Part shown: positions 1 through 64,000 of the stretch, piece after piece | How positions within the stretch are numbered: the first letter of the stretch is position 1 | Layout: each line of letters opens with the position of its first letter | Assembly (NCBI GenBank): GCA_017383485.1 | Contig: JAFNXM010000035.1 | Location: 43,904 to 107,903 of the forward strand | Direction of reading: 5' to 3' | DNA length: 64,000 nucleotides | DNA from: Bacteroidaceae bacterium | Lineage (GTDB): Bacteria; Bacteroidota; Bacteroidia; Bacteroidales; Bacteroidaceae | Notes under the pieces: generated by a model | Told to the model about the DNA's origin: nothing | The model's database searches: none | Seen by the model: only the letters and a program-made list of their open reading frames with translations | Translations under genes and position numbers: made by a program

Positions 1-82
1 AAATCAAGAACAGCACAAATGGGGTAGCCACGGCAATGGCCATCCATTTCATTCCTTTATATAATAGGTGTGCTTTCTTCAT
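1..82 (-). CDS. Start of an unidentified membrane or exported protein (partial)
   Basis: Only the first 27 codons lie in the window; the gene continues past the left edge. Translation begins at the ATG complementary to 80-82 with MKKAHLLYKGMKW and continues into a hydrophobic stretch (MAIAVATPFVLFLI). This is a positively charged N-terminus followed by a membrane anchor or uncleaved signal. Such starts occur in Bacteroidota AsmA/TamB-like proteins, but too little is visible to assign a family. Upstream lies a repeat-rich gene-free stretch. Confidence 0.5.
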   Translation of the reverse strand, partial: MKKAHLLYKGMKWMAIAVATPFVLFLI

Positions 83-89
83 GTTTTTT

Positions 90-192
90 TGAGTAGACTG
101 GTGGACGAGTAGACTAGTGGACGAGTGGAGAGTGGAGAGTGGACGAGTGGAGAGTTGAAAGTTAAGAGTGGAGAGTGGAGAGTGAATGAGAA
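90..192. repeat. Simple GAGTGGA / ACTCGTCCAC-type repeat
   Basis: This is a low-complexity tract of nearly identical 8-11 bp units: on the plus strand GAGTAGACTGGTGGAC and GAGTGGAGAGTGGA variants, on the minus strand ACTCGTCCACTAGTCTACTCG. It lies just upstream of the partial gene at the left edge. A tract with the same core (ACTCGTCAAC) occurs at 16274-16332 between two genes. No gene is supported here. Confidence 0.7.
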
Positions 193-247
193 GGAAGTAA
201 ACTAAGTCAACCAACGTAGATACGCCTCAACTCATCATTTCCTAAGA

Positions 248-672
248 TTCCAACGATTTGCGTGAGAACAATCAGAGAGCGAAGTTAGTGCAAAGCAAGC
301 GTAGTGCAAAATAAAAATACGTTTTTTTATTATTTTAGCAATAATCTGTATTAATGTACAGAGGAGACCTCTCCTAAAACCGATACACCAGAATTCATTA
401 TTTTCCCAAGATTCCATAGATTTGCGTGAGAACATTCCATCGATTTGCAAAAGAATATTCTAAAGTTTTCGTGAGTACAACCACAAAGACAATAAGCCAG
501 AACTAACTCCTTCCCAAGATTCAATAGATTTGCGTGAGAAATAATCCATCGATTTGCAAAAGAATATTCTACAGATTTGCGTAAGAACAACCACAAAGAC
601 AATAAGCCAAAACTAACTCCTTCCCAAGATTCCATAGATTTGCGTGAGAACATTCCATAAATTTGCGTGAGA
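248..672. repeat. Nested tandem repeat: 108-110 bp units built from ~22 bp subunits
   Basis: The phrase TTCCCAAGATTCCATAGATT starts at 403, 511 (one change) and 621, giving a period of 108-110 bp. Inside each unit a ~22 bp subunit of the form ATTCCATAGATTTGCGTGAG recurs in exact and decayed forms (near 413, 434, 457, 521, 543, 565, 631 and 652), with an outlying copy near 248. A second conserved block, CACAAAGACAATAAGCC, is at 482 and 592. Reading frames through this tract are repeat translations. The stretch 83-757 holds no gene that I can support. Confidence 0.75.
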
Positions 673-757
673 TTAACCACGAAGACAAAAAAGGCGCGAC
701 ACCACAGATAGTGCCACGCCCCAATCAATTATCTAAATTAAATCTAAAAATGATTTC

Positions 758-946
758 TTACCAATAGCTTTCGCTAGATTCATCTTCTGAGCCACCGCCC
801 CAGATAGGATCTTTCTTGTTGGTGAGCTGATTACCATCTACTGAAGTATCTACAGAACCGCCCTTAATTTGCAATGAAGCAGCGATCATACCTTCTGTGT
901 GAAGGTTTACCACCAATGTTTCAGGTTGAATATATGTTTTTTTCAT
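758..946 (-). CDS. Small peptide of the MKKTYxxPE type, unknown function
   Basis: This 62-residue protein starts MKKTYIQPETLVV, has a short hydrophobic segment (MIAASLQI), then GG and an acidic, Gly/Ser-rich tail ending ESYW. Short proteins with this kind of start are common in Prevotella-like genomes, usually unnamed. The gene begins 26 bp after the stop of the large secreted protein at 973-3222 and is probably co-transcribed with it. There is no classical cleavable signal peptide. The GG after the conserved N-terminus recalls double-glycine leader peptides, but no peptidase or transporter gene is nearby, so function is unknown. Confidence 0.6.
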   Translation of the reverse strand: MKKTYIQPETLVVNLHTEGMIAASLQIKGGSVDTSVDGNQLTNKKDPIWGGGSEDESSESYW

Positions 947-972
947 GATTTCTATTGTTATTTATAGATTGA

Positions 973-3222
973 TTACTTTACGATGAACTTCTTGCCGTTT
1001 TGGATGTAGATACCACCCTTCACAGCATTGAGTACGCGGCGACCGCTGAGGTCGTAGATAGGAGCGTTAGCATTTTCCACTTCTACAGCATCAATTGCAG
1101 TAGTTTCGCCACCGAAACGAAAACCGATAGTTTGAGAAACTGCAGGGATATGCCAGTAAGCCTTGTGACTAGCGTTGTAGAATTCTGTAGCATTTGCATC
1201 ATTTACAGGATTGTAAAGACCTACAACACCCTCAACCATGCCAAGCATATAGTATGCATCACCATCTGTCTTAGTAACGAGTGTCTTAGCAATAGTACCA
1301 GAAAGAGCATTTGCCAAGTTTTCAACATCTTCATTAGAGATTTCGAGGTTGTATGTACCTTCTCCACCAGCGAGGATCACACCATTTTTAGCAGGAACTA
1401 TTGTGATTGCATCTGACAATTTAGCCCATTCACCATTTTCAGTTACTGTATGCGCAGTTACACCTTCGGGAAGAGTTACTTGAACGGGAGCGTAGAATGA
1501 AGCATAGCCAGCAGATGTGATAGTCACAGGGAGTTCTGTCACTGGTTCAAGGTTGAAGTTGTATCCACCTTCTGTGCCACAAGAGCTACCTGCATCAGTG
1601 AAGTTACCAGTATCTGTGTACAACCAACGAGTTGCATTATCGTTTCCTTTGAAACTAATGTTGTAGGCATGACGGTTTGATGTATTATTTGATGTTCTAA
1701 ACTCAACTTTAGTACCATTGGTTTGAACACCATTGTATCCCAAGAAACTGCTATTATTTACCAAATAGTGTCCAGATGCGTAGGAAACCAAATTTTCACC
1801 ATCAAAATAGAAAATTGTGTTGTTATCTGCTTCAGCAACAAACTCAGCACGTGAAGTGTTTTCAGTAGAGTTCTTTGCACCAAGATAGCGAGCATCGTCA
1901 TTCCATCCCTCTATAGCCTTAATACGGAAGTAATCGCCAGCTTTTGGCATATTGAGAGAGAATGATGCAATAATTTCTCTCACTCTAGCTGTGTAACTGT
2001 CTATTTCATCACTAGGAGTTGCTTCAGTAATACTACTTTTGTAACTCACAATGTCATTAAATTCTTTCTCATAACCATTGATAGATGAGCTATAGCTACC
2101 TACAGCAGTACCAATCTTAACAGCGTTAAACAAAGCGAACGCTTCATCGACAGCATTATTAAGAGCACCCCAAGCGATTTCATTACCTACAGCTTCTTCT
2201 ACAACAATAGTGAAGTCGCATTGACAACCACCATTTGCAGCAATATCGCTTGCACCATAATCAGCATCAAGGTTATTCCAGTCAATCTTTATACGCACAC
2301 GATACTCGCCAGCCGGTAGATTTCTAGGAAGAGTAAATGCAGGCATTGCTTTACTTTCACCATAAGTATTGCCAATGGCGCTACCTTGATTTGCTGGAGT
2401 ACCAGTGATATCATTACCATTATAATAGTTGTATGATACTATTTCACCTTCTTTAGTACCACGATTGTTATCTGTAAGGTAAAAGACATAATCCTTGTTA
2501 TAGTCAATATACGCATACGCGTGCATCCAGCTACCAGTATAATTAAATGCACTAAACTTCAAAGTTGCACCTTGCTTTGTGATCAGTTTTTGAGCGGTCT
2601 TATTCACATATACAGGAGCTTGTGCCGATGTCTGAATGTCAGACACAGTCAAACTATTTTCACCATCAGTTATTGTGAATGATGTCAAACCACGGTCACC
2701 ACGGTTAATGTTGCCCGTATTGTATGCATATGCATCTGCATTCACTTCCTCAATAGCCCAAGTTGCTGCATTATCTGAAGACGCATCGCAGAATGGGTAT
2801 ATTATTCCGTCGACAGATTCAACCTTAAAATACTTTGTTTGACCCAAATATTTGCTAGCAGTACTAATCCATTTAATTTTATATCCATCAGTAACTGGTT
2901 CAAACAGAAGTTCCATACCATCGGTTGTAGAATTTGCATCAACATTCCATTCATGACCATTGAGGTAGTAACCAGTTTTAGTCTTTAATTTGTAACCATC
3001 ACCAGATGCTTCTGCTGTAAATACCATATCATTGGAACTTGCGTCTAATGCAATAACATTTACACCACCTTTGGGTCCTGTTGCGTGTGTGTTGTTATCA
3101 GCGGCATTCAAGTAATTGCGAGAAGCTATGTCCTTGATGCGGTAATACTTGCCGCTCTCAAACTGTGCCATTGCGCCCACGGAAATGAGCAATGACATCA
3201 AAAATAAAGTAATTTTTTTCAT
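973..3222 (-). CDS. Large secreted protein with GEVED-like domain and type IX-like sorting tail
   Basis: 749 residues. Residues 1-19 form a signal peptide ending AMA-Q. Two similar modules begin GKYYRIKDIASRNYLN (about residue 24) and GDYFRIKAIEGWNDDARYLG (about residue 430), probably beta-trefoil or lectin-like folds. Residues about 205-345 resemble a GEVED domain (AYIDYNKDYVF, then a paired-Cys GGCQCDF segment). The last ~35 residues (IYDLSGRRVLNAVKGGIYI and a basic end) match the C-terminal module that sends Bacteroidota proteins through the type IX system. It is probably a surface-anchored or released adhesin or glycan-binding protein; no catalytic motif was recognised. The 62-residue peptide gene follows 26 bp downstream. 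Confidence 0.75.
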   Translation of the reverse strand: MKKITLFLMSLLISVGAMAQFESGKYYRIKDIASRNYLNAADNNTHATGPKGGVNVIALDASSNDMVFTAEASGDGYKLKTKTGYYLNGHEWNVDANSTTDGMELLFEPVTDGYKIKWISTASKYLGQTKYFKVESVDGIIYPFCDASSDNAATWAIEEVNADAYAYNTGNINRGDRGLTSFTITDGENSLTVSDIQTSAQAPVYVNKTAQKLITKQGATLKFSAFNYTGSWMHAYAYIDYNKDYVFYLTDNNRGTKEGEIVSYNYYNGNDITGTPANQGSAIGNTYGESKAMPAFTLPRNLPAGEYRVRIKIDWNNLDADYGASDIAANGGCQCDFTIVVEEAVGNEIAWGALNNAVDEAFALFNAVKIGTAVGSYSSSINGYEKEFNDIVSYKSSITEATPSDEIDSYTARVREIIASFSLNMPKAGDYFRIKAIEGWNDDARYLGAKNSTENTSRAEFVAEADNNTIFYFDGENLVSYASGHYLVNNSSFLGYNGVQTNGTKVEFRTSNNTSNRHAYNISFKGNDNATRWLYTDTGNFTDAGSSCGTEGGYNFNLEPVTELPVTITSAGYASFYAPVQVTLPEGVTAHTVTENGEWAKLSDAITIVPAKNGVILAGGEGTYNLEISNEDVENLANALSGTIAKTLVTKTDGDAYYMLGMVEGVVGLYNPVNDANATEFYNASHKAYWHIPAVSQTIGFRFGGETTAIDAVEVENANAPIYDLSGRRVLNAVKGGIYIQNGKKFIVK

Positions 3223-3440
3223 TGTAGATTTTGTATTTATGTGATTTATATTCCTGATTTAAGACCTTCTGTATGAAGGCAATCATTTGCTGGCAAATAT
3301 AAAATAAAATTTTGGGATGATTGGGCAATAATCGGTGAATATTAGTGCTTTACTCGCCTTACCCCCCCTATTTTGCTAAGTCGAGTTTACAAAAATGAGG
3401 TAAATTTACTGCTAAAAAATATGACAGGCATGAGGTGTTT

Positions 3441-3530
3441 TGAAAAAGTAAAGACCTCGTTGAAAAAAAGCCTGGGATAATTTTAACGAGGCGTCGCGAA
3501 ATTTTCACAAGGCCTTGACTTTTTTTTTAC
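3441..3530 (+). repeat. Dispersed GACGTCGCG repeat, copy A
   Basis: The core at 3485-3505 reads AACGAGGCGTCGCGAAATTT. On the left is AAAAAAAGCCTGGGATAA, on the right CACAAGGCCTTGACTTTTTT. It lies between the start of the 973-3222 gene and the end of the GH31 gene. A copy with the same left flank is inverted at 11853-11934. See the finding on the repeat family. Confidence 0.8.
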
Positions 3531-3555
3531 CATGAAAGTTTTGGGTTGTTTAGCC

Positions 3556-3686
3556 TCCACGTATCTCAGGTATCTACACGTATATATGTCAGACAAAACG
3601 TTTTTCTCTGTCACGTTTTTTAAGTAGTTCACGTAGATATTGTGAAATTATATCTACAGATTCTCGTGATACACGCGATACGTGGA
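3556..3686. repeat. Nested inverted repeats in the 3223-3859 intergenic stretch
   Basis: The outer arms TCCACGTATC (3556-3565) and GATACGTGGA (3677-3686) are perfect complements. Inside, GTAGATAT (3633-3640) and ATATCTAC (3650-3657) form an 8-bp stem with a 9-nt loop. A minus-strand 64-codon frame crosses this (3589-3783), but it reads through repeats such as PRDPRDT and is not supported as a gene. Together with repeat copy A and the terminator at 3774, this accounts for most of the gene-free stretch. Confidence 0.5.
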
Positions 3687-3773
3687 GAATTATGCCAGCC
3701 AGCGTATCTCGGGGATCACGGGGATACTTATATATATTATATATCAGCAGAAGGAAATTTATGACCAAGAAAA

Positions 3774-3806
3774 AGCGAAGCACTACCGTGGGGGTAATGC
3801 TTCGCT
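3774..3806 (-). terminator. Rho-independent terminator of the GH31 gene
   Basis: The arms 3774-3787 and 3793-3806 form a 14-bp stem (AGCGAAGCA-TACC type, one mismatch) with a 5-nt loop. On the minus strand it is followed by a T-run (complement of 3769-3774). It is 53 bp past the stop of the minus-strand GH31 gene. Confidence 0.8.
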
Positions 3807-3859
3807 CTGAATCTTTATGTTATTTCGTGAGGGGCGTCGTGGTTTGACGCCTCTATGTA

Positions 3860-6800
3860 TCAGAATTTCACGACACCGAGTCCGCTATCAATCAAGAGGC
3901 CATCCTTGGCGGTGAGGTTGAATCGGCCTGCACGTTTAGCCTTGAGTTTGATAACGAAGAGTTCGGGGTTGCCGGCGTCGAGGAGAGTAGCCTGGCCACG
4001 GTTGACGAATGTAGGATAGAGCGCCTTTGTGCCGTCTGAGTGCAAGCGGTCGTTGGTGAGGTTGACCATTTGCTTCATACCTACTGCCTCGATACCCATA
4101 TATTCGAATTCCTGAGTATCGTATGGGAGGGCGAAACTGAGGGCGTTGACTGCTCTGAGGTCCTTACCGCTGACGGTGATGCGTACTTCGTCGCCTGCCT
4201 TGTAGGTCTTAGCACTTGGTGTGAGAACGAGCGTACCAGCTACGACTTCGCTTGATGGACGAGCGCCGCCATCCAATACTGTGGAGACGAGAGAGGCGTC
4301 GTAGGCATCGATCAAGCCGTTGCCATTGACATCGCCGATGCTGACGTAATCGAAATCGCCATCGCCACGACGCAATCCGGTGTAGTTCATATAGGATGTG
4401 AAGTCGCCCTCGTCGATGCGCTTGTCGCGGTTGATATCGCCCTGGAGTATGCTTTCTGTATCTGCCACCTTGAAGATATACATTTCGTGACCCGAACCGA
4501 AGTTACCTACGGCTTCGCTGATAGAAATCTTGATGTAGCGTGCAGTAGGGTTACCATCAAATGCGAAGGTGCTCATAGCGCCAACGCGTTCCCAAGAGAA
4601 GGAGACGGGGGTGCTCCAGGTTTGCTTGTCCGTGCTATAAGAGACTGTACCACGCAGGATGGTGCCGTTGCCGCCGTCCTCGCGGTGATAATAGTCGAGG
4701 CGGTCCAGCTGGTTGACGCTGCGCAAGTCTATCAACATATCGAATGGCACGGCTTCTCCCTTGCCCCACTTGGTGTGCCAACCTGCTTTCATATCAAAGT
4801 CGAAGAGGTGGTCGATGGTTTGACCAGGTTGGTCTTCGCAAGTAACGCTTGCCTTGATGCCCTGAATAGCAAATTCGAGCGGATTGGACAACGTCATTGC
4901 CTTAGCTTCGGCCCATTCAGATGCACCCTGAGCATTGACTGCGCGCACCCTGAAGGTGTATTCGTTTTCGGCCTGGAGGTCTTCGAAATCGAGGGTCAAA
5001 TCGCGGATACCAGAGTAGCACATGCCACCGAATTCCACTTCGTAGAAATCCGCCCCCTCGACCTTTTGCCAAGATGGCGCAAGATTATATGGACCTACGG
5101 CTTCCTCCTTGAACACGACTTGAGGTGCGGCGAGCGTGCCTTGGCTCTTGCGCAATGGGTCTACTGTAGCAAATTGGAAACCTTTGACAGTCACTTCAAC
5201 AGCGTTCTTGGCAACGTCGCACTTGGCCAGGCGTACCCAAAGTTGTGGGTTCTTCTTCACACTAACCTTGGCAAATTCGCTGCCAGGCGTAGCGTAGCGG
5301 TTGAGTTCGGGCGACGCATTATAATAATAGACGTTTTCGCCATTGAGGAATTCTTCTTCAGATTGTACTGGGGCAAGTTTCACCTTCTTGCCACCAACCC
5401 TGGCCTCTACCTTCTTAGGCGCTGCACTGACGTTGATACGGAAGTCCGTCAGTTTGTTGAACTCTACGCCTGCAAACTCGCCTATCATTTGGTCTACGTG
5501 AATGCTCAATTTATTGCCATCAACTCGTGTAGTGACGGCGGTAGATGTAGCATTGCCCGAGAGGTAGTCCTGCGTCTTGCCATCGTCGTCGTATTCGGTG
5601 AAAGTAGTGCCCTGGAGCGCATAGATTTCGTAGACACGATAGTCGGTGCGCCATGCTGAAGGATTGTTGTGCGGCAGTGTCATCGGCAGGATGGCATCTG
5701 CCTTGACAAATACAGGGATTTTCCAGATGGGGCAGTCAAAGTTGTTGAGGATTACACCGCCTTGGTAAATGTCGCCGTTGAAATAGTCTACCCACACTCC
5801 TTCGGGCAAGTAGATGCCGTTGCGGATATCGTTGCCGTCCTTATCCATACTTGTTTCCTTGTAGATAGGTGCCACGAGTAGAGATGGGCCGAACATATAT
5901 TGATATTGCGTCTTGTGGCCCTGGGTGTAGGCGTTGGGATAATCGAGGAACATGGCACGAACGATAGGTTTGCCATCAACGGCTTCACGGGCTACGGAAT
6001 AGGCGTAGGGCATGAGTTCGGTCTTCATCTTCAAATACCAACGGTTGATGCTTGCGGCAGGTTCGCCCAAAGCCTGGGGATACTTGGGATTAGCTCCCCA
6101 GCCATCCATATTAAGCAACATTGGTGTGAAAGTCTTCCACTGATAGTCGCGGATATTGACTGGCACATTCTTGCCGCCGAAGATACCATCCAGGTCGTTG
6201 GTGATATTGGGCTGACCAGAAAGTCCCGAACCGATGAAGGTGGGGATGTGATAGCGGATGTATTCCCAGTCGCCACCCGACTGATCGCCAGTCCAAATGC
6301 CAGCATAGCGCTGAGTGCCGGCCCAACCACAAACGGAAACTATAAAGGGGCGCGCATTTGAACCATAATAGGGCATGATTTGACCAACGTCTGTCACACC
6401 ATTCAAACCGAATGAATAACCTGCGCCAACCCATGCTACGTCGGTCTTCAGCACACGTACACCAGCATCACGCACTTCCTTGACAATATCACGTTGGAGG
6501 AGAGGTTCGACACCTTCTTTGGGATGTAGGTCGCTCTGTGTCCAAAGTCCGATTTCTACCCCCTTGGAATGGGCATAGTCGCCAAATTCTTTCAGGTTTT
6601 GGATATTTTCGTCCAGGCTACTGCCCTGACCATAACCACAGGCATAGCCGTCGTTGGGCAAGAACCAACCGAGGGGCATATCCTGACTTTGGTACCTGTC
6701 GATGGCTGCACGTGCCGAGAATTGATAGGCTGCGGGATCCTCGCCGTTCAGGCTTTCACGCAATCCGCCTTCGATAGGCTTTTGGCTTTCATTGTAGCGC

Positions 6801-7732
6801 TTGCCATCTTCGTAGAGCATAAACCCATTTTCGGCTTCTTGCCAGTAGTCGCGGTTGTAGGCATTGAGGTGTCCCATATAGAAGCCAAACTTAGGCAACA
6901 AAACGGGATTACCCGTCAGCTGATAAAAATCGTTCAAGAGGGGCACTGCACCATCGTTTATCATAAAGAAAACGTCGAGGTAGTTTTCTTTGTGCGAAAG
7001 GAGCACTTTGCCGTCCTCGGTAGCACCAAAGTCATAACGACCTGGGCGGAAAGTATGCCACATCATACCATAACCACCCGTAGACCAATAGAAGGGTGTG
7101 GGAGAGGCTACACCACCGTCAACCCAGTTGTTGGTATTTTCGATCACAATAGCTTTGCCCTTGTGCGAGAAGCGACCATTTTGCACACCGCCGCCGTAGA
7201 AATATTCGTCCTTGCTGGCACGGAGCGAAATAGTGGTGCTTTCTTTGTCAAACTTCAAAGGGTCTGTCCATTCGACGACGGTCTTGCCTGTCTCCAGGTT
7301 CTTCACTGTCATCAAGACCTTTTGGCGATCTATATTCACGAGAATCTTTGGCGTAGAGATTTCAAAGAATCTGTCGCTGGTCTTCACTTCTATACCGCCC
7401 GTAGCACGACGTGCATTGCCCGTCAATATTTGTGCCTCGGGGGTAGCTTTGGGGTCACGCAAGATGCCGCCATTATTATCCTGGAACAGACGGAAAATAT
7501 TGCTACCGTAGAAGTCCAACGTCATCGTGCTACCATCGGCATATTTCAGTTCGACGGTGGTGGGATTGATTTGACGTGCATCGGTCAACTGTACAGGTAT
7601 TTGCACCACAGGGTTGAGACCCATCTGCGCCGAAACGCTGACTGGGACGGCTACCGAAAGACCAACGGCAAGCGGCAAGGCTAAAAGACAGGAAGCAAAA
7701 GGTCCCGTCATCGAAGAAATCCTTTTTTTCAT
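3860..7732 (-). CDS. Secreted GH31 glycosidase, probably alpha-N-acetylgalactosaminidase type, with dockerin and cohesin-like modules
   Basis: 1290 residues. A signal peptide (1-35, ending VSAQ) is followed by the GH31 N-domain and catalytic barrel to about residue 700. The likely nucleophile is Asp431 in VLKTDVAWVGAGYS and the likely acid/base Asp483 in IWTGDQSGGDW, 52 residues apart. After the beta-sandwich domains come an FN3 (about 885-950), an F5/8C (CBM32-like) domain (about 955-1080), a dockerin-like pair of EF loops (GDINRDKRIDEGDF and GDVNGNGLIDAYD, about 1085-1145) and a cohesin-like domain to the end. GH31 enzymes with this architecture and the KTDVAW motif include the alpha-N-acetylgalactosaminidases that act on mucin-type O-glycans. 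The family is firm; the substrate is inferred. It has its own terminator and stands alone. Confidence 0.85.
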   Translation of the reverse strand: MKKRISSMTGPFASCLLALPLAVGLSVAVPVSVSAQMGLNPVVQIPVQLTDARQINPTTVELKYADGSTMTLDFYGSNIFRLFQDNNGGILRDPKATPEAQILTGNARRATGGIEVKTSDRFFEISTPKILVNIDRQKVLMTVKNLETGKTVVEWTDPLKFDKESTTISLRASKDEYFYGGGVQNGRFSHKGKAIVIENTNNWVDGGVASPTPFYWSTGGYGMMWHTFRPGRYDFGATEDGKVLLSHKENYLDVFFMINDGAVPLLNDFYQLTGNPVLLPKFGFYMGHLNAYNRDYWQEAENGFMLYEDGKRYNESQKPIEGGLRESLNGEDPAAYQFSARAAIDRYQSQDMPLGWFLPNDGYACGYGQGSSLDENIQNLKEFGDYAHSKGVEIGLWTQSDLHPKEGVEPLLQRDIVKEVRDAGVRVLKTDVAWVGAGYSFGLNGVTDVGQIMPYYGSNARPFIVSVCGWAGTQRYAGIWTGDQSGGDWEYIRYHIPTFIGSGLSGQPNITNDLDGIFGGKNVPVNIRDYQWKTFTPMLLNMDGWGANPKYPQALGEPAASINRWYLKMKTELMPYAYSVAREAVDGKPIVRAMFLDYPNAYTQGHKTQYQYMFGPSLLVAPIYKETSMDKDGNDIRNGIYLPEGVWVDYFNGDIYQGGVILNNFDCPIWKIPVFVKADAILPMTLPHNNPSAWRTDYRVYEIYALQGTTFTEYDDDGKTQDYLSGNATSTAVTTRVDGNKLSIHVDQMIGEFAGVEFNKLTDFRINVSAAPKKVEARVGGKKVKLAPVQSEEEFLNGENVYYYNASPELNRYATPGSEFAKVSVKKNPQLWVRLAKCDVAKNAVEVTVKGFQFATVDPLRKSQGTLAAPQVVFKEEAVGPYNLAPSWQKVEGADFYEVEFGGMCYSGIRDLTLDFEDLQAENEYTFRVRAVNAQGASEWAEAKAMTLSNPLEFAIQGIKASVTCEDQPGQTIDHLFDFDMKAGWHTKWGKGEAVPFDMLIDLRSVNQLDRLDYYHREDGGNGTILRGTVSYSTDKQTWSTPVSFSWERVGAMSTFAFDGNPTARYIKISISEAVGNFGSGHEMYIFKVADTESILQGDINRDKRIDEGDFTSYMNYTGLRRGDGDFDYVSIGDVNGNGLIDAYDASLVSTVLDGGARPSSEVVAGTLVLTPSAKTYKAGDEVRITVSGKDLRAVNALSFALPYDTQEFEYMGIEAVGMKQMVNLTNDRLHSDGTKALYPTFVNRGQATLLDAGNPELFVIKLKAKRAGRFNLTAKDGLLIDSGLGVVKF

Positions 7733-8119
7733 ATTGGTTTATGTTTTATATTTATTTCTCTATTTAAACAGTAAAAATCGGGGTAAAGTTAGCAAAAAGA
7801 ATAGATATACCTCGATCGAACCAAGGTATTTTGCACTTTATGTAAGGCTTTACCTATACAATCCAACCATTTCACACCAACACATACGACCTCCGTCGCC
7901 AGTCACCAATTGCAAGAGAAGGTACCCAATTCGCTACTTTCATTGCTACTTTTTGTTAATATTTGGAGAAAAAATATGCTATTTCTCGCCTCTTGCTTTT
8001 TTTATTAAAGAAAAGAGCGTATTTTTGCATAGCATAGGTAAATAGGCAATCGAAATACCTATATTCCTGAAATCACAGACTAAAAATTAGACTTATCCGA
8101 TAACATTCAAAATTAGATT
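7733..8119. other. Divergent intergenic region, GH31 gene / rsfS
   Basis: 387 bp between divergent genes. It holds the rsfS promoter (8020-8027) and, on the minus strand near 7785-7795, a TAACTTTAC element that could serve the GH31 gene. No repeats, RNA genes or further frames were recognised. Confidence 0.5.
8020..8027 (+). promoter_or_regulatory. Bacteroidota -7 promoter element for rsfS-ftsH-cdsA
   Basis: TATTTTTG matches TAnnTTTG. A TTGC at 7993-7996 is a weak -33 partner, 23 bp upstream. The expected start of transcription leaves a leader of about 85 nt before rsfS. Confidence 0.55.
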
Positions 8120-8479
8120 ATGAGTACAACAAAAGAAGTAGTAAATACGATCATCGAGGCTATTCAAGAAAAAAAAGGTCATAGCATCGTCGTGGCAGAC
8201 TTGCGCAAAATCATCACAGCACCTTGCGAATATTTCGTCGTGGCTACTGGCAACTCGCCACAGCACGTAGATGCTTTGACTTATTCCGTAGAAGAAATGG
8301 TGCGCAAGACTCATGGCGAAAAACCTGCTGCTATTGCTGGACAGGAAAACGCTATTTGGGAAGCCATGGACTACGGCAATATCATGGTGCACCACCTGTT
8401 GCCCGATGCACGCGAACACTATGACATTGAGCACCTGTGGCAAGATGCACACCTGGAAATCATCCCCGATTTGGACTAA
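8120..8479 (+). CDS. rsfS: Ribosomal silencing factor RsfS
   Basis: 119 residues, full length for the RsfS/YbeB/Iojap family. The family motifs are present: ADLRKI, CEYFVVATGNSPQHVDAL, GENAIWEAMDYG-like (here QENAIWEAMDYG) and the VHHLLPDAREHYDIEHLW segment. RsfS binds ribosomal protein L14 and blocks joining of the subunits when nutrients are short. It is first in the conserved Bacteroidales cluster rsfS-ftsH-cdsA, with 138 bp to ftsH. Confidence 0.93.
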   Translation: MSTTKEVVNTIIEAIQEKKGHSIVVADLRKIITAPCEYFVVATGNSPQHVDALTYSVEEMVRKTHGEKPAAIAGQENAIWEAMDYGNIMVHHLLPDAREHYDIEHLWQDAHLEIIPDLD

Positions 8480-8617
8480 GTAAAAATATCACAGAACATC
8501 ACAAACAATTCACAAACAAAACATTACTTCTCGACATCGCTTTGTGAAAGTTGGCGAAAACAGGCTCACAGCTTCTCACAAAATCGACGAGGATGAAAAA
8601 ACAAAACAAAAAAGAAA

Positions 8618-10723
8618 ATGAGCAACGAAGTTAAGAAAAAAGGAGGGTTCAAGATAAATTGGTTCTTCTTCTTTGTCATCGCAATGCTGTCCTTTATGCT
8701 GTTTCAAGACGGCATCGGCAACAAGAGTTTCGAAAAAGAAGTATCGCTGAGCGAATTTAAGCACCTTGTAGCAGACAGTGTAGGTTCTAAAATCGTAGTT
8801 GAAAAGAATAGCGGTGTAGCCCGTATGGTGGTGCGCCCTCAGTACGTGCGCGAAGTCTTCAAGATGACTATCGAGGAGACGGGCAAAGAGCCTATGGTCA
8901 AAACCATGACCAACAAGGAAAGCAAGATTGAAGAACTGGCTCTGAGCACTGGCACAGACTTCACTTATATTGAGGATGTCAACTATCTCAGCTACTTCAT
9001 GTCGATGATTCTGCCCATCCTGCTGTTGGTTGGTTTATGGTACTTCATCTTCCGTCGTGCTGGCGGTGGTGCTGGCGGTGCTGGCGGCGGCGTGTTTAGC
9101 GTCGGCAAGAGTAAGGCTAAATTGTTTGAAAAGGGCAAAGGCACACAGGTGCTGTTCAAGGACGTCGCTGGTCAGGAGGGAGCCAAGCAAGAGGTGCAAG
9201 AAATTGTAGACTTCCTGAAGAATCCTGCAAAATATACCGAACTCGGTGGTAAGATACCCAAGGGGGCACTGCTCGTAGGCCCTCCGGGAACGGGTAAGAC
9301 GTTGCTGGCAAAGGCCGTTGCAGGCGAAGCGAATGTGCCTTTCTTCTCGTTGTCGGGTTCTGACTTTGTCGAAATGTTTGTCGGCGTCGGTGCAAGCCGT
9401 GTACGTGACCTGTTCCGCCAAGCCAAGGAAAAGGCGCCTGCCATTATCTTTATCGACGAAATCGATGCTATCGGACGTGCTCGTGGCAGCAAGAACTCTT
9501 TCAACTCGAACGACGAACGTGAGAATACACTGAACCAACTGCTGACCGAAATGGACGGATTTGGCAGCAATTCGGGTATTATTATATTAGCAGCGACCAA
9601 CCGCGTCGAGATTCTGGACCAAGCCTTGTTGCGCCCAGGTCGCTTCGACAGACAAATTCACCTCGACCTGCCCGAACTCTCCGAGCGTGTCGCTATCTTC
9701 AAGGTACACTTGGCGCCACTGAAACTGGCTGAAGGTCTCGACATCGAATTCCTGGCACGCCAAACGCCTGGTTTCTCGGGTGCAGATATTGCTAACGTGT
9801 GCAACGAAGCAGCCCTTATCGCCGCACGTCACAATAGCAGCCACGTATCTATTCAGGACTTTCTGGATGCCGTAGACCGCACCGTAGGCGGGTTGGAGAA
9901 AAAGACCAAGGTGATGACACGCGACGAAAAGAAGACTATCGCCCTGCACGAAGCTGGTCACGCAGCTATCTCATGGTTGGTAGAATATGGCAACCCCCTT
10001 GTCAAGATCACCATTATCCCACGTGGTCGTGCCCTTGGTGCAGCATGGTATTTGCCCGAAGAACGTGTCAATTCGACCAAGGAGCAAATCCTGGACAACA
10101 TCTGTTCGCTCCTGGGTGGTCGTGCTGCCGAAGAACTGTTTACAGGCAGCATCTCGACAGGCGCACTGAGCGACCTGGAACGTGCGACCAAGGCGGCGTA
10201 TGCTATGGTGGCATTCTATGGTATGTCGGACAATCTGCAAAACATCTCGTACTTTGACAATCAGGAAAACATCTTCACCAAGCCCTATTCCGACGATACT
10301 GCAAAACTCATCGACAAAGAGGTGAAAGCCATCATTGCCACACAATACGAACGTGCCAAGGCATTGCTGAGCGAAAATGCTGAAAAGCACAATTTGCTGG
10401 CCGAAAAGTTGATGGAGCACGAGGTTGTATTTGCAGGTGATGTCGAGGAAATCTTTGGCAAGCGTCCATGGAAGAGCCGTGCAGACGAACTGCTAGAAGA
10501 GCAGAAACAAGAGGAGGAACGCAACCAGACCCTACCATCTGACGATGCCACCCCTACCAGCGCCGATGATGCTTGCCATCTATCCACTACGCCGATACCA
10601 GCCACTGATACCGAGGCACTGCCTCCTCTGCCTGTCTGCGCGGGTAATGATGCAGCAGGTGCCGACCAGTCAGACCCATCAGCAGATACGGCAGAAAGCA
10701 AAAAGTCCGAAGCGTCTGAATAA
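8618..10723 (+). CDS. ftsH: ATP-dependent zinc metalloprotease FtsH
   Basis: 701 residues. Two membrane segments (about 14-30 and 126-146) flank a periplasmic domain. The AAA module has Walker A GPPGTGKT (221-228), Walker B IIFIDEID (276-283) and the second region of homology with the RPGRFD arginine (about 339-344). The zinc site HEAGH is at 444-448. FtsH degrades misfolded membrane proteins and short-lived regulators at the inner membrane. Family members usually end soon after the protease domain; here about 50 acidic, Pro/Ala/Asp-rich residues follow (about 650-701), probably disordered. cdsA begins 47 bp downstream. Confidence 0.96.
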
Positions 10724-10770
10724 ATCACATCCACTTCATTAAAAAAAAACATCCACACACATACTTATCC

Positions 10771-11640
10771 ATGCTACGCAATTTCATCATTCGCACCATC
10801 TCAGGTATATTCTTCGTAGCAGCCCTGGTGGGTTGCATCATCGGTCATCCATTGGCATTTGGTGCCCTATTTGCCCTCATCACGGGTATGGCACTATGGG
10901 AGTTTTCGGGTTTGGTCAATGCTCATGCAGGTGCTGCGGTCAATCGCCTCATCAACACTATTGGCGGCGTATACCTGTTCGTAGCGTTTTATTACTACGC
11001 TTCGGGTTGGGTATCTGGCAGAGCTGATGTCATGGTCTTCGTGCCCGTCTTGGTAGCGCTGGTCTATCTGCCCATCAGCGAACTATTCTTGCAGCACAGC
11101 GACCCGTTGAAAAACTGGGCCTATGCCTTTGCATCGTGGTTGTATATCGCCCTACCCTTCTCCTTGCTGAGTGTCCTGGCCTTCTCATACAATCCCATGA
11201 CTGGCACTGTGGACTATCTGTGGCAAATTCCACTATCCATATTCATTTTCCTATGGGCAAACGATTCGGGTGCATATTGTGTAGGTTGCCTGTTGCACAA
11301 GTATTTCCCTGCCAAACTGTTTGAACGTGTATCACCCAAGAAGACATGGGTCGGCAGCATCGGTGGTGCTTTGTGCTGCTTAGCAGTAGCGGCAGTATTG
11401 CATCATTTCTTCCAGACAGTCCTGCCTCTGGCCCTATGGCATTGGATGGGTTTTGGCGCCGTAGTTTGCGTCTTTGGCACCTTTGGTGACCTGGTCGAAA
11501 GTCTGTTCAAGCGCCAATTGGACGTCAAGGACAGCGGTCGTATGCTCCCTGGACATGGTGGCGTGTTGGACCGATTCGATTCGGCACTGCTTGCTATTCC
11601 TGCCACAGTGATATATTTTTATACCATCAATATGTTTTAA
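10771..11640 (+). CDS. cdsA: Phosphatidate cytidylyltransferase CdsA
   Basis: 289 residues with about eight membrane segments. The C-terminal CDP-alcohol signature is visible: SPKKTWVGSIGG (about 189-200), then FGDLVESLFKRQLDVKDSG and LPGHGGVLDRFDS. CdsA makes CDP-diacylglycerol from phosphatidic acid and CTP, the branch point for phosphatidylethanolamine and anionic lipids, in the inner membrane. It is last in the rsfS-ftsH-cdsA unit, followed by a strong terminator. Confidence 0.94.
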   Translation: MLRNFIIRTISGIFFVAALVGCIIGHPLAFGALFALITGMALWEFSGLVNAHAGAAVNRLINTIGGVYLFVAFYYYASGWVSGRADVMVFVPVLVALVYLPISELFLQHSDPLKNWAYAFASWLYIALPFSLLSVLAFSYNPMTGTVDYLWQIPLSIFIFLWANDSGAYCVGCLLHKYFPAKLFERVSPKKTWVGSIGGALCCLAVAAVLHHFFQTVLPLALWHWMGFGAVVCVFGTFGDLVESLFKRQLDVKDSGRMLPGHGGVLDRFDSALLAIPATVIYFYTINMF

Positions 11641-11664
11641 GAGGAAAATATCTCATAAAATTTT

Positions 11665-11700
11665 AAATCTCACACTCTAAGTTTGCAGAGTGTGAGATTT
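11665..11700 (+). terminator. Terminator of the rsfS-ftsH-cdsA unit
   Basis: A perfect 14-bp stem (arms 11665-11678 and 11687-11700, AAATCTCACACTCT) with an 8-nt loop, running into TTTTTT, 24 bp after the cdsA stop. Confidence 0.88.
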
Positions 11701-11852
11701 TTTAGTCTCAAACAAGTATGTAGGCAGCACTCATTTCAAGTTCATTGTAGCCAAGGACATTCTTTTGACAGAAAAGCACAGGTACTTTATCCCTTTATAC
11801 AGACACAAATTAAGTATAGGAAATCTCAAAAGCATATAATATTAATGTTGCT

Positions 11853-11934
11853 CAAAAAAAGGTAAGACCTTGTAAAAATTTCGCGACGCCTCGTTAAAAT
11901 TATCCCAGGCTTTTTTTCAACAAAGTCTAGGCTT
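11853..11934 (-). repeat. Dispersed GACGTCGCG repeat, copy B (inverted)
   Basis: The core complement is at 11875-11895 (AAATTTCGCGACGCCTCGTT). Read on the minus strand, the left flank AAAAAAAGCCTGGGATAATT is the same as in copy A, 8.4 kb away. It sits between the convergent cdsA and TonB-receptor genes. The remainder of 11641-12104 holds two terminators and one extra hairpin and no gene. Confidence 0.8.
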
Positions 11935-12025
11935 ATTTCTCGTACGAATATTTAGGATATTTTATCCATCAGCACACACGTTTAGGGTAAGTAATTTATC
12001 AAGTAGGGGATACCAAATAAAAAAT

Positions 12026-12057
12026 AGTCTCACACTAAATCACGCTTGTGTGAGACT
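12026..12057. terminator. Hairpin with a perfect 10-bp stem
   Basis: The arms AGTCTCACAC (12026-12035) and GTGTGAGACT (12048-12057) are perfect complements with a 12-nt loop. The stem resembles the cdsA terminator stem (ATCTCACACTCT). It may be a second, bidirectional terminator between convergent genes. Confidence 0.5.
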
Positions 12058-12061
12058 GCAA

Positions 12062-12096
12062 AAAAAGACGCCACTTTGTTAGGGTGACGTCTTTTT
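12062..12096 (-). terminator. Terminator of the TonB-receptor-like gene
   Basis: The arms 12062-12074 and 12084-12096 (AAAAAGACGCCAC against GTGACGTCTTTTT) pair with one mismatch around a 9-nt loop. A T-run follows on either strand. It is 8 bp from the stop of the minus-strand gene. Confidence 0.8.
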
Positions 12097-12104
12097 ACAT
12101 CTTC

Positions 12105-15100
12105 TTATCTCGTGTAAATCGTTGGCGCTTGATACAGCGCACCTCTGGGCATTCCACCTACTGGGGGATGACCTGCTGGCATCTGACCACGTCCCATACC
12201 ACCGGGCATCTGGCCTGGCCCTTGCTGTTGGTCACCCTTGCTATTGCCACCCTTGCCACCGCTGAAGATGTTGAGCTTGTAGACGAAGTGAATCATGAAG
12301 TAGGAGTTGATGGCATTGGTCCACGAGTCCGAACGTTGCATGGCGTTGATGACGCGCGATACGTTACTCTGCTGGCGCAGGATGTCGTAGGCTTGTAGCA
12401 TGACGACTGCCGAGCGATTTTTGAGGAAGGCGTAAGAGATTTGGGCATTCCATAGGAGTTCGTTGGTATTCATCGCTTGGTCGGCATATCCGCGACGCGA
12501 GTTCATACGGATGTCTGTCGATAGCGATAGACCGAAGTCGAAGTTGAAGTTGGCATTGGCACCGTAAGCGAAGTTCCACGTATCCATATTATTATAGGTC
12601 TGGAGCGTGGACTGCGAGTGCTGGTAGTTGAGTGTACCGAGCAGGCCAACGTCAAACCACGATGTGCGATATGAGGCGTTGAGGTTTTCACCCACACCGA
12701 TGGTGCGTGTGATACTCTTGGCATTGGTGCTTGCTGCATTGGCAAAGAGGCGGTCATAGTCGGCTGGTGTAGGTTGCTGTGGCAATGATATAGCATCAGT
12801 CGAACTGACGTAGCCCACCGAGTTGGCGTAGCTGACGTTGGTGTTGGTCGAGATGTTGAAGAGTTTTTTCTCGCCCAAACCTGTATTGAACATGAAGTTA
12901 CCACGAGCGTTCCAGTTACCATTGATATTCTCGGGGCGTGTATAGCGCACACCGGTGCTTTCGTCATAGACCATCAGGTTGGAGATGCTATTTTGGGTCT
13001 GAGTCATATCCACGCCTGCCACGATACCTTGCTGGCGCTCGGGATTGTAACCGTGATAGAAGACGCGCAGGTTGTTGTTCCACGATGGTTTCAGCCCCGC
13101 ATTACCCATTGAGATGTTCAGAGGGTCGCTGTCGTCGACGACGCCGAGGAGGTTGGTCATCGAGGGTTGTGAAGATGAACCACGGTAGCGGATGTCAAGG
13201 TTGGTCGTCTTGGAGAATTTGTAGCGGAAGCGCAACTGTGGTGCTACGTTGAAGACGGTACGTACGATAGTGGTGTCGATTTGCGCAGGGCGATTGTACT
13301 GCATTTTGGTGCGCTCGGGGTTGAAGTCTACGCCTGCATTGGCGGTGATGGTAGGCGACGAGTAGCGCACACCGATGTTGGCAGTATGGTTGTAGTAGCG
13401 ATAGGTTGCATATTGGCTGTTGTACAAGTCGTGTGCCCACATGGTCGAATCTGCCATGGTAGGCAGCATACCGATGATGGCGCTCTGGTGTATCATTGTA
13501 TCGAGCACAGCTTGTTCGAGCAAGTCACGTGTACGGTCGCTGTTGTTGTAGCGGAATGAATAGGTGTAGTTGGCTTCTGCAAAGAGGTTTTTCACGATAG
13601 GTTCGGTATAACCTACGCGGATATTATAGTCGTAACTTTGTGAAGGCGAGATGCTGCGTTGTGCCTGGAATTGCGACTTTCCAGCACTGTTCTGACCATA
13701 TTGGATATCTGATACAGAGTAGGAGTTGTTCTCGCTTTGGCTATAGTTACCACGTGCACGCAGACTGACGTTGCGACCCTTTGAACCAATGCGGCGTACG
13801 ATGTTCAGGTTCAAACCGACGTTGTGTGAAGCATTGTTGCCCATATTGTCACGCAGGTTTTTGTTGACCAGGATACCTGCCAACTCGGGATTGATTGTAG
13901 GGGCAAAGATGCTGTCCAACGGATTTTCTATTCCCTCGATAGCATAGGGGTCGTCGTTGAAAGTCGCCGTACGTGAAGTGCTGAAGTTTCTGCCCGAAGA
14001 GTACGAATAACTGGGTCGCAACGTCACTGTGGTCATCGTGTCGGGCAACCAGCGCAGACGTGCATTGACGTTGACACGTGTAGACGAGTTGTCGCTCTTG
14101 CTGTAGGAGTTAGAGAACGAAGCGCCGCGGTTTGAATTGAGGAAGGTCTCGGTGGCCGAGGTACGAATCAAGTCAGTCGATGTATGGACATAGCGCACGC
14201 TACCATTCAGTTCGACACGGCCTGCTTCTTTCTTAGCCTTGCTGTTTTCCCACGTCGCATTGAGACCCGCATTCTTAGTAGCAGTCAACCCCTGACCACC
14301 ACCGCCAAATCCCATCGGACCACCAAAGCCACGGTCGCCGACATTATTCAAAGCGCCGTATGCTGTGATGCTGGAGCGGTCGGTGAAACGGGTTGCAAAG
14401 ACTTTGGCAGAGTAGCGATTTTCAGTACCATACGCCAAGTCCAGGTTGGTCACCCATGACTCATTCAGTTGGCGCTTGGTAATGATATCGAGCACGGGCA
14501 TTTCTTCGCCATCGTCTATACCTGTCATCTCGGAGTAGTCGCTTTGCTTCTCATACGCCTTGATTCGATTGACCATGTCTACGGGCAAGTTCTTCATCGC
14601 CACGTCTTTGTCGCCCTTGAAAAAGTCTTTACCATTGACCAAGAGTTCCTTGACCTCCTTGCCATTCCAAGTGATTTTGCCATCCTCCGATACTTCAACA
14701 CCAGGGAATTGCTTGACCAGTGCTTCGAGCGAGGAACCCTCTGGTGTGCGGTAGGCGCTGGCATTGAACACGGTGGTATCTTCTTTTTGCTCTACGCGAG
14801 CAGCTGTACCGGTCACTACGGCAGTTTTCAGTGCATTATCGGTAGAGGTCATTGACACTATGCCCATATCAAGCAGAGTGCTGTCAGTGGCAAAAGCGAC
14901 ACTCTTGACCGAGGGTTGATAACCGATGTAACTGACCTTGAGCAAATACTCGCCCACAGCAGGTACATTCAACTTGAAACGCCCCACCGAGTCTGTCGTA
15001 GTACCACGTACCACGGTGCTGTCTGGCTTCAACAATACTGCCGAAGCGAACTCGATAGGACTGTCCGTCTTGGAATTTCTCACTACACCCGTCAACTGGA

Positions 15101-15173
15101 TTTGTGCCATCAACGAGATGCCACACATCATCAGAGAGAGGAGGGTCAGGATACGATGTTTTTTGATATTCAT
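12105..15173 (-). CDS. TonB-dependent receptor-like outer-membrane beta-barrel protein
   Basis: 1022 residues from the chosen start. A signal peptide ends at SLMAQ, followed by a carboxypeptidase-regulatory-like domain (QIQLTGVVRNSKTDSPIEFA) and a plug-like region (SSLEALVKQFPGVEVSEDGK, LLVNGKDFFKGD). The rest is a long barrel typical of Bacteroidota OMP_b-brl_3 proteins. It ends in an unusual Gly/Met/Pro/Gln-rich tail (QGPGQMPGGMGRGQMP). An upstream Met at 15206 is in frame, but the promoter at 15212-15219 would start transcription at about that point, so MNIKKHR at 15173 is preferred. No SusD-like partner or polysaccharide locus is adjacent; the ligand is unknown. Confidence 0.85.
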   Translation of the reverse strand: MNIKKHRILTLLSLMMCGISLMAQIQLTGVVRNSKTDSPIEFASAVLLKPDSTVVRGTTTDSVGRFKLNVPAVGEYLLKVSYIGYQPSVKSVAFATDSTLLDMGIVSMTSTDNALKTAVVTGTAARVEQKEDTTVFNASAYRTPEGSSLEALVKQFPGVEVSEDGKITWNGKEVKELLVNGKDFFKGDKDVAMKNLPVDMVNRIKAYEKQSDYSEMTGIDDGEEMPVLDIITKRQLNESWVTNLDLAYGTENRYSAKVFATRFTDRSSITAYGALNNVGDRGFGGPMGFGGGGQGLTATKNAGLNATWENSKAKKEAGRVELNGSVRYVHTSTDLIRTSATETFLNSNRGASFSNSYSKSDNSSTRVNVNARLRWLPDTMTTVTLRPSYSYSSGRNFSTSRTATFNDDPYAIEGIENPLDSIFAPTINPELAGILVNKNLRDNMGNNASHNVGLNLNIVRRIGSKGRNVSLRARGNYSQSENNSYSVSDIQYGQNSAGKSQFQAQRSISPSQSYDYNIRVGYTEPIVKNLFAEANYTYSFRYNNSDRTRDLLEQAVLDTMIHQSAIIGMLPTMADSTMWAHDLYNSQYATYRYYNHTANIGVRYSSPTITANAGVDFNPERTKMQYNRPAQIDTTIVRTVFNVAPQLRFRYKFSKTTNLDIRYRGSSSQPSMTNLLGVVDDSDPLNISMGNAGLKPSWNNNLRVFYHGYNPERQQGIVAGVDMTQTQNSISNLMVYDESTGVRYTRPENINGNWNARGNFMFNTGLGEKKLFNISTNTNVSYANSVGYVSSTDAISLPQQPTPADYDRLFANAASTNAKSITRTIGVGENLNASYRTSWFDVGLLGTLNYQHSQSTLQTYNNMDTWNFAYGANANFNFDFGLSLSTDIRMNSRRGYADQAMNTNELLWNAQISYAFLKNRSAVVMLQAYDILRQQSNVSRVINAMQRSDSWTNAINSYFMIHFVYKLNIFSGGKGGNSKGDQQQGPGQMPGGMGRGQMPAGHPPVGGMPRGALYQAPTIYTR

Positions 15174-15211
15174 AGAGTTATAATGTTTGTTTGCACATTT
15201 TTTCACGAGTG

Positions 15212-15219
15212 CAAATATA
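15212..15219 (-). promoter_or_regulatory. Promoter -7 element of the TonB-receptor-like gene
   Basis: The complement reads TATATTTG (TAnnTTTG). Transcription would start near 15206, giving about 30 nt of leader before the ATG at 15173. This placement decides the start codon. Confidence 0.6.
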
Positions 15220-15327
15220 CACAGAATATAGCAATTCGATACTTATATATAATTTAAAAAAAATTAAAACTATACAAAGTCTGCAATTTTATCCACATTA
15301 TTACATACAATAAACATAAAAAATGAT

Positions 15328-15335
15328 TAGTTTTG
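15328..15335 (+). promoter_or_regulatory. Promoter -7 element of the ATPase-DUF4435 unit
   Basis: TAGTTTTG matches TAnnTTTG 29 bp before the ATPase ATG. No clear TTTG was found at -33. A single TTATCCACA (DnaA-box-like) lies upstream at 15289-15297. Confidence 0.5.
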
Positions 15336-15363
15336 CGGTAATATCTATAAAAATGTGCGACGT

Positions 15364-16191
15364 ATGATGAAAATCGCCAATAAAATCAAACGTATCGAAA
15401 TCTCCAGTCTATGGAGCGGACATAAACATATAGTATGGGAACTGAGACCCGATGTGAATGTGCTGAGTGGTAAGAATGGGGAAGGCAAATCGACCATCCT
15501 GAATCGTATCGTGCAACAATTGCATGATATCCCGTCGTCAGGCGAAATCATTGGCAAAGGCAGACTTGGGGTGAAGATAGACTTCGATCCCTCGGATGCT
15601 ACGGGCATACATTATGATATCATCCGCAGTTTCGACCGACAATTGCTCAAGGGAGACCATGTTTTTGAAACAGGAGGTGGAGCCGTAAGCACCGAGTTGG
15701 ATTGGCAACTCTATTTGGTGCAACGTCGTTATCTGGACTATCAAGTCAATGTGGGCAATCGTATGATACAACTTCTCACAAGCGGAGACCCAGAGGCTCG
15801 CGACAAAGCGACCGAGGCGGCAAATCTGAAAACTCGATTTCTGGACCTCGTGGACGAACTATTCAGCGAAACGGGTAAGCATATAGACCGTACAAGCAAC
15901 GAACTTTCGTTTATACAATACGGAGAAACACTATCGCCCTACAAACTATCAAGCGGCGAAAAGCAAATGTTGCTCATCCTACTGACCGTACTGACTGAAG
16001 ACGAACAGCCCTACGTCCTCTTCATGGACGAACCTGAAGCAAGCCTACACTTCGAATGGCAAAAACGCCTTATCACAATGGTACGCGAACTCAACCCCAA
16101 TGCACAAGTCATCCTGACCACACACTCACCAGCCCTTATTATGGATGGATGGGAAGATGCAGTAACAGAAGTCAGCGAAATCACTTTTTAG
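15364..16191 (+). CDS. AAA ATPase of the ABC/SMC type, AriA-like partner of a DUF4435 protein
   Basis: 275 residues from the ATG at 15364; a GTG three codons upstream is less likely. It has Walker A GKNGEGKST (36-44), a signature-like LSSGEKQML (about residue 200), Walker B YVLFMDEPEASLH and the switch histidine in TTHSPALI. This is the compact ABC-type ATPase fold of AAA_21/AAA_15 proteins. The next gene is a DUF4435/Toprim protein. In PARIS phage defence, AriA (ATPase) senses phage anti-restriction proteins and releases AriB (DUF4435 nuclease). The pairing and gene order match, but this ATPase is short and the pair may be a PARIS relative with another job. Confidence 0.75.
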   Translation: MMKIANKIKRIEISSLWSGHKHIVWELRPDVNVLSGKNGEGKSTILNRIVQQLHDIPSSGEIIGKGRLGVKIDFDPSDATGIHYDIIRSFDRQLLKGDHVFETGGGAVSTELDWQLYLVQRRYLDYQVNVGNRMIQLLTSGDPEARDKATEAANLKTRFLDLVDELFSETGKHIDRTSNELSFIQYGETLSPYKLSSGEKQMLLILLTVLTEDEQPYVLFMDEPEASLHFEWQKRLITMVRELNPNAQVILTTHSPALIMDGWEDAVTEVSEITF

Positions 16192-16273
16192 GAAGTCTGG
16201 GACAAGGGGGCAATGGGACAATTCAAATTTTGCCTAATACTCACAACTCATTCACCATTCTCCTCCCCCTTCA

Positions 16274-16332
16274 ACCCTATCAACTCGTCAACCAAAAACT
16301 CGTTTACTCGTCAACTTGTTAACTCGTCAACT
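16274..16332. repeat. Simple ACTCGTCAAC repeat between the ATPase and DUF4435 genes
   Basis: Five or six units of ACTCGTCAAC / ACTCGTTTAC / ACTTGTTAAC fill the 147-bp gap between the two genes. The frame continues through the tract into DUF4435 (Ser/Thr/Asn-rich residues), but the true start is at 16339. It is the same simple-repeat family as 90-192. Confidence 0.7.
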
Positions 16333-16338
16333 AAAAAA

Positions 16339-17370
16339 ATGGCCAAACGTCTCACACAACACCTTGATTCCTCTTACCTTCAAGCGCTCAACCGTTTGAA
16401 TGGGAAGGACGCACGCCAAAAGATAGTGGTGTATGTGGAGAGTTTCGACGACGTCCTGTTTTGGCGCACCCTATTACATCCACTCGAGACCGAACGCTAT
16501 TATTTCGAAGTGATGTTGCCCTCACGTACCACGCTTTGCAAGGGCAAAAAAGTCGCCCTGGCAAATCGCCTTGGTCCGTATATGATAGCCTGTGTTGATG
16601 CCGACTATGACTATGTGATGCAGGGCGCTACCGAGACATCCAAAGTGGTATGTACTTCGCCCTATGTATTTCACACCTACGCCTATGCCATAGAAAGTTT
16701 CCAGTGCTACGCACCAGCTCTGAATCATGTTTGCGTGATGGCGACACTCAATGACCGCCGCCTGTTTGACTTTGAAACCTTCCTGACACAATATTCCGAA
16801 ATCATTTGGCCACTGTTCGTATGGAACGTTTGGGCCTACCGACATGGAGTCCACACACAATTTTCGATGCTACACTTGCACCATGTCGTAGCATTGGACG
16901 GTCTGGACTTCTATCATCCCGAGCGTACCCTAGATGCCCTGCGCCGACGTGTCAATGGCAAGATAGCACGCCTGCAATCACAATTCCCACAGGGCAAATC
17001 GTCGTACAAACCATTACTGGAAGAGCTGTTACGTCTGGGTCTCACACCACAGACCACCTACTTGTATATGCGTGGACATGACCTTTGGGACGGCGTAGTG
17101 GGACCGATGCTCACAACCATCTGCGATGCCCTAAGACGTGAACGTGAAAAGGAGATACACCAACTTGCCGAACATCAGGTACAGATGCAAAACGAACTTG
17201 CAGCCTATCAGCACGCAACATCCAATGTTGAGGAGATGGCACGCAAATACTCCGCCTACACAGACGCCCCACTCTACCGAAAAGTTCAAGAAAATATCCG
17301 ACTATTCCTCGACAAAAACTTCCCACAAAAAGCCAATTCTGACGTCGAAGAAAAATGTGAGAAATTTTGA
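16339..17370 (+). CDS. DUF4435 (Toprim-like) protein, AriB-like
   Basis: 343 residues from MAKRLTQHLD. An in-frame extension to 16213 translates the ACTCGTC repeat and was discarded. The Toprim-like acidic residues are Glu34 (VVYVESFDDVLFW) and Asp87/Asp89 (IACVDADYDYV), as in the DUF4435 family. A conserved helical C-terminus follows (ATSNVEEMARKYSAYTD). In PARIS, the DUF4435 protein AriB is the toxic nuclease released by its ATPase; in this window the ATPase gene is directly upstream. Nuclease activity and a defence role are inferred. Confidence 0.78.
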   Translation: MAKRLTQHLDSSYLQALNRLNGKDARQKIVVYVESFDDVLFWRTLLHPLETERYYFEVMLPSRTTLCKGKKVALANRLGPYMIACVDADYDYVMQGATETSKVVCTSPYVFHTYAYAIESFQCYAPALNHVCVMATLNDRRLFDFETFLTQYSEIIWPLFVWNVWAYRHGVHTQFSMLHLHHVVALDGLDFYHPERTLDALRRRVNGKIARLQSQFPQGKSSYKPLLEELLRLGLTPQTTYLYMRGHDLWDGVVGPMLTTICDALRREREKEIHQLAEHQVQMQNELAAYQHATSNVEEMARKYSAYTDAPLYRKVQENIRLFLDKNFPQKANSDVEEKCEKF

Positions 17371-17450
17371 CAGGCCTCTCCTACAAACCAGGATGACAAT
17401 ACAAGGTTTGATTTTAGCAAAAAAGAAAAAGTCAAGGGGTTTGTTTGAAA

Positions 17451-19196
17451 TTACTTTCTCCAAATTCTGAGCAAGAGTATTTCTGCCTTGTTCTTTTTAA
17501 CACCACGCAACAGGTATGCCCCTGCGGAAACGTTGGAGATATCAATGTCCTTGCCAGGTGTCATTTGCTTCACCTTGCGCCCTGTGATATCATACAACGC
17601 TAAATTGGCAATTCCCTCTATATGCGGAACTGCCACCTGGCCATCTGTATAGTAGTAATTACCCCCATAGTCAGAGGTCTGTTGCAGAAATGGCGCAGGA
17701 GTACTTTCATTGCCAAAAGCATCAATTGCTGTGACGTAGAATGACTGATTCAACGCACTGGGCAAGGTGGGTTGGTAGGAGAATTTGGTCTGCGTCAACT
17801 TTGTCGCAATACGTTTGGCGCTGGATGCCGAAAAAGTATCAGTGGGACAAGCATAGATATTGTAGGTCGTAGGGCGATCGGCATAGGGTGAACGGACCTG
17901 TTCCCAAGACATATCAATGGTGCAACCCTGCCTTATTATCTGCATACCCTGTGGAGTACTGGGCATAACTTCAGCACCATCAATAGCGGGGGGCAAGACT
18001 TCGTCGCGCCAAAAGTCTTCCTTGGTAAAATCATACAACCCCTTTTCATTATCCGTAAAAAACTTTGAACGAAAATAGGCCTGGCCTCCATTGCCAACCA
18101 GGCGAGTATAATACATCTGGCGACGTATCACATCCAATGACCAACCACGCTCACGGTCGTTCAGAAAGTAGATGCCCAAACCAGGTACGACGGGTTTGCC
18201 ACCAGCACGTTCCTGCCAATCCGCAGCAAAGGGATAAAAGTGCTGACCATCAAAGTACATCATAGGAAAAAGCATATCCATCAATCCCTCGTTGAGCCAA
18301 AGTATGGCATCCTGAGACACTGCGTCACGAGCGTTCCACCCCTTGCTACTTTGACGAGGCAAATCGGCATATTTCCCTACAGGCGAGCAACTCATCTTTA
18401 CCCAGGGTTTGCTGGATTTCACAGCATTGCTGATTTCGCGTACACATCGTGTGACATTATCTCGACGCCATGTCGATTTGCTTTGACCCGCACCATATTT
18501 CGCATAGGTCCTTTTGTCAGAAAACGAAATGGCTGATTCAGGATAACGGATGTAGTCCAAATGAATGCCATCCACGTCATATTTGTCTACGATTTCACGA
18601 CAAATCTTTGCCAGATATTTGTCCGTTCCTGGCACACCTGGGTCCATCATCCATACATCGCCACACTTTTGGCACAATTCGGGATGAATGGCTGGCAATG
18701 CACGTCCTGCTAAACGCTTTGCCGTAGGTACGTGACAAATGGGAAAGGACACTACCCAAGCATGAATTTCCATACCACGACGATGACATTCCTGAACAGC
18801 AAATGCCATGGGGTCGTATCCAGGATATTCGCCTGCTCGTCCTGTAAAGATTTCGTCCCAGGGTTCGTATGCCGATGCATAGGTAGTAGCAGAACGTGTA
18901 CGTGCCTGAAATAGCACTATATTAGTACCTGCTGCCTTGAGTTCATCCAGTATCTTGCACAAATCCTCCTTTTGACGCTTCACACCCGCTGCATCCTTGG
19001 CACGAGTACGTGGCCAGTCCAACCCCAAATACGTCGTCAACCACACAGCACGAACTTCGCGGTCGGTCGCTTTGAGTGGTTCGGATTGTATCAAGGGGGA
19101 CATCTGCATCACATCACCTTGCCCCATCGAAGGCAAAGCAATAAGAGACGCTATTATCAGGAGTAATATATGCTGAAAGTGTTTCATGTTCATCAT
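17451..19196 (-). CDS. Secreted GHL10 (family-10-like) glycosyl hydrolase with FN3 and sorting tail
   Basis: 581 residues. A signal peptide (ending ALPSMGQ) is followed by a GHL10 barrel of the YngK type. Typical blocks are REVRAVWLTTYLGLDWP, GTNIVLFQARTRS, GMEIHAWVVSFPI, YDVDGIHLDYIRYP and WLNEGLMDMLFPMMYFDG. After it come an FN3-like region (about 440-505) and a C-terminal sorting-like module (ALYDITGRKVKQ). GHL10 proteins are thought to act on peptidoglycan or related glycans; the substrate is not proven. The gene starts 11 bp after the TPR gene and is probably co-transcribed with it. Confidence 0.85.
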   Translation of the reverse strand: MMNMKHFQHILLLIIASLIALPSMGQGDVMQMSPLIQSEPLKATDREVRAVWLTTYLGLDWPRTRAKDAAGVKRQKEDLCKILDELKAAGTNIVLFQARTRSATTYASAYEPWDEIFTGRAGEYPGYDPMAFAVQECHRRGMEIHAWVVSFPICHVPTAKRLAGRALPAIHPELCQKCGDVWMMDPGVPGTDKYLAKICREIVDKYDVDGIHLDYIRYPESAISFSDKRTYAKYGAGQSKSTWRRDNVTRCVREISNAVKSSKPWVKMSCSPVGKYADLPRQSSKGWNARDAVSQDAILWLNEGLMDMLFPMMYFDGQHFYPFAADWQERAGGKPVVPGLGIYFLNDRERGWSLDVIRRQMYYTRLVGNGGQAYFRSKFFTDNEKGLYDFTKEDFWRDEVLPPAIDGAEVMPSTPQGMQIIRQGCTIDMSWEQVRSPYADRPTTYNIYACPTDTFSASSAKRIATKLTQTKFSYQPTLPSALNQSFYVTAIDAFGNESTPAPFLQQTSDYGGNYYYTDGQVAVPHIEGIANLALYDITGRKVKQMTPGKDIDISNVSAGAYLLRGVKKNKAEILLLRIWRK

Positions 19197-19207
19197 TAGT
19201 CTATGGT

Positions 19208-20116
19208 TTATTTTTTCATCTTCTCATTTGCCACCTCTCTGTCTCGACGAGCAGCTGAGGCAAGTTTCATTTTATCCAAAACTTTGGCACGCGCTATATA
19301 ATAGGTAGGTTCTTCGGGGTTTAATTCTACGGCTTTGTCATAGTCTGCTCTTGCCAATTGCCATTGTTCCTGCTTTGCCTCCATCTCGGCACGAGCAGCG
19401 TAGCCCTCAGCACTTTGTGGGAATTTCACAATGTACTCGTTCACCTTTTGCAGAGCAACAGCATTTTGTCCAGATTTGGCATAATTCATCGCAAGGAGTA
19501 GTGACGCACTTTGATTCATTGGGTCCATACGCAATATTTCAGTCAAGTCCTCTCGTTCTTGCTGATATAGTCGCAACGCATCATATACCGCCACACGCAG
19601 AAAAAGCGCACGAACTTTTTCCTCTTGGCCAAACGATTTGTCGACCAATGTTTGACAATCTTCCAATGCCATTCGTGCATTACCAGCTTCGAGATAACAC
19701 ACCGCACGTTCATGGCGCACTTCTTTGTCTTCGGGATTTTGCTTCAGCAGTTCACTCAATATTTCGGCAGCATGTCTGAAATCTCCTGTTGCCATATCAA
19801 TTCGCGCCAAATAGTGACGTACGATATAGTTTGAGGGTGCTTCTGGGCGCAACCTTAGGGCATCATGCAACATTGTCTTTGCTTCTGCCAACGAATCTCT
19901 GTACATCGCATTCAATGCTCGATTCAGGCAATCGTTGTAGGCGATGGAATCCTCACGCTGTTTCTTGACCAAATAGGGGTCCTGCTTGCGATAATCCTCC
20001 ACATTCTTCGAACGCACCAATCCCCCCCGCTCCAAATCTATAATCGTTTGTGCAAACGACGATATCATAGGAGCGATGAACAATACTATTATATATATGT
20101 ATCGAAGGTGCATCAT
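19208..20116 (-). CDS. Exported TPR-repeat protein
   Basis: 302 residues with a signal peptide (ending ISSFAQ) and several tetratricopeptide repeats from about residue 60 to the end (for example EILRMDPMNQSASLLLAMNYA and YDKAVELNPEEPTYYIARAKV). TPRs hold protein partners; the partner is unknown. The GHL10 gene follows after 11 bp on the same strand, suggesting a shared envelope job. Confidence 0.8.
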   Translation of the reverse strand: MMHLRYIYIIVLFIAPMISSFAQTIIDLERGGLVRSKNVEDYRKQDPYLVKKQREDSIAYNDCLNRALNAMYRDSLAEAKTMLHDALRLRPEAPSNYIVRHYLARIDMATGDFRHAAEILSELLKQNPEDKEVRHERAVCYLEAGNARMALEDCQTLVDKSFGQEEKVRALFLRVAVYDALRLYQQEREDLTEILRMDPMNQSASLLLAMNYAKSGQNAVALQKVNEYIVKFPQSAEGYAARAEMEAKQEQWQLARADYDKAVELNPEEPTYYIARAKVLDKMKLASAARRDREVANEKMKK

Positions 20117-20215
20117 TTGAACATGGGATGAATTGTAATTAAGGGAGCTGTTGAAGAGTACTTCGCCATCGTAAACTTTTTATAGCACAACTGTCAGCTT
20201 TTCAAAAAATAGTTG

Positions 20216-20223
20216 TACCTTTG
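20216..20223 (+). promoter_or_regulatory. Promoter -7 element for tRNA-Ser
   Basis: TACCTTTG matches TAnnTTTG 41 bp before the tRNA. No clear TTTG partner was found. Confidence 0.55.
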
Positions 20224-20264
20224 CATCCGTTCTCAACGAACTTTTTCCACGAATCTACATCAAT

Positions 20265-20352
20265 GGAGAGGTGCTCGAGTGGTTGAAGAGGCACGCCTGG
20301 AAAGCGTGTAGGCGTCAAAAGCGTCTCGCAGGTTCGAATCCTGTTCTCTCCG
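20265..20352 (+). tRNA. tRNA-Ser (GGA)
   Basis: 88 nt with a cloverleaf and the long variable arm of serine tRNAs. The acceptor strands GGAGAGG and TCTCTCC pair (last pair G-T). The anticodon stem is CACGC/GCGTG with loop CTGGAAA, giving anticodon GGA. The T arm contains GGTTCGAATCC. The CCA is not encoded. Confidence 0.96.
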
Positions 20353-20403
20353 CAACTTTGTTTAGGTAAGTATGCTGTGAGTGTACTTACTTTTTTTGTA
20401 CCC

Positions 20404-20895
20404 TTATGCCAGGCGGCGATAGTCTACGAAAGCGTAGGGCTTGTCATTTTGTTCGTCGGCTTCGTGTTGTTCTTCACTCACCTTTTCCCATTCTTCGGTA
20501 TTAAATTCAGGGAAGAAAGCATCTGCTTGATTAGGTATGTCCATAATATGTGTCAAGCATAGCATATCTGCCAAGGGGAGCGCCTCGGCATACACACTCT
20601 CGCCACCAATCACAAAGACTTTTTCACCCACTTCACAAGCATTGAGTGCATCTTCGAGAGACGAAAAGACTTCGACACCTGGTGCAGACCAATCCTGATT
20701 ACGTGTCAGCACCAAATTACGACGATTGGGCAACGCGCCCTTGGGCAAAGATTCAAAAGTCTTACGCCCCATGATGATCGTGTTGCCTGTAGTCAGCGCT
20801 TTGAAGCGTTGCAGATCTGCTCTGAGGTGGTAGAGTAATTTATTTTCAAAGCCAATGGCACGATTCTGTGCCAAAGCACAAATTAATGTCAACAT
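20404..20895 (-). CDS. folA: Dihydrofolate reductase
   Basis: 163 residues, normal for DHFR. Motifs: ICALAQNRAIGFENKLLYHL at the N-terminus, TIIMGRKTFESLP, RRNLVLTR, VFVIGGESVYAEALPLAD and the C-terminal YAFVDYRR. It reduces dihydrofolate to tetrahydrofolate with NADPH. It lies 26 bp downstream of thyA, which produces dihydrofolate, so the two form an operon. Confidence 0.95.
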   Translation of the reverse strand: MLTLICALAQNRAIGFENKLLYHLRADLQRFKALTTGNTIIMGRKTFESLPKGALPNRRNLVLTRNQDWSAPGVEVFSSLEDALNACEVGEKVFVIGGESVYAEALPLADMLCLTHIMDIPNQADAFFPEFNTEEWEKVSEEQHEADEQNDKPYAFVDYRRLA

Positions 20896-20921
20896 AGTTT
20901 ATATTATATAAAGTCCTAAAA

Positions 20922-21716
20922 TCAAACGCTCACTTTTGCTTTGATATGTGGGTGAGGGTTGTAGTCTTCCAACTTGAAGTCTTCAAATTTGAAATCAAAA
21001 ATATCTTTCACATCGGGGTTAATCACCATGCGGGGCAAGGGGCGTGGTTCGCGACTGAGTTGCAAACGTGCCTGTTCCAGGTGATTTTGATACAAGTGGG
21101 TGTCGCCTGTGGTGTGCACGAATTCTCCTGGTTCCAAACCGCAGACTTGTGCCATCATCATGAGCAACAGTGCATAGCTGGCAATATTAAATGGCACGCC
21201 CAGGAAGGTATCTGCCGAGCGCTGATAGAGTTGCAAAGACAACTTACCATCTGCTACATAGAATTGAAAGAGCAAATGGCAGGGGGGCAGGTTCATTTTC
21301 TTCAAATCCGCCACATTCCATGCCGACACGATGATACGGCGTGAGTCAGGGTTGTGCTTGATGTCGTGCACTGCTTGCGAGATTTGGTCAATAAAACCTC
21401 CGTCGTAGTCGGGCCATGAGCGCCATTGATAACCATAGATATGTCCCAACGAACCGTCTTCGTCTGCCCATTCATTCCAAATACGCACACCATTGTCTTG
21501 AAGGTATTTCACATTGGTATCACCCTTGAGGAACCACAACAGTTCGTGGATGATCGACTTCAAATGCAATTGTTTCGTGGTGAGCAAAGGGAAACCTTCT
21601 TGCAGGTTGAATCGCATCTGATGACCGAATACGCTCATCGTACCCGTACCAGTGCGGTCGCCCTTCACAGCGCCTTCATTCAAGATACGGTCCAATAGGT
21701 CGAGATATTGTTTCAT
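20922..21716 (-). CDS. thyA: Thymidylate synthase
   Basis: 264 residues from [12 protein letters not shown], exactly the usual bacterial ThyA length; an in-frame Met 33 bp upstream was not used. The active-site Cys lies in [31 protein letters not shown] and the C-terminal [12 protein letters not shown] are typical. It converts dUMP to dTMP with methylene-tetrahydrofolate. A TAACTTTG promoter element lies at 21803-21810, about 80 nt upstream; folA follows. Confidence 0.96.
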
Positions 21717-21802
21717 TATAATGTTTTTATTTATTGCGTAATCATACATGTATACTGAGACGAAAGACCTTACGTCTGCCGCCTCATATATTTCACATTT
21801 TG

Positions 21803-21810
21803 CAAAGTTA
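21803..21810 (-). promoter_or_regulatory. Promoter -7 element of thyA-folA
   Basis: The complement reads TAACTTTG. It points at thyA with a leader of about 80 nt. Confidence 0.5.
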
Positions 21811-21886
21811 GCATTTTTCTTTGGTAATTATTAATGCGCTGATAGTTTTTTACTTCGTTAACAAACAAGATGTCGCAATAAATGTG

Positions 21887-21894
21887 TATTTTTG
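21887..21894 (+). promoter_or_regulatory. Promoter -7 element of the rRNA methyltransferase gene
   Basis: TATTTTTG matches TAnnTTTG, about 100 nt before the ATG at 21996. The leader contains AAGATACGAG and GAAGTATCTT, which are partly complementary. Confidence 0.45.
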
Positions 21895-21995
21895 CCAAGA
21901 TACGAGTAAGCGAGCGAGAAATATGAAACTTGTTTCAATATTTTTCACAGCGAGCGGAAGTATCTTGAAATCCTATTTCAAAGATAATAATTATT

Positions 21996-23354
21996 ATGGC
22001 AAAGATATCCTCACAATTTCAACAGCAAATGCAAGCGCTCATCGGCGAAGCGGAGACAGCACATCTGATTGATGCGCTGGAAGGCGTTGCTCCTGTCAGC
22101 GTTCGTCTGAATCCCTGCAAGCCTGGTCCTGTATTTGCTGATACGACTCCTGTTCCCTGGTGCGACAGAGGGCATTATTTGCCCCAACGCCCAGCCTTCA
22201 CGCAAAACCCTCATTTGCATGGCGGCGCCTTCTACGTTCAGGAAGCCTCCTCTATGTTTATCGAGCAAGCCTTTCGTGCCATGGCATTTTCTCCCCAAAG
22301 GGTGTTGGACCTATGTGCGGCCCCTGGTGGAAAGAGTACGTTGTGGCGCTCACTGATGGACGATGGCGCGCTACTCGTCGCCAACGAACCCATGCGCCAG
22401 CGTGCACAAATCCTGGCCGAGAACTTGTCAAAGTGGGGACATCCCGATGTTGTCGTCACCAGTGCTTTCCCGCACGAATTTGCTTCGCTCAAGGGTTTCT
22501 TTGACGTCGTGGCGACCGATGTGCCCTGCTCGGGCGAAGGCATGTTCCGCAAGGACGAGGGCGCAGTAGAGCAATGGAGCCCCGAGTGCGTTGAAATGTG
22601 TGCAGCACGCAGTTGGGAAATCATCGAGCAAATCTGGGATACGCTGCGCGAAGGCGGCTATTTCGTCTATAGCACTTGCACCTACAATCGCAGCGAGGAC
22701 GAGGACAACGTCCATCGTATCTGCCAGGAACTGGGTGCCGAGTTAGTGAAGATTGATGTGCCCCAGGAGTGGCATATCGTGGGCGACACCACAGGCCGCG
22801 ACCTGCCCGTATATCATTTCTTCCCTCACAAGACACGAGGCGAGGGCTTTTTCCTTGCCCTGCTTCGCAAGACCTCGCCATCAGCCTTGCCCAAGAAAGT
22901 GAAGCAGGGTAAACAGGCCAAGGACAAGGTAGCAAAGGGGGCCAAGGAGGTTTCAAGATGGCTAACCCATGCTCAGGAGTTCAAAATATTCAATCCTGAC
23001 CCCGAGCACGTCGTGGCCGTTCGCCAATCCCTGTTCGAAGACGTCTATCGCATAGCCTCGTGCGTAGCCACCCTGCAAGTGGGCATCCCTTTGGCAGCAG
23101 AGCGAGGAAAGAAATATATCCCCGAGCACACACTCGCTCTCTCCACCGAATTGTCCTGCGATGCCTTCCCCATAGTCGAACTCACCCTCGAGCAAGCCCT
23201 CAGCTATTTGCGCCGCGAGAGCATAGTCCTGCCTCCCGAAGTGCCTCGTGGATACGTTGTGGTAGCCTTCGAGGGCACCAGACTGGGCTTTGTCAACAAC
23301 CTGGGCAACCGCGCCAACAATATGTACCCCAACGAATGGCGCATCAGGCATTGA
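21996..23354 (+). CDS. rRNA cytosine-C5 methyltransferase, RsmF/NOL1-NOP2-Sun family
   Basis: 452 residues. The SAM-binding motif VLDLCAAPGGKSTLW is at about 104-118. The two catalytic cysteines are in VATDVPCSGEGMFRKDE and YSTCTYNRSEDEDNV. A Lys-rich linker (about 290-320) leads to a C-terminal RNA-binding domain ending LGFVNNLGNRANNMYPNEWRIR, as in RsmF. It methylates a cytosine of 16S rRNA. prmA follows after 62 bp on the same strand, so the two rRNA/ribosomal-protein methylases may be co-transcribed. Confidence 0.9.
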   Translation: MAKISSQFQQQMQALIGEAETAHLIDALEGVAPVSVRLNPCKPGPVFADTTPVPWCDRGHYLPQRPAFTQNPHLHGGAFYVQEASSMFIEQAFRAMAFSPQRVLDLCAAPGGKSTLWRSLMDDGALLVANEPMRQRAQILAENLSKWGHPDVVVTSAFPHEFASLKGFFDVVATDVPCSGEGMFRKDEGAVEQWSPECVEMCAARSWEIIEQIWDTLREGGYFVYSTCTYNRSEDEDNVHRICQELGAELVKIDVPQEWHIVGDTTGRDLPVYHFFPHKTRGEGFFLALLRKTSPSALPKKVKQGKQAKDKVAKGAKEVSRWLTHAQEFKIFNPDPEHVVAVRQSLFEDVYRIASCVATLQVGIPLAAERGKKYIPEHTLALSTELSCDAFPIVELTLEQALSYLRRESIVLPPEVPRGYVVVAFEGTRLGFVNNLGNRANNMYPNEWRIRH

Positions 23355-23416
23355 ATTTGGAATGAAACCAAGAAAACTTAAGTATAAATCTCAACTCATT
23401 AAAATAAGTACAATAT

Positions 23417-24334
23417 ATGAAATACCTTGAATTTACTTTCACCACCACACCTGCTTCTGATGTGGCAGAAGATATACTTTCCGATCTCCTAGCAGGCATT
23501 GGTTTTGACAGTTTCGTTCGTCCCGACGCCCTGGAGTGGGAGAAATGCCCAGGCAGTGAAAATCCTGAAAGCCCCGAGTTCCAGGTGCTGTCAGGCGAAG
23601 ACCTGTTCAAAGCCTACATTCAGACCGATGCTTTCGATAGCGCAGCACTTGATGAAGTCATCGCCGCATTCCCCCTGCCCGATGTCGAGGTATCGTACAC
23701 GATGTGCGAGGCCGAGGATAAAGACTGGAACGAAGAGTGGGAAAAGAACTACTTTCAGCCACTCATCCTGGGCGACCGCTGTGTCGTAGCAGGCACCTTC
23801 CACCGCGATGTACCCGATGCAGAATATCGCATCACTATCGACCCCCACATGTCCTTTGGCACAGGTCATCATGCCACTACGGCACAAATGCTCGGTCGTA
23901 TCCTTGACGATGATATGCAGGACCTCGAAGTGCTGGATATGGGCTGTGGCACAAGCATCCTGGCTATCCTGGCACGTATGCGAGGGGCAAAGCACTGTGT
24001 GGCTATCGACAACGACGAATGGTGTGTGAAAAATTCGCTCGAAAATATCGCCCTCAATCACATTGATGGCATCGACGTCCACCTGGGCGACGCTTCGGCA
24101 TTGGCTGACAAAGGTCCCTTTGATTTGGTCATTGCCAATATCAACCGCAACATCCTCCTGTCCGACCTGCCCCTCTATGCCGCACGCATGAAGCAGGGCG
24201 CAGATATCTACATGAGCGGTTTCTACACCCAGGATGTCGAGAAAATCGTGGCCAAAGCCGAGGCGTGTGGACTCACCCTGGTCGACGTGCGCGATATGGA
24301 GGGCTGGGCATGCGTCAAGTGTAGAAAAAACTGA
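23417..24334 (+). CDS. prmA: Ribosomal protein L11 methyltransferase
   Basis: 305 residues. The N-terminal L11-recognition domain (with DKDWNEEWEKNYFQPL) is followed by the methyltransferase domain with MSFGTGHHATTAQM, VLDMGCGTSILAILA and LVIANINRNILL (the N-I-N-R form of the NPPY-like motif). It trimethylates ribosomal protein L11. A dispersed repeat (copy C) begins 26 bp after the stop. Confidence 0.93.
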   Translation: MKYLEFTFTTTPASDVAEDILSDLLAGIGFDSFVRPDALEWEKCPGSENPESPEFQVLSGEDLFKAYIQTDAFDSAALDEVIAAFPLPDVEVSYTMCEAEDKDWNEEWEKNYFQPLILGDRCVVAGTFHRDVPDAEYRITIDPHMSFGTGHHATTAQMLGRILDDDMQDLEVLDMGCGTSILAILARMRGAKHCVAIDNDEWCVKNSLENIALNHIDGIDVHLGDASALADKGPFDLVIANINRNILLSDLPLYAARMKQGADIYMSGFYTQDVEKIVAKAEACGLTLVDVRDMEGWACVKCRKN

Positions 24335-24360
24335 CCCACCCCACCCGAATTTGACATCTT

Positions 24361-24462
24361 AAAAAAGGTCTTAGAAAAAAACCTAAACCTTTTTTCAACG
24401 AGGCGTCGCGAAATTTCAAAAAGGTTAGACTTTTTTTCAACAAGGCCTAACCTTTTTTTCTT
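24361..24462 (+). repeat. Dispersed GACGTCGCG repeat, copy C
   Basis: The core at 24397-24416 is AACGAGGCGTCGCGAAATTT. The arms TAAACCTTTTT before it and AAAAAGGTTAGA after it are nearly complementary, so the core sits in the loop of a hairpin. A second AACAAGGCCTAACCTTTTTT follows. The rest of 24335-24688 shows only a promoter-like TATCTTTG (24624-24631). Confidence 0.8.
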
Positions 24463-24623
24463 ACCCCTTTTTCAAAACAAAAATCTCGGTTTGGTCTGCG
24501 GGGCAGTGCGTGGATATGCTTTTGCATGGACAAATACAATGTGTAGATAGCAATTTGGGGGACAATCAGACCATAATGCGCACTGCGAGAGAAATCTGAG
24601 GCTGGATGTATTTGATAATTTTA

Positions 24624-24631
24624 TATCTTTG
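24624..24631 (+). promoter_or_regulatory. Promoter -7 element of the PagL-like gene
   Basis: TATCTTTG matches TAnnTTTG, about 57 nt before the ATG at 24689. Confidence 0.5.
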
Positions 24632-24688
24632 CAACTCTATTTTATACAATATTATATCCCCTAATCTACACATTATCACACACACGGC

Positions 24689-25966
24689 ATGAAACGTCTT
24701 ATCATCCTGGCACTGGGTGCAGTGCTCTGTGCAAACGCGGCCCTGGCGCAATACTACAAAGCGGGAAACGACAGATTTTCCGTAAAGGTGCAACCATTCG
24801 TGGGCGACTATCTGGACAAGCACCATAATATGAAGATCATCAATCCCACGCTGCCATCGGGTGTCAATCTGGGATTTGAATTACCCTCGTCACAACAGCG
24901 TCCGTGGCAACAATACCTGAACAATTCGACGGCAGGTGTGGGTATCACTTATATGGATATGGGCGACAAGGTGATGGGACACACCGTCTCGATATACCCC
25001 TATATCGTGCTGAACTGCTTGCGCAGGGAGCATGTAGAACTGGGCATCAAGTTGGCTGCTGGTTTGGGTTATTGCACAGAAAGTCATTGGACCAACACAT
25101 TGGACACTGACACCGACGACCCTACTGCCAACTACACCTTTGGTTCGAACCTGAATGCCTATCTGACAGGTGGGTTGAACTTCAATTTCCCGATCAGTCG
25201 CAACATCGCCCTGAATGCGGAATTAGGCTTTGCACACATGAGCAATGGTCGAATTAAGGAACCCAACAAGGGGGCTAATATCCTGTATGGCGGCATCGGC
25301 GCCATCGCTACGGTCAATCCGGAAAAGGAGAAGGAACCCATCCGTTTCCCCAGCCTGCCCTACAGATGGAGTCTGAACATCACTGGCGCTGTGGGATCGC
25401 AGAATGCAGATATGGCAGACGAGAAGAATTTCTTCGTCTCGACCTTTCATGCTGGTGCCATCTACAACGTGACCAATTGGTATGGTATCGGCTTGGGTGC
25501 AGATGTCTTCTTCAACGACGCTATCGGAGCTGAATCGAACCGCGGCCTGTTCCGCACAGATATCACTTATAAGCAGCGCGATAAAATTCGTGCCGGTGTG
25601 AGCCTGAACAACGAATTGCAGTTTGGACGTGTGACGGCTATGGTGGATTGGGGTATCTACCTGTACAACCCTGCACGCCACTGCTACAATAGCGACCACC
25701 CTATCTACGGCTATGGCAAGCGTCCATTGTTTTATAAAGGAGAGGGCGCTGGGTCAGACGAAGCCTGGAACTACATTCGCTTTGGTGTGAAATGTCGTGT
25801 ATGGGACAATCTCTACGTACAAGCCTTGGCAAAGACGCACTATCACATCGCCGAGATGATCGAATTTGGCGTGGGTTATCAAATCCCCTTCATCAGCAAA
25901 AACAAGCGTCGAAACGACAAAGACATCATCTTCCACAATCGCGAGGGATGGTGGAACAATTATTAA
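24689..25966 (+). CDS. PagL-like lipid A deacylase / acyloxyacyl hydrolase
   Basis: 425 residues with a signal peptide (ending AALAQ). The first half is a beta-barrel like PagL, with the catalytic His-Ser pair in LGFAHMSNGRIKEPNKG (about 186-202). PagL removes the 3-O-acyl chain of lipid A in the outer membrane. The protein is about twice the length of PagL; a second barrel-like half (about 225-425) ends YQIPFISKNKRRN. Bacteroidota members of the acyloxyacyl hydrolase family have this longer form. Its natural substrate is not shown by sequence. Confidence 0.8.
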   Translation: MKRLIILALGAVLCANAALAQYYKAGNDRFSVKVQPFVGDYLDKHHNMKIINPTLPSGVNLGFELPSSQQRPWQQYLNNSTAGVGITYMDMGDKVMGHTVSIYPYIVLNCLRREHVELGIKLAAGLGYCTESHWTNTLDTDTDDPTANYTFGSNLNAYLTGGLNFNFPISRNIALNAELGFAHMSNGRIKEPNKGANILYGGIGAIATVNPEKEKEPIRFPSLPYRWSLNITGAVGSQNADMADEKNFFVSTFHAGAIYNVTNWYGIGLGADVFFNDAIGAESNRGLFRTDITYKQRDKIRAGVSLNNELQFGRVTAMVDWGIYLYNPARHCYNSDHPIYGYGKRPLFYKGEGAGSDEAWNYIRFGVKCRVWDNLYVQALAKTHYHIAEMIEFGVGYQIPFISKNKRRNDKDIIFHNREGWWNNY

Positions 25967-26095
25967 AAGGGGAGCAGTTTATAAATTTCGAGGGTTGATG
26001 TTGTAGGGAGTTGAGGATCTTTGCCTAATACCCCCCCTAATAAACAAAAAACAACCTGCGACATAAAAAGCCCGAATCCCAAAGGGCACAAAAAT

Positions 26096-26132
26096 AAGCA
26101 GAGCAATTAGCACATGACTGATTGCTCTGCTT
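26096..26132. terminator. Bidirectional terminator between convergent genes
   Basis: A perfect 12-bp stem (AAGCAGAGCAAT, arms 26096-26107 and 26121-26132). T-rich sequence follows on the minus strand and ACGCTTTTT on the plus strand. It serves the MCE gene (minus) and perhaps the PagL-like gene (plus). Confidence 0.8.
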
Positions 26133-26170
26133 ACGCTTTTTATCAGGAGGTTCTCCCCCCGAGTCGAAAT

Positions 26171-27097
26171 TTATTTATCCTTCTTGCCAAATACCGAGAA
26201 GTGCACATAGCGCTTGGGGTGCGCCTTGAGGTCGATGACCAGAGAGTCCGCATTGGCCACTGTGCTGTTGATATTGTCATAGAGTGAGCGGTCGCTGAGG
26301 AAGAGACCCAGTGTGTTGTCCTTGCTCTTCATCTTTTGATCCAAATCCATGACGGTGTTGTTGAGATTGGACGAAAGAGAGGTGACATTGCTTAAAGTCT
26401 GGTCTACGCTTTGCATGGTCTTTTGCAAATTGAGGGCGGCCAATTCCTTGGTGAAGCCTTCTGCATGGCCAAGGGTATTGTCCAATTTCTTTGACAAAGC
26501 GGTCAAATCATTATTGACGAATTGATTTAATCCCTGAGCCGTTTCACCGAGTTCGGCAGTGAGGCGTTCTGCATTGCGCAAAGTTTGCATCAAGGCGGGA
26601 TCACTGGTAATCATTTGCAAATTGGTAACGATTGAGTCAAGCTTGGGTAACATAGCGAGAACGTCGGGCAGTGCATTTTGCAATTGTGCCATGGCTCCAC
26701 CAGCAGGTTTGCCGACGAGTGTATCACCCTTGGCGATATGTTTCGTTGGGTTGGGACCCATGACTAATACCATCTTGACACCACCCATCAATTCGCTGTC
26801 AAGTTGAGCGAAGGTGCCTTGGGGGATTTGCATTTGGTCGTTGACTTCGATTTCGACAAGGACGTGATCGGCCGTTTCGTAGTCGTATCTGATATCACGA
26901 ACGACACCGACAGGATAGCCATTGGCCAGGACAGGATTTGATACGACCAATCCGTTGACATCTTGGAATTTGACGTAGTAGGTGTTGTTGGATTGAAAGA
27001 GATTGATACCCTTGAGAAAGTTGATGCCAACAAATACGCATACCGCAGCCACGATGGTGGCAAATGCTATCTTCACTTCTTTAGTTAACCATTTCAT
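26171..27097 (-). CDS. MCE-family lipid transport protein (MlaD-like)
   Basis: 308 residues. One N-terminal membrane anchor (about 9-28) is followed by a single MCE domain (about 38-115: YYVKFQDVNGLVVSNPVLANG, GTFAQLDSELMGGVKMVLVMG). The rest is helical with many Leu/Asn heptad-like repeats (about 130-290). MlaD-type proteins form a hexameric ring that passes phospholipids between the membranes, with an MlaE/MlaF ABC transporter encoded elsewhere. The gene follows the amidase by 77 bp on the same strand, a common pairing in Bacteroidales. Confidence 0.88.
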   Translation of the reverse strand: MKWLTKEVKIAFATIVAAVCVFVGINFLKGINLFQSNNTYYVKFQDVNGLVVSNPVLANGYPVGVVRDIRYDYETADHVLVEIEVNDQMQIPQGTFAQLDSELMGGVKMVLVMGPNPTKHIAKGDTLVGKPAGGAMAQLQNALPDVLAMLPKLDSIVTNLQMITSDPALMQTLRNAERLTAELGETAQGLNQFVNNDLTALSKKLDNTLGHAEGFTKELAALNLQKTMQSVDQTLSNVTSLSSNLNNTVMDLDQKMKSKDNTLGLFLSDRSLYDNINSTVANADSLVIDLKAHPKRYVHFSVFGKKDK

Positions 27098-27174
27098 ATT
27101 TTTCTTCTGTTTGGAATGAGATTCGAGTAGGCCTTATTCACTAAAATTGACCTACTAATTAAACTTTTTCTTAC

Positions 27175-28476
27175 TTATTTCTTTTTCAATGCTTGTTGTT
27201 TCGCTTGATAGAGGTCGGCACGCTTGCCATCCATGAAAGCGACGACAAAGACTTGTGGAAACTTTTCTTTTACCTTTGCTTGCTGTTGTCGTACGGTGTC
27301 AAAGTTGTTTGATGGATAGCAAGTATATTTGAATACTCCTCCGTCTTCATAACATTCTACACCTTCCAGGCCTCGGAACATTGGATCATCTGTCGAAATC
27401 TTCTTGCTCATCACGGTGATTTGCAGTTTGAAGACAGGACGCGCGGGGTCTACTGCTGGGGCAGCAGATGCTGCGGTGGCATTATCACACGTTGTTGCTG
27501 TGGCATTTTCTACCGTTCCCTGTTCAACTGATGTAGCATTGCTTGCATTGTTTTGCTCATGCTTTGGCGCAGTATCTACTGGGCGTACAGATGGCGTTTG
27601 GGATTGGGGCACGGAGATCTGAGCGCGGAGATTGGGGCTTTGAGGTTCGGGTTTCACCTCTTTGACCACTGGTGCTGGTGCCTGATAAGCGACGTTCTGT
27701 GTCTTACGATATTTGATGAAAGCGTTGTAAAGACTTTGCGACATTGCATTGACACCTTCATCAGAAGCGAGAAAAGCCTCTTCGCCAGGATGCGAAATAA
27801 ATCCTAATTCGGTCAAAATAGAGGGAGCAGAGGTCTTACGAAGCACCAAGAAGCCTGCTTGATAGACGCCAGTACCACGTGTGCGACGTCCAGCATGATT
27901 TTTAAATTGACTTTGTACCAATCGTGCCAACTCTACGCTTTGTTCCATATTCTTGTCCTGCATCAATTCGAAGATGATATAACTTTCTGGCGAGTTAGGA
28001 TCAAAGTCTTCGTAAGTCTGTTTGTAGTCCTTTTCAAGCGTAATTACGGCATTTTCACGCTTTGCCACCTCCAGGTTTTCATTAGCGCGCGCCATACCGA
28101 GTGTATAAGTCTCTGTACCATTCGCCGAACTACCCTTAGCCGCAGCATTGGTGTGGATAGAGACAAACAAGTCGGCCTTATTACGATTGGCAATGTTTGC
28201 ACGTTCTTGCAGGGGGATAAATACGTCCTTGCTACGTGTATAAATCACCTTGACATCGGGGCAATTTGCCTTAACTAAATTACCAAAGCCCAAAGCGACG
28301 TTAAGGTTGATATGCTTTTCCTGTGCAAATTTTCCTACTGCTCCGGGGTCATGTCCACCATGTCCCGCATCAATCACCAGGGTGAATTGTTTCCTTGCAT
28401 CCTGTGCGACAATTGCACTGGTGGCACAGAACAACAAAGTCAAGAGAAGTATCGTATGTCTGTATATACGCTGCAT
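27175..28476 (-). CDS. N-acetylmuramoyl-L-alanine amidase (AmiC type) with SPOR-like tail
   Basis: 433 residues from MQRIYRHTILLL. An extension to 28551 lies upstream of the promoter at 28524-28552 and was rejected. The signal peptide (ending AIVAQ) is followed by an Amidase_3 domain with zinc ligands in VIDAGHGGHDPGAVG and VSIHTNAAA and the catalytic Glu in LTELGFISHP. A Pro/Thr/Ala-rich linker (about 245-340) leads to a SPOR-like C-terminus (FKLQITVMSKKIS onward). It cleaves the peptide from MurNAc during cell separation. Confidence 0.92.
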   Translation of the reverse strand: MQRIYRHTILLLTLLFCATSAIVAQDARKQFTLVIDAGHGGHDPGAVGKFAQEKHINLNVALGFGNLVKANCPDVKVIYTRSKDVFIPLQERANIANRNKADLFVSIHTNAAAKGSSANGTETYTLGMARANENLEVAKRENAVITLEKDYKQTYEDFDPNSPESYIIFELMQDKNMEQSVELARLVQSQFKNHAGRRTRGTGVYQAGFLVLRKTSAPSILTELGFISHPGEEAFLASDEGVNAMSQSLYNAFIKYRKTQNVAYQAPAPVVKEVKPEPQSPNLRAQISVPQSQTPSVRPVDTAPKHEQNNASNATSVEQGTVENATATTCDNATAASAAPAVDPARPVFKLQITVMSKKISTDDPMFRGLEGVECYEDGGVFKYTCYPSNNFDTVRQQQAKVKEKFPQVFVVAFMDGKRADLYQAKQQALKKK

Positions 28477-28523
28477 TGGAGTATTAAAAACTATTATTAA
28501 AGTCTGAAAATAAAATTTGACTA

Positions 28524-28552
28524 CAAAGTTAGCGCTTTTTTTGTTAAGCAAA
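28524..28552 (-). promoter_or_regulatory. Promoter of the amidase-MCE unit
   Basis: On the minus strand, TTTG (28549-28552) and TAACTTTG (28524-28531) are separated by 17 bp. Transcription would begin near 28517, about 40 nt before the ATG at 28476. Confidence 0.6.
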
Positions 28553-28671
28553 TCTTATTATTCGGTTTAAGTATATCAAAAAAGTAAATTGGATGAGTTT
28601 TTTTAACAAAAAGCAGTTAATATCTTTAATATTATCGTACTCCAACCTGGTTTTGATTTGTTTGTCGGCTA

Positions 28672-29802
28672 TCATTCTGTCAACCACATCTGCCCTACTC
28701 CCTCGACATATGGTACGGCATAAAACGGTACTGGTTTAGCCTGGGCATCTGCAGGTGCTGTGCTGGCGTCGTAACAAGTACCAGCAAGGCGAACATTACC
28801 CCATGGCGTAGAATTTCCATCTACTGCAGCGGGGTCGGAAGTCACATAATAAGCACCCGTCGGCACACCCTGTGCACAATAAACCCAGGGGCCGCGTTGC
28901 AAGGCTACGACACCGCGCCAGGCTGTACCATCTACCATTTTGCGCAAATGACGTACGGGCATCGGCAGGTCGAAGAAGACTTCGTCGCCACTATTCCATT
29001 TGCGAGAGATTACCATATAACCATCCTCGAGTTTCATATTTTCTTCGCGACCGTTGATATAGACGGGAAAGGTTTGCTTTCCTTGTTCCATAAAGGCGAA
29101 TTGCTGAGAAAAGTCATTTCTACCCACAGCCCAATCCGGGATACGCATTTTCAGCGTAAAAGGGTATTTCCCACGAGGCAAACCCGAGATGCGAATCTTC
29201 ACTCTGTTGTCGTGAGGGAGCGAAGTCATTTGATCCACGATCATACGCAGCGAGTCTGTGACAATACGCACTGTACTATTGACATAAAGGTTCATAAAGA
29301 CCTCCCTTGCCCTCGTAGCATACACCCAACCTGCTGCATCGCACAGGGTTTGAGCCAAGGCCTGTTTCTCCTCGCCGTCCCCTGACTGCAGTACACTTCG
29401 CATCGCATGATTCATCAAAATACGCTCCACGACGTCGAAGTATTTCGCATGGGGGGCGGTAAGGAATTTCGTGGCAGCGATTTGTGCCGACTTAGCCGCA
29501 CTGGGGGAACAGCATTTCTTTTTGCCAGAAGGGAAACCTCCCACAATGTCCATCTGTTTGCACACCACATTCGCCCAATATTGATCTGCCTTCTTGCTCT
29601 CCTTTGTTGAAAGGTTTGCAGCACAGAGGGTGCGGCTCGTCAACGTAGGGTCGACGTGCAATCCTAAACTACGGAAATCACTACCATCTGGACTCCACAT
29701 CACAATGCTATCACCGTGGATATATTGGGGCGGAGAGGCGATCTGTGCCGAAGCCAAAAAGCAACTACACAGAGACAATATTATATATAATAGGAAACGC
29801 AT
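28672..29802 (-). CDS. Shortened GH127/DUF1680-like secreted protein
   Basis: 376 residues from MRFLLYIILSLCSCFLASAQ, a signal peptide; a longer frame to 29877 was rejected. The second half matches the end of GH127 beta-L-arabinofuranosidases: WVYATRAREVFMNLYVNS, the beta-sandwich LKMRIPDWA, GYMVISRKWNSGDEVFFDLPM and GVVALQRGPWVYCAQG. Family members are about 600-700 residues and have most of an alpha-barrel before this. Here that barrel is nearly absent, and the zinc-binding Cys-Cys before the YATD-like segment reads ALAQTLCDAAG. It is probably a non-catalytic relative or a remnant; the frame is intact. Confidence 0.65.
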   Translation of the reverse strand: MRFLLYIILSLCSCFLASAQIASPPQYIHGDSIVMWSPDGSDFRSLGLHVDPTLTSRTLCAANLSTKESKKADQYWANVVCKQMDIVGGFPSGKKKCCSPSAAKSAQIAATKFLTAPHAKYFDVVERILMNHAMRSVLQSGDGEEKQALAQTLCDAAGWVYATRAREVFMNLYVNSTVRIVTDSLRMIVDQMTSLPHDNRVKIRISGLPRGKYPFTLKMRIPDWAVGRNDFSQQFAFMEQGKQTFPVYINGREENMKLEDGYMVISRKWNSGDEVFFDLPMPVRHLRKMVDGTAWRGVVALQRGPWVYCAQGVPTGAYYVTSDPAAVDGNSTPWGNVRLAGTCYDASTAPADAQAKPVPFYAVPYVEGVGQMWLTE

Positions 29803-29914
29803 ATTTTTTTGACAGAATGTGGTGTAAACAGGGAAAGTGTCTTTCGATTTGTCATCAATAACAAAAAAGCGCAACAACCTGCGATCAACTCAGCATGTCA
29901 TTGCGATTTTTGTG

Positions 29915-29985
29915 TTGGGGTACCCGGACTCGAACCAGGAAAGACAGGACCAGAATCTGTAGTGTTACCATTACACCATACCCCA
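29915..29985 (-). tRNA. tRNA-Gln (CTG)
   Basis: 71 nt on the minus strand. The acceptor strands TGGGGTA/TACCCCA pair. The anticodon arm is ACAGA-TTCTGGT-CCTGT, giving anticodon CTG, and the T arm is CCTGG-TTCGAGT-CCGGG. The closing pair of the anticodon stem is A-C. Confidence 0.93.
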
Positions 29986-30022
29986 ATCATGATTCATCGA
30001 GCGACCTGCTCGATTGCGCTTG

Positions 30023-30053
30023 CAAAGGTACTGGTTTTTTCTTTCCCTACAAA
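30023..30053 (-). promoter_or_regulatory. Promoter of tRNA-Gln
   Basis: On the minus strand, TTTG (30050-30053), 19 bp, then TACCTTTG (30023-30030): a full match to the Bacteroidota promoter, about 30 nt before the tRNA. Confidence 0.75.
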
Positions 30054-30139
30054 TTTTTCTTAATCTTTTTTTTGAAAAACAAGGAAGCAGGGACATCAGT
30101 CAAGCGACAAGAGACAAGAGGCCTCAGAACCTCAGTCCC

Positions 30140-31246
30140 CTATCCTATCTTTACCATTGTCGCCCCAAAGCCATATTCTCTGAACGAAGCGTCTTGGTAG
30201 GTGCAACGACGATACTTGCTCTTTAATTCCTGCAACAAGGCATTGCGCAGCACTCCCTCGCCCTTGCCATGAATGAATACGATGCGTCGACCTTTGTCAT
30301 TCTTATATTTCTCCATAGTATCAGAGAAAACTTTCAACTGATAGTCCAAAATATCCTTGGCGCTCATTCCGGCTGTGCTCTCCAGAATTTCGTTGACATG
30401 CAAATCTACTTCGACGACGTCATTCGCCTTCATTTTCTTTTCACCCTGTACTTTGGACAGAGGTGAGCCGGGGGATTTCTTTGCAGTATTTGGCATCATC
30501 GCTTCCTTGATCTGCTCTGCCGACACAAAGACACTACGCACGGCATTGTCGTCCTTGATCAGGGGTAAAAGATAGGTGGGCAAGTCAAAGAACTCGTTGG
30601 CCATGAAGGTATGCAGTTTGTAGAACTTTGTCAAGTCAGGACGCAGCGTTACATTGACGGGTTCCTTGGCGTGGAAGGGCTTGTCCACTTTGTAGGCAAA
30701 GGCTTGAAATGCGATTTTCTCCAATTCGGGGAGCGACCCACGCTTCAAGTCCTCCAGAAATATCTTAGTATTGGGTTCCACCACCCCCTCATGACGCAGA
30801 GTGGACGAAGCATTTTCTACGTTCATCCACACGAAATGCATGTAGTAATTGCTATCGTTCACCAGATATACTTCAAAGTCTGTCGTAGTCGGAGCCTTGA
30901 CATTCGTTGGCAGGAAGGCGATGTACAGATTCAGCACATCTGCGCCACGACGCTCCAGGGCACGTGGACGGAAGGTGATTTCCTGTTCACAGGGTTCCAG
31001 TTCCTTGTCACTCATCGCCGCCATCTTTTGCACAGCCCTTTTCTCTGCCGCACTCACAGGTTTTTGATCTGCCTGAGGTCTGGCTATATTATAATTATCC
31101 GTTTCGATGACCACACATTCCTTGATCAAGACGGGGATATCAAAACCATCCTCGTCCTGCACCAAGACTGTATCTTTACCCTGGAAGCCAGCCACTACGC
31201 CACCTCCCACATCGTTCAAAAATCTGACTTTATCGCCTATTTTCAT
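30140..31246 (-). CDS. DUF2027 protein with C-terminal Smr domain
   Basis: 368 residues. An N-terminal MKIGDKVRFLNDVGGGVVAG segment (a small barrel like that at the MutS2 C-terminus) and a DUF2027 middle region (about 90-250) precede an Smr domain (about 285-368) with VDLHVNEI and the FIHGKGEGVLRNAL motif. Smr domains cut or bind branched DNA or RNA; on collided ribosomes some cut mRNA. The cellular role of the DUF2027-Smr fusion is not settled. It stands alone between tRNA-Gln and a divergent promoter region. Confidence 0.88.
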   Translation of the reverse strand: MKIGDKVRFLNDVGGGVVAGFQGKDTVLVQDEDGFDIPVLIKECVVIETDNYNIARPQADQKPVSAAEKRAVQKMAAMSDKELEPCEQEITFRPRALERRGADVLNLYIAFLPTNVKAPTTTDFEVYLVNDSNYYMHFVWMNVENASSTLRHEGVVEPNTKIFLEDLKRGSLPELEKIAFQAFAYKVDKPFHAKEPVNVTLRPDLTKFYKLHTFMANEFFDLPTYLLPLIKDDNAVRSVFVSAEQIKEAMMPNTAKKSPGSPLSKVQGEKKMKANDVVEVDLHVNEILESTAGMSAKDILDYQLKVFSDTMEKYKNDKGRRIVFIHGKGEGVLRNALLQELKSKYRRCTYQDASFREYGFGATMVKIG

Positions 31247-31371
31247 AGTTGTATTCTTATATTTTTGGCAAATTTACGATTTATTTTCCAACACTCGATA
31301 TGTCGCAGGTAAATTCATCAGCCGAGGAAATCCTTGGCCGTGGAACATTCGTTAATGTCTGTTAATCTCAA

Positions 31372-31403
31372 TTTGGCTCTATCGGGAAAAAGTTGTATCT
31401 TTG
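31372..31403 (+). promoter_or_regulatory. Strong promoter far upstream of the carboxyltransferase gene
   Basis: TTTG (31372-31375), 20 bp, TATCTTTG (31396-31403): a consensus match. The next supported start codon is at 31813, about 400 nt away, and repeat copy D lies between. It may drive a short RNA or give a long leader. Confidence 0.6.
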
Positions 31404-31465
31404 TATTACAAAGGTGGAGAATTGGTCAAATATGGTCAATTCCCCTTTATTTTACCACAAAAATG

Positions 31466-31572
31466 AGCGAAAAAAGTCAAGACTTTGTGAAAAATTCGCG
31501 ACGGCTCGTTGAAAAAAGTCAAGGGTTTGTTGAAATTATCCAAGGCTTTTTTTGAAAAAGGTCTGATTTCTT
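31466..31572 (-). repeat. Dispersed GACGTCGCG repeat, copy D (inverted)
   Basis: The core complement is at 31490-31510 (AAAAATTCGCGACGGCTCGT), with one base changed and one missing relative to consensus. The flanks are AAAAAAGTCAAGACTTTGTG before it and GAAAAAAGTCAAGGGTTTGT after it. The 566-bp stretch 31247-31812 otherwise holds two promoters and no supported gene. Confidence 0.75.
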
Positions 31573-31769
31573 TTTCAGAAAGCCAGATCATGTTGTAATA
31601 AAACCTTAAACTTTTATAAAAAATCATAAAATCTGAGCGCGTGAAACATTTTTTCTACTCTCCGTTATCTGAGACAGAATGACGGATCATTCATTTTCCT
31701 TGTCCATTTTCAGCACAAACGATTTCCCATATTTCACGACTTCGATTTTTATCATTTCAGAAAAATCAT

Positions 31770-31777
31770 TATCTTTG
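31770..31777 (+). promoter_or_regulatory. Promoter -7 element of the carboxyltransferase gene
   Basis: TATCTTTG, about 36 nt before the ATG at 31813. No TTTG at -33 was found. Confidence 0.5.
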
Positions 31778-31812
31778 CCCTCGGTTTTTTTACAAAACAC
31801 ACTGAAATCATT

Positions 31813-33591
31813 ATGGAAAAGCGTAAAATACAATTTAGTTTGGTATACCGCGATATGTTCCAAAGTTCGGGTAAATTTCAACCCCGCAAGGATCAATTGG
31901 AACGCATCGCGCCCGTAATTATCAAGATGGGATGTTTCAGCCGCGTGGAAACCAACGGCGGCGCCTTTGAACAGGTGAACCTGCTCTACGGCGAAAATCC
32001 CAACCAAGCCGTTCGTGCTTTCACCAAACCCTTCAACGAAGTCGGTATCAAGACCCACATGCTCGACCGCGGTTTGAACGCGCTGCGCATGTTCCCCGTG
32101 CCAGCTGATGTGCGCCGCCTGATGTACAAGGTGAAGCATGCTCAGGGTACAGACATCACACGTATCTTCTGCGGATTGAATGATGTGCGCAATATCATCC
32201 CTTCTATCAAATATGCGCTCGAAGCTGGCATGACGCCACAAGCGACATTGTGCATCACCAACTCGCCTATTCACACAGCTGAGTACTATGCTGAAATCGC
32301 AGACCAACTGATTGCAGCAGGTGCGCCCGAAATTTGCTTGAAGGATATGGCGGGTATCGGTCAGCCCGCTATGCTGGGCGAATTGACCCGTATGATCAAG
32401 AGCAAGCACCCCGAAGTGATCATCCAATATCACGGACACAGCGGCCCAGGTCTCTCGATGGCGACTATCCTCGAGGTGTGCCGTGCCGGAGCCGACGTGA
32501 TTGACACCGCTATCGAACCCCTGTCTTGGGGTAAGGTTCACCCAGATATCATTTCCGTACAATCTATGTTGAAGAATGCAGGTTTCGACGTGCCCGAAAT
32601 CAATATGGAGGCGTATATGGAAGCGCGCAAGTTGACACAGGAGTTCATCGACGACTTCTTGGGTTACTTTATGAACTCGGGCAACAAGTTGATGTCTTCA
32701 CTCCTCCTCGGTTGTGGTCTCCCAGGTGGTATGATGGGGTCGATGATGGCAGACCTCACAGGTGTGATGAGTGCTATCAACAACAATCGCGTAGCCAAGG
32801 GCGAAGAACCTCTCTCAGAAGATGCACTGCTCGTTAAACTCTTTGACGAAGTGGCTTACGTTTGGCCTCGCGTGGGTTATCCTCCTCTCGTGACACCCTT
32901 CTCTCAATACGTCAAGAATATCGCCTTGATGAACCTCCTCACCGAGTCTATGGGCAAGCCTCGCTATTCGATGATGGACAACTCTATCTGGGGTATGATT
33001 CTGGGTAAGAGTGGTAAGTTGCCAGGTGAAGTAGATCCCGAAATCATTGCTTTGGCGAAAGAAAAGGGTTTCGAATTCACCGAAGCCGACCCACAAAGTT
33101 ACTATCCCGACGAATTGGACCGTTTCCGCCAGGAAATGGAAGAAAATGGCTGGGACTTGGGTGAAGACGAAGAAGAACTGTTTGAATTTGCGATGCACGA
33201 AACGCAATACCGCGACTACAAGAGTGGCGCAGCCAAGAAGCGTTTTCTGGCCGATCTGCAAGCAGCGAAGGACAAGGCTAATGCAAGTGGCATGACACCC
33301 GAGGAAGCGGCTGCATTGAAGCACGCCAAGGCTGATGCCATCGTAGCCCCCGAAGCAGGTACTATCCTGTGGGAAATCGGTGGTGACGCAGAATGTGTGA
33401 AGAGCATCGAACCATTCATCGGCAAGAAGTACGAAGTGGGCGAACGTTTCTGCTACCTGGAAAACAACTATGGTCAAATCCGCGAACTCCCTGCTGCACT
33501 TGGCGGTCTCCTTGTAGAAATCAACGCTAAGCAAGGCGCACACGTATCAAAGGGTGATGTCATCGCTTATATCGAACGCGAAAATCTGTAA
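31813..33591 (+). CDS. Carboxyltransferase (OadA / PycB / transcarboxylase 5S-like) without the biotin lysine
   Basis: 592 residues. The N-terminal barrel (about 20-290) has the conserved start [12 protein letters not shown] and the metal/substrate segment [13 protein letters not shown] followed by [18 protein letters not shown] conserved domain (about 300-480) follows. The C-terminal ~80 residues ([14 protein letters not shown] to [12 protein letters not shown]) have the biotinyl/lipoyl fold, but the usual EAMKMENEI is replaced by [12 protein letters not shown], with no lysine at the attachment point. A separate biotin carrier is encoded at 47447-47905. It most likely moves carboxyl groups between oxaloacetate/pyruvate and a free biotin carrier. 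tdk follows after 10 bp. Confidence 0.85.
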
Positions 33592-33601
33592 TCTCAATAC
33601 T

Positions 33602-34174
33602 ATGCATATATTTCAAGAAAAAAGTCCACGCCGTGGTCATATCGAAGTGATCTGCGGTTCAATGTTCTCGGGTAAGACCGAGGAATTGATTCGTCGCCTG
33701 AAACGTGCCAAGTTTGCCCACCAACGTGTAGAAATCTATAAGCCTACGATCGACACTCGCTACTCTGACGAAGAAGTCGTATCGCATGACAAAAATGCTA
33801 TTGCCTCTACTCCCGTTGATTCGTCAGCAGGTATCTTGCTCCTGGCCGAAGCGGCAGAGGTCGTGGGTATTGACGAAGCACAATTCTTCGACGACGGCCT
33901 CGTGGCAGTGTGCAACGAATTGGCCAACCGCGGCAAGCGCGTCATCGTGGCAGGTCTTGACATGGACTACAAGGGAGTCCCCTTCGGCCCCATGCCCGGA
34001 CTGATGGCAGTAGCCGAAGACGTATCCAAGGTACATGCTATCTGTGTGAAGTGTGGTAATTTGGCTTACGTGTCACACCGCATCGTCGACGGCGACCGCC
34101 GCGTGATGTTGGGCGAGCATGGCGAATATGAGCCACTGTGTCGCGACTGTTACAACAAGGAAAAGAAAGGTTAA
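33602..34174 (+). CDS. tdk: Thymidine kinase (TK1 type)
   Basis: 190 residues from [13 protein letters not shown]; a longer frame starting inside the previous gene was rejected. The P-loop is [11 protein letters not shown] (about 19-29), the catalytic Glu is in [10 protein letters not shown], and a zinc finger is formed by CVKCGN and CRDCYN. It phosphorylates thymidine in the salvage route, complementing thyA/folA at 20.4-21.7 kb. It ends before a strong shared terminator. Confidence 0.95.
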
Positions 34175-34262
34175 TCCCACCTCCAACTTTCGGATAAGAA
34201 ACTTTGCGACTTCTCGTCAAAACAAGGTCTCATTTATTTTCAAAAAAGAGAAGCAAAAGTCT

Positions 34263-34323
34263 AAAAACAATAAATCCACGCTGACGGACATCAGTTCCAT
34301 TTCAGCGTGGATTTATTGTTTTT
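34263..34323. terminator. Long bidirectional terminator between tdk and tilS
   Basis: A perfect 22-bp stem (arms 34263-34284 and 34302-34323, containing AATAAATCCACGCTGA) with a 17-nt loop. The arms carry an A-run and a T-run, so it can stop transcription from both sides. Confidence 0.9.
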
Positions 34324-34350
34324 GTATTACAAAATAGTATCCATTTAATT

Positions 34351-35700
34351 TTATTCTTTAGGAGAAAAACTAAGCATCACTACTTGCTTCGTTTTGTCAG
34401 TAATCGTGGCACGTCCATCAGGTCTTTCTCCTACAAGCCAAAGGATTTTTTCTTCATCAACCACGACCATTGTTCGGCGCTTTTCAATAATCGAACGATG
34501 GCAGTCGGTGAGATAATCGCTGACTAACTTTGTACCCTTCATGCCGAAGGGATTAAAGCGGTCGCCTTCGGTTGTTGAGCGTATAGCAAGGTGGCCTTTT
34601 ATCGAATCTACATCTAAACAGCAGACCAAAGGACTGCGGGGAATTTCTGTCAGACTATCTCTGTCGAAGCGTGCAACGCAGAGTCTACCTGTGGGGAGTT
34701 CTATATCACCTGTTTCTGGCAATAGTGTGAGTGATAGAGATCCGGGAATTGGCGCAACGACAAGATGTCCGCGATGTAGGGCTGCGACATGTGATGAGCT
34801 GTAAAAAGTGGCGCCAGACTGGCAAGCAGACGAGTCAGAGAAAGATGATATTTTTTTATAAACAACCTCAATTTCGGCGGATTTGAAATGAAATTCCGAT
34901 AGTACTTCGTGTAAAATCGTCGAGGCTGCAGGAGATGCTAAAAGTTTGGTTATATCTATTGATACGCTGTCTGCTGTATAGGAGCAAATTTCCCCTTTGA
35001 CCTGTGCCAGTCCCAATTCGTAAAGGTGCAAGGCTTCGCTAAGTCGCGACGTGGTTTGATGCAAAGTCTGTGAGATCGAAGTGTTGATTTCACCCAGTCT
35101 TGGTAAAATTTGGCAACGAATCAAGTTGCGTTTGTACCTTGTATCGGCGTTGGTACTATCTGTTACAAATTCTATGCCTTGGCTGAGTAAATATTGCTCT
35201 ATATCCCTGCGGCTGATATCCAGCAGAGGACGGAATACATAACCATTACAAAACTTCATTCCAGTGAGACCGCGCAACCCTGCGCCACGAGATAAATTCA
35301 GCAACAAGGTTTCGGCATTGTCATCTTGATGATGTGCTACGGCGATGCCGGCAAATTTTCCCTCGGCCCTCAACTCCTCAAACCAAGCGTAGCGCAATTC
35401 ACGTGCTGCCATTTCGATGCTAATCCCTCTTTGGGTGGCGTATTCCTCGGTCTGAAAATGTTTCACGTGCAAGGCAATTCCCCACTGCTGGCAAAGTTCT
35501 TGCACAAATAGTTCGTCGCGGTGGCTTTCCTCTCCACGGAGATGAAAATTGCAATGAGCAGCCTCGACACAGTATCCTAATTTCACTAGAATATGAGCAA
35601 GCGCTACGCTATCACATCCACCACTTAGCGCCACTAAGACTCGGGTTGGTGGAGCGGGCAAGTGATATCGTTGTATCGTGTGTAGGACGCGTGTTAGCAT
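34351..35700 (-). CDS. tilS: tRNA(Ile)-lysidine synthase
   Basis: 449 residues. The PP-loop is ALSGGCDSVALAH (about 24-36), followed by AHCNFHLRGEESHRDE, VAHHQDDNAETLLLNLSRGAGLRGLTGM and the TilS C-terminal domain. It turns cytidine 34 of the CAT-anticodon isoleucine tRNA into lysidine, so that AUA is read correctly; it is essential. It lies 87 bp after the radical SAM gene on the same strand. Confidence 0.95.
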   Translation of the reverse strand: MLTRVLHTIQRYHLPAPPTRVLVALSGGCDSVALAHILVKLGYCVEAAHCNFHLRGEESHRDELFVQELCQQWGIALHVKHFQTEEYATQRGISIEMAARELRYAWFEELRAEGKFAGIAVAHHQDDNAETLLLNLSRGAGLRGLTGMKFCNGYVFRPLLDISRRDIEQYLLSQGIEFVTDSTNADTRYKRNLIRCQILPRLGEINTSISQTLHQTTSRLSEALHLYELGLAQVKGEICSYTADSVSIDITKLLASPAASTILHEVLSEFHFKSAEIEVVYKKISSFSDSSACQSGATFYSSSHVAALHRGHLVVAPIPGSLSLTLLPETGDIELPTGRLCVARFDRDSLTEIPRSPLVCCLDVDSIKGHLAIRSTTEGDRFNPFGMKGTKLVSDYLTDCHRSIIEKRRTMVVVDEEKILWLVGERPDGRATITDKTKQVVMLSFSPKE

Positions 35701-35787
35701 GGACTCGTTTTAAAATATGTGGGAATATAGTAATGGTATTGAGACGACCTGTGAAGATGTCTTGAAATATTGAAAAGATTAGAGTTG

Positions 35788-36567
35788 CTAATACGACACA
35801 CTCACTTTCAAACCTAAAGCTTCAACACGTTTGGCTATGGCATCGAGTTCGTCGGGTGTTGCTTTACAGAGACTACTCAAAGGTGTCTCGCGGTCAATAG
35901 TATAAATCATTACTTGCTGAGGCGAAATTTTCTTCAAAGCCTCAAGCCAAGGACCTATATATCTATCGCCTGTATTGTCTACGCTTTTTCCTTCACACTC
36001 ACCCTTCATAAACATGGTCTGTACGATACATTTTCCTTCATATTGGCACATCGCTTCTACTACTTGGTTGACATTATACACTCCGACTGGTTGGTCCACC
36101 ATGTTGATATATTCTGCGTCGACAGTATCCAGTTTCAATATATTATTGTCTACGCGCATCAACGCCGCCTTGATTTCTGGGACATGCGCCCTGGTAGCGT
36201 TACTCAACACCGAGACCTTAGCTTGTGGACAATAGATGTCGCGCAGACGAATAGTATCATCGATAATTGCAGAAAAGTCGGGGTGAATAGTAGGTTCGCC
36301 ATTGCCTGCAAAAGTCAAGACATCGGGTAGACATCCATCAACATCACGCATACTAATCAAGCGTTGCTCCAATGTAGTGGCTACCTCTTCTCTCGTCGGG
36401 CGGCGAGTTTTTGGACGAAAGTCCGCATTCAGTCCACATTCACAATAGACGCAATCAAATGTACAAATCTTGCCATCAGCTGGCATCAGATTTATACCTA
36501 GTGAAATACCAAGTCTGCGACTGCGGACCGGACCAAAGATGGGAGAGGAGAATAGTAGAGTAGGCAT
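35788..36567 (-). CDS. Radical SAM protein of unknown substrate
   Basis: 259 residues from MPTLLFSSPIFGPV; a start four codons upstream is possible. The N-terminal PVRSRRLGISLGINLMP and the cluster motif CTFDCVYCECG (Cys-x3-Cys-x2-Cys) define a radical SAM enzyme. LTFAGNGEPTIHPDF is the SAM-binding GGEP-like segment. Proteins of this type resemble the wyosine-related/YfkAB-like radical SAM group; the reaction is not known. It starts 33 bp past the rplS terminator and precedes tilS. Confidence 0.82.
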   Translation of the reverse strand: MPTLLFSSPIFGPVRSRRLGISLGINLMPADGKICTFDCVYCECGLNADFRPKTRRPTREEVATTLEQRLISMRDVDGCLPDVLTFAGNGEPTIHPDFSAIIDDTIRLRDIYCPQAKVSVLSNATRAHVPEIKAALMRVDNNILKLDTVDAEYINMVDQPVGVYNVNQVVEAMCQYEGKCIVQTMFMKGECEGKSVDNTGDRYIGPWLEALKKISPQQVMIYTIDRETPLSSLCKATPDELDAIAKRVEALGLKVSVSY

Positions 36568-36600
36568 AACGATATGCAAATGATTTTTTCCAACAAAAAA

Positions 36601-36619
36601 GCCTCCCGAAAAGGGAGGC
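36601..36619 (-). terminator. Terminator of rplS
   Basis: A 7-bp GC-rich stem (GCCTCCC/GGGAGGC) with a 5-nt loop, followed on the minus strand by a T6 run, 32 bp past the rplS stop. Confidence 0.88.
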
Positions 36620-36650
36620 AGTAAGTTCTTTGTAAGTTGCGAGGTAAATA

Positions 36651-37022
36651 TTATGCCTCCTTCTTAGCAGAAGAAACGCGACGCTCTTTGATACGAGCCT
36701 TCTTACCTGTAAGTTCACGGAGGTAGTACAACTTAGCACGGCGAACCTTACCATACTTGTTCACTTCGATACTTTCGATGTTTGGAGATTCGAGAGGGAA
36801 GATACGTTCTACACCTACAGTACCAGACATCTTGCGTACAGTGAAACGCTTCTTGTCGCCATGACCTTGGATTTTGATAACTACACCACGGTACAACTGT
36901 ACACGTTCTTTGTTACCTTCGACGATTTTGTATGCTACAGTGATAGTGTCTCCAGCACGGAATTCTGGGTGCTGCTTGCCAGTAGCATAAGCTTCTTCAG
37001 CAATTTTAATTAAATCTTGCAT
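36651..37022 (-). CDS. rplS: 50S ribosomal protein L19
   Basis: 123 residues. Family motifs are present: [22 protein letters not shown]-type start, [33 protein letters not shown] and [22 protein letters not shown]19 sits at the subunit interface. The gene has its own promoter, an ~80-nt leader and a terminator. Confidence 0.97.
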
Positions 37023-37111
37023 TTTGATTCTTATTAATAATTGTTTGTACGTCCCAACCCAGCATACGCGCGGAACACTAATTGCGCCAGCGGCTGAGCG
37101 GAAAAGCGGTG

Positions 37112-37119
37112 CAAAGTTA
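37112..37119 (-). promoter_or_regulatory. Promoter -7 element of rplS
   Basis: The complement reads TAACTTTG. The leader from about 37105 to 37023 is GC-rich, with short complementary pieces (CAGC...GCTG, GCGC...GCGC), and could be an L19 autoregulatory leader. Confidence 0.5.
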
Positions 37120-37218
37120 ATACATTCTGTTTGAATAGCAAAACCTTTTCTTTATTTTGTAAGATTTTCCTTTATTTAAGGTTAGGCCATTTTACTTTTC
37201 AAATACCTAAAACACTTT

Positions 37219-37593
37219 TCAAATACCTAAAACATTTCTTAGCACCCACCACAGACAATAAATGAATATGTAGGAATAGATAACATAACGGTGTTCCAAA
37301 ACTCTGCGCCACTGCAACGCTATTTTATTGGGCAAAAAGAATCGTTCCAAGCATAAACCAATGGCGTAGGGTATGGACAAAATAAAGAAATAGTTGTAGG
37401 ATAGTGCTTCCATAAAATGTCCGTGCAATAAGGCGTGAACTCCGCGCTGTAATCCGCATCCTGGGCAACTCCATCCCGTCACCACCTTGAACATACATTT
37501 TGGCATCAGCGCAGACTTAATAGGGTCGAACATATAAAGTCCGACCCCAATTAATAAGATTATAATCGCTATGATTACATTGCGCTTAGTCAT
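37219..37593 (-). CDS. DUF2752 membrane protein
   Basis: 124 residues from MTKRNVIIAIIILL; a longer frame begins inside the upstream gene. It has three or four membrane segments and the DUF2752 motif GWSCPGCGLQRGVHALLHG. Function is unknown. It begins 14 bp after the GYF/CD225 gene, a frequent pairing in Bacteroidota, so the two are probably one operon. Confidence 0.85.
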   Translation of the reverse strand: MTKRNVIIAIIILLIGVGLYMFDPIKSALMPKCMFKVVTGWSCPGCGLQRGVHALLHGHFMEALSYNYFFILSIPYAIGLCLERFFLPNKIALQWRRVLEHRYVIYSYIFIYCLWWVLRNVLGI

Positions 37594-37607
37594 AATAAAA
37601 CCGCAGT

Positions 37608-38150
37608 TCACATTGCCCCCATTGCAGCCAAACCAACAACGAGCAAAAAGTACAAAATCCAAAATACCACGGATGCAACTGCACTAATCACGCACCATTT
37701 TTTTGCATCTCTTGACATGCCCTCGGCTTCAGCATAAAAGCCTTGGCTCCAAAGTTTCTCCACCTTTGCCGCTTTTACAATCGCTACAACACCCAAAGGC
37801 CAGCAGCATAATAATGTTGTCAAAATGCTCCATACCAAATAATTGTCCGGACAAGGTGAAGGAGGAGGTGTATTATTCATACCTTTATACGACGAGCCAT
37901 TATTCCCGTAAGGATTTCCTGCAGGCGCACCACCATTAAAGTTTGGAGGAGTAGCAGAGCCAAAAGTAGACGATGTCGAATTTGAAATATACGACAACAG
38001 TTCTGGCACTTGATTTGCCTTAGTCCAATTGGGCATACCTTCGCACCAGACGAATGTATTTCCATCAAGTCCTAAGCGTACAAAATCTTCTGCATAAATT
38101 GGACCCATTTGTTGTTGAGCAGAGTTCAAATAGTAGTATTTTTTCATCAT
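37608..38150 (-). CDS. GYF_2 plus CD225/dispanin-like membrane protein
   Basis: 180 residues. An N-terminal GYF_2/DUF4339 domain (KKYYYLNSAQQQMGPIYAED, VWCEGMPNWTKANQV) and a Gly/Asn/Pro linker precede a CD225-like pair of membrane segments (PDNYLVWSILTTLLCCWPLG, then AVASVVFWILYFLLVVGLAA). GYF domains bind proline-rich partners; dispanin-like segments sit in the membrane. Role unknown. A consensus promoter lies about 80 bp upstream. Confidence 0.85.
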   Translation of the reverse strand: MMKKYYYLNSAQQQMGPIYAEDFVRLGLDGNTFVWCEGMPNWTKANQVPELLSYISNSTSSTFGSATPPNFNGGAPAGNPYGNNGSSYKGMNNTPPPSPCPDNYLVWSILTTLLCCWPLGVVAIVKAAKVEKLWSQGFYAEAEGMSRDAKKWCVISAVASVVFWILYFLLVVGLAAMGAM

Positions 38151-38231
38151 ACTTTTATATATTTGTATATTGCTATTGTATTTTTCTTTTATCTTGTTCT
38201 AAAAGCGAATTATCCTTCACCTATTTCCTTG

Positions 38232-38263
38232 CAAATGTATAAAAAACTTTTTATTCACCCAAA
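38232..38263 (-). promoter_or_regulatory. Promoter of the GYF/CD225-DUF2752 unit
   Basis: On the minus strand, TTTG (38260-38263), 20 bp, then TACATTTG (38232-38239): full consensus spacing. Confidence 0.7.
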
Positions 38264-38317
38264 GATATCCAGAGAAATACCTATTATTTCGTCCGACATA
38301 CCACTCGTATATAAATG

Positions 38318-38347
38318 AAAGGTCCAACGCCGTGGCGCCAGACCTTT
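38318..38347 (-). terminator. Hairpin after the Cys/Lys-rich peptide gene
   Basis: AAAGGTC (38318-38324) pairs with GACCTTT (38341-38347), with an inner CGCC/GGCG stem. It lies 28 bp past the peptide stop; only a weak T-tract follows. Confidence 0.55.
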
Positions 38348-38375
38348 ATACTTGTCGAGAAATCGTTTTGCCGAA

Positions 38376-38603
38376 TTATTTCTTGCAGCAATCTTTTTTC
38401 TTCTTATCGCATTGCTTCTTGCAGTCTTTCTTTTTGCCGTCGCATTGCTTTTTGCAATCTTTTTTGCAATCCTTCTTATCCTTGCAGTCTTTCTTGCATT
38501 CTGTCTTTTGAGGACACTTGCCTTCACATTTCTTTTGAGGGCATTGAGCACTTACACCAAGAGCCAAGATTGCTGCAAAAGCAAACATCATAATCTTTTT
38601 CAT
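38376..38603 (-). CDS. Exported Cys/Lys-rich small peptide
   Basis: 75 residues from MKKIMMFAFAAILALGVSAQ, a clear signal peptide; an ATG two codons upstream is also possible. The mature ~55 residues are almost only Lys, Cys, Asp, Gln and Gly in imperfect repeats (KKDCKKQCDGKKKDCKKQCD). I count eleven cysteines, spaced 3-4 residues apart. It could bind metal, be a disulfide-rich surface peptide, or be antimicrobial. An overlapping frame (38255-38551) has no such organisation and is a shadow. It has its own promoter-like element and hairpin. Confidence 0.7.
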   Translation of the reverse strand: MKKIMMFAFAAILALGVSAQCPQKKCEGKCPQKTECKKDCKDKKDCKKDCKKQCDGKKKDCKKQCDKKKKDCCKK

Positions 38604-38655
38604 AATCATCAATTTTTATAGGTAAATACTTGTATTATTTCTGTTGTTACGATTG

Positions 38656-38663
38656 CAAAGATA
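38656..38663 (-). promoter_or_regulatory. Promoter -7 element of the Cys/Lys-rich peptide gene
   Basis: The complement reads TATCTTTG, about 50 nt before the start. A TTTG lies 24 bp further upstream (38688-38691), longer than usual spacing. The rest of 38664-38892 is A/T-rich and shows no cluster of DnaA boxes. Confidence 0.5.
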
Positions 38664-38892
38664 GAGATTATTTTTATTCAAGTATCACAAATAGTTTTAA
38701 AAATTAGGAAAAAGTCATAAAAAACACTTCTTGCCACTTGAAACCTTTTTTTTGCATCATGTTAAAAATTATTTATGCCATAAAGGTTGGCAGTTTCAGA
38801 AAAAAAATAGAACTTTGTAAACCCTAAGCGCCGCGTCAAGCATTGTTGCTATGACTCGGCGATTTATTACCGATTGAAAATCAAATTCATAA

Positions 38893-40251
38893 ATGAGTCA
38901 ACAAGCAGTAGGCAAGTGGAAAGAATGCCTGGATTTTATTAAATCGCAACTGCCCGCTCAGGAATACGACACCTGGTTTGGAGCATTAGAGTTCGTCGCC
39001 GTCAAGGGCAACGCGCTCACTATAAGCGTGCCCACCAAGTTTGTCAGCGAATATATCGGTAAGCATCATTTGGAATTAGTGCGCACCGCGTTGACCACAC
39101 ACTTTGGTCCGACATTCAACCTCGTTTGGTTAAATGCCGAACAAATGGCAGAAGTCAAAAAGCGCGAGGAGGAGCGCCAGCGCCTCCAGCCGCAAAATAT
39201 CACGGGGGCTCCACAAGCGCGTCCTGCTCTAGACCCACACCTAAACCCTCACTATACGTTTGCAAACTTCGTCGAGGGCAAGAGCAACAAGTTGGCACGT
39301 TCGGTAGCCTTAGCCATTGCGCAAAATCCGGGCCAAAGCGCCTTCAACCCCTTTTTCCTGTACGGTCCATCTGGAGTGGGCAAGACGCATTTGGTCAACG
39401 CCATCGGTGTACAACTCAAGGAAATGCATCCCGACAAGCGCGTCCTGTTTGTCTCGGCACACGTATTCAAGCAACAATACACCGAATCGGTACAGCAAAA
39501 CAAATCGAACGACTTCCTCAACTTCTATCAATCCGTAGAAGTACTGATCATCGATGATATTCAGGAGGCCACCACACCACGCACCCAGCAGACCTTTTTC
39601 CACATCTTCAATCATTTGCAGCAAAATGGTCGTCAGATCATCATCACCTGCGACCGTCCACCCGCTTTGTTTGAAGGCATCGAGGAGCGCATGCTCACAC
39701 GCTTCAAATGGGGGATGATTGCCGAATTGGAAAAGCCCGATACCGCCCTACGCCGCGACATCTTGACCGCAAAAGTCAAGCGCGACGGCCTCTCCTTCCC
39801 CCGGGAGGTGATACAATACATCTCGCAAAATGTCGAAAGCAGCGTGCGCGAACTCGAGGGCATCATCAACTCCATCATGCTCTACTCCTTGGTGGACAAC
39901 TGCGACATCAATCTGCAACTGGCTGCCCGGGTCGTGGCACGAGCCATCAACCTCGAGAAAAAAGACCTGACCATCGACAGCATCACCAACACCGTGGCAA
40001 AATATTATGGTGTCAAGGCCAAGGAACTCTACGCCAAAAGCCGCAAACAGGTGATCGTCAAAGCACGCCAAGTAGCAATGTATCTGGCACACAAATACAC
40101 CGAAACATCATATGTACAAATCGGCAGAAAGTTTGGTGGCCGCGACCACTCCACCGTCATCCATAGCTGCAACCTCGTCGCTGGACGCATATCTACAGAA
40201 AAGGATTTCCGACACGAAGTAGAAAGCATCGAAAGCACACTCAAGAAATAA
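38893..40251 (+). CDS. dnaA: Chromosomal replication initiator DnaA
   Basis: 452 residues. Domain I (about 1-85: WKECLDFIKSQLPAQEYDTWF) is followed by a linker and the AAA+ domain with NPFFLYGPSGVGKTHLVNAIG (Walker A about 158-165) and VLIIDDIQ (Walker B). The DNA-binding domain IV carries the signature YVQIGRKFGGRDHSTVIHS. It binds 9-bp DnaA boxes at the origin and opens it. No box cluster was seen next to the gene, so the origin is probably elsewhere. Confidence 0.97.
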   Translation: MSQQAVGKWKECLDFIKSQLPAQEYDTWFGALEFVAVKGNALTISVPTKFVSEYIGKHHLELVRTALTTHFGPTFNLVWLNAEQMAEVKKREEERQRLQPQNITGAPQARPALDPHLNPHYTFANFVEGKSNKLARSVALAIAQNPGQSAFNPFFLYGPSGVGKTHLVNAIGVQLKEMHPDKRVLFVSAHVFKQQYTESVQQNKSNDFLNFYQSVEVLIIDDIQEATTPRTQQTFFHIFNHLQQNGRQIIITCDRPPALFEGIEERMLTRFKWGMIAELEKPDTALRRDILTAKVKRDGLSFPREVIQYISQNVESSVRELEGIINSIMLYSLVDNCDINLQLAARVVARAINLEKKDLTIDSITNTVAKYYGVKAKELYAKSRKQVIVKARQVAMYLAHKYTETSYVQIGRKFGGRDHSTVIHSCNLVAGRISTEKDFRHEVESIESTLKK

Positions 40252-40387
40252 TCGCTACACAGGGAGAGACGTCACACCATGGCGTCTCAATTTGTTTCAT
40301 CCCTCTCCACCTCACCCCTACTCCCTTAATCTTTAACATCAAATCTTCTTAAGTCCGGACCTACAAAACCTCCCAATCACAAAAATC

Positions 40388-40750
40388 ATGAAACGTCTGA
40401 CATTTATACTTTGCACCCTCGCCACCCTCCTGGCTTGTCATCCCGAAGATCGTTCTGGCGAGCAACCCTTCAAACCGGAGGTAGCCAATGCCACATACGA
40501 AATATTGGGCGACAGTTGCCGCCTGCACGGACTGATCATTTCCTCGCCCAACAGCGACGTTCTGGGTTGCGGATTTGTCTACGGCAATGACACGTTGCGC
40601 ATACAAGCAATTGCAGACAGTTGTTCGATGGCATTCTCGGTCGTGACGAAACCACTAGAACATGGTGACTATTACGCCGTAGCCTTTGCAGAAAATGGAA
40701 TGGGGCGTTCCTCCGCTCCCGACTCTTTGTACTTCACTATTTCGGAGTAG
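40388..40750 (+). CDS. Small lipoprotein, unknown function
   Basis: 120 residues with a lipoprotein signal (MKRLTFILCTLATLLACHPE, lipobox LLAC). The ~100-residue mature part has a beta-sandwich-like pattern ending YYAVAFAENGMGRSSAPDSL, similar to FN3-like domains of Bacteroidota lipoproteins. It lies 136 bp after dnaA; repeat copy F follows. Confidence 0.7.
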   Translation: MKRLTFILCTLATLLACHPEDRSGEQPFKPEVANATYEILGDSCRLHGLIISSPNSDVLGCGFVYGNDTLRIQAIADSCSMAFSVVTKPLEHGDYYAVAFAENGMGRSSAPDSLYFTISE

Positions 40751-40795
40751 TTTCCGAATAGTTTTTTCTTAGCTAAAAATCCCATAACACAACTC

Positions 40796-40905
40796 TAAAA
40801 AAAATAAGACAAAAGCATAGAAAAATTTCGCGACGTCTCGTTAAAAAAAGGTCTAACCTTTTTGAAATTCCAGAACGTTTTTTTTCAAAAAAGGTTAGAC
40901 TATTT
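40796..40905 (-). repeat. Dispersed GACGTCGCG repeat, copy F (inverted)
   Basis: The core complement is at 40823-40842 (AAATTTCGCGACGTCTCGTT). It is followed by AAAAAAAGGTCTAACCTTTT, itself a short hairpin, and by AAAAAAGGTTAGAC further on. It lies between the convergent lipoprotein and flavin-reductase genes. Confidence 0.8.
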
Positions 40906-40949
40906 TTATAACGAATCCAAATATTTTTTTTATTGTAGCCTTTACTTTT

Positions 40950-41465
40950 TTATTTCTGTTGGTACACGCCCTCAATTTCAAGCACATATACCACATGCAT
41001 ACTACCACCGGGATGTTCGCCATACCATTGCTTTAACACAGTCTGATCCAGGAATTGTTCGGCAGTCATTTCAGCACGATACAGTTTGCGTCCCTCGACC
41101 ACGAGTCTTGCTTCCTGAAAAGCGACTCCTCCGCCCTCGAGCTCGATCGGCGTGAGGCCAGTCTCGGCCACCTTGTCATGTTCACGCCCTGACTTAGTAC
41201 CACAAAATTGCAACACCGGGCGATAGGTTTCGTCAAAGAAAGAAAGCGTCATACGTGCTTCTTGCTCCACAAATCCATAGGTGTGGCGCTCGGGGCGAAT
41301 GAAGACGAAGGCTACGGGTCTGTTCCACAAAAAGCCTACGCCGCCCCACGAGGCGGTCATCGTACCCAGTTTGTCGGGCGTGCCTGCTGTGACGAGCATC
41401 CACTGACGGCCAATCAAATCGACCACATCCTCCTGGCACAAACGTGCGATATCTGTTTTTTTCAT
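40950..41465 (-). CDS. Flavin reductase-like protein
   Basis: 171 residues from MKKTDIARLCQEDVVDLIG; the longer frame to 41543 has no similarity and was rejected. It has the FMN-binding split-barrel of flavin reductases: WMLVTAGTPDKLGTMTASWGG and PVAFVFIRPERHTYGFVEQ, then LSFFDETYRPVLQFCGTKSGR. Such proteins bind FMN and may reduce flavin with NAD(P)H. The physiological partner is unknown. Confidence 0.85.
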   Translation of the reverse strand: MKKTDIARLCQEDVVDLIGRQWMLVTAGTPDKLGTMTASWGGVGFLWNRPVAFVFIRPERHTYGFVEQEARMTLSFFDETYRPVLQFCGTKSGREHDKVAETGLTPIELEGGGVAFQEARLVVEGRKLYRAEMTAEQFLDQTVLKQWYGEHPGGSMHVVYVLEIEGVYQQK

Positions 41466-41621
41466 ATTATAATATAGGGATGAAGTGTTAAAGGGTGAGA
41501 GTTGGAGGGGAGACAAGACTCCCTCCCCCATTATTTCCTGCACAAAAGTACAGAATATTTGATAAACCGGGCCTTGGTTTATTTCTTTTTTAACACGCGG
41601 AAGTAGAAAATGCCTATTCTT

Positions 41622-41655
41622 TTTGCCCTCATATCACATTATTTCCTTAAATTTG
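41622..41655 (+). promoter_or_regulatory. Promoter of ilvE
   Basis: TTTG (41622-41625), 22 bp, TAAATTTG (41648-41655), about 68 nt before the start. Confidence 0.6.
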
Positions 41656-41722
41656 CTACGAGTTTCTATGAAATAGATAAGAGATAACGGACAACCTATA
41701 ACCTATCAACCTAATAAAAAAG

Positions 41723-42745
41723 ATGACTGAACAAATTGATTGGGGTAACTTACCCTTTGGATACTTGAAAACAGATTACAACGTACGCTGCTACTATCGC
41801 AATGGAGAGTGGGGCGAAGTGGAAGTAAGTTCGTCTGAACATATCAATATGCACATGGCTGCGACATGCTTGCACTATGGCCAGGAGGCGTTCGAAGGCC
41901 TGAAGGCGTTCCGCTGTCCCGACGGCAAAGTACGTGTATTCCGCATGGAGGCAAATGCTGAGCGTCTGCAACGCACTTGCCGTGGTATCATGATGCCCGA
42001 AATGCCTACCGAGAAGTTCTGCGAAATGGCAAAGAAGGTGATCATGCTGAACGAGCGCTTCATCCCGCCCTATGAAAGTGGCGCTTCGCTGTATCTGCGT
42101 CCACTCCTGATCGGTACTGGCGCACAGGTTGGCGTGAAACCTGCTGATGAATACCTCTTCGTAATCTTTGTAACACCCGTTGGACCTTACTTCAAGGGTG
42201 GCTTCTCTGTCAATAATTATGCGATAGTACGTGACTTTGACCGCGCGGCGCCCCTTGGCACAGGTACATTCAAGGTGGGCGGCAACTATGCTGCTTCGCT
42301 TCGCGCCAACAAAAAGGCACACGACGCAGGATATGCTTGCGAATTTTACCTTGACGCCAAGGAAAAGAAATATATCGACGAATGTGGTGCCGCAAACTTC
42401 TTCGGCATCAAAGACAATACGTATATCACGCCAAAGTCTGAATCTATCCTGCCCAGCATCACCAACAAGTGTTTGCAACAATTGGCCAAAGACCTCGGCA
42501 TGAACGTAGAATGTCGTCCAGTGCCTGCTGAAGAATTGTCGACATTTGAGGAAGCTGGCGCTTGTGGTACTGCTGCTGTGATCAGCCCTATTGGTCGTAT
42601 TGACGATATTGAGAAGGGTCAAAGCTATGTCATCAGCAAGGACGGCAAACCAGGACCTGTGTCGACACGCCTCTACCAATTGCTACGCGACATCCAATAT
42701 GGTATCGCAGAGGATAAGCACGGCTGGGTGACTATAGTAGAATAA
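41723..42745 (+). CDS. ilvE: Branched-chain amino acid aminotransferase
   Basis: 340 residues, class IV PLP enzyme. CLHYGQEAFEGLKAFR is the N-terminal family block. The PLP lysine is probably in GTGTFKVGGNYAASLRANKK, and CEFYLDAKEKKYIDECGAANF is the class IV signature. It moves amino groups between glutamate and the keto acids of Val, Leu and Ile. No other ilv/leu genes are in the window. Confidence 0.95.
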   Translation: MTEQIDWGNLPFGYLKTDYNVRCYYRNGEWGEVEVSSSEHINMHMAATCLHYGQEAFEGLKAFRCPDGKVRVFRMEANAERLQRTCRGIMMPEMPTEKFCEMAKKVIMLNERFIPPYESGASLYLRPLLIGTGAQVGVKPADEYLFVIFVTPVGPYFKGGFSVNNYAIVRDFDRAAPLGTGTFKVGGNYAASLRANKKAHDAGYACEFYLDAKEKKYIDECGAANFFGIKDNTYITPKSESILPSITNKCLQQLAKDLGMNVECRPVPAEELSTFEEAGACGTAAVISPIGRIDDIEKGQSYVISKDGKPGPVSTRLYQLLRDIQYGIAEDKHGWVTIVE

Positions 42746-42775
42746 CACAAAAACAAGACTTATTAACGACAGAAA

Positions 42776-43687
42776 ATGAAACGCAAATTATATCGTGCAC
42801 TGAGCATTGGTTTCGTAGTTTTCTCTGGGTTGGTGATCGGCGCTTGTAATGGCGACAAGGCCAACGGAGGAGGAGATGGCGATACCATATTGAGCGAAGA
42901 AGAACAAGAGTTGATGGAATTGCGCCAATTGGCAGAAATGGACCGTCGCGAGATGGAAAATGAATATGCTGAATTTGCGGCACAATTCGGCGAAATGAAA
43001 AAAACTATCCGCGACGAAAAGTTGCTTGAACAACTTGACGCAGAACAAAAGAAAGCAGAAAAGTTGGCGGAAGAATTGAAAAATCTCAAAGCCAGCAATT
43101 CGGCAGAAATCCTGCGTTTGAAGAAAGAATTGCAAACCGTACGCGAGGTATTGCGTAGCTACATCCGCCAAGTAGACTCTTTGCAACAAATCAACCAAGC
43201 ACTGATTGGCGAAAGAGATGCAGCGCTGAAAGAAGTAGAACGTACGAAACAGGAAAATACATCTATCAGCGAGCAAAATGCATCACTGTCCGAACAAGTT
43301 GCCATTGCAGCTCAACTCAATGCAACTGGCATTCAGATCAACGCCCTTAACAACAGAGGAAAATCTGCACGTAAGAGTAAACAAATCGAAAAGTTCCAAG
43401 TGACATTCTCAATCGCTCGCAACGTCACAGCACAGGCTGGCAATCGCACAGTTTACCTGCGCCTGATGAAGCCAAACAACAGTTTGCTTTGCCCAAGTGG
43501 AAGTTTTGCTTACGAAAACAAAAACATCCAATATTCAGCGGCTAAGAAGATTGAATATTCTGGTCAGGAGCAACAAGTAACACTCTTTGTCCCCGTAGAC
43601 GAATATGTAGGTCCAGGCAAATACTCGGCGCATATTTTCGTAGACGGACAAATGATCGGTAGCGGTTCGCTGAACATCGAAAAGTAA
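42776..43687 (+). CDS. Coiled-coil lipoprotein, unknown function
   Basis: 303 residues. A lipoprotein signal ends at VIGACNG. Residues about 40-185 form a long Glu/Lys/Leu/Gln-rich coiled coil (LSEEEQELMELRQLAEMD, EQLDAEQKKAEKLAEELKNL). The C-terminal ~115 residues are a beta domain (FSIARNVTAQAGNRTVYLRL, VDEYVGPGKYSAHIFVDG). This arrangement is found in unnamed Bacteroidota proteins; function unknown. It lies 30 bp after ilvE and ends at a terminator. Confidence 0.75.
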   Translation: MKRKLYRALSIGFVVFSGLVIGACNGDKANGGGDGDTILSEEEQELMELRQLAEMDRREMENEYAEFAAQFGEMKKTIRDEKLLEQLDAEQKKAEKLAEELKNLKASNSAEILRLKKELQTVREVLRSYIRQVDSLQQINQALIGERDAALKEVERTKQENTSISEQNASLSEQVAIAAQLNATGIQINALNNRGKSARKSKQIEKFQVTFSIARNVTAQAGNRTVYLRLMKPNNSLLCPSGSFAYENKNIQYSAAKKIEYSGQEQQVTLFVPVDEYVGPGKYSAHIFVDGQMIGSGSLNIEK

Positions 43688-43707
43688 ACTTACATCACAC
43701 ATAAAAT

Positions 43708-43757
43708 CACCGCCACAAACGCAGGTCAAGTATCTATGTTTGCGACGGTGTTTTTTT
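43708..43757 (+). terminator. Terminator of ilvE and the coiled-coil lipoprotein gene
   Basis: The arms 43708-43720 and 43738-43750 (CACCGCCACAAAC against GTTTGCGACGGTG) pair with two mismatches and are followed by T7. Confidence 0.85.
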
Positions 43758-43791
43758 GTTCAATATCCAAGGCCTAAGTCATCCCCCATCA

Positions 43792-45249
43792 ATGTCTCCA
43801 TCCATCATCCTACTTGTTGTTATCATTGCCTACGTCTCTTTTCTCTATTGGTTTTCTTCTCGGGGAAAGAAGCGTGGGGACAATGACACATTCTTTCGTG
43901 CTGGCAGGAGAGCCTCATGGCCTATGGTCGCGATCGGTATGATTGGCGCCAGCATCTCGGGGGTATCTCTGATTTCTGTACCGGGATGGGTGCAGAGCAC
44001 TCAGATGACTTATCTGCAGATGTGCATGGGTTTCATCGTGGGTTATGCTGTGTGCGCCTTCGTCTTGCTTCCTTTATATTACAAGTGGAGATTTACGAGC
44101 ATCTACGAATATCTGCAGATACGTTTCGGAGCCAAGACACACCGCACCGGCACCTCGTTTTTCCTACTGAGCAAATACTTGGGCGCGAGTGCTCGATTGT
44201 ACATCAGTTGCCTCGTGATTCACGAATTTCTCCTTGCTCCACTTCTTCTCCCCTTTGCCCTGACCGCAGGCGGCGTCCTTTTGCTGATATGGGGATATAC
44301 CAAGCGCGGCGGCATCTCTACTTTGGTACAAACAGATGTAGTGCAGACACTCTGCATGATTGTGTCGCTCGCACTACTATTTATTATTTCCGCACAGCAC
44401 CTTGGCCTGTCATTCCAAGGTGTGGTGGAGCACGTACGAGGCAGCGAAATGAGTCGTATCTTTGAATGGAACGGTAGCAGCAGACAAGGCTTTTGGCGAC
44501 AGTTCCTAAGCGGAATTTTCATCGTAGTAGTGATGACTGGTTTAGACCAAGATATGATGCAAAAGAACCTGACTTGTCGCGACCTGAGATCAGCACAAAA
44601 GAACATGTGCACTTATGGTTTGTGTTTCCTTCCTATCAATTTTCTTTTGCTCGCTTTGGGCATTTTGCTTTGTGCTATTTATGCGAAGCACGGCGTCTCT
44701 GTTCCCACCAACGGAGACACCCTCCTACCCCACGTCATCTCATCGGGATGGCTGGGCACGTTGGTCATCATCCCCTTTGGTTTGGCAATGATTTCTGCTG
44801 CCTTTTCCAGCGCCGACTCTGCCTTGACTGCACTCACCACCAGTACGTGTGTGGATATTCTACGTTTGGAACAGAAAGACATATCGGCACATCAGGCCCA
44901 GCACATCAGGCGTCGCATTCACTTCGGTTGGACTCTCGCCCTATTCCTGGGCATCTTGTTCATAAAGGGTTTTGACCAGGGCAGCATCATCGACACTATT
45001 TACGTCCTTGCCTCTTATAGCTATGGTCCCCTGCTTGGTTTGTACACCTTTGGCCTATTCACGCGCCGTCAGGCCATTGACCGTGCAGTACCCCTCGTTG
45101 CTATACTCTCTCCGCTACTTTGCGGAATTCTGGATCACCTTGCTCCTACACTTTGGGGATATACCTTTGGCTACGAACTGCTTTTCCTCAATGGCGCCAT
45201 TACTTTCCTGGGGCTTTTTATGTTTAGTAGAAAGCCAGACACACCTTAA
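43792..45249 (+). CDS. Sodium:solute symporter family protein
   Basis: 485 residues from MSPSIILLVVI; the frame upstream overlaps the preceding terminator. About 13 membrane segments. SSS-family blocks include DTFFRAGRRASWPMVAIGMIGASISGVSL and GLAMISAAFSSADSALTALTTSTCVDI. These carry sodium-coupled sugars, amino acids or organic anions; the substrate cannot be read from the sequence. Confidence 0.88.
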   Translation: MSPSIILLVVIIAYVSFLYWFSSRGKKRGDNDTFFRAGRRASWPMVAIGMIGASISGVSLISVPGWVQSTQMTYLQMCMGFIVGYAVCAFVLLPLYYKWRFTSIYEYLQIRFGAKTHRTGTSFFLLSKYLGASARLYISCLVIHEFLLAPLLLPFALTAGGVLLLIWGYTKRGGISTLVQTDVVQTLCMIVSLALLFIISAQHLGLSFQGVVEHVRGSEMSRIFEWNGSSRQGFWRQFLSGIFIVVVMTGLDQDMMQKNLTCRDLRSAQKNMCTYGLCFLPINFLLLALGILLCAIYAKHGVSVPTNGDTLLPHVISSGWLGTLVIIPFGLAMISAAFSSADSALTALTTSTCVDILRLEQKDISAHQAQHIRRRIHFGWTLALFLGILFIKGFDQGSIIDTIYVLASYSYGPLLGLYTFGLFTRRQAIDRAVPLVAILSPLLCGILDHLAPTLWGYTFGYELLFLNGAITFLGLFMFSRKPDTP

Positions 45250-45299
45250 ACTCACCCATCGAGGCTTTGCCCCAAAATTTCCCATCAGGACATCGTTTT

Positions 45300-45385
45300 C
45301 ACAAGCCCTAACCTTTTTCAAAAAAGCCTTAACCTTTTTTTAACGAGACGTCGCGAAATTTTAAAAAGGTTAAGGTTTTTTTGAG
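45300..45385 (+). repeat. Dispersed GACGTCGCG repeat, copy G
   Basis: The core at 45342-45361 is AACGAGACGTCGCGAAATTT. The arms CCTTAACCTTTTT (45327-45339) and AAAAAGGTTAAGG (45363-45375) are perfect 13-bp complements, placing the core in a 23-nt loop. This is the clearest fold of the family. The rest of 45250-45577 holds a promoter and no gene. Confidence 0.85.
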
Positions 45386-45494
45386 GATATAAAATGACAG
45401 AAAAAACAGGTAAATTACGAAAAGGAATAGCACAGATTTCAACGCTTTTGAAGTGGGAATATTCACTATCGAAGTACTAAAAATAGCATTCAAA

Positions 45495-45526
45495 TTTGGT
45501 CATACGGTGTCGTTTCATTAAATTTG
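45495..45526 (+). promoter_or_regulatory. Promoter of the carboxyltransferase/biotin-carrier operon
   Basis: TTTG (45495-45498), 20 bp, TAAATTTG (45519-45526): a consensus match, about 45 nt of leader before the ATG at 45578. Confidence 0.75.
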
Positions 45527-45577
45527 CTACGCAAAAATAAGGCTTAATACGAATTTATCACTAAACATTCTATAAAA

Positions 45578-47131
45578 ATGAGTGAACAATTAAAGAAAAT
45601 CAAGCAACTCGTCGAAATGCGCCTGAAGGCGAAACTCGGCGGAGGCGAAAAGGCCATTGAAAAGCAACATGAAAAGGGAAAAGCGACTGCACGCGAACGC
45701 ATTGACCTGTTGCTCGACAAAGGTTCTTTTGAAGAAATGGACATGTTCAAACTCCATCGCTGCCACAACTTTGGCATGGAAAATAAACACTTCCTGGGCG
45801 ATGGCGTAGTAGCTGGTAGCGGTACCATAAACGGACGACTCGTATACGTTTTCGCACAAGATTTTACTGTAAATGGTGGTTCTTTGTCGGAAACTATGGC
45901 AGAAAAAATCTGCAAGGTGATGGATCAATCTATGAAGATGGGGGCTCCCTGCATCGGTCTGAATGATTCGGGCGGCGCACGTATTCAGGAAGGTATCAAT
46001 GCCTTGGCTGGTTTCGGCAACATCTTCCAACGCAACATCGAGGCTTCGGGCGTAGTACCACAAATCTCGGGTATCTGCGGCCCTTGCGCCGGTGGTGCAG
46101 TATATTCTCCTGCCCTGACCGACTTCGTAGTGATGTTGGAAGGCGTAAGTTACATGTTCCTCACAGGTCCAAAGGTAGTGAAGACCGTGACCGGCGAAGA
46201 TGTGACACAAGAAGACTTGGGCGGTGCTGGCGTACACTCAGAAAAGAGTGGTGTGTGCCACTTTGTAGCTAAGACAGAAGAGGGATTTGCGCAATTGATT
46301 CGCACATTGCTCGGCTACCTTCCTCAAAACAATATGGAACGTGCACCACGCGTGGCTTGCACTGACCCTATCGACCGCAAGGAAGACAGCTTGAACGACA
46401 TCATCCCAGACAATCCCAACATGGCGTACGATATGTACCAAGTAATCTCGGCTGTGGTGGACAATGGCGAGTTCCTGGAAGTACAACGCAACTTTGCGAA
46501 GAACATCATCATAGGCTTCGCTCGATTTAATGGTCAGAGCGTGGGTATCGTAGCTAATCAACCGAGCGTTTATGCTGGGGTTTTGGATTGCAATGCCAGT
46601 CGCAAGGCAGCACGCTTCGTACGTTTCTGCGACGCCTTCAACATCCCCATCGTCAGCCTCGTCGATGTGCCTGGTTTCCTCCCCGGCACAGGTCAAGAAT
46701 ACAACGCTGTGATCAGCCATGGTGCTAAGTTGCTCTACGCTTACGGCGAAGCGACTGTACCCAAAGTGACAGTGACACTGCGCAAGAGCTACGGCGGTAG
46801 CCACATCGTAATGGGTTGCAAACAACTCAAGGCCGACATGAATTATGCTTGGCCATCTGCCGAAATTGCAGTAATGGGTGCCAGTGGTGCCGTTGCTATC
46901 TTGAACGGCAAGGAGGCTAAGGAGCAAGAAGATCCCAAGGCATTCCTCGCACAAAAGGAAAAGGAATACAACGACCTCTTCACCAACCCCTACAAAGCAG
47001 CAGAATACGGCTATGTCGACGACGTGATCGAACCACGCAACACACGCTTCCGCATCTGCCGCGCTTTGGCACAATTGGAAAACAAGCGCGAGACACGTCC
47101 TGCCAAGAAACATGGCAACAATCCGCTGTAA
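45578..47131 (+). CDS. Acyl-CoA carboxylase beta / methylmalonyl-CoA decarboxylase alpha (12S-like) subunit
   Basis: 517 residues, normal for the family. The carboxyltransferase N-half has [40 protein letters not shown] and [21 protein letters not shown]. The C-half has [23 protein letters not shown] and [15 protein letters not shown]. It transfers CO2 between (methyl)malonyl-CoA and biotin. The two genes after it encode a small accessory protein and the biotin carrier. With the 5S-like protein at 31.8 kb this could form a transcarboxylase; with a membrane OadB-type subunit (not in the window) it would be a sodium-pumping decarboxylase. Confidence 0.93.
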
Positions 47132-47161
47132 GAAGAAATCATCAACACTAAATCAGAACGT

Positions 47162-47425
47162 ATGAAAGTATTCAAATACAACCTGAACGGACAATCGCTC
47201 TGCATCCGCTTGGACGAGAAACAAGGTACTATCACCGACATTCTGGTGGACGGCACGCACCTTGTACCCAGCGAGGAAGAGATGCCAGCCTACGCTGCTG
47301 CGATAGCACTCGCCTTGATTGAATATGAAGTAAAAGTGGTGCATGACGACGAACCCGGTGTGATCACACTGGCTCCCCAACAAACAGATTGGGCTCACCC
47401 CTCTGCTCTCATGACACAAATTTAA
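47162..47425 (+). CDS. Small accessory protein of the carboxylase operon
   Basis: 87 residues. The start MKVFKYNLNGQSLCIRLDE resembles the start of the biotin carrier 22 bp downstream (MKQYKYKINGAQYDVTID), suggesting a duplicated N-terminal domain. The second half (AAAIALALIEYEVKVVHDDE and PQQTDWAHPSAL) resembles the soluble end of OadG-like subunits, but no membrane segment is present. It probably helps assemble the carboxylase. Confidence 0.65.
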   Translation: MKVFKYNLNGQSLCIRLDEKQGTITDILVDGTHLVPSEEEMPAYAAAIALALIEYEVKVVHDDEPGVITLAPQQTDWAHPSALMTQI

Positions 47426-47446
47426 TCCCTCTAAAAGCATTGCAAA

Positions 47447-47905
47447 ATGAAACAATATAAGTACAAAATCAACGGCGCTCAATATGATGTGACCATTGAT
47501 AGCATCTCTGGAAATTTGGCAAAGGTGGAAGTCAACGGCATCCCCTTTGAAGTAGAAATGCAAGGCTCTTCGTTGGTAGAAGAAGACCTCCCCACACAAA
47601 CAGCAAGCACAGCAGCCGCAGCAACAGCTCCTGCGGCCGCACCAGTTGCCGAAGTCGCACCCGCCCCCGCCGCTAAGGGCGCAGCAGGTGCTGGCACGCC
47701 AGTAAAAGCTCCTCTGCCAGGCGTTGTAACCAAGGTATTGGTAAGCGCAGGCCAGGCTGTGAAGAAAGGCGACAACGTATTGGTGCTCGAAGCCATGAAG
47801 ATGGAAAATAATATCACTGCAGAATGTGACGGCTGTGTGACTGGTATTTGCATAGCTGCTGGCGACAGCGTCATGGAAGGCACTGTATTGCTCACTATCG
47901 GCTAA
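47447..47905 (+). CDS. Biotin carrier protein (1.3S-like)
   Basis: 152 residues. The N-terminal domain (1-45) is joined by an Ala/Pro-rich linker (about 50-83) to a biotinyl domain (about 84-152) with LPGVVTKVLVSAGQAVKKGD and the attachment motif EAMKMENNIT. The biotinylated Lys carries CO2 between the carboxyltransferase subunits encoded at 45578 and probably 31813. It ends the operon at a strong terminator. Confidence 0.93.
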   Translation: MKQYKYKINGAQYDVTIDSISGNLAKVEVNGIPFEVEMQGSSLVEEDLPTQTASTAAAATAPAAAPVAEVAPAPAAKGAAGAGTPVKAPLPGVVTKVLVSAGQAVKKGDNVLVLEAMKMENNITAECDGCVTGICIAAGDSVMEGTVLLTIG

Positions 47906-47933
47906 AAGAATTGCCTAACATTTACCTAAAATA

Positions 47934-47973
47934 AAATCTCCCAAGCAAAGGACAACCAATGCTTGGGAGATTT
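47934..47973 (+). terminator. Terminator of the biotin-carrier operon
   Basis: A perfect 14-bp stem (AAATCTCCCAAGCA, arms 47934-47947 and 47960-47973) followed by a T-run. Confidence 0.9.
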
Positions 47974-48020
47974 TTTCTTGCACCTTATATATTCTATATC
48001 TTCTGAAAGGAAATTCAAAA

Positions 48021-48049
48021 AAAGAGGAGTGACACTATCACTCCTCTTT
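48021..48049 (-). terminator. Terminator of the DUF349 gene
   Basis: A perfect 12-bp stem (AAAGAGGAGTGA, arms 48021-48032 and 48038-48049) with a 5-nt loop. On the minus strand a T-run follows. Confidence 0.85.
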
Positions 48050-48068
48050 CCATATTAAAATATTTCTT

Positions 48069-49949
48069 TTAGTTCTTTGAATCCGCCTTGATTTGTTCGT
48101 CAACGGCAGCAATCTTTTCTGCCAACATCACCAAGTCTTCTTTCAAGCGTTCTACTTTCTTTTCCAAATCACCAAGGAGGCTGTTACCCTTCTTAGATTT
48201 AGAGTTGAAGAAAGTCAGGTTTGTTTCGTAATTCTTGATTTCTTGCTTCTTCGCTTCGTAAGCAGTCATCAACTTATTGCGTTCACGTGTCAACTCATTG
48301 CCACCCTTTTCACCCACGTTCTTCTTGAAATTTTCCATGTGGCGACGTCCTGCGCCAGCATGAGCTTCTTTGTAGAGTTTGTCAAGGACTTCGCGGTAGC
48401 GCTTGTACATCTTTTCCTTTTTGCGGAAAGGCACGTGACCCACTTCGTTCCATTCAGCCTGCAGAGCTTTGACTTGTTGCATAGTCTCAGCAGTTACAGG
48501 GGTTTCTGCCAGGGCTGCGAGTTTTTCGATGATAGCATTTTTCTTTTCGAGATTAGCTTCTTCCGTTTCGCGTACGCTTGCTGTTGCTGCATTCTTTTGT
48601 TCGAAGAAATAGTTGCATGCTGCGTTGAAGCGTGTCCAAATTGCTTCAGATACTTTGTGCGCTACGGGGCCTGTAGCCTTCCATTCTTTTTGCAAAGCAA
48701 CGAGAGCAGCTGACGTAGCGTTCCAATCTGTGCTATCCTTCAGTGCTTCTGCCTTTTCACAAAGCGCAGTTTTTGCAGCAAGATTAGCGTTCAGGGTTTC
48801 GCGTGTATTCTTAAAGTATTCAGTCTTGCTTTGGAAGAAATTATCACAAGCTGCGCGGAAACGTTCAAAGATCTTAGCATTAGTCTTCTTTGAGGTAAAA
48901 CCAATAGTCTTCCATTGCGCTTGAAGTTCGAGTACTTCCTGAGTCGCTTTTTCCCAATCTGCGAATCCCTTTTGCTCTGCTGCAGCAAGCGCTTCTACTT
49001 GTTCGCAGAGTTGAGTCTTCTTCACGAGGTTTTCTTCCTCTTGTGCCTTGATAGCTTCAAAGTGTGCTTGGTGGCGCTTGTTGACTGCTGTCGACGCATT
49101 CTTGAATCGTGTCCACAACTCTTCGCGTAATTCCTTCACCACAGGACCTGTTTCGCGATACTCTTGGTGCAAGTTTTGCAGTTGGTGGAAAGCTGAAATC
49201 ACATCTTCCAGTTCTGCCAACTTTTCAGCAGCTTCGCACAAGCGTGTCTTGATTTCCAAATTTTTCTTGAAATCATAAGCTCGCATTTCGTGATTTAAGC
49301 GCAATTGGTCGTAGAATTGTTCTACGTATAATTGGTAACTCTTCCACAATTCAGTCACCTTTTCAGCGGGCACGTTCTTGATTTCTTTCCACTCTGCTTG
49401 CAGGCCTTTGAATGCCTCGTAGTTTTTGTCTGCTTCGTCGGGAGAAACTGCCATTTCCTTCATCTTTTCGATGATAGCCAGTTTCTTTTCGAGGTTATCT
49501 TGTTTTTCTTTTTCCGCAGCTTCGAAAGCCTTTGCACGTATCTCACGCAACAAGCTCATTTGTGCTTTAAAGTCTGCTTCCAATGGGTCTGGCGCTGGCA
49601 TAAATGCTTCAGGATCTCCACCAGCCGCAATGTATTCTTCGCGCGCTGCTGCAGCCTCAGCATTATGCAAACGATAGTATACTTGCTTCAAGCCTTCGAG
49701 CTCTGCGCGTTCCACTTCGCCGCCATTTTGCACCAGTTCCTTTAAGCGAGCTACGACTTCCACCTTGCTTTGAGGCACTGTCTTTTCAGCCGCTTCTGGT
49801 TCGTTCACTTCGGGAGCCACTTCTGCGGGTTCTTCCTCATTGTTTTGCACATCGGCTACCACTGTTTCTGTGGTTTCCGTTTCGATAGTCTCAGGCACCA
49901 AGGCCTCGTTTTTCATACCTTCCACTTCGGGAATCAACTTTTCTTCCAT
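48069..49949 (-). CDS. DUF349 repeat protein
   Basis: 626 residues. An acidic N-terminus (about 1-60, Glu/Val/Pro-rich) is followed by five or so DUF349 repeats of ~70 residues, each with a W-x-x-I/T-G/N-hydrophobic core (QAEWKEIKNVP, QAQWKTIGFTSKK, QKEWKATGPVAHK, QAEWNEVGHVP). The end is a coiled coil (KKGNSLLGDLEKKVERLKED). DUF349 proteins are helical; their role is not settled. It is monocistronic with its own terminator. Confidence 0.9.
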   Translation of the reverse strand: MEEKLIPEVEGMKNEALVPETIETETTETVVADVQNNEEEPAEVAPEVNEPEAAEKTVPQSKVEVVARLKELVQNGGEVERAELEGLKQVYYRLHNAEAAAAREEYIAAGGDPEAFMPAPDPLEADFKAQMSLLREIRAKAFEAAEKEKQDNLEKKLAIIEKMKEMAVSPDEADKNYEAFKGLQAEWKEIKNVPAEKVTELWKSYQLYVEQFYDQLRLNHEMRAYDFKKNLEIKTRLCEAAEKLAELEDVISAFHQLQNLHQEYRETGPVVKELREELWTRFKNASTAVNKRHQAHFEAIKAQEEENLVKKTQLCEQVEALAAAEQKGFADWEKATQEVLELQAQWKTIGFTSKKTNAKIFERFRAACDNFFQSKTEYFKNTRETLNANLAAKTALCEKAEALKDSTDWNATSAALVALQKEWKATGPVAHKVSEAIWTRFNAACNYFFEQKNAATASVRETEEANLEKKNAIIEKLAALAETPVTAETMQQVKALQAEWNEVGHVPFRKKEKMYKRYREVLDKLYKEAHAGAGRRHMENFKKNVGEKGGNELTRERNKLMTAYEAKKQEIKNYETNLTFFNSKSKKGNSLLGDLEKKVERLKEDLVMLAEKIAAVDEQIKADSKN

Positions 49950-50072
49950 AGTATATTATATGATTGGTCTGCACGAGGGCGACCAAGTTTCTTTTCTGAT
50001 CAAATGAGATGCAAATAAAGCTAATATTTTCCTCACGGCAAAGCGAAAGCGCTATTTTTTGCCTTGTAGGGA

Positions 50073-50999
50073 CTAAATCCAAGTCTTTCGGCGGAATAGC
50101 CAGTAGAAGATGGCGGTGACGCTGAACGACAGTACGATCACCAAGGGGAAGCCCCACCATGTGTCCTCCATACCCGAGATCAAGTTCATACCAAAGATAC
50201 TGGCGATAAGCGTGGGAAACATCAAAATGATCGAGATCGAGGTCATCTGCTTCATGACACCCGACATATTATTATTAATAATGCTGGCGTATGTCTCCAT
50301 CGTCGAGTCGAGGATGTGAGCATAGATATTGGTCGTCTCGCGCGCCTGACTCATCTCCGTATTGACGTCCTCGATCAAATCAGCGTCCAGTTCGTCGACG
50401 GGGAGTTTGAACTTCAGCTTTGCCAACAAGTTTTCGTTGCCACGGATTGAGGTGATAAAGTAAGTCAAGCTATCCTGCAAGCGAGACAAACCGATCAAAT
50501 CCTCATTGTCTATCTTGCGGTCCAGATTGCGCTTAGCCTCGTCTATCAGGATACTGATCTGCTTCAAACGCTTCAGGTACCACACTGCAGAAGACAGGAA
50601 CAAGCGGAACACCAAGTCCACCGAGTCCGTAAAACCTCGGTTGCGCTTTTGCTGATACGACACGAAGTCGATCATCATATTCGTTTCGAAGTTGCACACC
50701 GTCACACAGACCTCCTTGTTCAAGATGATACCCAGCGGGATCGTCGTGTGTGGTGTACGCGAGCGCACCTCTTTCACGTATGGTATACGCAAGATGATGA
50801 GCGACCACCCATCGTCGTAATCATAGCGTGAGCGTTCGTCCTTATCTCGGATGTCGTCCAGGAAGTATTCAGGAATCTTCAGTTCTCCAAGGAGAAACTT
50901 TTCATCATCAGGCGTGGGGCAAGTCACCTGCACCCAGCAATTTGGCTGCCACTCTTCTAAAGTGCGGAGTGTGTTATTGAAATTCCAAAAAGTGCGCAT
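50073..50999 (-). CDS. corA: CorA-family magnesium/divalent cation transporter
   Basis: 308 residues from MRTFWNFNNTLRTLEEW, the usual Bacteroidales start; a frame to 51047 is possible but unlikely. A long cytoplasmic funnel domain is followed by two membrane segments near the C-terminus. The family signature Gly-Met-Asn is in SIFGMNLISGMEDTWWG, and the end is a basic tail (FRRKTWI). It forms a pentameric Mg2+ channel. Confidence 0.92.
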   Translation of the reverse strand: MRTFWNFNNTLRTLEEWQPNCWVQVTCPTPDDEKFLLGELKIPEYFLDDIRDKDERSRYDYDDGWSLIILRIPYVKEVRSRTPHTTIPLGIILNKEVCVTVCNFETNMMIDFVSYQQKRNRGFTDSVDLVFRLFLSSAVWYLKRLKQISILIDEAKRNLDRKIDNEDLIGLSRLQDSLTYFITSIRGNENLLAKLKFKLPVDELDADLIEDVNTEMSQARETTNIYAHILDSTMETYASIINNNMSGVMKQMTSISIILMFPTLIASIFGMNLISGMEDTWWGFPLVIVLSFSVTAIFYWLFRRKTWI

Positions 51000-51251
51000 A
51001 ATTCGAAGTTTTGTCTCTGCGTGAGTTTTCAGCGGAGACCAACGCATTTTTTGGCCACCGCAATTTAGTTACAATTTTCCGTGTAATAGTCGTCCATGAG
51101 GATGAATAATTTTATTTTTCTCTACACCAAAGCACCGCCACAACAGGGCACATTTCACCTTGGCACGGGCAAAGATAATAAAGGGATATAAATAGGCAAA
51201 GCAAATTTGCTTTTTTTTACGTTTATGGAATCCTTTTTTAATAAAATATTA

Positions 51252-51283
51252 AGGGAGCGAAAATCCCAAGACTTTCACTCCCT
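51252..51283 (-). terminator. Terminator of the 51305-51883 lipoprotein gene
   Basis: The arms 51252-51262 and 51273-51283 (AGGGAGCGAAA/TTTCACTCCCT) pair with one G-T. The sequence beyond is A/T-rich. It is 21 bp from the stop. Confidence 0.65.
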
Positions 51284-51304
51284 CGTATATTTTAAGCAAC
51301 CTAA

Positions 51305-51883
51305 TCAATGTTCCCAATTAAGGTTTTCAACATTAAATGTGAATGTGTGCGTTCCCTGATTATAGAACTCTACACTTATTTTCATTGTTTTAGCAGTTTT
51401 CATTCGTTCCACAAGCTTCTTATATCCATTCAAGAAAAGCACATCCATACTATGATCACTTGCTCCATCACAATGCACATTGAACGCCTTGTCGCTATCA
51501 AATCTCACTTTAATAGTTTGTCCGTCGATAATACTTGTATTAAACTGACCTTGGGTGATCTTTATGAAAACGTGCTTACCATATTGGGGATCATTTCTTA
51601 AATACAGAACAAGATTGCTACCACCATTGTAGGGGAAGTCAAAATGCGCCACATCTTCAGAAATCGTATAAGCCAGATAAGAAGTTTCATCTGTCATTTC
51701 ATCCAACGTTTCATTATACATCCAATTAGACAAAGGTTCCTGACTTACCACTGTATCCTCTTCGACAAACATTGAATCCCCAGTTTCAAGATCATTGTTC
51801 CCTGTAGTAGAATTGCCAGCACATGAACTAAAAAATCCAGAACACAAAACTGCAATAGATGCACTTATTAAAAATGTCTTCAT
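51305..51883 (-). CDS. Lipoprotein, unknown function
   Basis: 192 residues from MKTFLISASIAVLCSGFFSS, a lipoprotein signal with the lipobox Cys in FFSSCAG; a frame nine codons longer is less likely. The mature part has acidic N-terminal residues and a beta-rich body (HVFIKITQGQFNTSIIDGQT, MKISVEFYNQGTHTFTFNVE). No family was recognised. A consensus promoter and a terminator frame it. Confidence 0.75.
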   Translation of the reverse strand: MKTFLISASIAVLCSGFFSSCAGNSTTGNNDLETGDSMFVEEDTVVSQEPLSNWMYNETLDEMTDETSYLAYTISEDVAHFDFPYNGGSNLVLYLRNDPQYGKHVFIKITQGQFNTSIIDGQTIKVRFDSDKAFNVHCDGASDHSMDVLFLNGYKKLVERMKTAKTMKISVEFYNQGTHTFTFNVENLNWEH

Positions 51884-51940
51884 ACATTGTACAGAAATAA
51901 GATTACACATACTTGCGCCACTTCAAATACCTGCGCATTG

Positions 51941-51971
51941 CAAAGGTAGAGAAAAATATTTAATCCACAAA
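51941..51971 (-). promoter_or_regulatory. Promoter of the 51305-51883 lipoprotein gene
   Basis: On the minus strand, TTTG (51968-51971), 19 bp, TACCTTTG (51941-51948): consensus. Confidence 0.75.
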
Positions 51972-52122
51972 TTCAGTAGAACTATCTTTCAAAAATTTTC
52001 ATTAAACTGCATAATTATGCAAATTCTCCCCTAAATATGCATTTTTCATCAAGTGCATTTTTAACAAAGTTTATACTTTCAGAGGCGCTGGACCTTGCAA
52101 AAATCGTGCAACAAGTAGAAAA

Positions 52123-52213
52123 AAAAGAAAAAGTCAAGACCTCGTGAAAACTTTCCCAGGGATAATTTCAACAAGCCTAAGGATAATTTTTACAAAGTCT
52201 TGACTTTTTTTCG
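52123..52213 (+). repeat. Decayed copy (H) of the dispersed repeat
   Basis: It shares the arms (AAAAAGTCAAGACCTCGTG, CAAAGTCTTGACTTTTTTT) and the GGGATAATTT block with copies A and B, but the GACGTCGCG core is missing. The 615-bp stretch 51884-52498 otherwise holds two promoters and A/T-rich sequence. Confidence 0.55.
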
Positions 52214-52462
52214 CCCCAAAAAAGGGCAAAAAACAAGGGAAAAGCGACACTCGTCCGCTCTCCCCTATATTCTATTACAAAGATACAACATTTTTCGCCG
52301 AAATCCAAATCGCGTTCACATCCGTTAACACTTGCTTTATGCAACCCGTATGCAAAAATATGCAGACCCTGGCAAGTACCATTTTATCTACACCCCGGCA
52401 GGGATACCGCCCCACCCGCAGCGTCATTTGCCCAGCTTTTTTGACAAAAAGGAGAAATAAAT

Positions 52463-52493
52463 TTTGCTCATCCCCCACCTTTTACTAATTTCG
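52463..52493 (+). promoter_or_regulatory. Promoter immediately before the glycosyltransferase gene
   Basis: TTTG (52463-52466), 19 bp, TAATTTCG (52486-52493, one mismatch). The ATG at 52499 is five bases further on, where transcription should begin, so the mRNA may have no leader. Confidence 0.55.
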
Positions 52494-52498
52494 CAGTT

Positions 52499-53488
52499 AT
52501 GAAATACTCTGTGATTATACCCGTATACAATAGACCCGACGAGGTCGACGAACTGTTGGAGAGTTTGACCCAGCAGAGTTTGAAGGATTTTGAAGTCGTG
52601 GTGGTAGAGGATGGCTCGTCTGTACCCTGCAAAGATGTGGTCGAGAAGTATGCTGACCGCCTGGACGTACATTATTATATGAAGCCCAATTCGGGCCCCG
52701 GACAAAGCCGCAACTATGGCGTGGAGCGGGCTCAGGGCGAATATGTACTGATCCTGGACTCGGACGCCGTGCTGCCCACGGATTATATCCAGGCTGTGGA
52801 GGATGAATTGCAGACTGCGCCGTGTGATGCCTTTGGCGGACCGGACCGTGCGCATGCCTCGTTCACACCAATGCAGAAGGCGATCAACTATGCCATGACC
52901 TCGTTCTTCACCACCGGCGGTATCCGTGGCGGCAAGAAGAAGATGGACAAATTCTATCCCCGCTCGTTCAACATGGGCGTGCGCCGCGAGGTGTACAATG
53001 CTCTGGGCGGCTTCTCGGAAATGCGCTTCGGCGAAGACATCGACTTCTCGACACGTATCTTCAAGGGTGGCTATGCCTGCCGCCTATTCCCCGAGGCATG
53101 GGTATGGCACAAGCGTCGCACGGATTTGAAGAAATTCTTCAAGCAAGTGCACAATTCGGGCATTGCTCGTATCCACTTGACACGACGTCACCCCGGCACG
53201 CTGAAATTGGTACACCTGCTACCCACGGTGTTCACCCTGGGTTGTCTGTTGCTGCTCATCGGCGCTATATTCTGCCTATGGAGTTTATTACCCCTTGGTT
53301 TGTTCTGCTTGATTATTCTAACAGACGCAACGATAGCAGAGCGCAGTCTGGGCGTAGGCCTGCGTGCCGTAGCTGCATCCTTTGTGCAACTGACGGGATA
53401 CGGCACAGGATTCATCCGCGCTTGGTGGAACTGTATGGTGATGAAGCGTGGCGAATTTGAAGCCTTCAAAAAGAATTTTTATAAGTAA
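52499..53488 (+). CDS. Glycosyltransferase family 2
   Basis: 329 residues. MKYSVIIPVYNRPDEVDELL begins the GT-A fold. VVVEDGS and LILDSDAVLP provide the nucleotide-sugar and metal-binding acidic residues (the D-x-D equivalent is DSD). GGFSEMRFGEDIDFSTRIF is the acceptor-side E-D-x-D. Two membrane segments lie near the C-terminus (about 245-285). It transfers a sugar to a lipid or glycan acceptor at the inner membrane; donor and acceptor are unknown. radC follows after 38 bp. Confidence 0.88.
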   Translation: MKYSVIIPVYNRPDEVDELLESLTQQSLKDFEVVVVEDGSSVPCKDVVEKYADRLDVHYYMKPNSGPGQSRNYGVERAQGEYVLILDSDAVLPTDYIQAVEDELQTAPCDAFGGPDRAHASFTPMQKAINYAMTSFFTTGGIRGGKKKMDKFYPRSFNMGVRREVYNALGGFSEMRFGEDIDFSTRIFKGGYACRLFPEAWVWHKRRTDLKKFFKQVHNSGIARIHLTRRHPGTLKLVHLLPTVFTLGCLLLLIGAIFCLWSLLPLGLFCLIILTDATIAERSLGVGLRAVAASFVQLTGYGTGFIRAWWNCMVMKRGEFEAFKKNFYK

Positions 53489-53526
53489 GCTATAACTTTT
53501 TGTAAGTAATATACACCTTATTATAT

Positions 53527-54225
53527 ATGTCCATCGATCAAAAGCCCTTAACGATGACGCAACTCCCCGCCGACGAACGTCCGCGCGAGAAGTTGAGGAA
53601 CCTTGGACCCGAAGCCCTGACGAATGCCGAACTGCTGGCCATCCTGATAGGTTCGGGCACGCCGGGCGAGAGTGTGGTGGGGCTGACACAACGCCTGCTG
53701 GCACACGTCGATGGCAACTTGATCGAACTGGGCAAACTCAGCCTGAAGGAACTGATGACTTTCAAGGGCATCGGAGAAGCAAAGGCTATCACGATCAAAG
53801 CAGCCTGTGAATTGGGCAATCGGCGCGCTATGGAGAAGTCGGCACAGTTCTTCCGAATGACATCATCGGAAAGTGTGGCAGAGTACTTGAAACACCAAAT
53901 GCGCGAACTCCCGCACGAAGAATGCCGTATCCTTGTGCTCAACAATGCCCTGCGCCTGAAGGCCAACGTCCTGGTAAGTAAAGGCGCGGCGGACAAGACT
54001 TTGGTGGACATTCGCACCATTCTCTACGAGCTGATACAGCATCGTGCCGTGCGCTTTATCTTTGCACACAATCACCCAGCTGGTAGCACACAGCCCAGCA
54101 CCCAGGACGACGACATCACTCGTCGCCTGAAAGCTGCCGCCGAGGCTATCCAAATTCCCCTGGTAGACCACATTATTATCGCCGGAGATACCTACTATAG
54201 TTACGCCGACGAGGGCCGACTATAA
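53527..54225 (+). CDS. radC: RadC-family (JAB/MPN) protein
   Basis: 232 residues. An N-terminal helix-hairpin-helix region (LPADERPREKLRNLGPEALT, LMTFKGIGEAKAITIKAA) is followed by the MPN domain with the metal motif RFIFAHNHPAGSTQPSTQDD. The family was once linked to DNA repair; its function remains uncertain. Next is the DUF59 gene after 34 bp. Confidence 0.92.
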   Translation: MSIDQKPLTMTQLPADERPREKLRNLGPEALTNAELLAILIGSGTPGESVVGLTQRLLAHVDGNLIELGKLSLKELMTFKGIGEAKAITIKAACELGNRRAMEKSAQFFRMTSSESVAEYLKHQMRELPHEECRILVLNNALRLKANVLVSKGAADKTLVDIRTILYELIQHRAVRFIFAHNHPAGSTQPSTQDDDITRRLKAAAEAIQIPLVDHIIIAGDTYYSYADEGRL

Positions 54226-54259
54226 GTATCGGTTATCACATAACAAACACAAAACACCT

Positions 54260-54580
54260 ATGACCCCAGAAGAACGACTGAAAATAGAAGAACGTACCAT
54301 CGAGGTGCTCAAGACCGTCTACGACCCCGAAATCCCTGTAGACATCTACAACCTTGGGCTGATCTATCGTATAGAATTGATGGACGATGCTACACTCGAA
54401 GTAGACATGACACTGACTGCGCCAAACTGTCCCGCCGCCGATTTCATCATGGAAGACGTGCGCTTGAAAATAGCCGGCATCGAGGGCGTGGCAGATGCCA
54501 AGGTCAACCTCGTGTTCGAACCCGAGTGGGACAAAGATATGATGAGCGACGAAGCCAAGTTGGAACTGGGCTTCATGTAG
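54260..54580 (+). CDS. DUF59 / MIP18-type iron-sulfur assembly protein
   Basis: 106 residues. The MIP18 fold is shown by VLKTVYDPEIPVDIYNLGLI and the conserved Cys segment TLTAPNCPAADFIMEDV. Relatives (SufT, PaaD) help mature Fe-S proteins. No suf genes are in the window. It is 22 bp before lpxH on the same strand. Confidence 0.9.
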   Translation: MTPEERLKIEERTIEVLKTVYDPEIPVDIYNLGLIYRIELMDDATLEVDMTLTAPNCPAADFIMEDVRLKIAGIEGVADAKVNLVFEPEWDKDMMSDEAKLELGFM

Positions 54581-54602
54581 CGCACCGTAAACGAAAAATA
54601 CT

Positions 54603-55370
54603 ATGAAGAAGAACATATATTTCCTGTCGGATGCACACTTGGGTAGCCTGGCTATCCCGCACAGCAGGATGCAGGAACGCCGTGTGACCAACTTTTTGGA
54701 CAGCATCAAGCACAAAGCCGCCGCCGTCTACCTGCTGGGCGACATCTTCGACTTTTGGCACGAATACAAGACCGTCGTGCCCAAAGGATATACCCGATTG
54801 TTGGGAAAAATCAGCGAACTGACAGATATGGGCGTCGAGGTGCATTATTTCACCGGCAACCACGATCTGTGGATGAACGACTATTTGGAAACAGAGTGCG
54901 GCGTGGTGCTTCATCCACGTAGCTCAGTCGTCGAACTCTACGACAACGTTTTCTACCTAGCACATGGCGACGGCCTGGGATCTACCGACCGCGGATTTAA
55001 GTTTCTGCGCGCCGTATTTCACAATCGTATTTGTCAAAAACTCTTTGCTTCCATTCATCCGCGCTGGGGCATGACATTCGGTTTGGAGTGGGCAAAACGC
55101 AGCCGACTCAAACGAAAAGATGGCAAGGAACCACCCTATATGGGCGAGGATAAGGAAGAACTCATCATCTTCGCCAAAGATTATCTGAAAACCCACCCTG
55201 AAATCAATTTCTTCGTATTCGGCCATCGACATATCGAACTGGATTTAATGCTGGCCAAGACCACGCGCCTCGTCATCCTGGGCGATTGGATCACACAGTT
55301 CACCTACGCTGTGTACGACGGCGAACATTTATTCATGGAAGACTTTATCGAAGGAGAAACTCAACCCTGA
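54603..55370 (+). CDS. lpxH: UDP-2,3-diacylglucosamine diphosphatase LpxH
   Basis: 255 residues, calcineurin-like phosphoesterase. The metal-binding motifs are SDAHLGS, LLGDIFDFWHE, TGNHDLWM, LAHGDGLG and FGHRHIELD. It splits UDP-2,3-diacylglucosamine to lipid X in lipid A synthesis, on the inner face of the membrane. It is followed by a hairpin (55377-55411). Confidence 0.92.
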   Translation: MKKNIYFLSDAHLGSLAIPHSRMQERRVTNFLDSIKHKAAAVYLLGDIFDFWHEYKTVVPKGYTRLLGKISELTDMGVEVHYFTGNHDLWMNDYLETECGVVLHPRSSVVELYDNVFYLAHGDGLGSTDRGFKFLRAVFHNRICQKLFASIHPRWGMTFGLEWAKRSRLKRKDGKEPPYMGEDKEELIIFAKDYLKTHPEINFFVFGHRHIELDLMLAKTTRLVILGDWITQFTYAVYDGEHLFMEDFIEGETQP

Positions 55371-55376
55371 TACATC

Positions 55377-55411
55377 TATCCCTTGCTCATAATTCAAAAG
55401 GGCAAGGGATA
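55377..55411 (+). terminator. Hairpin after lpxH
   Basis: A perfect 10-bp stem (TATCCCTTGC, arms 55377-55386 and 55402-55411) with a 15-nt loop. It is not followed by a long T-run, so termination is uncertain. Confidence 0.5.
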
Positions 55412-55450
55412 TACCTATATATATAATATATACGTAATAGAACAGTAACT

Positions 55451-56356
55451 ATGGAAACATTTCTGTCAGCACGACATATCACCAAACAATACGCGCATCA
55501 CACCGCACTTTCGGACGTGAGCATTGAGGTACCCCGTGGCAAAATCTTCGGACTCCTGGGACCAAATGGCGCAGGCAAAACGACGCTGATACGTATCATC
55601 AATCGCATCACTGCGCCGGACTGTGGCGAGATCCTGTTTGATGGTCGCCCCTTCACGGCGAATGATGTCGCACAAATCGGCTATTTGCCCGAAGAGCGTG
55701 GACTCTACAAGAAAATGAAAGTAGGCGAACAAGCCATATACCTGGCACAATTGAAAGGACTCAGCGCCAAGGAGGCACGCAGCCGTTTGATTGAGTGGTT
55801 CAACCGTTTCGAAATCATGCCATGGTGGGACAAGAAGCTGGAAGAACTTTCCAAAGGGATGCAGCAGAAGGTACAATTTATCATTACCGTTTTGCACGAG
55901 CCACCTTTGCTTATCTTCGACGAACCTTTCTCAGGTTTCGACCCTGTCAATGCCGAACTATTGAAGCAGGAAATCCTGCGTTTGCGCGACAAAGGGCACA
56001 CTGTGATTTTCTCTACCCACAATATGAGTTCGGTGGAAGAAGTGTGCGACGAAATCGCCTTGATTAATCAGTCAAAAGTCGTACTGAGCGGCAATGTGCA
56101 CGACGTGAAGCGCCAATTCCGCACCGACAGATTCGAACTAACCTGTACCGAGAAACTCCCCGATTGGAGCGATATTTACAGCATCGCCGAGCATAAAGAA
56201 ATAGCCGACACACACCATTATATATTAAACAAGAAAGCGCCAGCTACCAACTCAGAATTTATCGCACACCTTGCTCAGCAGACAGAGGTGCGTGCTTTCT
56301 GCGAACAAATGCCTTCGATGCACGACATCTTCCTTAAGGTAGTCAATGCGAAGTAA
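55451..56356 (+). CDS. ABC-2 transporter ATP-binding protein
   Basis: 301 residues. Walker A GPNGAGKTT (about 38-46), signature LSKGMQQKVQ, Walker B LLIFDEPFSGFDPV and switch His STHNMSS. The C-terminal ~80 residues are the extra domain seen in NatA/DrrA-type ATPases. With the permease gene 24 bp downstream it forms an exporter; the substrate is unknown. Confidence 0.9.
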   Translation: METFLSARHITKQYAHHTALSDVSIEVPRGKIFGLLGPNGAGKTTLIRIINRITAPDCGEILFDGRPFTANDVAQIGYLPEERGLYKKMKVGEQAIYLAQLKGLSAKEARSRLIEWFNRFEIMPWWDKKLEELSKGMQQKVQFIITVLHEPPLLIFDEPFSGFDPVNAELLKQEILRLRDKGHTVIFSTHNMSSVEEVCDEIALINQSKVVLSGNVHDVKRQFRTDRFELTCTEKLPDWSDIYSIAEHKEIADTHHYILNKKAPATNSEFIAHLAQQTEVRAFCEQMPSMHDIFLKVVNAK

Positions 56357-56379
56357 ATCTTTTTTTGAAATCCAAAGCC

Positions 56380-57684
56380 ATGAATAAAATATTAATCATA
56401 GTGCGTCGCGAATTTATGACGCGTGTGGCCAAGCGGTCGTTCATCTTGCTCACCATCTTGATGCCTTTTATCTTTGCCGCCTTGATCTTTTTGCCAATAT
56501 GGTTGTCCTCGGTCGAGGGGGATGAAGTGGGCACTGTGATGCTCGTTGACAAAACTGGACGATACGGCGCCTCGTTACAAGGCAATCCATCCTACAATTT
56601 TGTGCCTGTAGCAGAAAACAAAGACGAGTTTTATTCAGAAGAAAGCGACGTTGCGGCGGTGCTCTGCATCAACGGCGAATTACACAAAGATCCCACTGCT
56701 GTCGCCCTATATTCGTCGCAAGAGATACCAGCCGACTTGTTGACTTTCACTACCGCCGCCTTGAACGAACAAGTGCGCAAGGATAAGCTACAATCGCACA
56801 ACATTCCCGGCCTGGAGCACATCATAAAGGATGTAGAGAGCACCTTCTCCATCCCAACAATCAAGAGAGATGCAGCAGGCGAGGAGTCGGCGTCAAGTAC
56901 CGACGTGGCGATGCTGACAGGTTACTTGTTCACCCTGCTGATATACATATTTGTGATAGCTTACGGCGGCATGGTGATGCAGAGCGTGATTGAGGAGAAA
57001 ACAGGTCGCATCGTCGAACTAATGGTTTCGAGCGTCAAGCCATTCCAACTGATGATGGGCAAGATCATCGGCGTCGCCTTGGTCGGCATCGTGCAGTTGG
57101 CGATTTGGGGTATGATGTTGGCTGCTATTATCTTTGCTGCGCAGCTGCTATTTGGCGTCGATGTCTCAGCAAGTACTACTCCGTCGATGGCAGGCGGCGC
57201 AATGGTGCCCCCAGCCGAAAGCATGAGTGGAGGCAATGAAATATTAAGCGCTATCATGGGCTTGCCCTTCCTCGAAATCGCAATCATGTTCATCCTCTAC
57301 TTCATCGGCGGCTACCTGCTCTACGCGTCCTTCTTCGCTGCCGTTGGTGCCAGCATCAATTCTCAGGAGGATTCATCTCAATTCATGACTCCCGTCATTC
57401 TGATCATACTCTTCGGCTTCTACGCCGCTATGTTTAGTATGGAGAACACTAATGGTCCGTTAGCTTTCTGGACTTCAATTTTCCCACTGACTTCGCCTAT
57501 TGTGATGATGATCAGAATACCTTTTGGCGTACCCCTTTGGCAGGAATTGTTGTCCTTGTTCTTGCTCTTCGGCACAGCACTTCTGTTTGTCTATATCGGA
57601 GCAAAGATCTACCGCGTCGGCATTTTGATGTACGGCAAGAAGCCTTCGATGCGCGAGATACTGAAGTGGGTGAGGTATAAGTAA
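56380..57684 (+). CDS. ABC-2 transporter permease (NatB-like)
   Basis: 434 residues from MNKILIIVRREFMTRVAKRSF; a start five codons upstream is possible. A first membrane segment (about 20-45), a large extracytoplasmic domain (about 45-175) and five further segments (from about 180) make an ABC-2 permease like NatB. EEKTGRIVELMVSSVKPFQLMMGKIIG is typical. It partners the ATPase just upstream. Repeat copy I begins 25 bp after the stop. Confidence 0.88.
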   Translation: MNKILIIVRREFMTRVAKRSFILLTILMPFIFAALIFLPIWLSSVEGDEVGTVMLVDKTGRYGASLQGNPSYNFVPVAENKDEFYSEESDVAAVLCINGELHKDPTAVALYSSQEIPADLLTFTTAALNEQVRKDKLQSHNIPGLEHIIKDVESTFSIPTIKRDAAGEESASSTDVAMLTGYLFTLLIYIFVIAYGGMVMQSVIEEKTGRIVELMVSSVKPFQLMMGKIIGVALVGIVQLAIWGMMLAAIIFAAQLLFGVDVSASTTPSMAGGAMVPPAESMSGGNEILSAIMGLPFLEIAIMFILYFIGGYLLYASFFAAVGASINSQEDSSQFMTPVILIILFGFYAAMFSMENTNGPLAFWTSIFPLTSPIVMMIRIPFGVPLWQELLSLFLLFGTALLFVYIGAKIYRVGILMYGKKPSMREILKWVRYK

Positions 57685-57708
57685 TGTGATAATACGTCTG
57701 TTTTACAC

Positions 57709-57806
57709 CCCGAAAAAAAGCCTAGACCTTTTTTCAACGAGACGTCGCGAAATTTAAAAAAGGTTAGACCTTTTTTTCACAAGGTATTGACTTTTTTTTC
57801 GCAAGG
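57709..57806 (+). repeat. Dispersed GACGTCGCG repeat, copy I
   Basis: The core at 57736-57755 is AACGAGACGTCGCGAAATTT. The arms CCTTTTTT before it and AAAAAAGG after it pair, putting the core in the loop. It is followed by TCACAAGGTATTGACTTTTT. It lies between two co-oriented genes. Confidence 0.82.
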
Positions 57807-57852
57807 TCATTTGTAAGCAGAAATAGGTCGGACGAAATAAGCAAAAAATGAT

Positions 57853-60816
57853 ATGACACAACGTTATTGGAAGAACCAGTTGATACTGCGCGACACCCCG
57901 TTTATGGACTTAATGAGGCGCCGCATTTTCAACGTACTCTTGATCGCCAATCCCTACGATGCGTTTATGCTGGAAGACGATGGGCGCGTAGACGAAAAGA
58001 TATTCGACGAATATGCCAAATTGGGGTTGCGCTATCCTCCGCGCTTCTATCAAGTAGCTTCTGCCGAGGAGGCCGAACGCGAACTGCGCCGCACCGCTTT
58101 CAACCTTGTGATCTGTATGCCCGGTACGGACAATAACGATGTGTTTGACATCGCGCGATCGATCAAAATGCGCTATCAGAAGATACCTATCGTGGTGCTC
58201 ACGCCATTTAGCCATGGTATCACGCGACGTATGGAAAACGAGGATTTGTCTATCTTTGAATACGTCTTCTGTTGGTTGGGCAACACCGATCTGTTGGTTT
58301 CTATCATCAAACTGATAGAGGACAAAATGAATCTGGAACATGATATCAACGTGGCAGGCGTGCAGATGATTTTGCTGGTCGAAGACTCTATACGTTTCTA
58401 CTCGTCGATCTTGCCAAGTCTTTACAAATTTGTCCTGCAACAGAGCTTGGAATTCGCTACCGAAGCCCTCAACTCACACCTGGAAACCCTGCGTATGCGT
58501 GGCCGTCCCAAAATCGTATTGGCGCGTAATTATGAAGAGGCCTGGGCGCTTTATTCTAAATACAAAGATCATACCTTGGGCGTCATCAGCGACTGCCGCT
58601 TTCCAAAGGATGGGGTGAAAAATGAATTTGCCGGCATCGAATTGCTCACAGCCATTCGAAAAGAGGACGAGTTCCTACCTTTGATCCTCGAATCGTCCGA
58701 GTCTGATCGCTATATCCAAGCCGAACAATGCGGAGCGTCCTTTATTGATAAAAATTCGAAGAAGCTGGATCGCGATTTGCGTAAGCTAATTCTGAAAAAC
58801 TTTGGTTTCGGCGACTTTATCTTCCGCAACCCAGAAACAAGAGAAGAGATCGTACGTGTGCGTAATTTGAAAGATTTGCAGGACAATATTTTCACGTTGC
58901 CCGCCGACTCACTCCTTTATCACATTTCCCGTAACAATGTGTCGCGCTGGCTCTGTTCGCGTGCTCTCTTCCCTATCTCCGAATTTCTGAAGTATATCAC
59001 CTGGGATTCGCTCCAGGACATTGATGCACACAGGCAAATCATCTTCGATGCCATTGCAAGTTATCGTAAGATGAAGAACCAAGGGGTTGTGGCCGTCTTC
59101 AATAGACATCGCTTTGATAGTTTCAGCAATTTCTCACGCATCGGCGAGGGATCGCTCGGCGGTAAGGGACGCGGTTTGGCCTTCCTGGACAATATCATCA
59201 TGCGTCATACGGATTTGAATTCTTTCGAGAATGCCACAGTCGTGATTCCAAGGACCGTGGTGCTTTGTACAGACATCTTCGACGAATTCATGGACCGCAA
59301 TGAATTATATCAAATTGCGCTGTCAGATGCCTCGGACGAAGATATCCTGCAAGCCTTTCTTCGTGCAGAATTGCCCGAACGTCTGTACGATGACCTGATG
59401 GTTTATTTGGACGTGGTCCGTACGCCTATCGCCATACGTTCATCTTCTTTGCTCGAGGATGCACACTATCAGCCTTTCGCGGGTATTTATTCCACTTATA
59501 TGATACCCTATGCCGAGGATATTAATACCCGTTTCCGTTTGCTCTCGGATGCGATCAAAGGGGTCTATGCTTCTGTGTTCTACAAGGACAGTAAGGCATA
59601 TATGACGGCGACAAGCAATGTCATAGACCAGGAGAAAATGGCAGTACTCCTGCAAGAGGTAGCAGGAAGTCAATATGGCACGCGTTTCTATCCACAGATT
59701 TCAGGTGTAGCCCGTTCTGTTAATTATTATCCAATAGGTGACGAAGCGGCGAGCGATGGTATCGTGAATCTGGCGCTTGGTCTTGGGAAATATATAGTAG
59801 ATGGCGGACTAAATCTTCGAGTTTGTCCGGCTTATCCTAATAAGGTTTTGCAAACGAGCGAAATGGAAATTGCCCTGCGCGAAACGCAGACGCAATTCTA
59901 CGCCCTGGATACTACACACACGGCCCAGGATCTGAAGGTGGATGATAGTTTCAATCTCTTGAAACTGCACGTCAGCGAGGCCGTCAAGGATGGTTCGTTA
60001 CAATACATCGCCTCGACGTACGATCCCTACGACATGATGATACGCGACGGTCTCTACGAGGGTGGACGAAAGTTAATCACCTTCTGCGGTGTCCTGCAGC
60101 AGGGAATATTCCCCTTGCCCGAGTTGCTACGAATGATATTGGAGTACGGACAGAGTGATATGCGCCGTGCCGTAGAAATCGAGTTTGCCGTTACTATCAA
60201 CCCCGACCGCACAGGCACCCTGTATCTCCTACAAATACGTCCGATGGTCGATGCCATGATGATGCTCGACGAGGATTTGTCCCAAGTGTCGGCCGAACAA
60301 ATCTTGATACAATCGCCCAATGCCATAGGACATGGTGTGACAGACGACGTGTGCGATGTAGTATACGTTAAGACGGACAATTTCTCCGCCGCCAACAACA
60401 CCTTGATAGCAGACGAAATCAACCGTATCAATCAGCAATTTTTGAAAGAAGAACGCCACTATATTCTCGTAGGTCCGGGACGATGGGGCAGCAGTGATTC
60501 GTGGTTGGGAATACCAGTCAAGTGGCCGCATATTTCTGCCGCCAAGGCGATAGTCGAAGCCGGTTTGGACAATTACCGTATTGACCCGAGTCAAGGTACC
60601 CACTTCTTCCAAAATCTGACCAGCTTCGGCGTAGCCTACTTCACCGTCAACGATTTTATTGGCGAGGGTATTTACGATCAAGCCTACCTCAACAGCCTTC
60701 CAGCCGTCGAGGAAACGCAATTTGTGCGCCACGTGCGTCTGCCACGCCCTGCTGTCATCAAAGTGGATGGTATGAAAAAGGTCGGTGTGATACTGAAACC
60801 TGATTTGGAAGCTTGA
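57853..60816 (+). CDS. Receiver-like domains fused to a PEP/pyruvate-binding (PPDK_N) domain
   Basis: 987 residues. Two response-regulator-like domains come first: one about 25-160 (LLIANPYDAFM, VICMPG, IPIVVLTPF), lacking the phospho-Asp, and one about 170-330 (MILLVEDSIRF, GVISDCRFP with a candidate phospho-Asp, ASFIDKNSKK). The PPDK_N domain (about 425-820) has GEGSLGGKGRGLAFLD, PIAIRSSSLLEDAHYQPFAGIYST and ending LYLLQIRPMV, as in PEP synthase. The phosphohistidine and PEP-enzyme domains of true PEP synthase are absent; a ~160-residue C-terminal region follows (GPGRWGSSDSWLGIPVKW). The role is unknown; it could be a signalling or phosphotransfer protein. Confidence 0.85.
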   Translation: MTQRYWKNQLILRDTPFMDLMRRRIFNVLLIANPYDAFMLEDDGRVDEKIFDEYAKLGLRYPPRFYQVASAEEAERELRRTAFNLVICMPGTDNNDVFDIARSIKMRYQKIPIVVLTPFSHGITRRMENEDLSIFEYVFCWLGNTDLLVSIIKLIEDKMNLEHDINVAGVQMILLVEDSIRFYSSILPSLYKFVLQQSLEFATEALNSHLETLRMRGRPKIVLARNYEEAWALYSKYKDHTLGVISDCRFPKDGVKNEFAGIELLTAIRKEDEFLPLILESSESDRYIQAEQCGASFIDKNSKKLDRDLRKLILKNFGFGDFIFRNPETREEIVRVRNLKDLQDNIFTLPADSLLYHISRNNVSRWLCSRALFPISEFLKYITWDSLQDIDAHRQIIFDAIASYRKMKNQGVVAVFNRHRFDSFSNFSRIGEGSLGGKGRGLAFLDNIIMRHTDLNSFENATVVIPRTVVLCTDIFDEFMDRNELYQIALSDASDEDILQAFLRAELPERLYDDLMVYLDVVRTPIAIRSSSLLEDAHYQPFAGIYSTYMIPYAEDINTRFRLLSDAIKGVYASVFYKDSKAYMTATSNVIDQEKMAVLLQEVAGSQYGTRFYPQISGVARSVNYYPIGDEAASDGIVNLALGLGKYIVDGGLNLRVCPAYPNKVLQTSEMEIALRETQTQFYALDTTHTAQDLKVDDSFNLLKLHVSEAVKDGSLQYIASTYDPYDMMIRDGLYEGGRKLITFCGVLQQGIFPLPELLRMILEYGQSDMRRAVEIEFAVTINPDRTGTLYLLQIRPMVDAMMMLDEDLSQVSAEQILIQSPNAIGHGVTDDVCDVVYVKTDNFSAANNTLIADEINRINQQFLKEERHYILVGPGRWGSSDSWLGIPVKWPHISAAKAIVEAGLDNYRIDPSQGTHFFQNLTSFGVAYFTVNDFIGEGIYDQAYLNSLPAVEETQFVRHVRLPRPAVIKVDGMKKVGVILKPDLEA

Positions 60817-60845
60817 TTTGGCAGTTTTTTATATAAAATTAGATT

Positions 60846-60880
60846 AAAAAGAGGCAAAAAGATAATTTTTGTCTCTTTTT
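60846..60880 (+). terminator. Terminator of the receiver-PPDK_N gene
   Basis: A 15-bp stem (AAAAAGAGGCAAAAA against TTTTTGTCTCTTTTT, one G-T) with arms 60846-60860 and 60866-60880, ending in a T-run. Confidence 0.82.
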
Positions 60881-60881
60881 T

Positions 60882-60912
60882 CTTGCAGAATAACATAATC
60901 TCCTTAACTTTG
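60882..60912 (+). promoter_or_regulatory. Promoter of gdhA
   Basis: TTGC (60882-60885), 19 bp, TAACTTTG (60905-60912). The leader is long, about 155 nt, to the ATG at 61073. Confidence 0.65.
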
Positions 60913-61072
60913 CTGACAAATATCGTCCACCGTGGGTCTGCTTTGCACCTATTATATATAAATAGTGTAAGAATTGTATCTAATAGCGTAGTTCAACAGT
61001 AAAACCTGGCAGATACCAGACGTGACGATAGACACACATTGTATTCACAAAAACTAAAAATAACTAAACAAA

Positions 61073-62407
61073 ATGGAAGCCAAGAAAGTATTGGACGACA
61101 TCATGCGTCGTTTTCCCAACGAACCCGAGTATCATCAAGCTGTCAAGGAAGTACTTGACACTATCGAAGAGGAGTATAATAAGCACCCTGAGTTTGATCG
61201 TGCAGGCCTCATCGAACGTCTGTGCATCCCTGATAGAATCATTCAGTTCCGCGTCACTTGGATGGACGACAAGGGTCAAGTACAGACCAACATGGGCTAT
61301 CGCGTGCAACACAACAATGCGATTGGTCCCTACAAGGGCGGTATCCGTTTTCATAGTTCGGTGAATCAAAGCATCTTGAAGTTCCTTGCGTTTGAGCAGA
61401 CGTTCAAGAATGCGCTCACCACCCTGCCAATGGGCGGCGGCAAGGGCGGTTCGGACTTCTCGCCTCGTGGTAAGAGCAATGCCGAAGTGATGCGCTTCTG
61501 TCAAGCCTTTATGTTGGAGCTGAGCCGTCACATCGGCCCCGATACAGACGTGCCAGCTGGCGATATAGGCGTAGGCGGCCGTGAAGTAGGTTACATGTAT
61601 GGCATGTACAAGAAGTTGACGCACGAATTCACCGGCACCTTCACTGGCAAGGGTCGCGAGTTTGGCGGTTCGCTCATTCGCCCCGAGGCTACTGGCTACG
61701 GCAATGTGTACTTCCTGATGGAGATGCTGCGCACACGCGGTATGGATCTGCAGGGCAAGTCCGTGCTTATCTCGGGTTCGGGTAACGTAGCGCAATATAC
61801 AGCAGAAAAGGTGCTCGAGTTGGGCGGCAAAGTGCTGACTATGTCCGATTCCGACGGCTATATCTACGACCCCGACGGCATCGATCGTGAGAAATTGGAC
61901 TACATCATGGAGTTGAAGAATTTGTACCGCGGACGTATTCGCGAATATGCGGAAAAGTATGGTTGCAAGTACGTACCTGGTGCGAAGCCTTGGTTTGAAA
62001 AGGCCGACATCGCACTGCCATCGGCGACACAAAACGAGCTGAATGGCGAAGCAGCACGTGCTTTGGTCGAAAATGGTGTGATCGCCGTGAGCGAAGGTGC
62101 CAATATGCCCTCTACACCCGAAGCTATCCAAATCTTCCAAGAGGCTAAGATCCTGTACGCCCCCGGAAAGGCTGCCAATGCCGGCGGTGTGTCGGTGTCG
62201 GGCCTTGAAATGACACAAAACTCTGAACGTCTGTCGTGGACTGCCGAGGAAGTGGACAACCGCCTGCACATGATCATGGAAGACATCCACGCCAACTGTG
62301 TGAAATACGGCACCGAGCCCGACGGCTACGTGAACTACGTGAAGGGCGCCAATATCGCGGGCTTCATGAAGGTAGCCAAGGCGATGATGGCTCAGGGCGT
62401 GTTGTAA
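61073..62407 (+). CDS. gdhA: NADP-type glutamate dehydrogenase
   Basis: 444 residues, the hexameric bacterial form. Substrate and catalytic lysines are in QTFKNALTTLPMGGGKGGSD (K-N-A-L-T and GGGKGG). The nucleotide fold has VLISGSGNVAQYTAEKV. PSTPEAIQIFQEAKILYAPGKAANAGGV closes the active site. It makes glutamate from 2-oxoglutarate and ammonia, the main ammonium entry in Bacteroidales. A large antisense frame over the same DNA is a shadow. Confidence 0.96.
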   Translation: MEAKKVLDDIMRRFPNEPEYHQAVKEVLDTIEEEYNKHPEFDRAGLIERLCIPDRIIQFRVTWMDDKGQVQTNMGYRVQHNNAIGPYKGGIRFHSSVNQSILKFLAFEQTFKNALTTLPMGGGKGGSDFSPRGKSNAEVMRFCQAFMLELSRHIGPDTDVPAGDIGVGGREVGYMYGMYKKLTHEFTGTFTGKGREFGGSLIRPEATGYGNVYFLMEMLRTRGMDLQGKSVLISGSGNVAQYTAEKVLELGGKVLTMSDSDGYIYDPDGIDREKLDYIMELKNLYRGRIREYAEKYGCKYVPGAKPWFEKADIALPSATQNELNGEAARALVENGVIAVSEGANMPSTPEAIQIFQEAKILYAPGKAANAGGVSVSGLEMTQNSERLSWTAEEVDNRLHMIMEDIHANCVKYGTEPDGYVNYVKGANIAGFMKVAKAMMAQGVL

Positions 62408-62435
62408 TCGCATCAATATCTGCGAATATATCCCT

Positions 62436-62468
62436 GGGGAGAGTGAGTCACATCATTCTCCCCTTTTT
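62436..62468 (+). terminator. Terminator of gdhA
   Basis: A 10-bp stem (GGGGAGAGTG against CATTCTCCCC, one G-T) at 62436-62445 and 62454-62463, then T5. Confidence 0.82.
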
Positions 62469-62617
62469 GTTTTTATACATCAAGTCATGTAGTTGCGGAG
62501 GGATGTGCCCATAATGTTGTACAATAAGTCAAAGAGCGCTGTGACACCTTCACATCACCAGGGCTGTCTCTGTATATAATAAAGGAACGCGCCCGCGCGT
62601 GTGAGAAGTTCACAATG

Positions 62618-62625
62618 CAAAGATA
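62618..62625 (-). promoter_or_regulatory. Orphan minus-strand promoter-like element
   Basis: The complement reads TATCTTTG. It points into 62420-62610, where no minus-strand gene is seen. No TTTG at -33. The downstream sequence is GC-rich with short self-complementary pieces (CACGCGCGGGCGCG). Confidence 0.35.
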
Positions 62626-62767
62626 CAATACCACGCAGGGCATCTTCATCTTTAGCGTGCTTAACGTTTTTTTTTAACATTTCAAAATGGGCTTAGAAGT
62701 CCTATAAATACAAAGGGAGTGAGAAATTGCTATTTTTTTATTTTATTTTTTGAGTAAGGCCAATAAA

Positions 62768-63101
62768 TTAATTTAGGTAACAATATAGATGTTGTCCACT
62801 AAAAGTCCCTCGTGATATTGTTCACTTTTTTATAAGGAGAACACGAATTGAAAATCGACGTAGTCAATCTCACGGATTTAACGAATATAGTTATTATGCT
62901 TTTCCATTTTGCTAATCGCAGTTAAAAAAACACGAATACCATCTGGATGATTTATGCGCGCGATTCGTCTCTGATTAAGAAGTGCTAATCCGCATGAAGA
63001 TTGCCTTTAGCCCCTTCGGGCTGCTAACTTCGTTTCGTGTTTATTCGAGAGATTCGTGTTCTTTTTTATGTGGACAACTCCTATATTGTTACCTTAATTT
63101 A
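62768..63101. mobile_element. MITE-like element with 24-bp terminal inverted repeats and 8-bp target duplication
   Basis: The ends at 62776-62799 and 63070-63093 are inverted repeats (GGTAACAATATAG-nn-GTTGTCCAC, 22 of 24 matching). Both are flanked by a direct TTAATTTA (62768-62775 and 63094-63101). Sub-terminal AGAACACGAAT is also inverted. The 318-bp interior encodes no protein; it has a short hairpin AGCCC-CTTC-GGGCT near 63010. This is the form of a non-autonomous element moved by a transposase encoded elsewhere. The 62408-63172 stretch has no supported gene. Confidence 0.8.
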
Positions 63102-63172
63102 AGCGCACTATTTTGTCCATTGAGAACAAAATTAGCACGCTTATGATTAGAAATAAAACGAAAATTTCTAAT

Positions 63173-63628
63173 TTAATTGCTAAGTTTAATTATTCCAGAA
63201 AATAGCATAATATTGGGAGAGTTATTTATCTCTAATCTTACCAATTCTGGTACATTCCTGTTTTTACTTAAATCATATACAAAAAAGATATTGGCAGTAT
63301 ACGTTCCCATATTTTCAATATGTTCTCCTCCTTGATACATCACTATCTTAATATTTTTTTGAGATGTATCAACTACTTTGTTTACAATCTGCAATGTGTA
63401 AGTATGTACCTCAGGAATAGAAATCGCCAAATAATTTTGTTTTTCAATAGTAGCATCAATAATCATACCCCCAAAATTTGAAAAAGAGTCTAAAACTTTT
63501 TCTGTTCCTGTTTCTAACACTTCTAACTTATGAAAAACCAATTTTTCATTTACAATATACTCTGTCGATGCATATGCACAGACATTTATATAAAAAACAC
63601 TTAATAACAAGAATACTAATTTTCTCAT
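63173..63628 (-). CDS. Small secreted protein, unknown function
   Basis: 151 residues with a signal peptide (MRKLVFLLLSVFYINVCAYA). The mature part is beta-rich (KLVFHKLEVLETGTEKV, NFGGMIIDATIEKQNYLAIS, IFFVYDLSKN) and A/T-rich in codon use compared with the rest of the window. No family was recognised. It starts 6 bp after the upstream gene's stop and is 72 bp from the MITE-like element. Confidence 0.65.
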   Translation of the reverse strand: MRKLVFLLLSVFYINVCAYASTEYIVNEKLVFHKLEVLETGTEKVLDSFSNFGGMIIDATIEKQNYLAISIPEVHTYTLQIVNKVVDTSQKNIKIVMYQGGEHIENMGTYTANIFFVYDLSKNRNVPELVRLEINNSPNIMLFSGIIKLSN

Positions 63629-63634
63629 AATACT

Positions 63635-64000
63635 TTATTTTTTCTTTGGTTCACGAGAACAGTATACTTTACCCATCCGTACGCCTTCATATTGAATATA
63701 AAACATGTGCTTTGTAAGCCAATCTTCATCCCTATTGTATTGATAGATGATTTTACCTCTTTGGCTATATCTATCAATAAAGTCATAGGTCGTGATAGTC
63801 ATGAAACCACTATGTTTTTCTTTTTTATTATAAACTTTGTAGACATTGTCATTGCCCCAATAAAATATGTTGTCTTGTTGTTTCACTTCAATAAAGTCTT
63901 GCTGAATTACTCCTGTTTGAAATGTTTCAAAATCACAATTTCCAGAACAAAATATGTTCCAAATTGTAGTGGCAGTTTGTGCATAAATACTTGTACAAAA
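63635..64000 (-). CDS. Secreted protein, unknown function (5' end beyond the window)
   Basis: The frame stays open from 63886 to the window edge, so the GTG at 63886 is not the start. The first visible residues, FCTSIYAQTATTIW, look like the end of a signal peptide. The ~115-residue mature part has many aromatic residues (NIFYWGNDNVYKVYNKK, MFYIQYEGVRMGKVYC) and ends EPKKK. Function unknown. It is probably co-transcribed with the next small secreted protein. Confidence 0.6.
   Translation of the reverse strand, partial: FCTSIYAQTATTIWNIFCSGNCDFETFQTGVIQQDFIEVKQQDNIFYWGNDNVYKVYNKKEKHSGFMTITTYDFIDRYSQRGKIIYQYNRDEDWLTKHMFYIQYEGVRMGKVYCSREPKKK

Follow-up and report, generated by a model that had tools for sequence, protein, structure and literature searches.

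REP elements are defined as imperfect palindromes with a conserved tetranucleotide head. In pneumococcal BOX elements the modules vary in length instead of sharing one register, and even spacing is not known as part of their description. A further kind of bacterial repeat, the tandem repeat of constant size, includes a 20-21 nt class that is found, among others, in Bacillus (Subirana and Messeguer 2021, PMC8161180). In the available part of that paper the function of these repeats is given as not known, their length is noted to correspond to two helical turns, and a nucleoid protein or a small RNA is suggested. BrickBuilt, a MITE/minisatellite of Porphyromonas gingivalis with leader and tail segments and IS5-like terminal inverted repeats, occupies 19 loci with up to 22.8 repeats (PMC4596501, available part). 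In E. coli, BIME-2 binds gyrase, and gyrase sites of the E. coli type are about 130 bp long with a GC modulation of 10.75 bp (PMC6379681, available part).

The repeats described here come from a 64-kb stretch of DNA (the window, meaning the whole stretch that was analysed), from the genome to which it belongs (G000), and from a sister species (G001); the two genomes are 64% and 74% complete. The repeats form arrays that belong to the known kind of constant-size repeat, and what is new is their even spacing. Similar to the repeats of PMC8161180, as far as the available part of that paper describes them, they are mostly non-coding (108 of 118 arrays in G000 lie outside called ORFs), are of fixed length with unrelated, species-specific sequences, come in several one-length families per genome (about eight in 260 kb of another species, G080), and have a short conserved piece in each family. 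They differ in belonging to another bacterial group (G001 is recorded as Prevotellaceae), in having lengths of 21 and 22 bp, the latter just outside the published 20-21, and in forming arrays that are short, mosaic, dense and evenly spaced; spacing is unmentioned in the available part of PMC8161180.

Judging from the available part of its description (PMC4596501), BrickBuilt resembles these arrays in its Bacteroidota host, its tandem units (of 23 bp), its many intergenic loci and its narrow range, which is confined to P. gingivalis and P. gulae. However, the arrays here number more than 100, and the listed cases show no leader or tail segments. The likeness to REP/BIME elements, within what is available of PMC2817692, lies in more than 100 copies and in composite units at regular spacing, and the difference in the 21-bp register, the lack of a linked RAYT and the several unrelated sequences of one period in the genus. 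The modular build with a middle unit in variable number, here one to four cores per array, recalls BOX elements. Among titles and the openings of abstracts, no prior report of evenly spaced tandem repeats was found, and an earlier one is possible.

Repeat units and arrays in the window

The first-pass annotation described seven near-identical copies of a core in the window, three of them inverted, all lying between genes in convergent, divergent and tandem contexts. This picture is borne out (Table 1). With up to three mismatches allowed, seven 20-bp cores are present, six of them exact, while the chance expectation is zero (none in 100 dinucleotide-preserving shuffles). All seven lie between large ORFs.

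Table 1. Repeat arrays of the window, with positions counted from its first letter.
Feature	Position	Strand	Description
Array 1	3443..3524	+	21-bp units around core 3485-3504
Array 2	11855..11937	-	21-bp units around core 11876-11895; convergent; near-identical array at the aligned G001 place
Array 3	24376..24457	+	21-bp units around core 24397-24416; near-identical counterpart in G001
Array 4	31471..31530	-	Core 31491-31510 (2 mismatches); divergent; missing with ~400 bp of surroundings at the aligned G001 place
Array 5	40823..40906	-	Core 40823-40842 plus further units
Array 6	45321..45381	+	Core 45342-45361 between complementary arms
Array 7	52128..52209	.	Coreless array; missed by the first-pass annotation
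Array 8	57715..57796	+	Core 57736-57755 with units on its flanks
Relic array (probably)	34199..34218	-	Degenerate core (4 mismatches) and one adjoining unit; outside the refined set

The core and what had been called its arms are all 21-bp units in a single register in the G000 arrays, and the core is the best-conserved unit of these short arrays. At lag 21, the intergenic DNA of G000 has 84 7-mer matches per 10 kb; the neighbouring lags 20 and 22 have about 6. The number of cores varies: among 112 arrays, 72 have one, 27 have two, 10 have three and 3 have four. One arm unit, AAAAAGGTTAGACCTTTTTT, carries a T tract and is almost perfectly palindromic; it has 150 matches at up to two mismatches. 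No constant ends were seen by eye in the listed arrays, and the only Rfam matches in the window at gathering scores are two tRNAs.

Single arrays suggested that the arms are covarying hairpin partners. Permutation removed this signal, since arm pairing inside arrays is at the permuted level (11.29 versus 11.30 of 21 positions), and a weakly raised tail remains (16/2000, G000 and G001 pooled). The G000 arrays have a strong GC modulation with a period of 20-21 bp, about twice 10.75 bp. A modulation of 21 bp would speak for wrapping of the DNA, but it is not general in the units of other species compared with shuffles (z 0.8), and it was rejected as a property common to arrays. Of 45 units from other species, 13 show self-complementarity above shuffles at p ≤ 0.05 (controls 3/23, 1/13, 1/11 and 1/22); palindromic units are enriched, not general. 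A general mutational bias toward 21-bp duplications was also rejected: coding repeats of period 21 number seven in the genus samples and seven in unrelated samples, with no special peak, and the intergenic arrays therefore need another cause.

Distribution and gene context

In G000, the core AACGAGNCGTCGCGAA occurs exactly 137 times (62 on the plus and 75 on the minus strand) and the same pattern read backwards not once, which agrees with the expectation of a genome-wide family. The 861 kb examined contain 118 arrays, or one per 7.3 kb. Their expected placement between rather than within genes is confirmed as well: noncoding DNA makes up 13.5%, and of the arrays 106 lie between genes in a classifiable context and two at sequence edges. 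The ten inside called ORFs comprise eight in ORFs of 306-606 bp, which are probably spurious, and two in real genes, in frame.

The arrays between genes (59 tandem, 26 divergent, 21 convergent) follow the intergenic background (p 0.25), and divergent gaps hold them about as often as expected (26/106 arrays; 55/313 gaps). The direction of the core is unrelated to that of the genes (24 same, 30 opposite). On these grounds a family of terminators, one of the roles first suggested, was rejected as a general role.

The core is present in two of 37 genomes of the genus, G000 and G001, and the arm in three of 58, the third having a single weak match. A scan of a wider collection returned at least 104 stretches; among the 80 listed, stretches outside G001 come from varied taxa with a single match apiece, and these are taken as chance.

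A REP element with its RAYT, or a MITE, had also been considered. The transposase families searched were Y1_Tnp and DDE_Tnp_1. The sole Y1_Tnp match in G000 has palindromes of another kind on its flanks, and the 10 kb around it contain no core at up to five mismatches; no Y1_Tnp was found in G001, at its 74% completeness; the REP reading was accordingly abandoned. For DDE_Tnp_1, G000 gave no match and G001 a single fragment. With no constant ends in the listed arrays, and with places mostly common to the sister species, a MITE finds little support, and none by way of DDE_Tnp_1 in G000.

Spacing of the arrays

The arrays sit at strongly even intervals in the examined part of the G000 chromosome. 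The spacing test used the 101 arrays assigned to intergenic regions out of a refined set of 110, from which eight weak matches had been removed. None of the 101 gaps is shorter than 3.45 kb, and the median is 6.4 kb. Intergenic regions picked at random yield 15-19 gaps below 2.5 kb, where none is observed, and the coefficient of variation (CV) of 0.458 compares with 0.77-0.84 in four such choices (0/1000 each). When the eight weak matches are restored, five gaps fall below 3.45 kb: three of 86-119 bp adjoin another array, one involves a terminator look-alike, and one a degenerate array inside a gene.

Exact cores were also counted outside this set. On G000 contigs that had not or only partly been fetched, 18 of 18 gaps are at least 5.07 kb, and in G001 12 of 12 are at least 5.8 kb; these gaps are drawn from the listed exact-core places (100 of the 137 in G000, plus 52 of 52 from the scan of the genus), a count to which arrays with an altered core or none are invisible. 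In G000, neighbours that share an orientation lie no more distant from each other than inverted neighbours do (medians 6413, n=49, and 6284, n=36). In G001, the CV beats the loosest of four controls only (25, 85, 137 and 223 of 1000), and there are two gaps below 2 kb, one of which ends at a terminator look-alike. A scan by lag only, on three G000 contigs with 11-17 arrays each, gave CVs of 0.69, 1.12 and 0.73, none significantly below random. That scan misses mosaic arrays: on contig C4 it found 12, whereas the motif-based set has 23. The analysis therefore relied on the latter.

Comparison with the sister species

Alignment of the DNA of G000 and G001 places 19 arrays of the refined set at common positions, seven inside alignments and 12 in gaps. 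Three places are found in G000 only and one in G001 only, with a terminator look-alike also counted in G001. Three of these four discordant places have a weak match in the other genome, and array 4 of the window is the one clear absence, although the lack of about 400 bp in G001 does not make it a clean empty site. Under a loose criterion, none of 95 conserved gene gaps is discordant, array 4 falling there among the broken adjacencies. The first-pass annotation had suggested either selection on the core or recent spread; recent spread after the split of the two species is mostly not seen.

The arrays themselves change. Their units differ between the two species in number, type and orientation, and the number changes in whole 21-bp steps; in the G001 gap that matches array 6, for example, the core is in the opposite orientation and the arms are altered. 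Across 18 compared gaps, array letters align at a median of 0.645 and flank letters at 0.605. Where gene adjacency is broken between the two genomes, seven of 14 places hold an array; where it is conserved, 18 (or 17) of 95 do (Fisher p 0.017, or 0.013).

Arrays in other species of the genus

Elsewhere in the genus there are intergenic arrays of unrelated sequence, and the period is again 21-22 bp. In 260 kb of G080, there are 9 runs at lag 21 and 12 at lag 22, and the remaining lags from 14 to 31 together have one. Lags 21-22 account for 8 of 12 runs in G009 and for every run in G008 (2), G069 (5) and G074 (3). Of 23 other species, each represented by 17-100 kb, eight showed no intergenic array of 20-23 bp; outside that sampling, G024 has an array in another locus and G061 a peak at lag 21.

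The 21 arrays of G080 have units of 21 or 22 bp and fall into about eight unrelated families (nine groups were labelled by eye and checked for shared 9-mers, which C and G have in common). Arrays of unrelated sequence stay at least 5 kb apart in this second species: 18 of 20 neighbours come from different families, and the minimum gap of 5053 bp arises by chance in 1 of 5000 cases. Two gaps of 45 kb, one of which contains an integrase and defence genes, make the spacing uneven overall by CV (0.92 versus 0.89); in the two array-rich parts the CV is 0.50 (409/5000) and 0.41 (83/5000). In smaller samples of three to eight arrays each, spacing gave 39/3000 in G069, and was not significant in G009 (454/3000) and G074 (1786/3000). 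None of the eight pairs conserved between G000 and G080 holds an array, and this comparison of array places is uninformative.

What the arrays may do

Even spacing across unrelated array families suggests a role in chromosome arrangement over a selfish element or a stop for transcription. We tentatively propose that the arrays mark or anchor chromosome segments of several kb, and that what counts is the two-turn repetition, not the letters; this is a serious possibility that falls somewhat short of being probable. The repetition every two helical turns could be read by a DNA-binding protein that wraps or polymerises, with a nucleoid protein or gyrase as candidate readers. Arrays would arise and change as units are duplicated locally, lost or exchanged. 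One per segment would be kept if an array-free segment is disfavoured and a second array nearby adds nothing. The core as such was also put forward as a candidate site for a DNA-binding protein, but in G080 several unrelated sequences are in apparently the same role.

Target immunity of the Mu or Tn7 type would impose a hard minimum distance. A target-immune transposon could have spread the arrays in trans and then largely stopped, leaving even spacing without function, and the sharp 3.45-kb minimum in G000 would be its mark. Many copies in both orientations, a range of two sister species only, and the single clear presence/absence difference at array 4 are in keeping with such an origin, which nevertheless seems unlikely: the exclusion in G080 acts between unrelated families of differing unit length, 19 places are common to the sister species, and, of the two transposase families searched, DDE_Tnp_1 is represented by the one fragment in G001 alone. 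It is quite unlikely that the arrays are neutral minisatellites, that is, fixed-length intergenic duplications whose close copies are lost when recombination deletes the genes between them. Unit numbers do shift by whole 21-bp steps, and the enrichment at broken adjacencies indicates that arrays may recombine, although assembly errors would look alike. However, the deletion-prone neighbours in the same orientation are no further apart than inverted ones, and the neighbours from different families in G080 could not recombine, so that neighbour recombination is unsupported as the source of the spacing in either species.

The arm units could instead serve as terminators in both directions or as RNA hairpins, stopping transcripts or shielding the 3' ends of RNA, as the palindrome with its T tract, its 150 matches and the self-complementary units of other species would suggest. 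This is improbable given that divergent gaps are not avoided, core orientation is independent of gene direction, arm pairing does not exceed permutation, and termination leaves the spacing unexplained. Uptake sequences, as in Haemophilus and Neisseria, consist of one short motif per species. Arrays that tag the cell's own DNA for import, and owe their even spacing to this, would fit the species-specific sequence and the high copy number. Uptake sequences have been described as evenly spaced: the available part of PMC1939737 credits this to Karlin et al. and adds that they are less even than expected for compaction. The several unrelated families of G080 make such a signal highly improbable.

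The proposed marking of chromosome segments can be widened to a chromosome ruler of the whole genus that works by geometry alone, where any array of 21-22 bp serves, at about one per 6-8 kb; in this wide form it is doubtful. Families would be gained and lost from species to species, and could even take turns in one genome, as A and B may do in G080, whereas the length of the unit and the minimum distance would stay constant. Such a ruler would amount to a sequence-free chromosomal site that is read through its two-turn self-repetition. As positional signatures, even spacing and the spacing kept across unrelated families are strong, and they point toward chromosome architecture. If the proposed role holds, the arrays would be a bacterial chromosomal site defined not by sequence but by distance and repetition, and this would account for repeats that are species-specific and yet fixed in size.

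Copy Number and Structure of the Arrays

The core that the first-pass annotation placed at seven sites in the window is present at all seven, with a chance expectation of none. Its predicted genome-wide excess is also borne out: G000, the genome to which the window belongs (1.68 Mb in 39 contigs, 64% complete), has 137 exact matches to the 16-base core, and none to the reversed pattern. The sister species, G001, has 52 matches, and the other genomes searched, 35 from the genus and 24 from the order, have none. With up to two mismatches, an arm unit, AAAAAGGTTAGACCTTTTTT, occurs 150 times in G000, 136 times in G001 and once in G003, another genome of the genus, and is absent from the other 55 of 58 genus genomes searched.

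Divided into 21-mers starting at the core, the DNA around it resolves into units of equal length, A-rich at the start, variable in the middle and T-rich at the end. Intergenic DNA has 84 exact 7-mer matches per 10 kb at lag 21, compared with ~6 at lags 20 and 22. One, two, three or four tandem cores are found in 72, 27, 10 and 3 elements, respectively (n = 112), and the core has a single orientation inside 95 of 96 arrays.

Genomic Placement

Within 861 kb of G000 there are 118 arrays, 106 of them with a core. Tandem, divergent and convergent gene gaps hold 59, 26 and 21 arrays, respectively, and two are at edges. The gap contexts agree with the background (p 0.25), and an array is present in 104 of the 322 gene gaps that reach 100 bp. 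Intergenic placement, as first described, is upheld, since only ten arrays are inside called ORFs, and eight of these ORFs are short (306-606 bp) and doubtful. The other two are real genes whose in-frame arrays encode 7-residue repeats; read from the translations only, the products are putatively a PrmC-like protein, with the array in a linker, and a sulfatase-like membrane protein (Table).

A proposed tie between the core and a RAYT was not supported: the RAYT-like Y1_Tnp gene of G000 sits among its own REP-like palindromes, of the GCCCTGAAAGGGC and GGCCTTTCAGGCC types, which are unrelated to the arrays. Two groups of arrays have long flanking sequences in common, and may therefore have been copied within larger duplications. 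A second repeat follows four arrays; it includes a hairpin-like stretch and, on the opposite strand, a TATCTTTG-like element that is presumably a promoter.

Coordinates of arrays and associated features (C, contig; L, DNA stretch examined)
Feature	Location	Observation
Real genes with in-frame arrays	G000 C4:8901-10230; C36:95187-97188	PrmC-like; sulfatase-like (putative)
RAYT-like Y1_Tnp gene	G000 C36:4087-4425 (L166)	
Window array 4	31471..31530 (-)	Core at 31491-31510, 2 mismatches; divergent
Arrays followed by second repeat	Window 31491 region; L044 ~10236; L050 ~6503; L048 ~18562	
Common long flanks, one group	L045:11437; L045:19433; L046:6106; L048:3831	
Common long flanks, other group	L043:17906; L050:16366; L052:5563; L055:7003	
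Unit number, G000 vs G001	C4:84265; C27:130260	Differs in whole 21-bp steps
Core orientation, G000 vs G001	Window 45321-45381	Opposite; arms altered
Core missing in G000 or G001	C36:54368; C4:37127	
Terminator (probable)	G000 C4:119686-119706; G001 C49 ~25365	Kept in both species
45-kb gap, G080	C6 ~355-399 kb (L294-L296)	Arrays absent; phage integrase, PcfJ, DndB, type III restriction helicase, AAA ATPases
Other 45-kb gap, G080	154.6 and 166.5 kb	Weak lag signals
Palindrome pieces around GGGGGCGACGCGTCGCCCCC	G081 C16:140001-240000	Up to 13 of the 52 intergenic regions carry them

Spacing of the Arrays

After eight weak matches are left out, the 110 remaining arrays of G000 define 101 within-contig gaps of 3450 to 18257 bp (median 6413 bp, CV 0.415). 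For permutation, the 101 arrays assignable to intergenic regions were compared with four random choices of regions, two of them length-matched. The observed CV was 0.458 versus 0.77-0.84 (0 of 1000 for each choice), and no gap was shorter than 2.5 kb, where 15-19 were expected. Neighbour orientation had no effect on gap size. If the weak matches are included, five gaps fall below 3450 bp: three of 86-119 bp, one to a terminator look-alike and one to a degenerate in-gene array. Gaps between exact cores exceed 5 kb in 18 of 18 cases in G000 contigs not or partly covered by the array search (among 100 of 137 places listed) and in 12 of 12 in G001 (52 of 52 places), altered-core arrays being invisible to both counts.

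The CV of the 33 gaps in G001 passes the loosest control alone (25, 85, 137 and 223 of 1000). Two of these gaps fall below 2 kb, the shorter ending at the terminator look-alike. In G080, another genome of the genus, a minimum distance is kept across array families: the smallest gap is 5053 bp (1 of 5000), and 18 of 20 neighbouring arrays are from different families, labelled by eye and then checked via common 9-mers. Two gaps of 45 kb keep its overall CV from being low; the one with weak lag signals at 154.6 and 166.5 kb has metabolic genes among ten scanned. In small samples, the spacing test is supporting for G069 (39 of 3000), and not supporting for G009 (454 of 3000, gaps from 1.9 kb) and G074 (1786 of 3000).

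Turnover between Sister Species

The CdsA proteins of G000 and G001 are 92% identical, the next best in the genus being 66%. By a loose gene-order criterion, 95 conserved gaps comprise 18 with an array in both genomes, 77 in neither and none in one only; the 18 include one terminator look-alike and three with just a weak match in one genome. Alignment of DNA with the refined sets gave 19 common places, three G000-only and one G001-only. Three of these four discordant places are weak-match cases, and the fourth is window array 4, clearly missing in G001 along with ~400 bp around it. Within the 18 gaps, arrays align at a median of 0.645 and flanks at 0.605, similar to array-free gaps (0.67, n = 39). 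Given common places and low alignment, most array places are old, while their letters turn over. Unit number, core orientation and core presence also differ at some places (Table).

The terminator look-alike, kept in both species, is probably rho-independent, its likeness to the core being due to chance. Broken adjacencies hold an array in 7 of 14 cases (Fisher p 0.017), for which assembly errors at repeats may be an alternative source. Several G001 contigs (C1, C9, C11, C28 and others) start no more than a few hundred bases away from an array, which may be a point where assemblies break.

Arrays across the Genus

Intergenic TRF arrays of period 20-23 number 82 in 787 kb of G000, 37 in 796 kb of 23 other genus species (at least one array in 15 of 23), three in 321 kb of 15 genomes from other families of the order and three in 541 kb of unrelated bacteria (genus versus order, p 0.0015; versus unrelated bacteria, p 5.5e-6). 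Close pairs aside (G020/G008 and G015/G017, for example), array sequences are unlike between species, in samples of 44 to 64% GC. Runs in 260 kb of G080 number nine at lag 21, twelve at lag 22, one at lag 24 and none at the remaining lags from 14 to 31. Among units of other species, 13 of 45 have self-complementarity above shuffles.

Four intergenic regions of G080, among 76 in 160 kb, carry a 12-mer, GAGACCTTTGCA, described as a BrickBuilt/ISNme1 terminal repeat (PMC4596501).

Relation to Known Repeats and Possible Role

Repeats of 20-21 nt, mostly non-coding, that keep one size but vary in sequence are described in Bacillus and other bacteria by Subirana and Messeguer, who propose that either a nucleoid protein or a small RNA is involved (PMC8161180). 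Arrays of the G000 type are classed here as a variant of these, the tested features being present, although they differ from the repeats described there in being dense, mosaic, short, 21 or 22 in length and evenly spaced. The nearest Bacteroidota case is BrickBuilt of P. gingivalis, which itself has MITE ends (PMC4596501). Even spacing is on record for uptake sequences (PMC1939737).

In G000, unit length is fixed, places are mostly stable, letters are fluid and spacing is even. Recombination or sequence-specific target immunity might be invoked as the cause of such spacing, but the distance kept between unrelated families in G080 is the strongest evidence against either. We infer that the arrays play a chromosome-architecture role and are read through their two-turn repetition. 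Although no shared modulation emerged beyond G000, gyrase would be a candidate reader, because its E. coli motif, of ~130 bp, is described as having a 10.75-bp modulation, and BIME-2 repeats as binding gyrase (PMC6379681).
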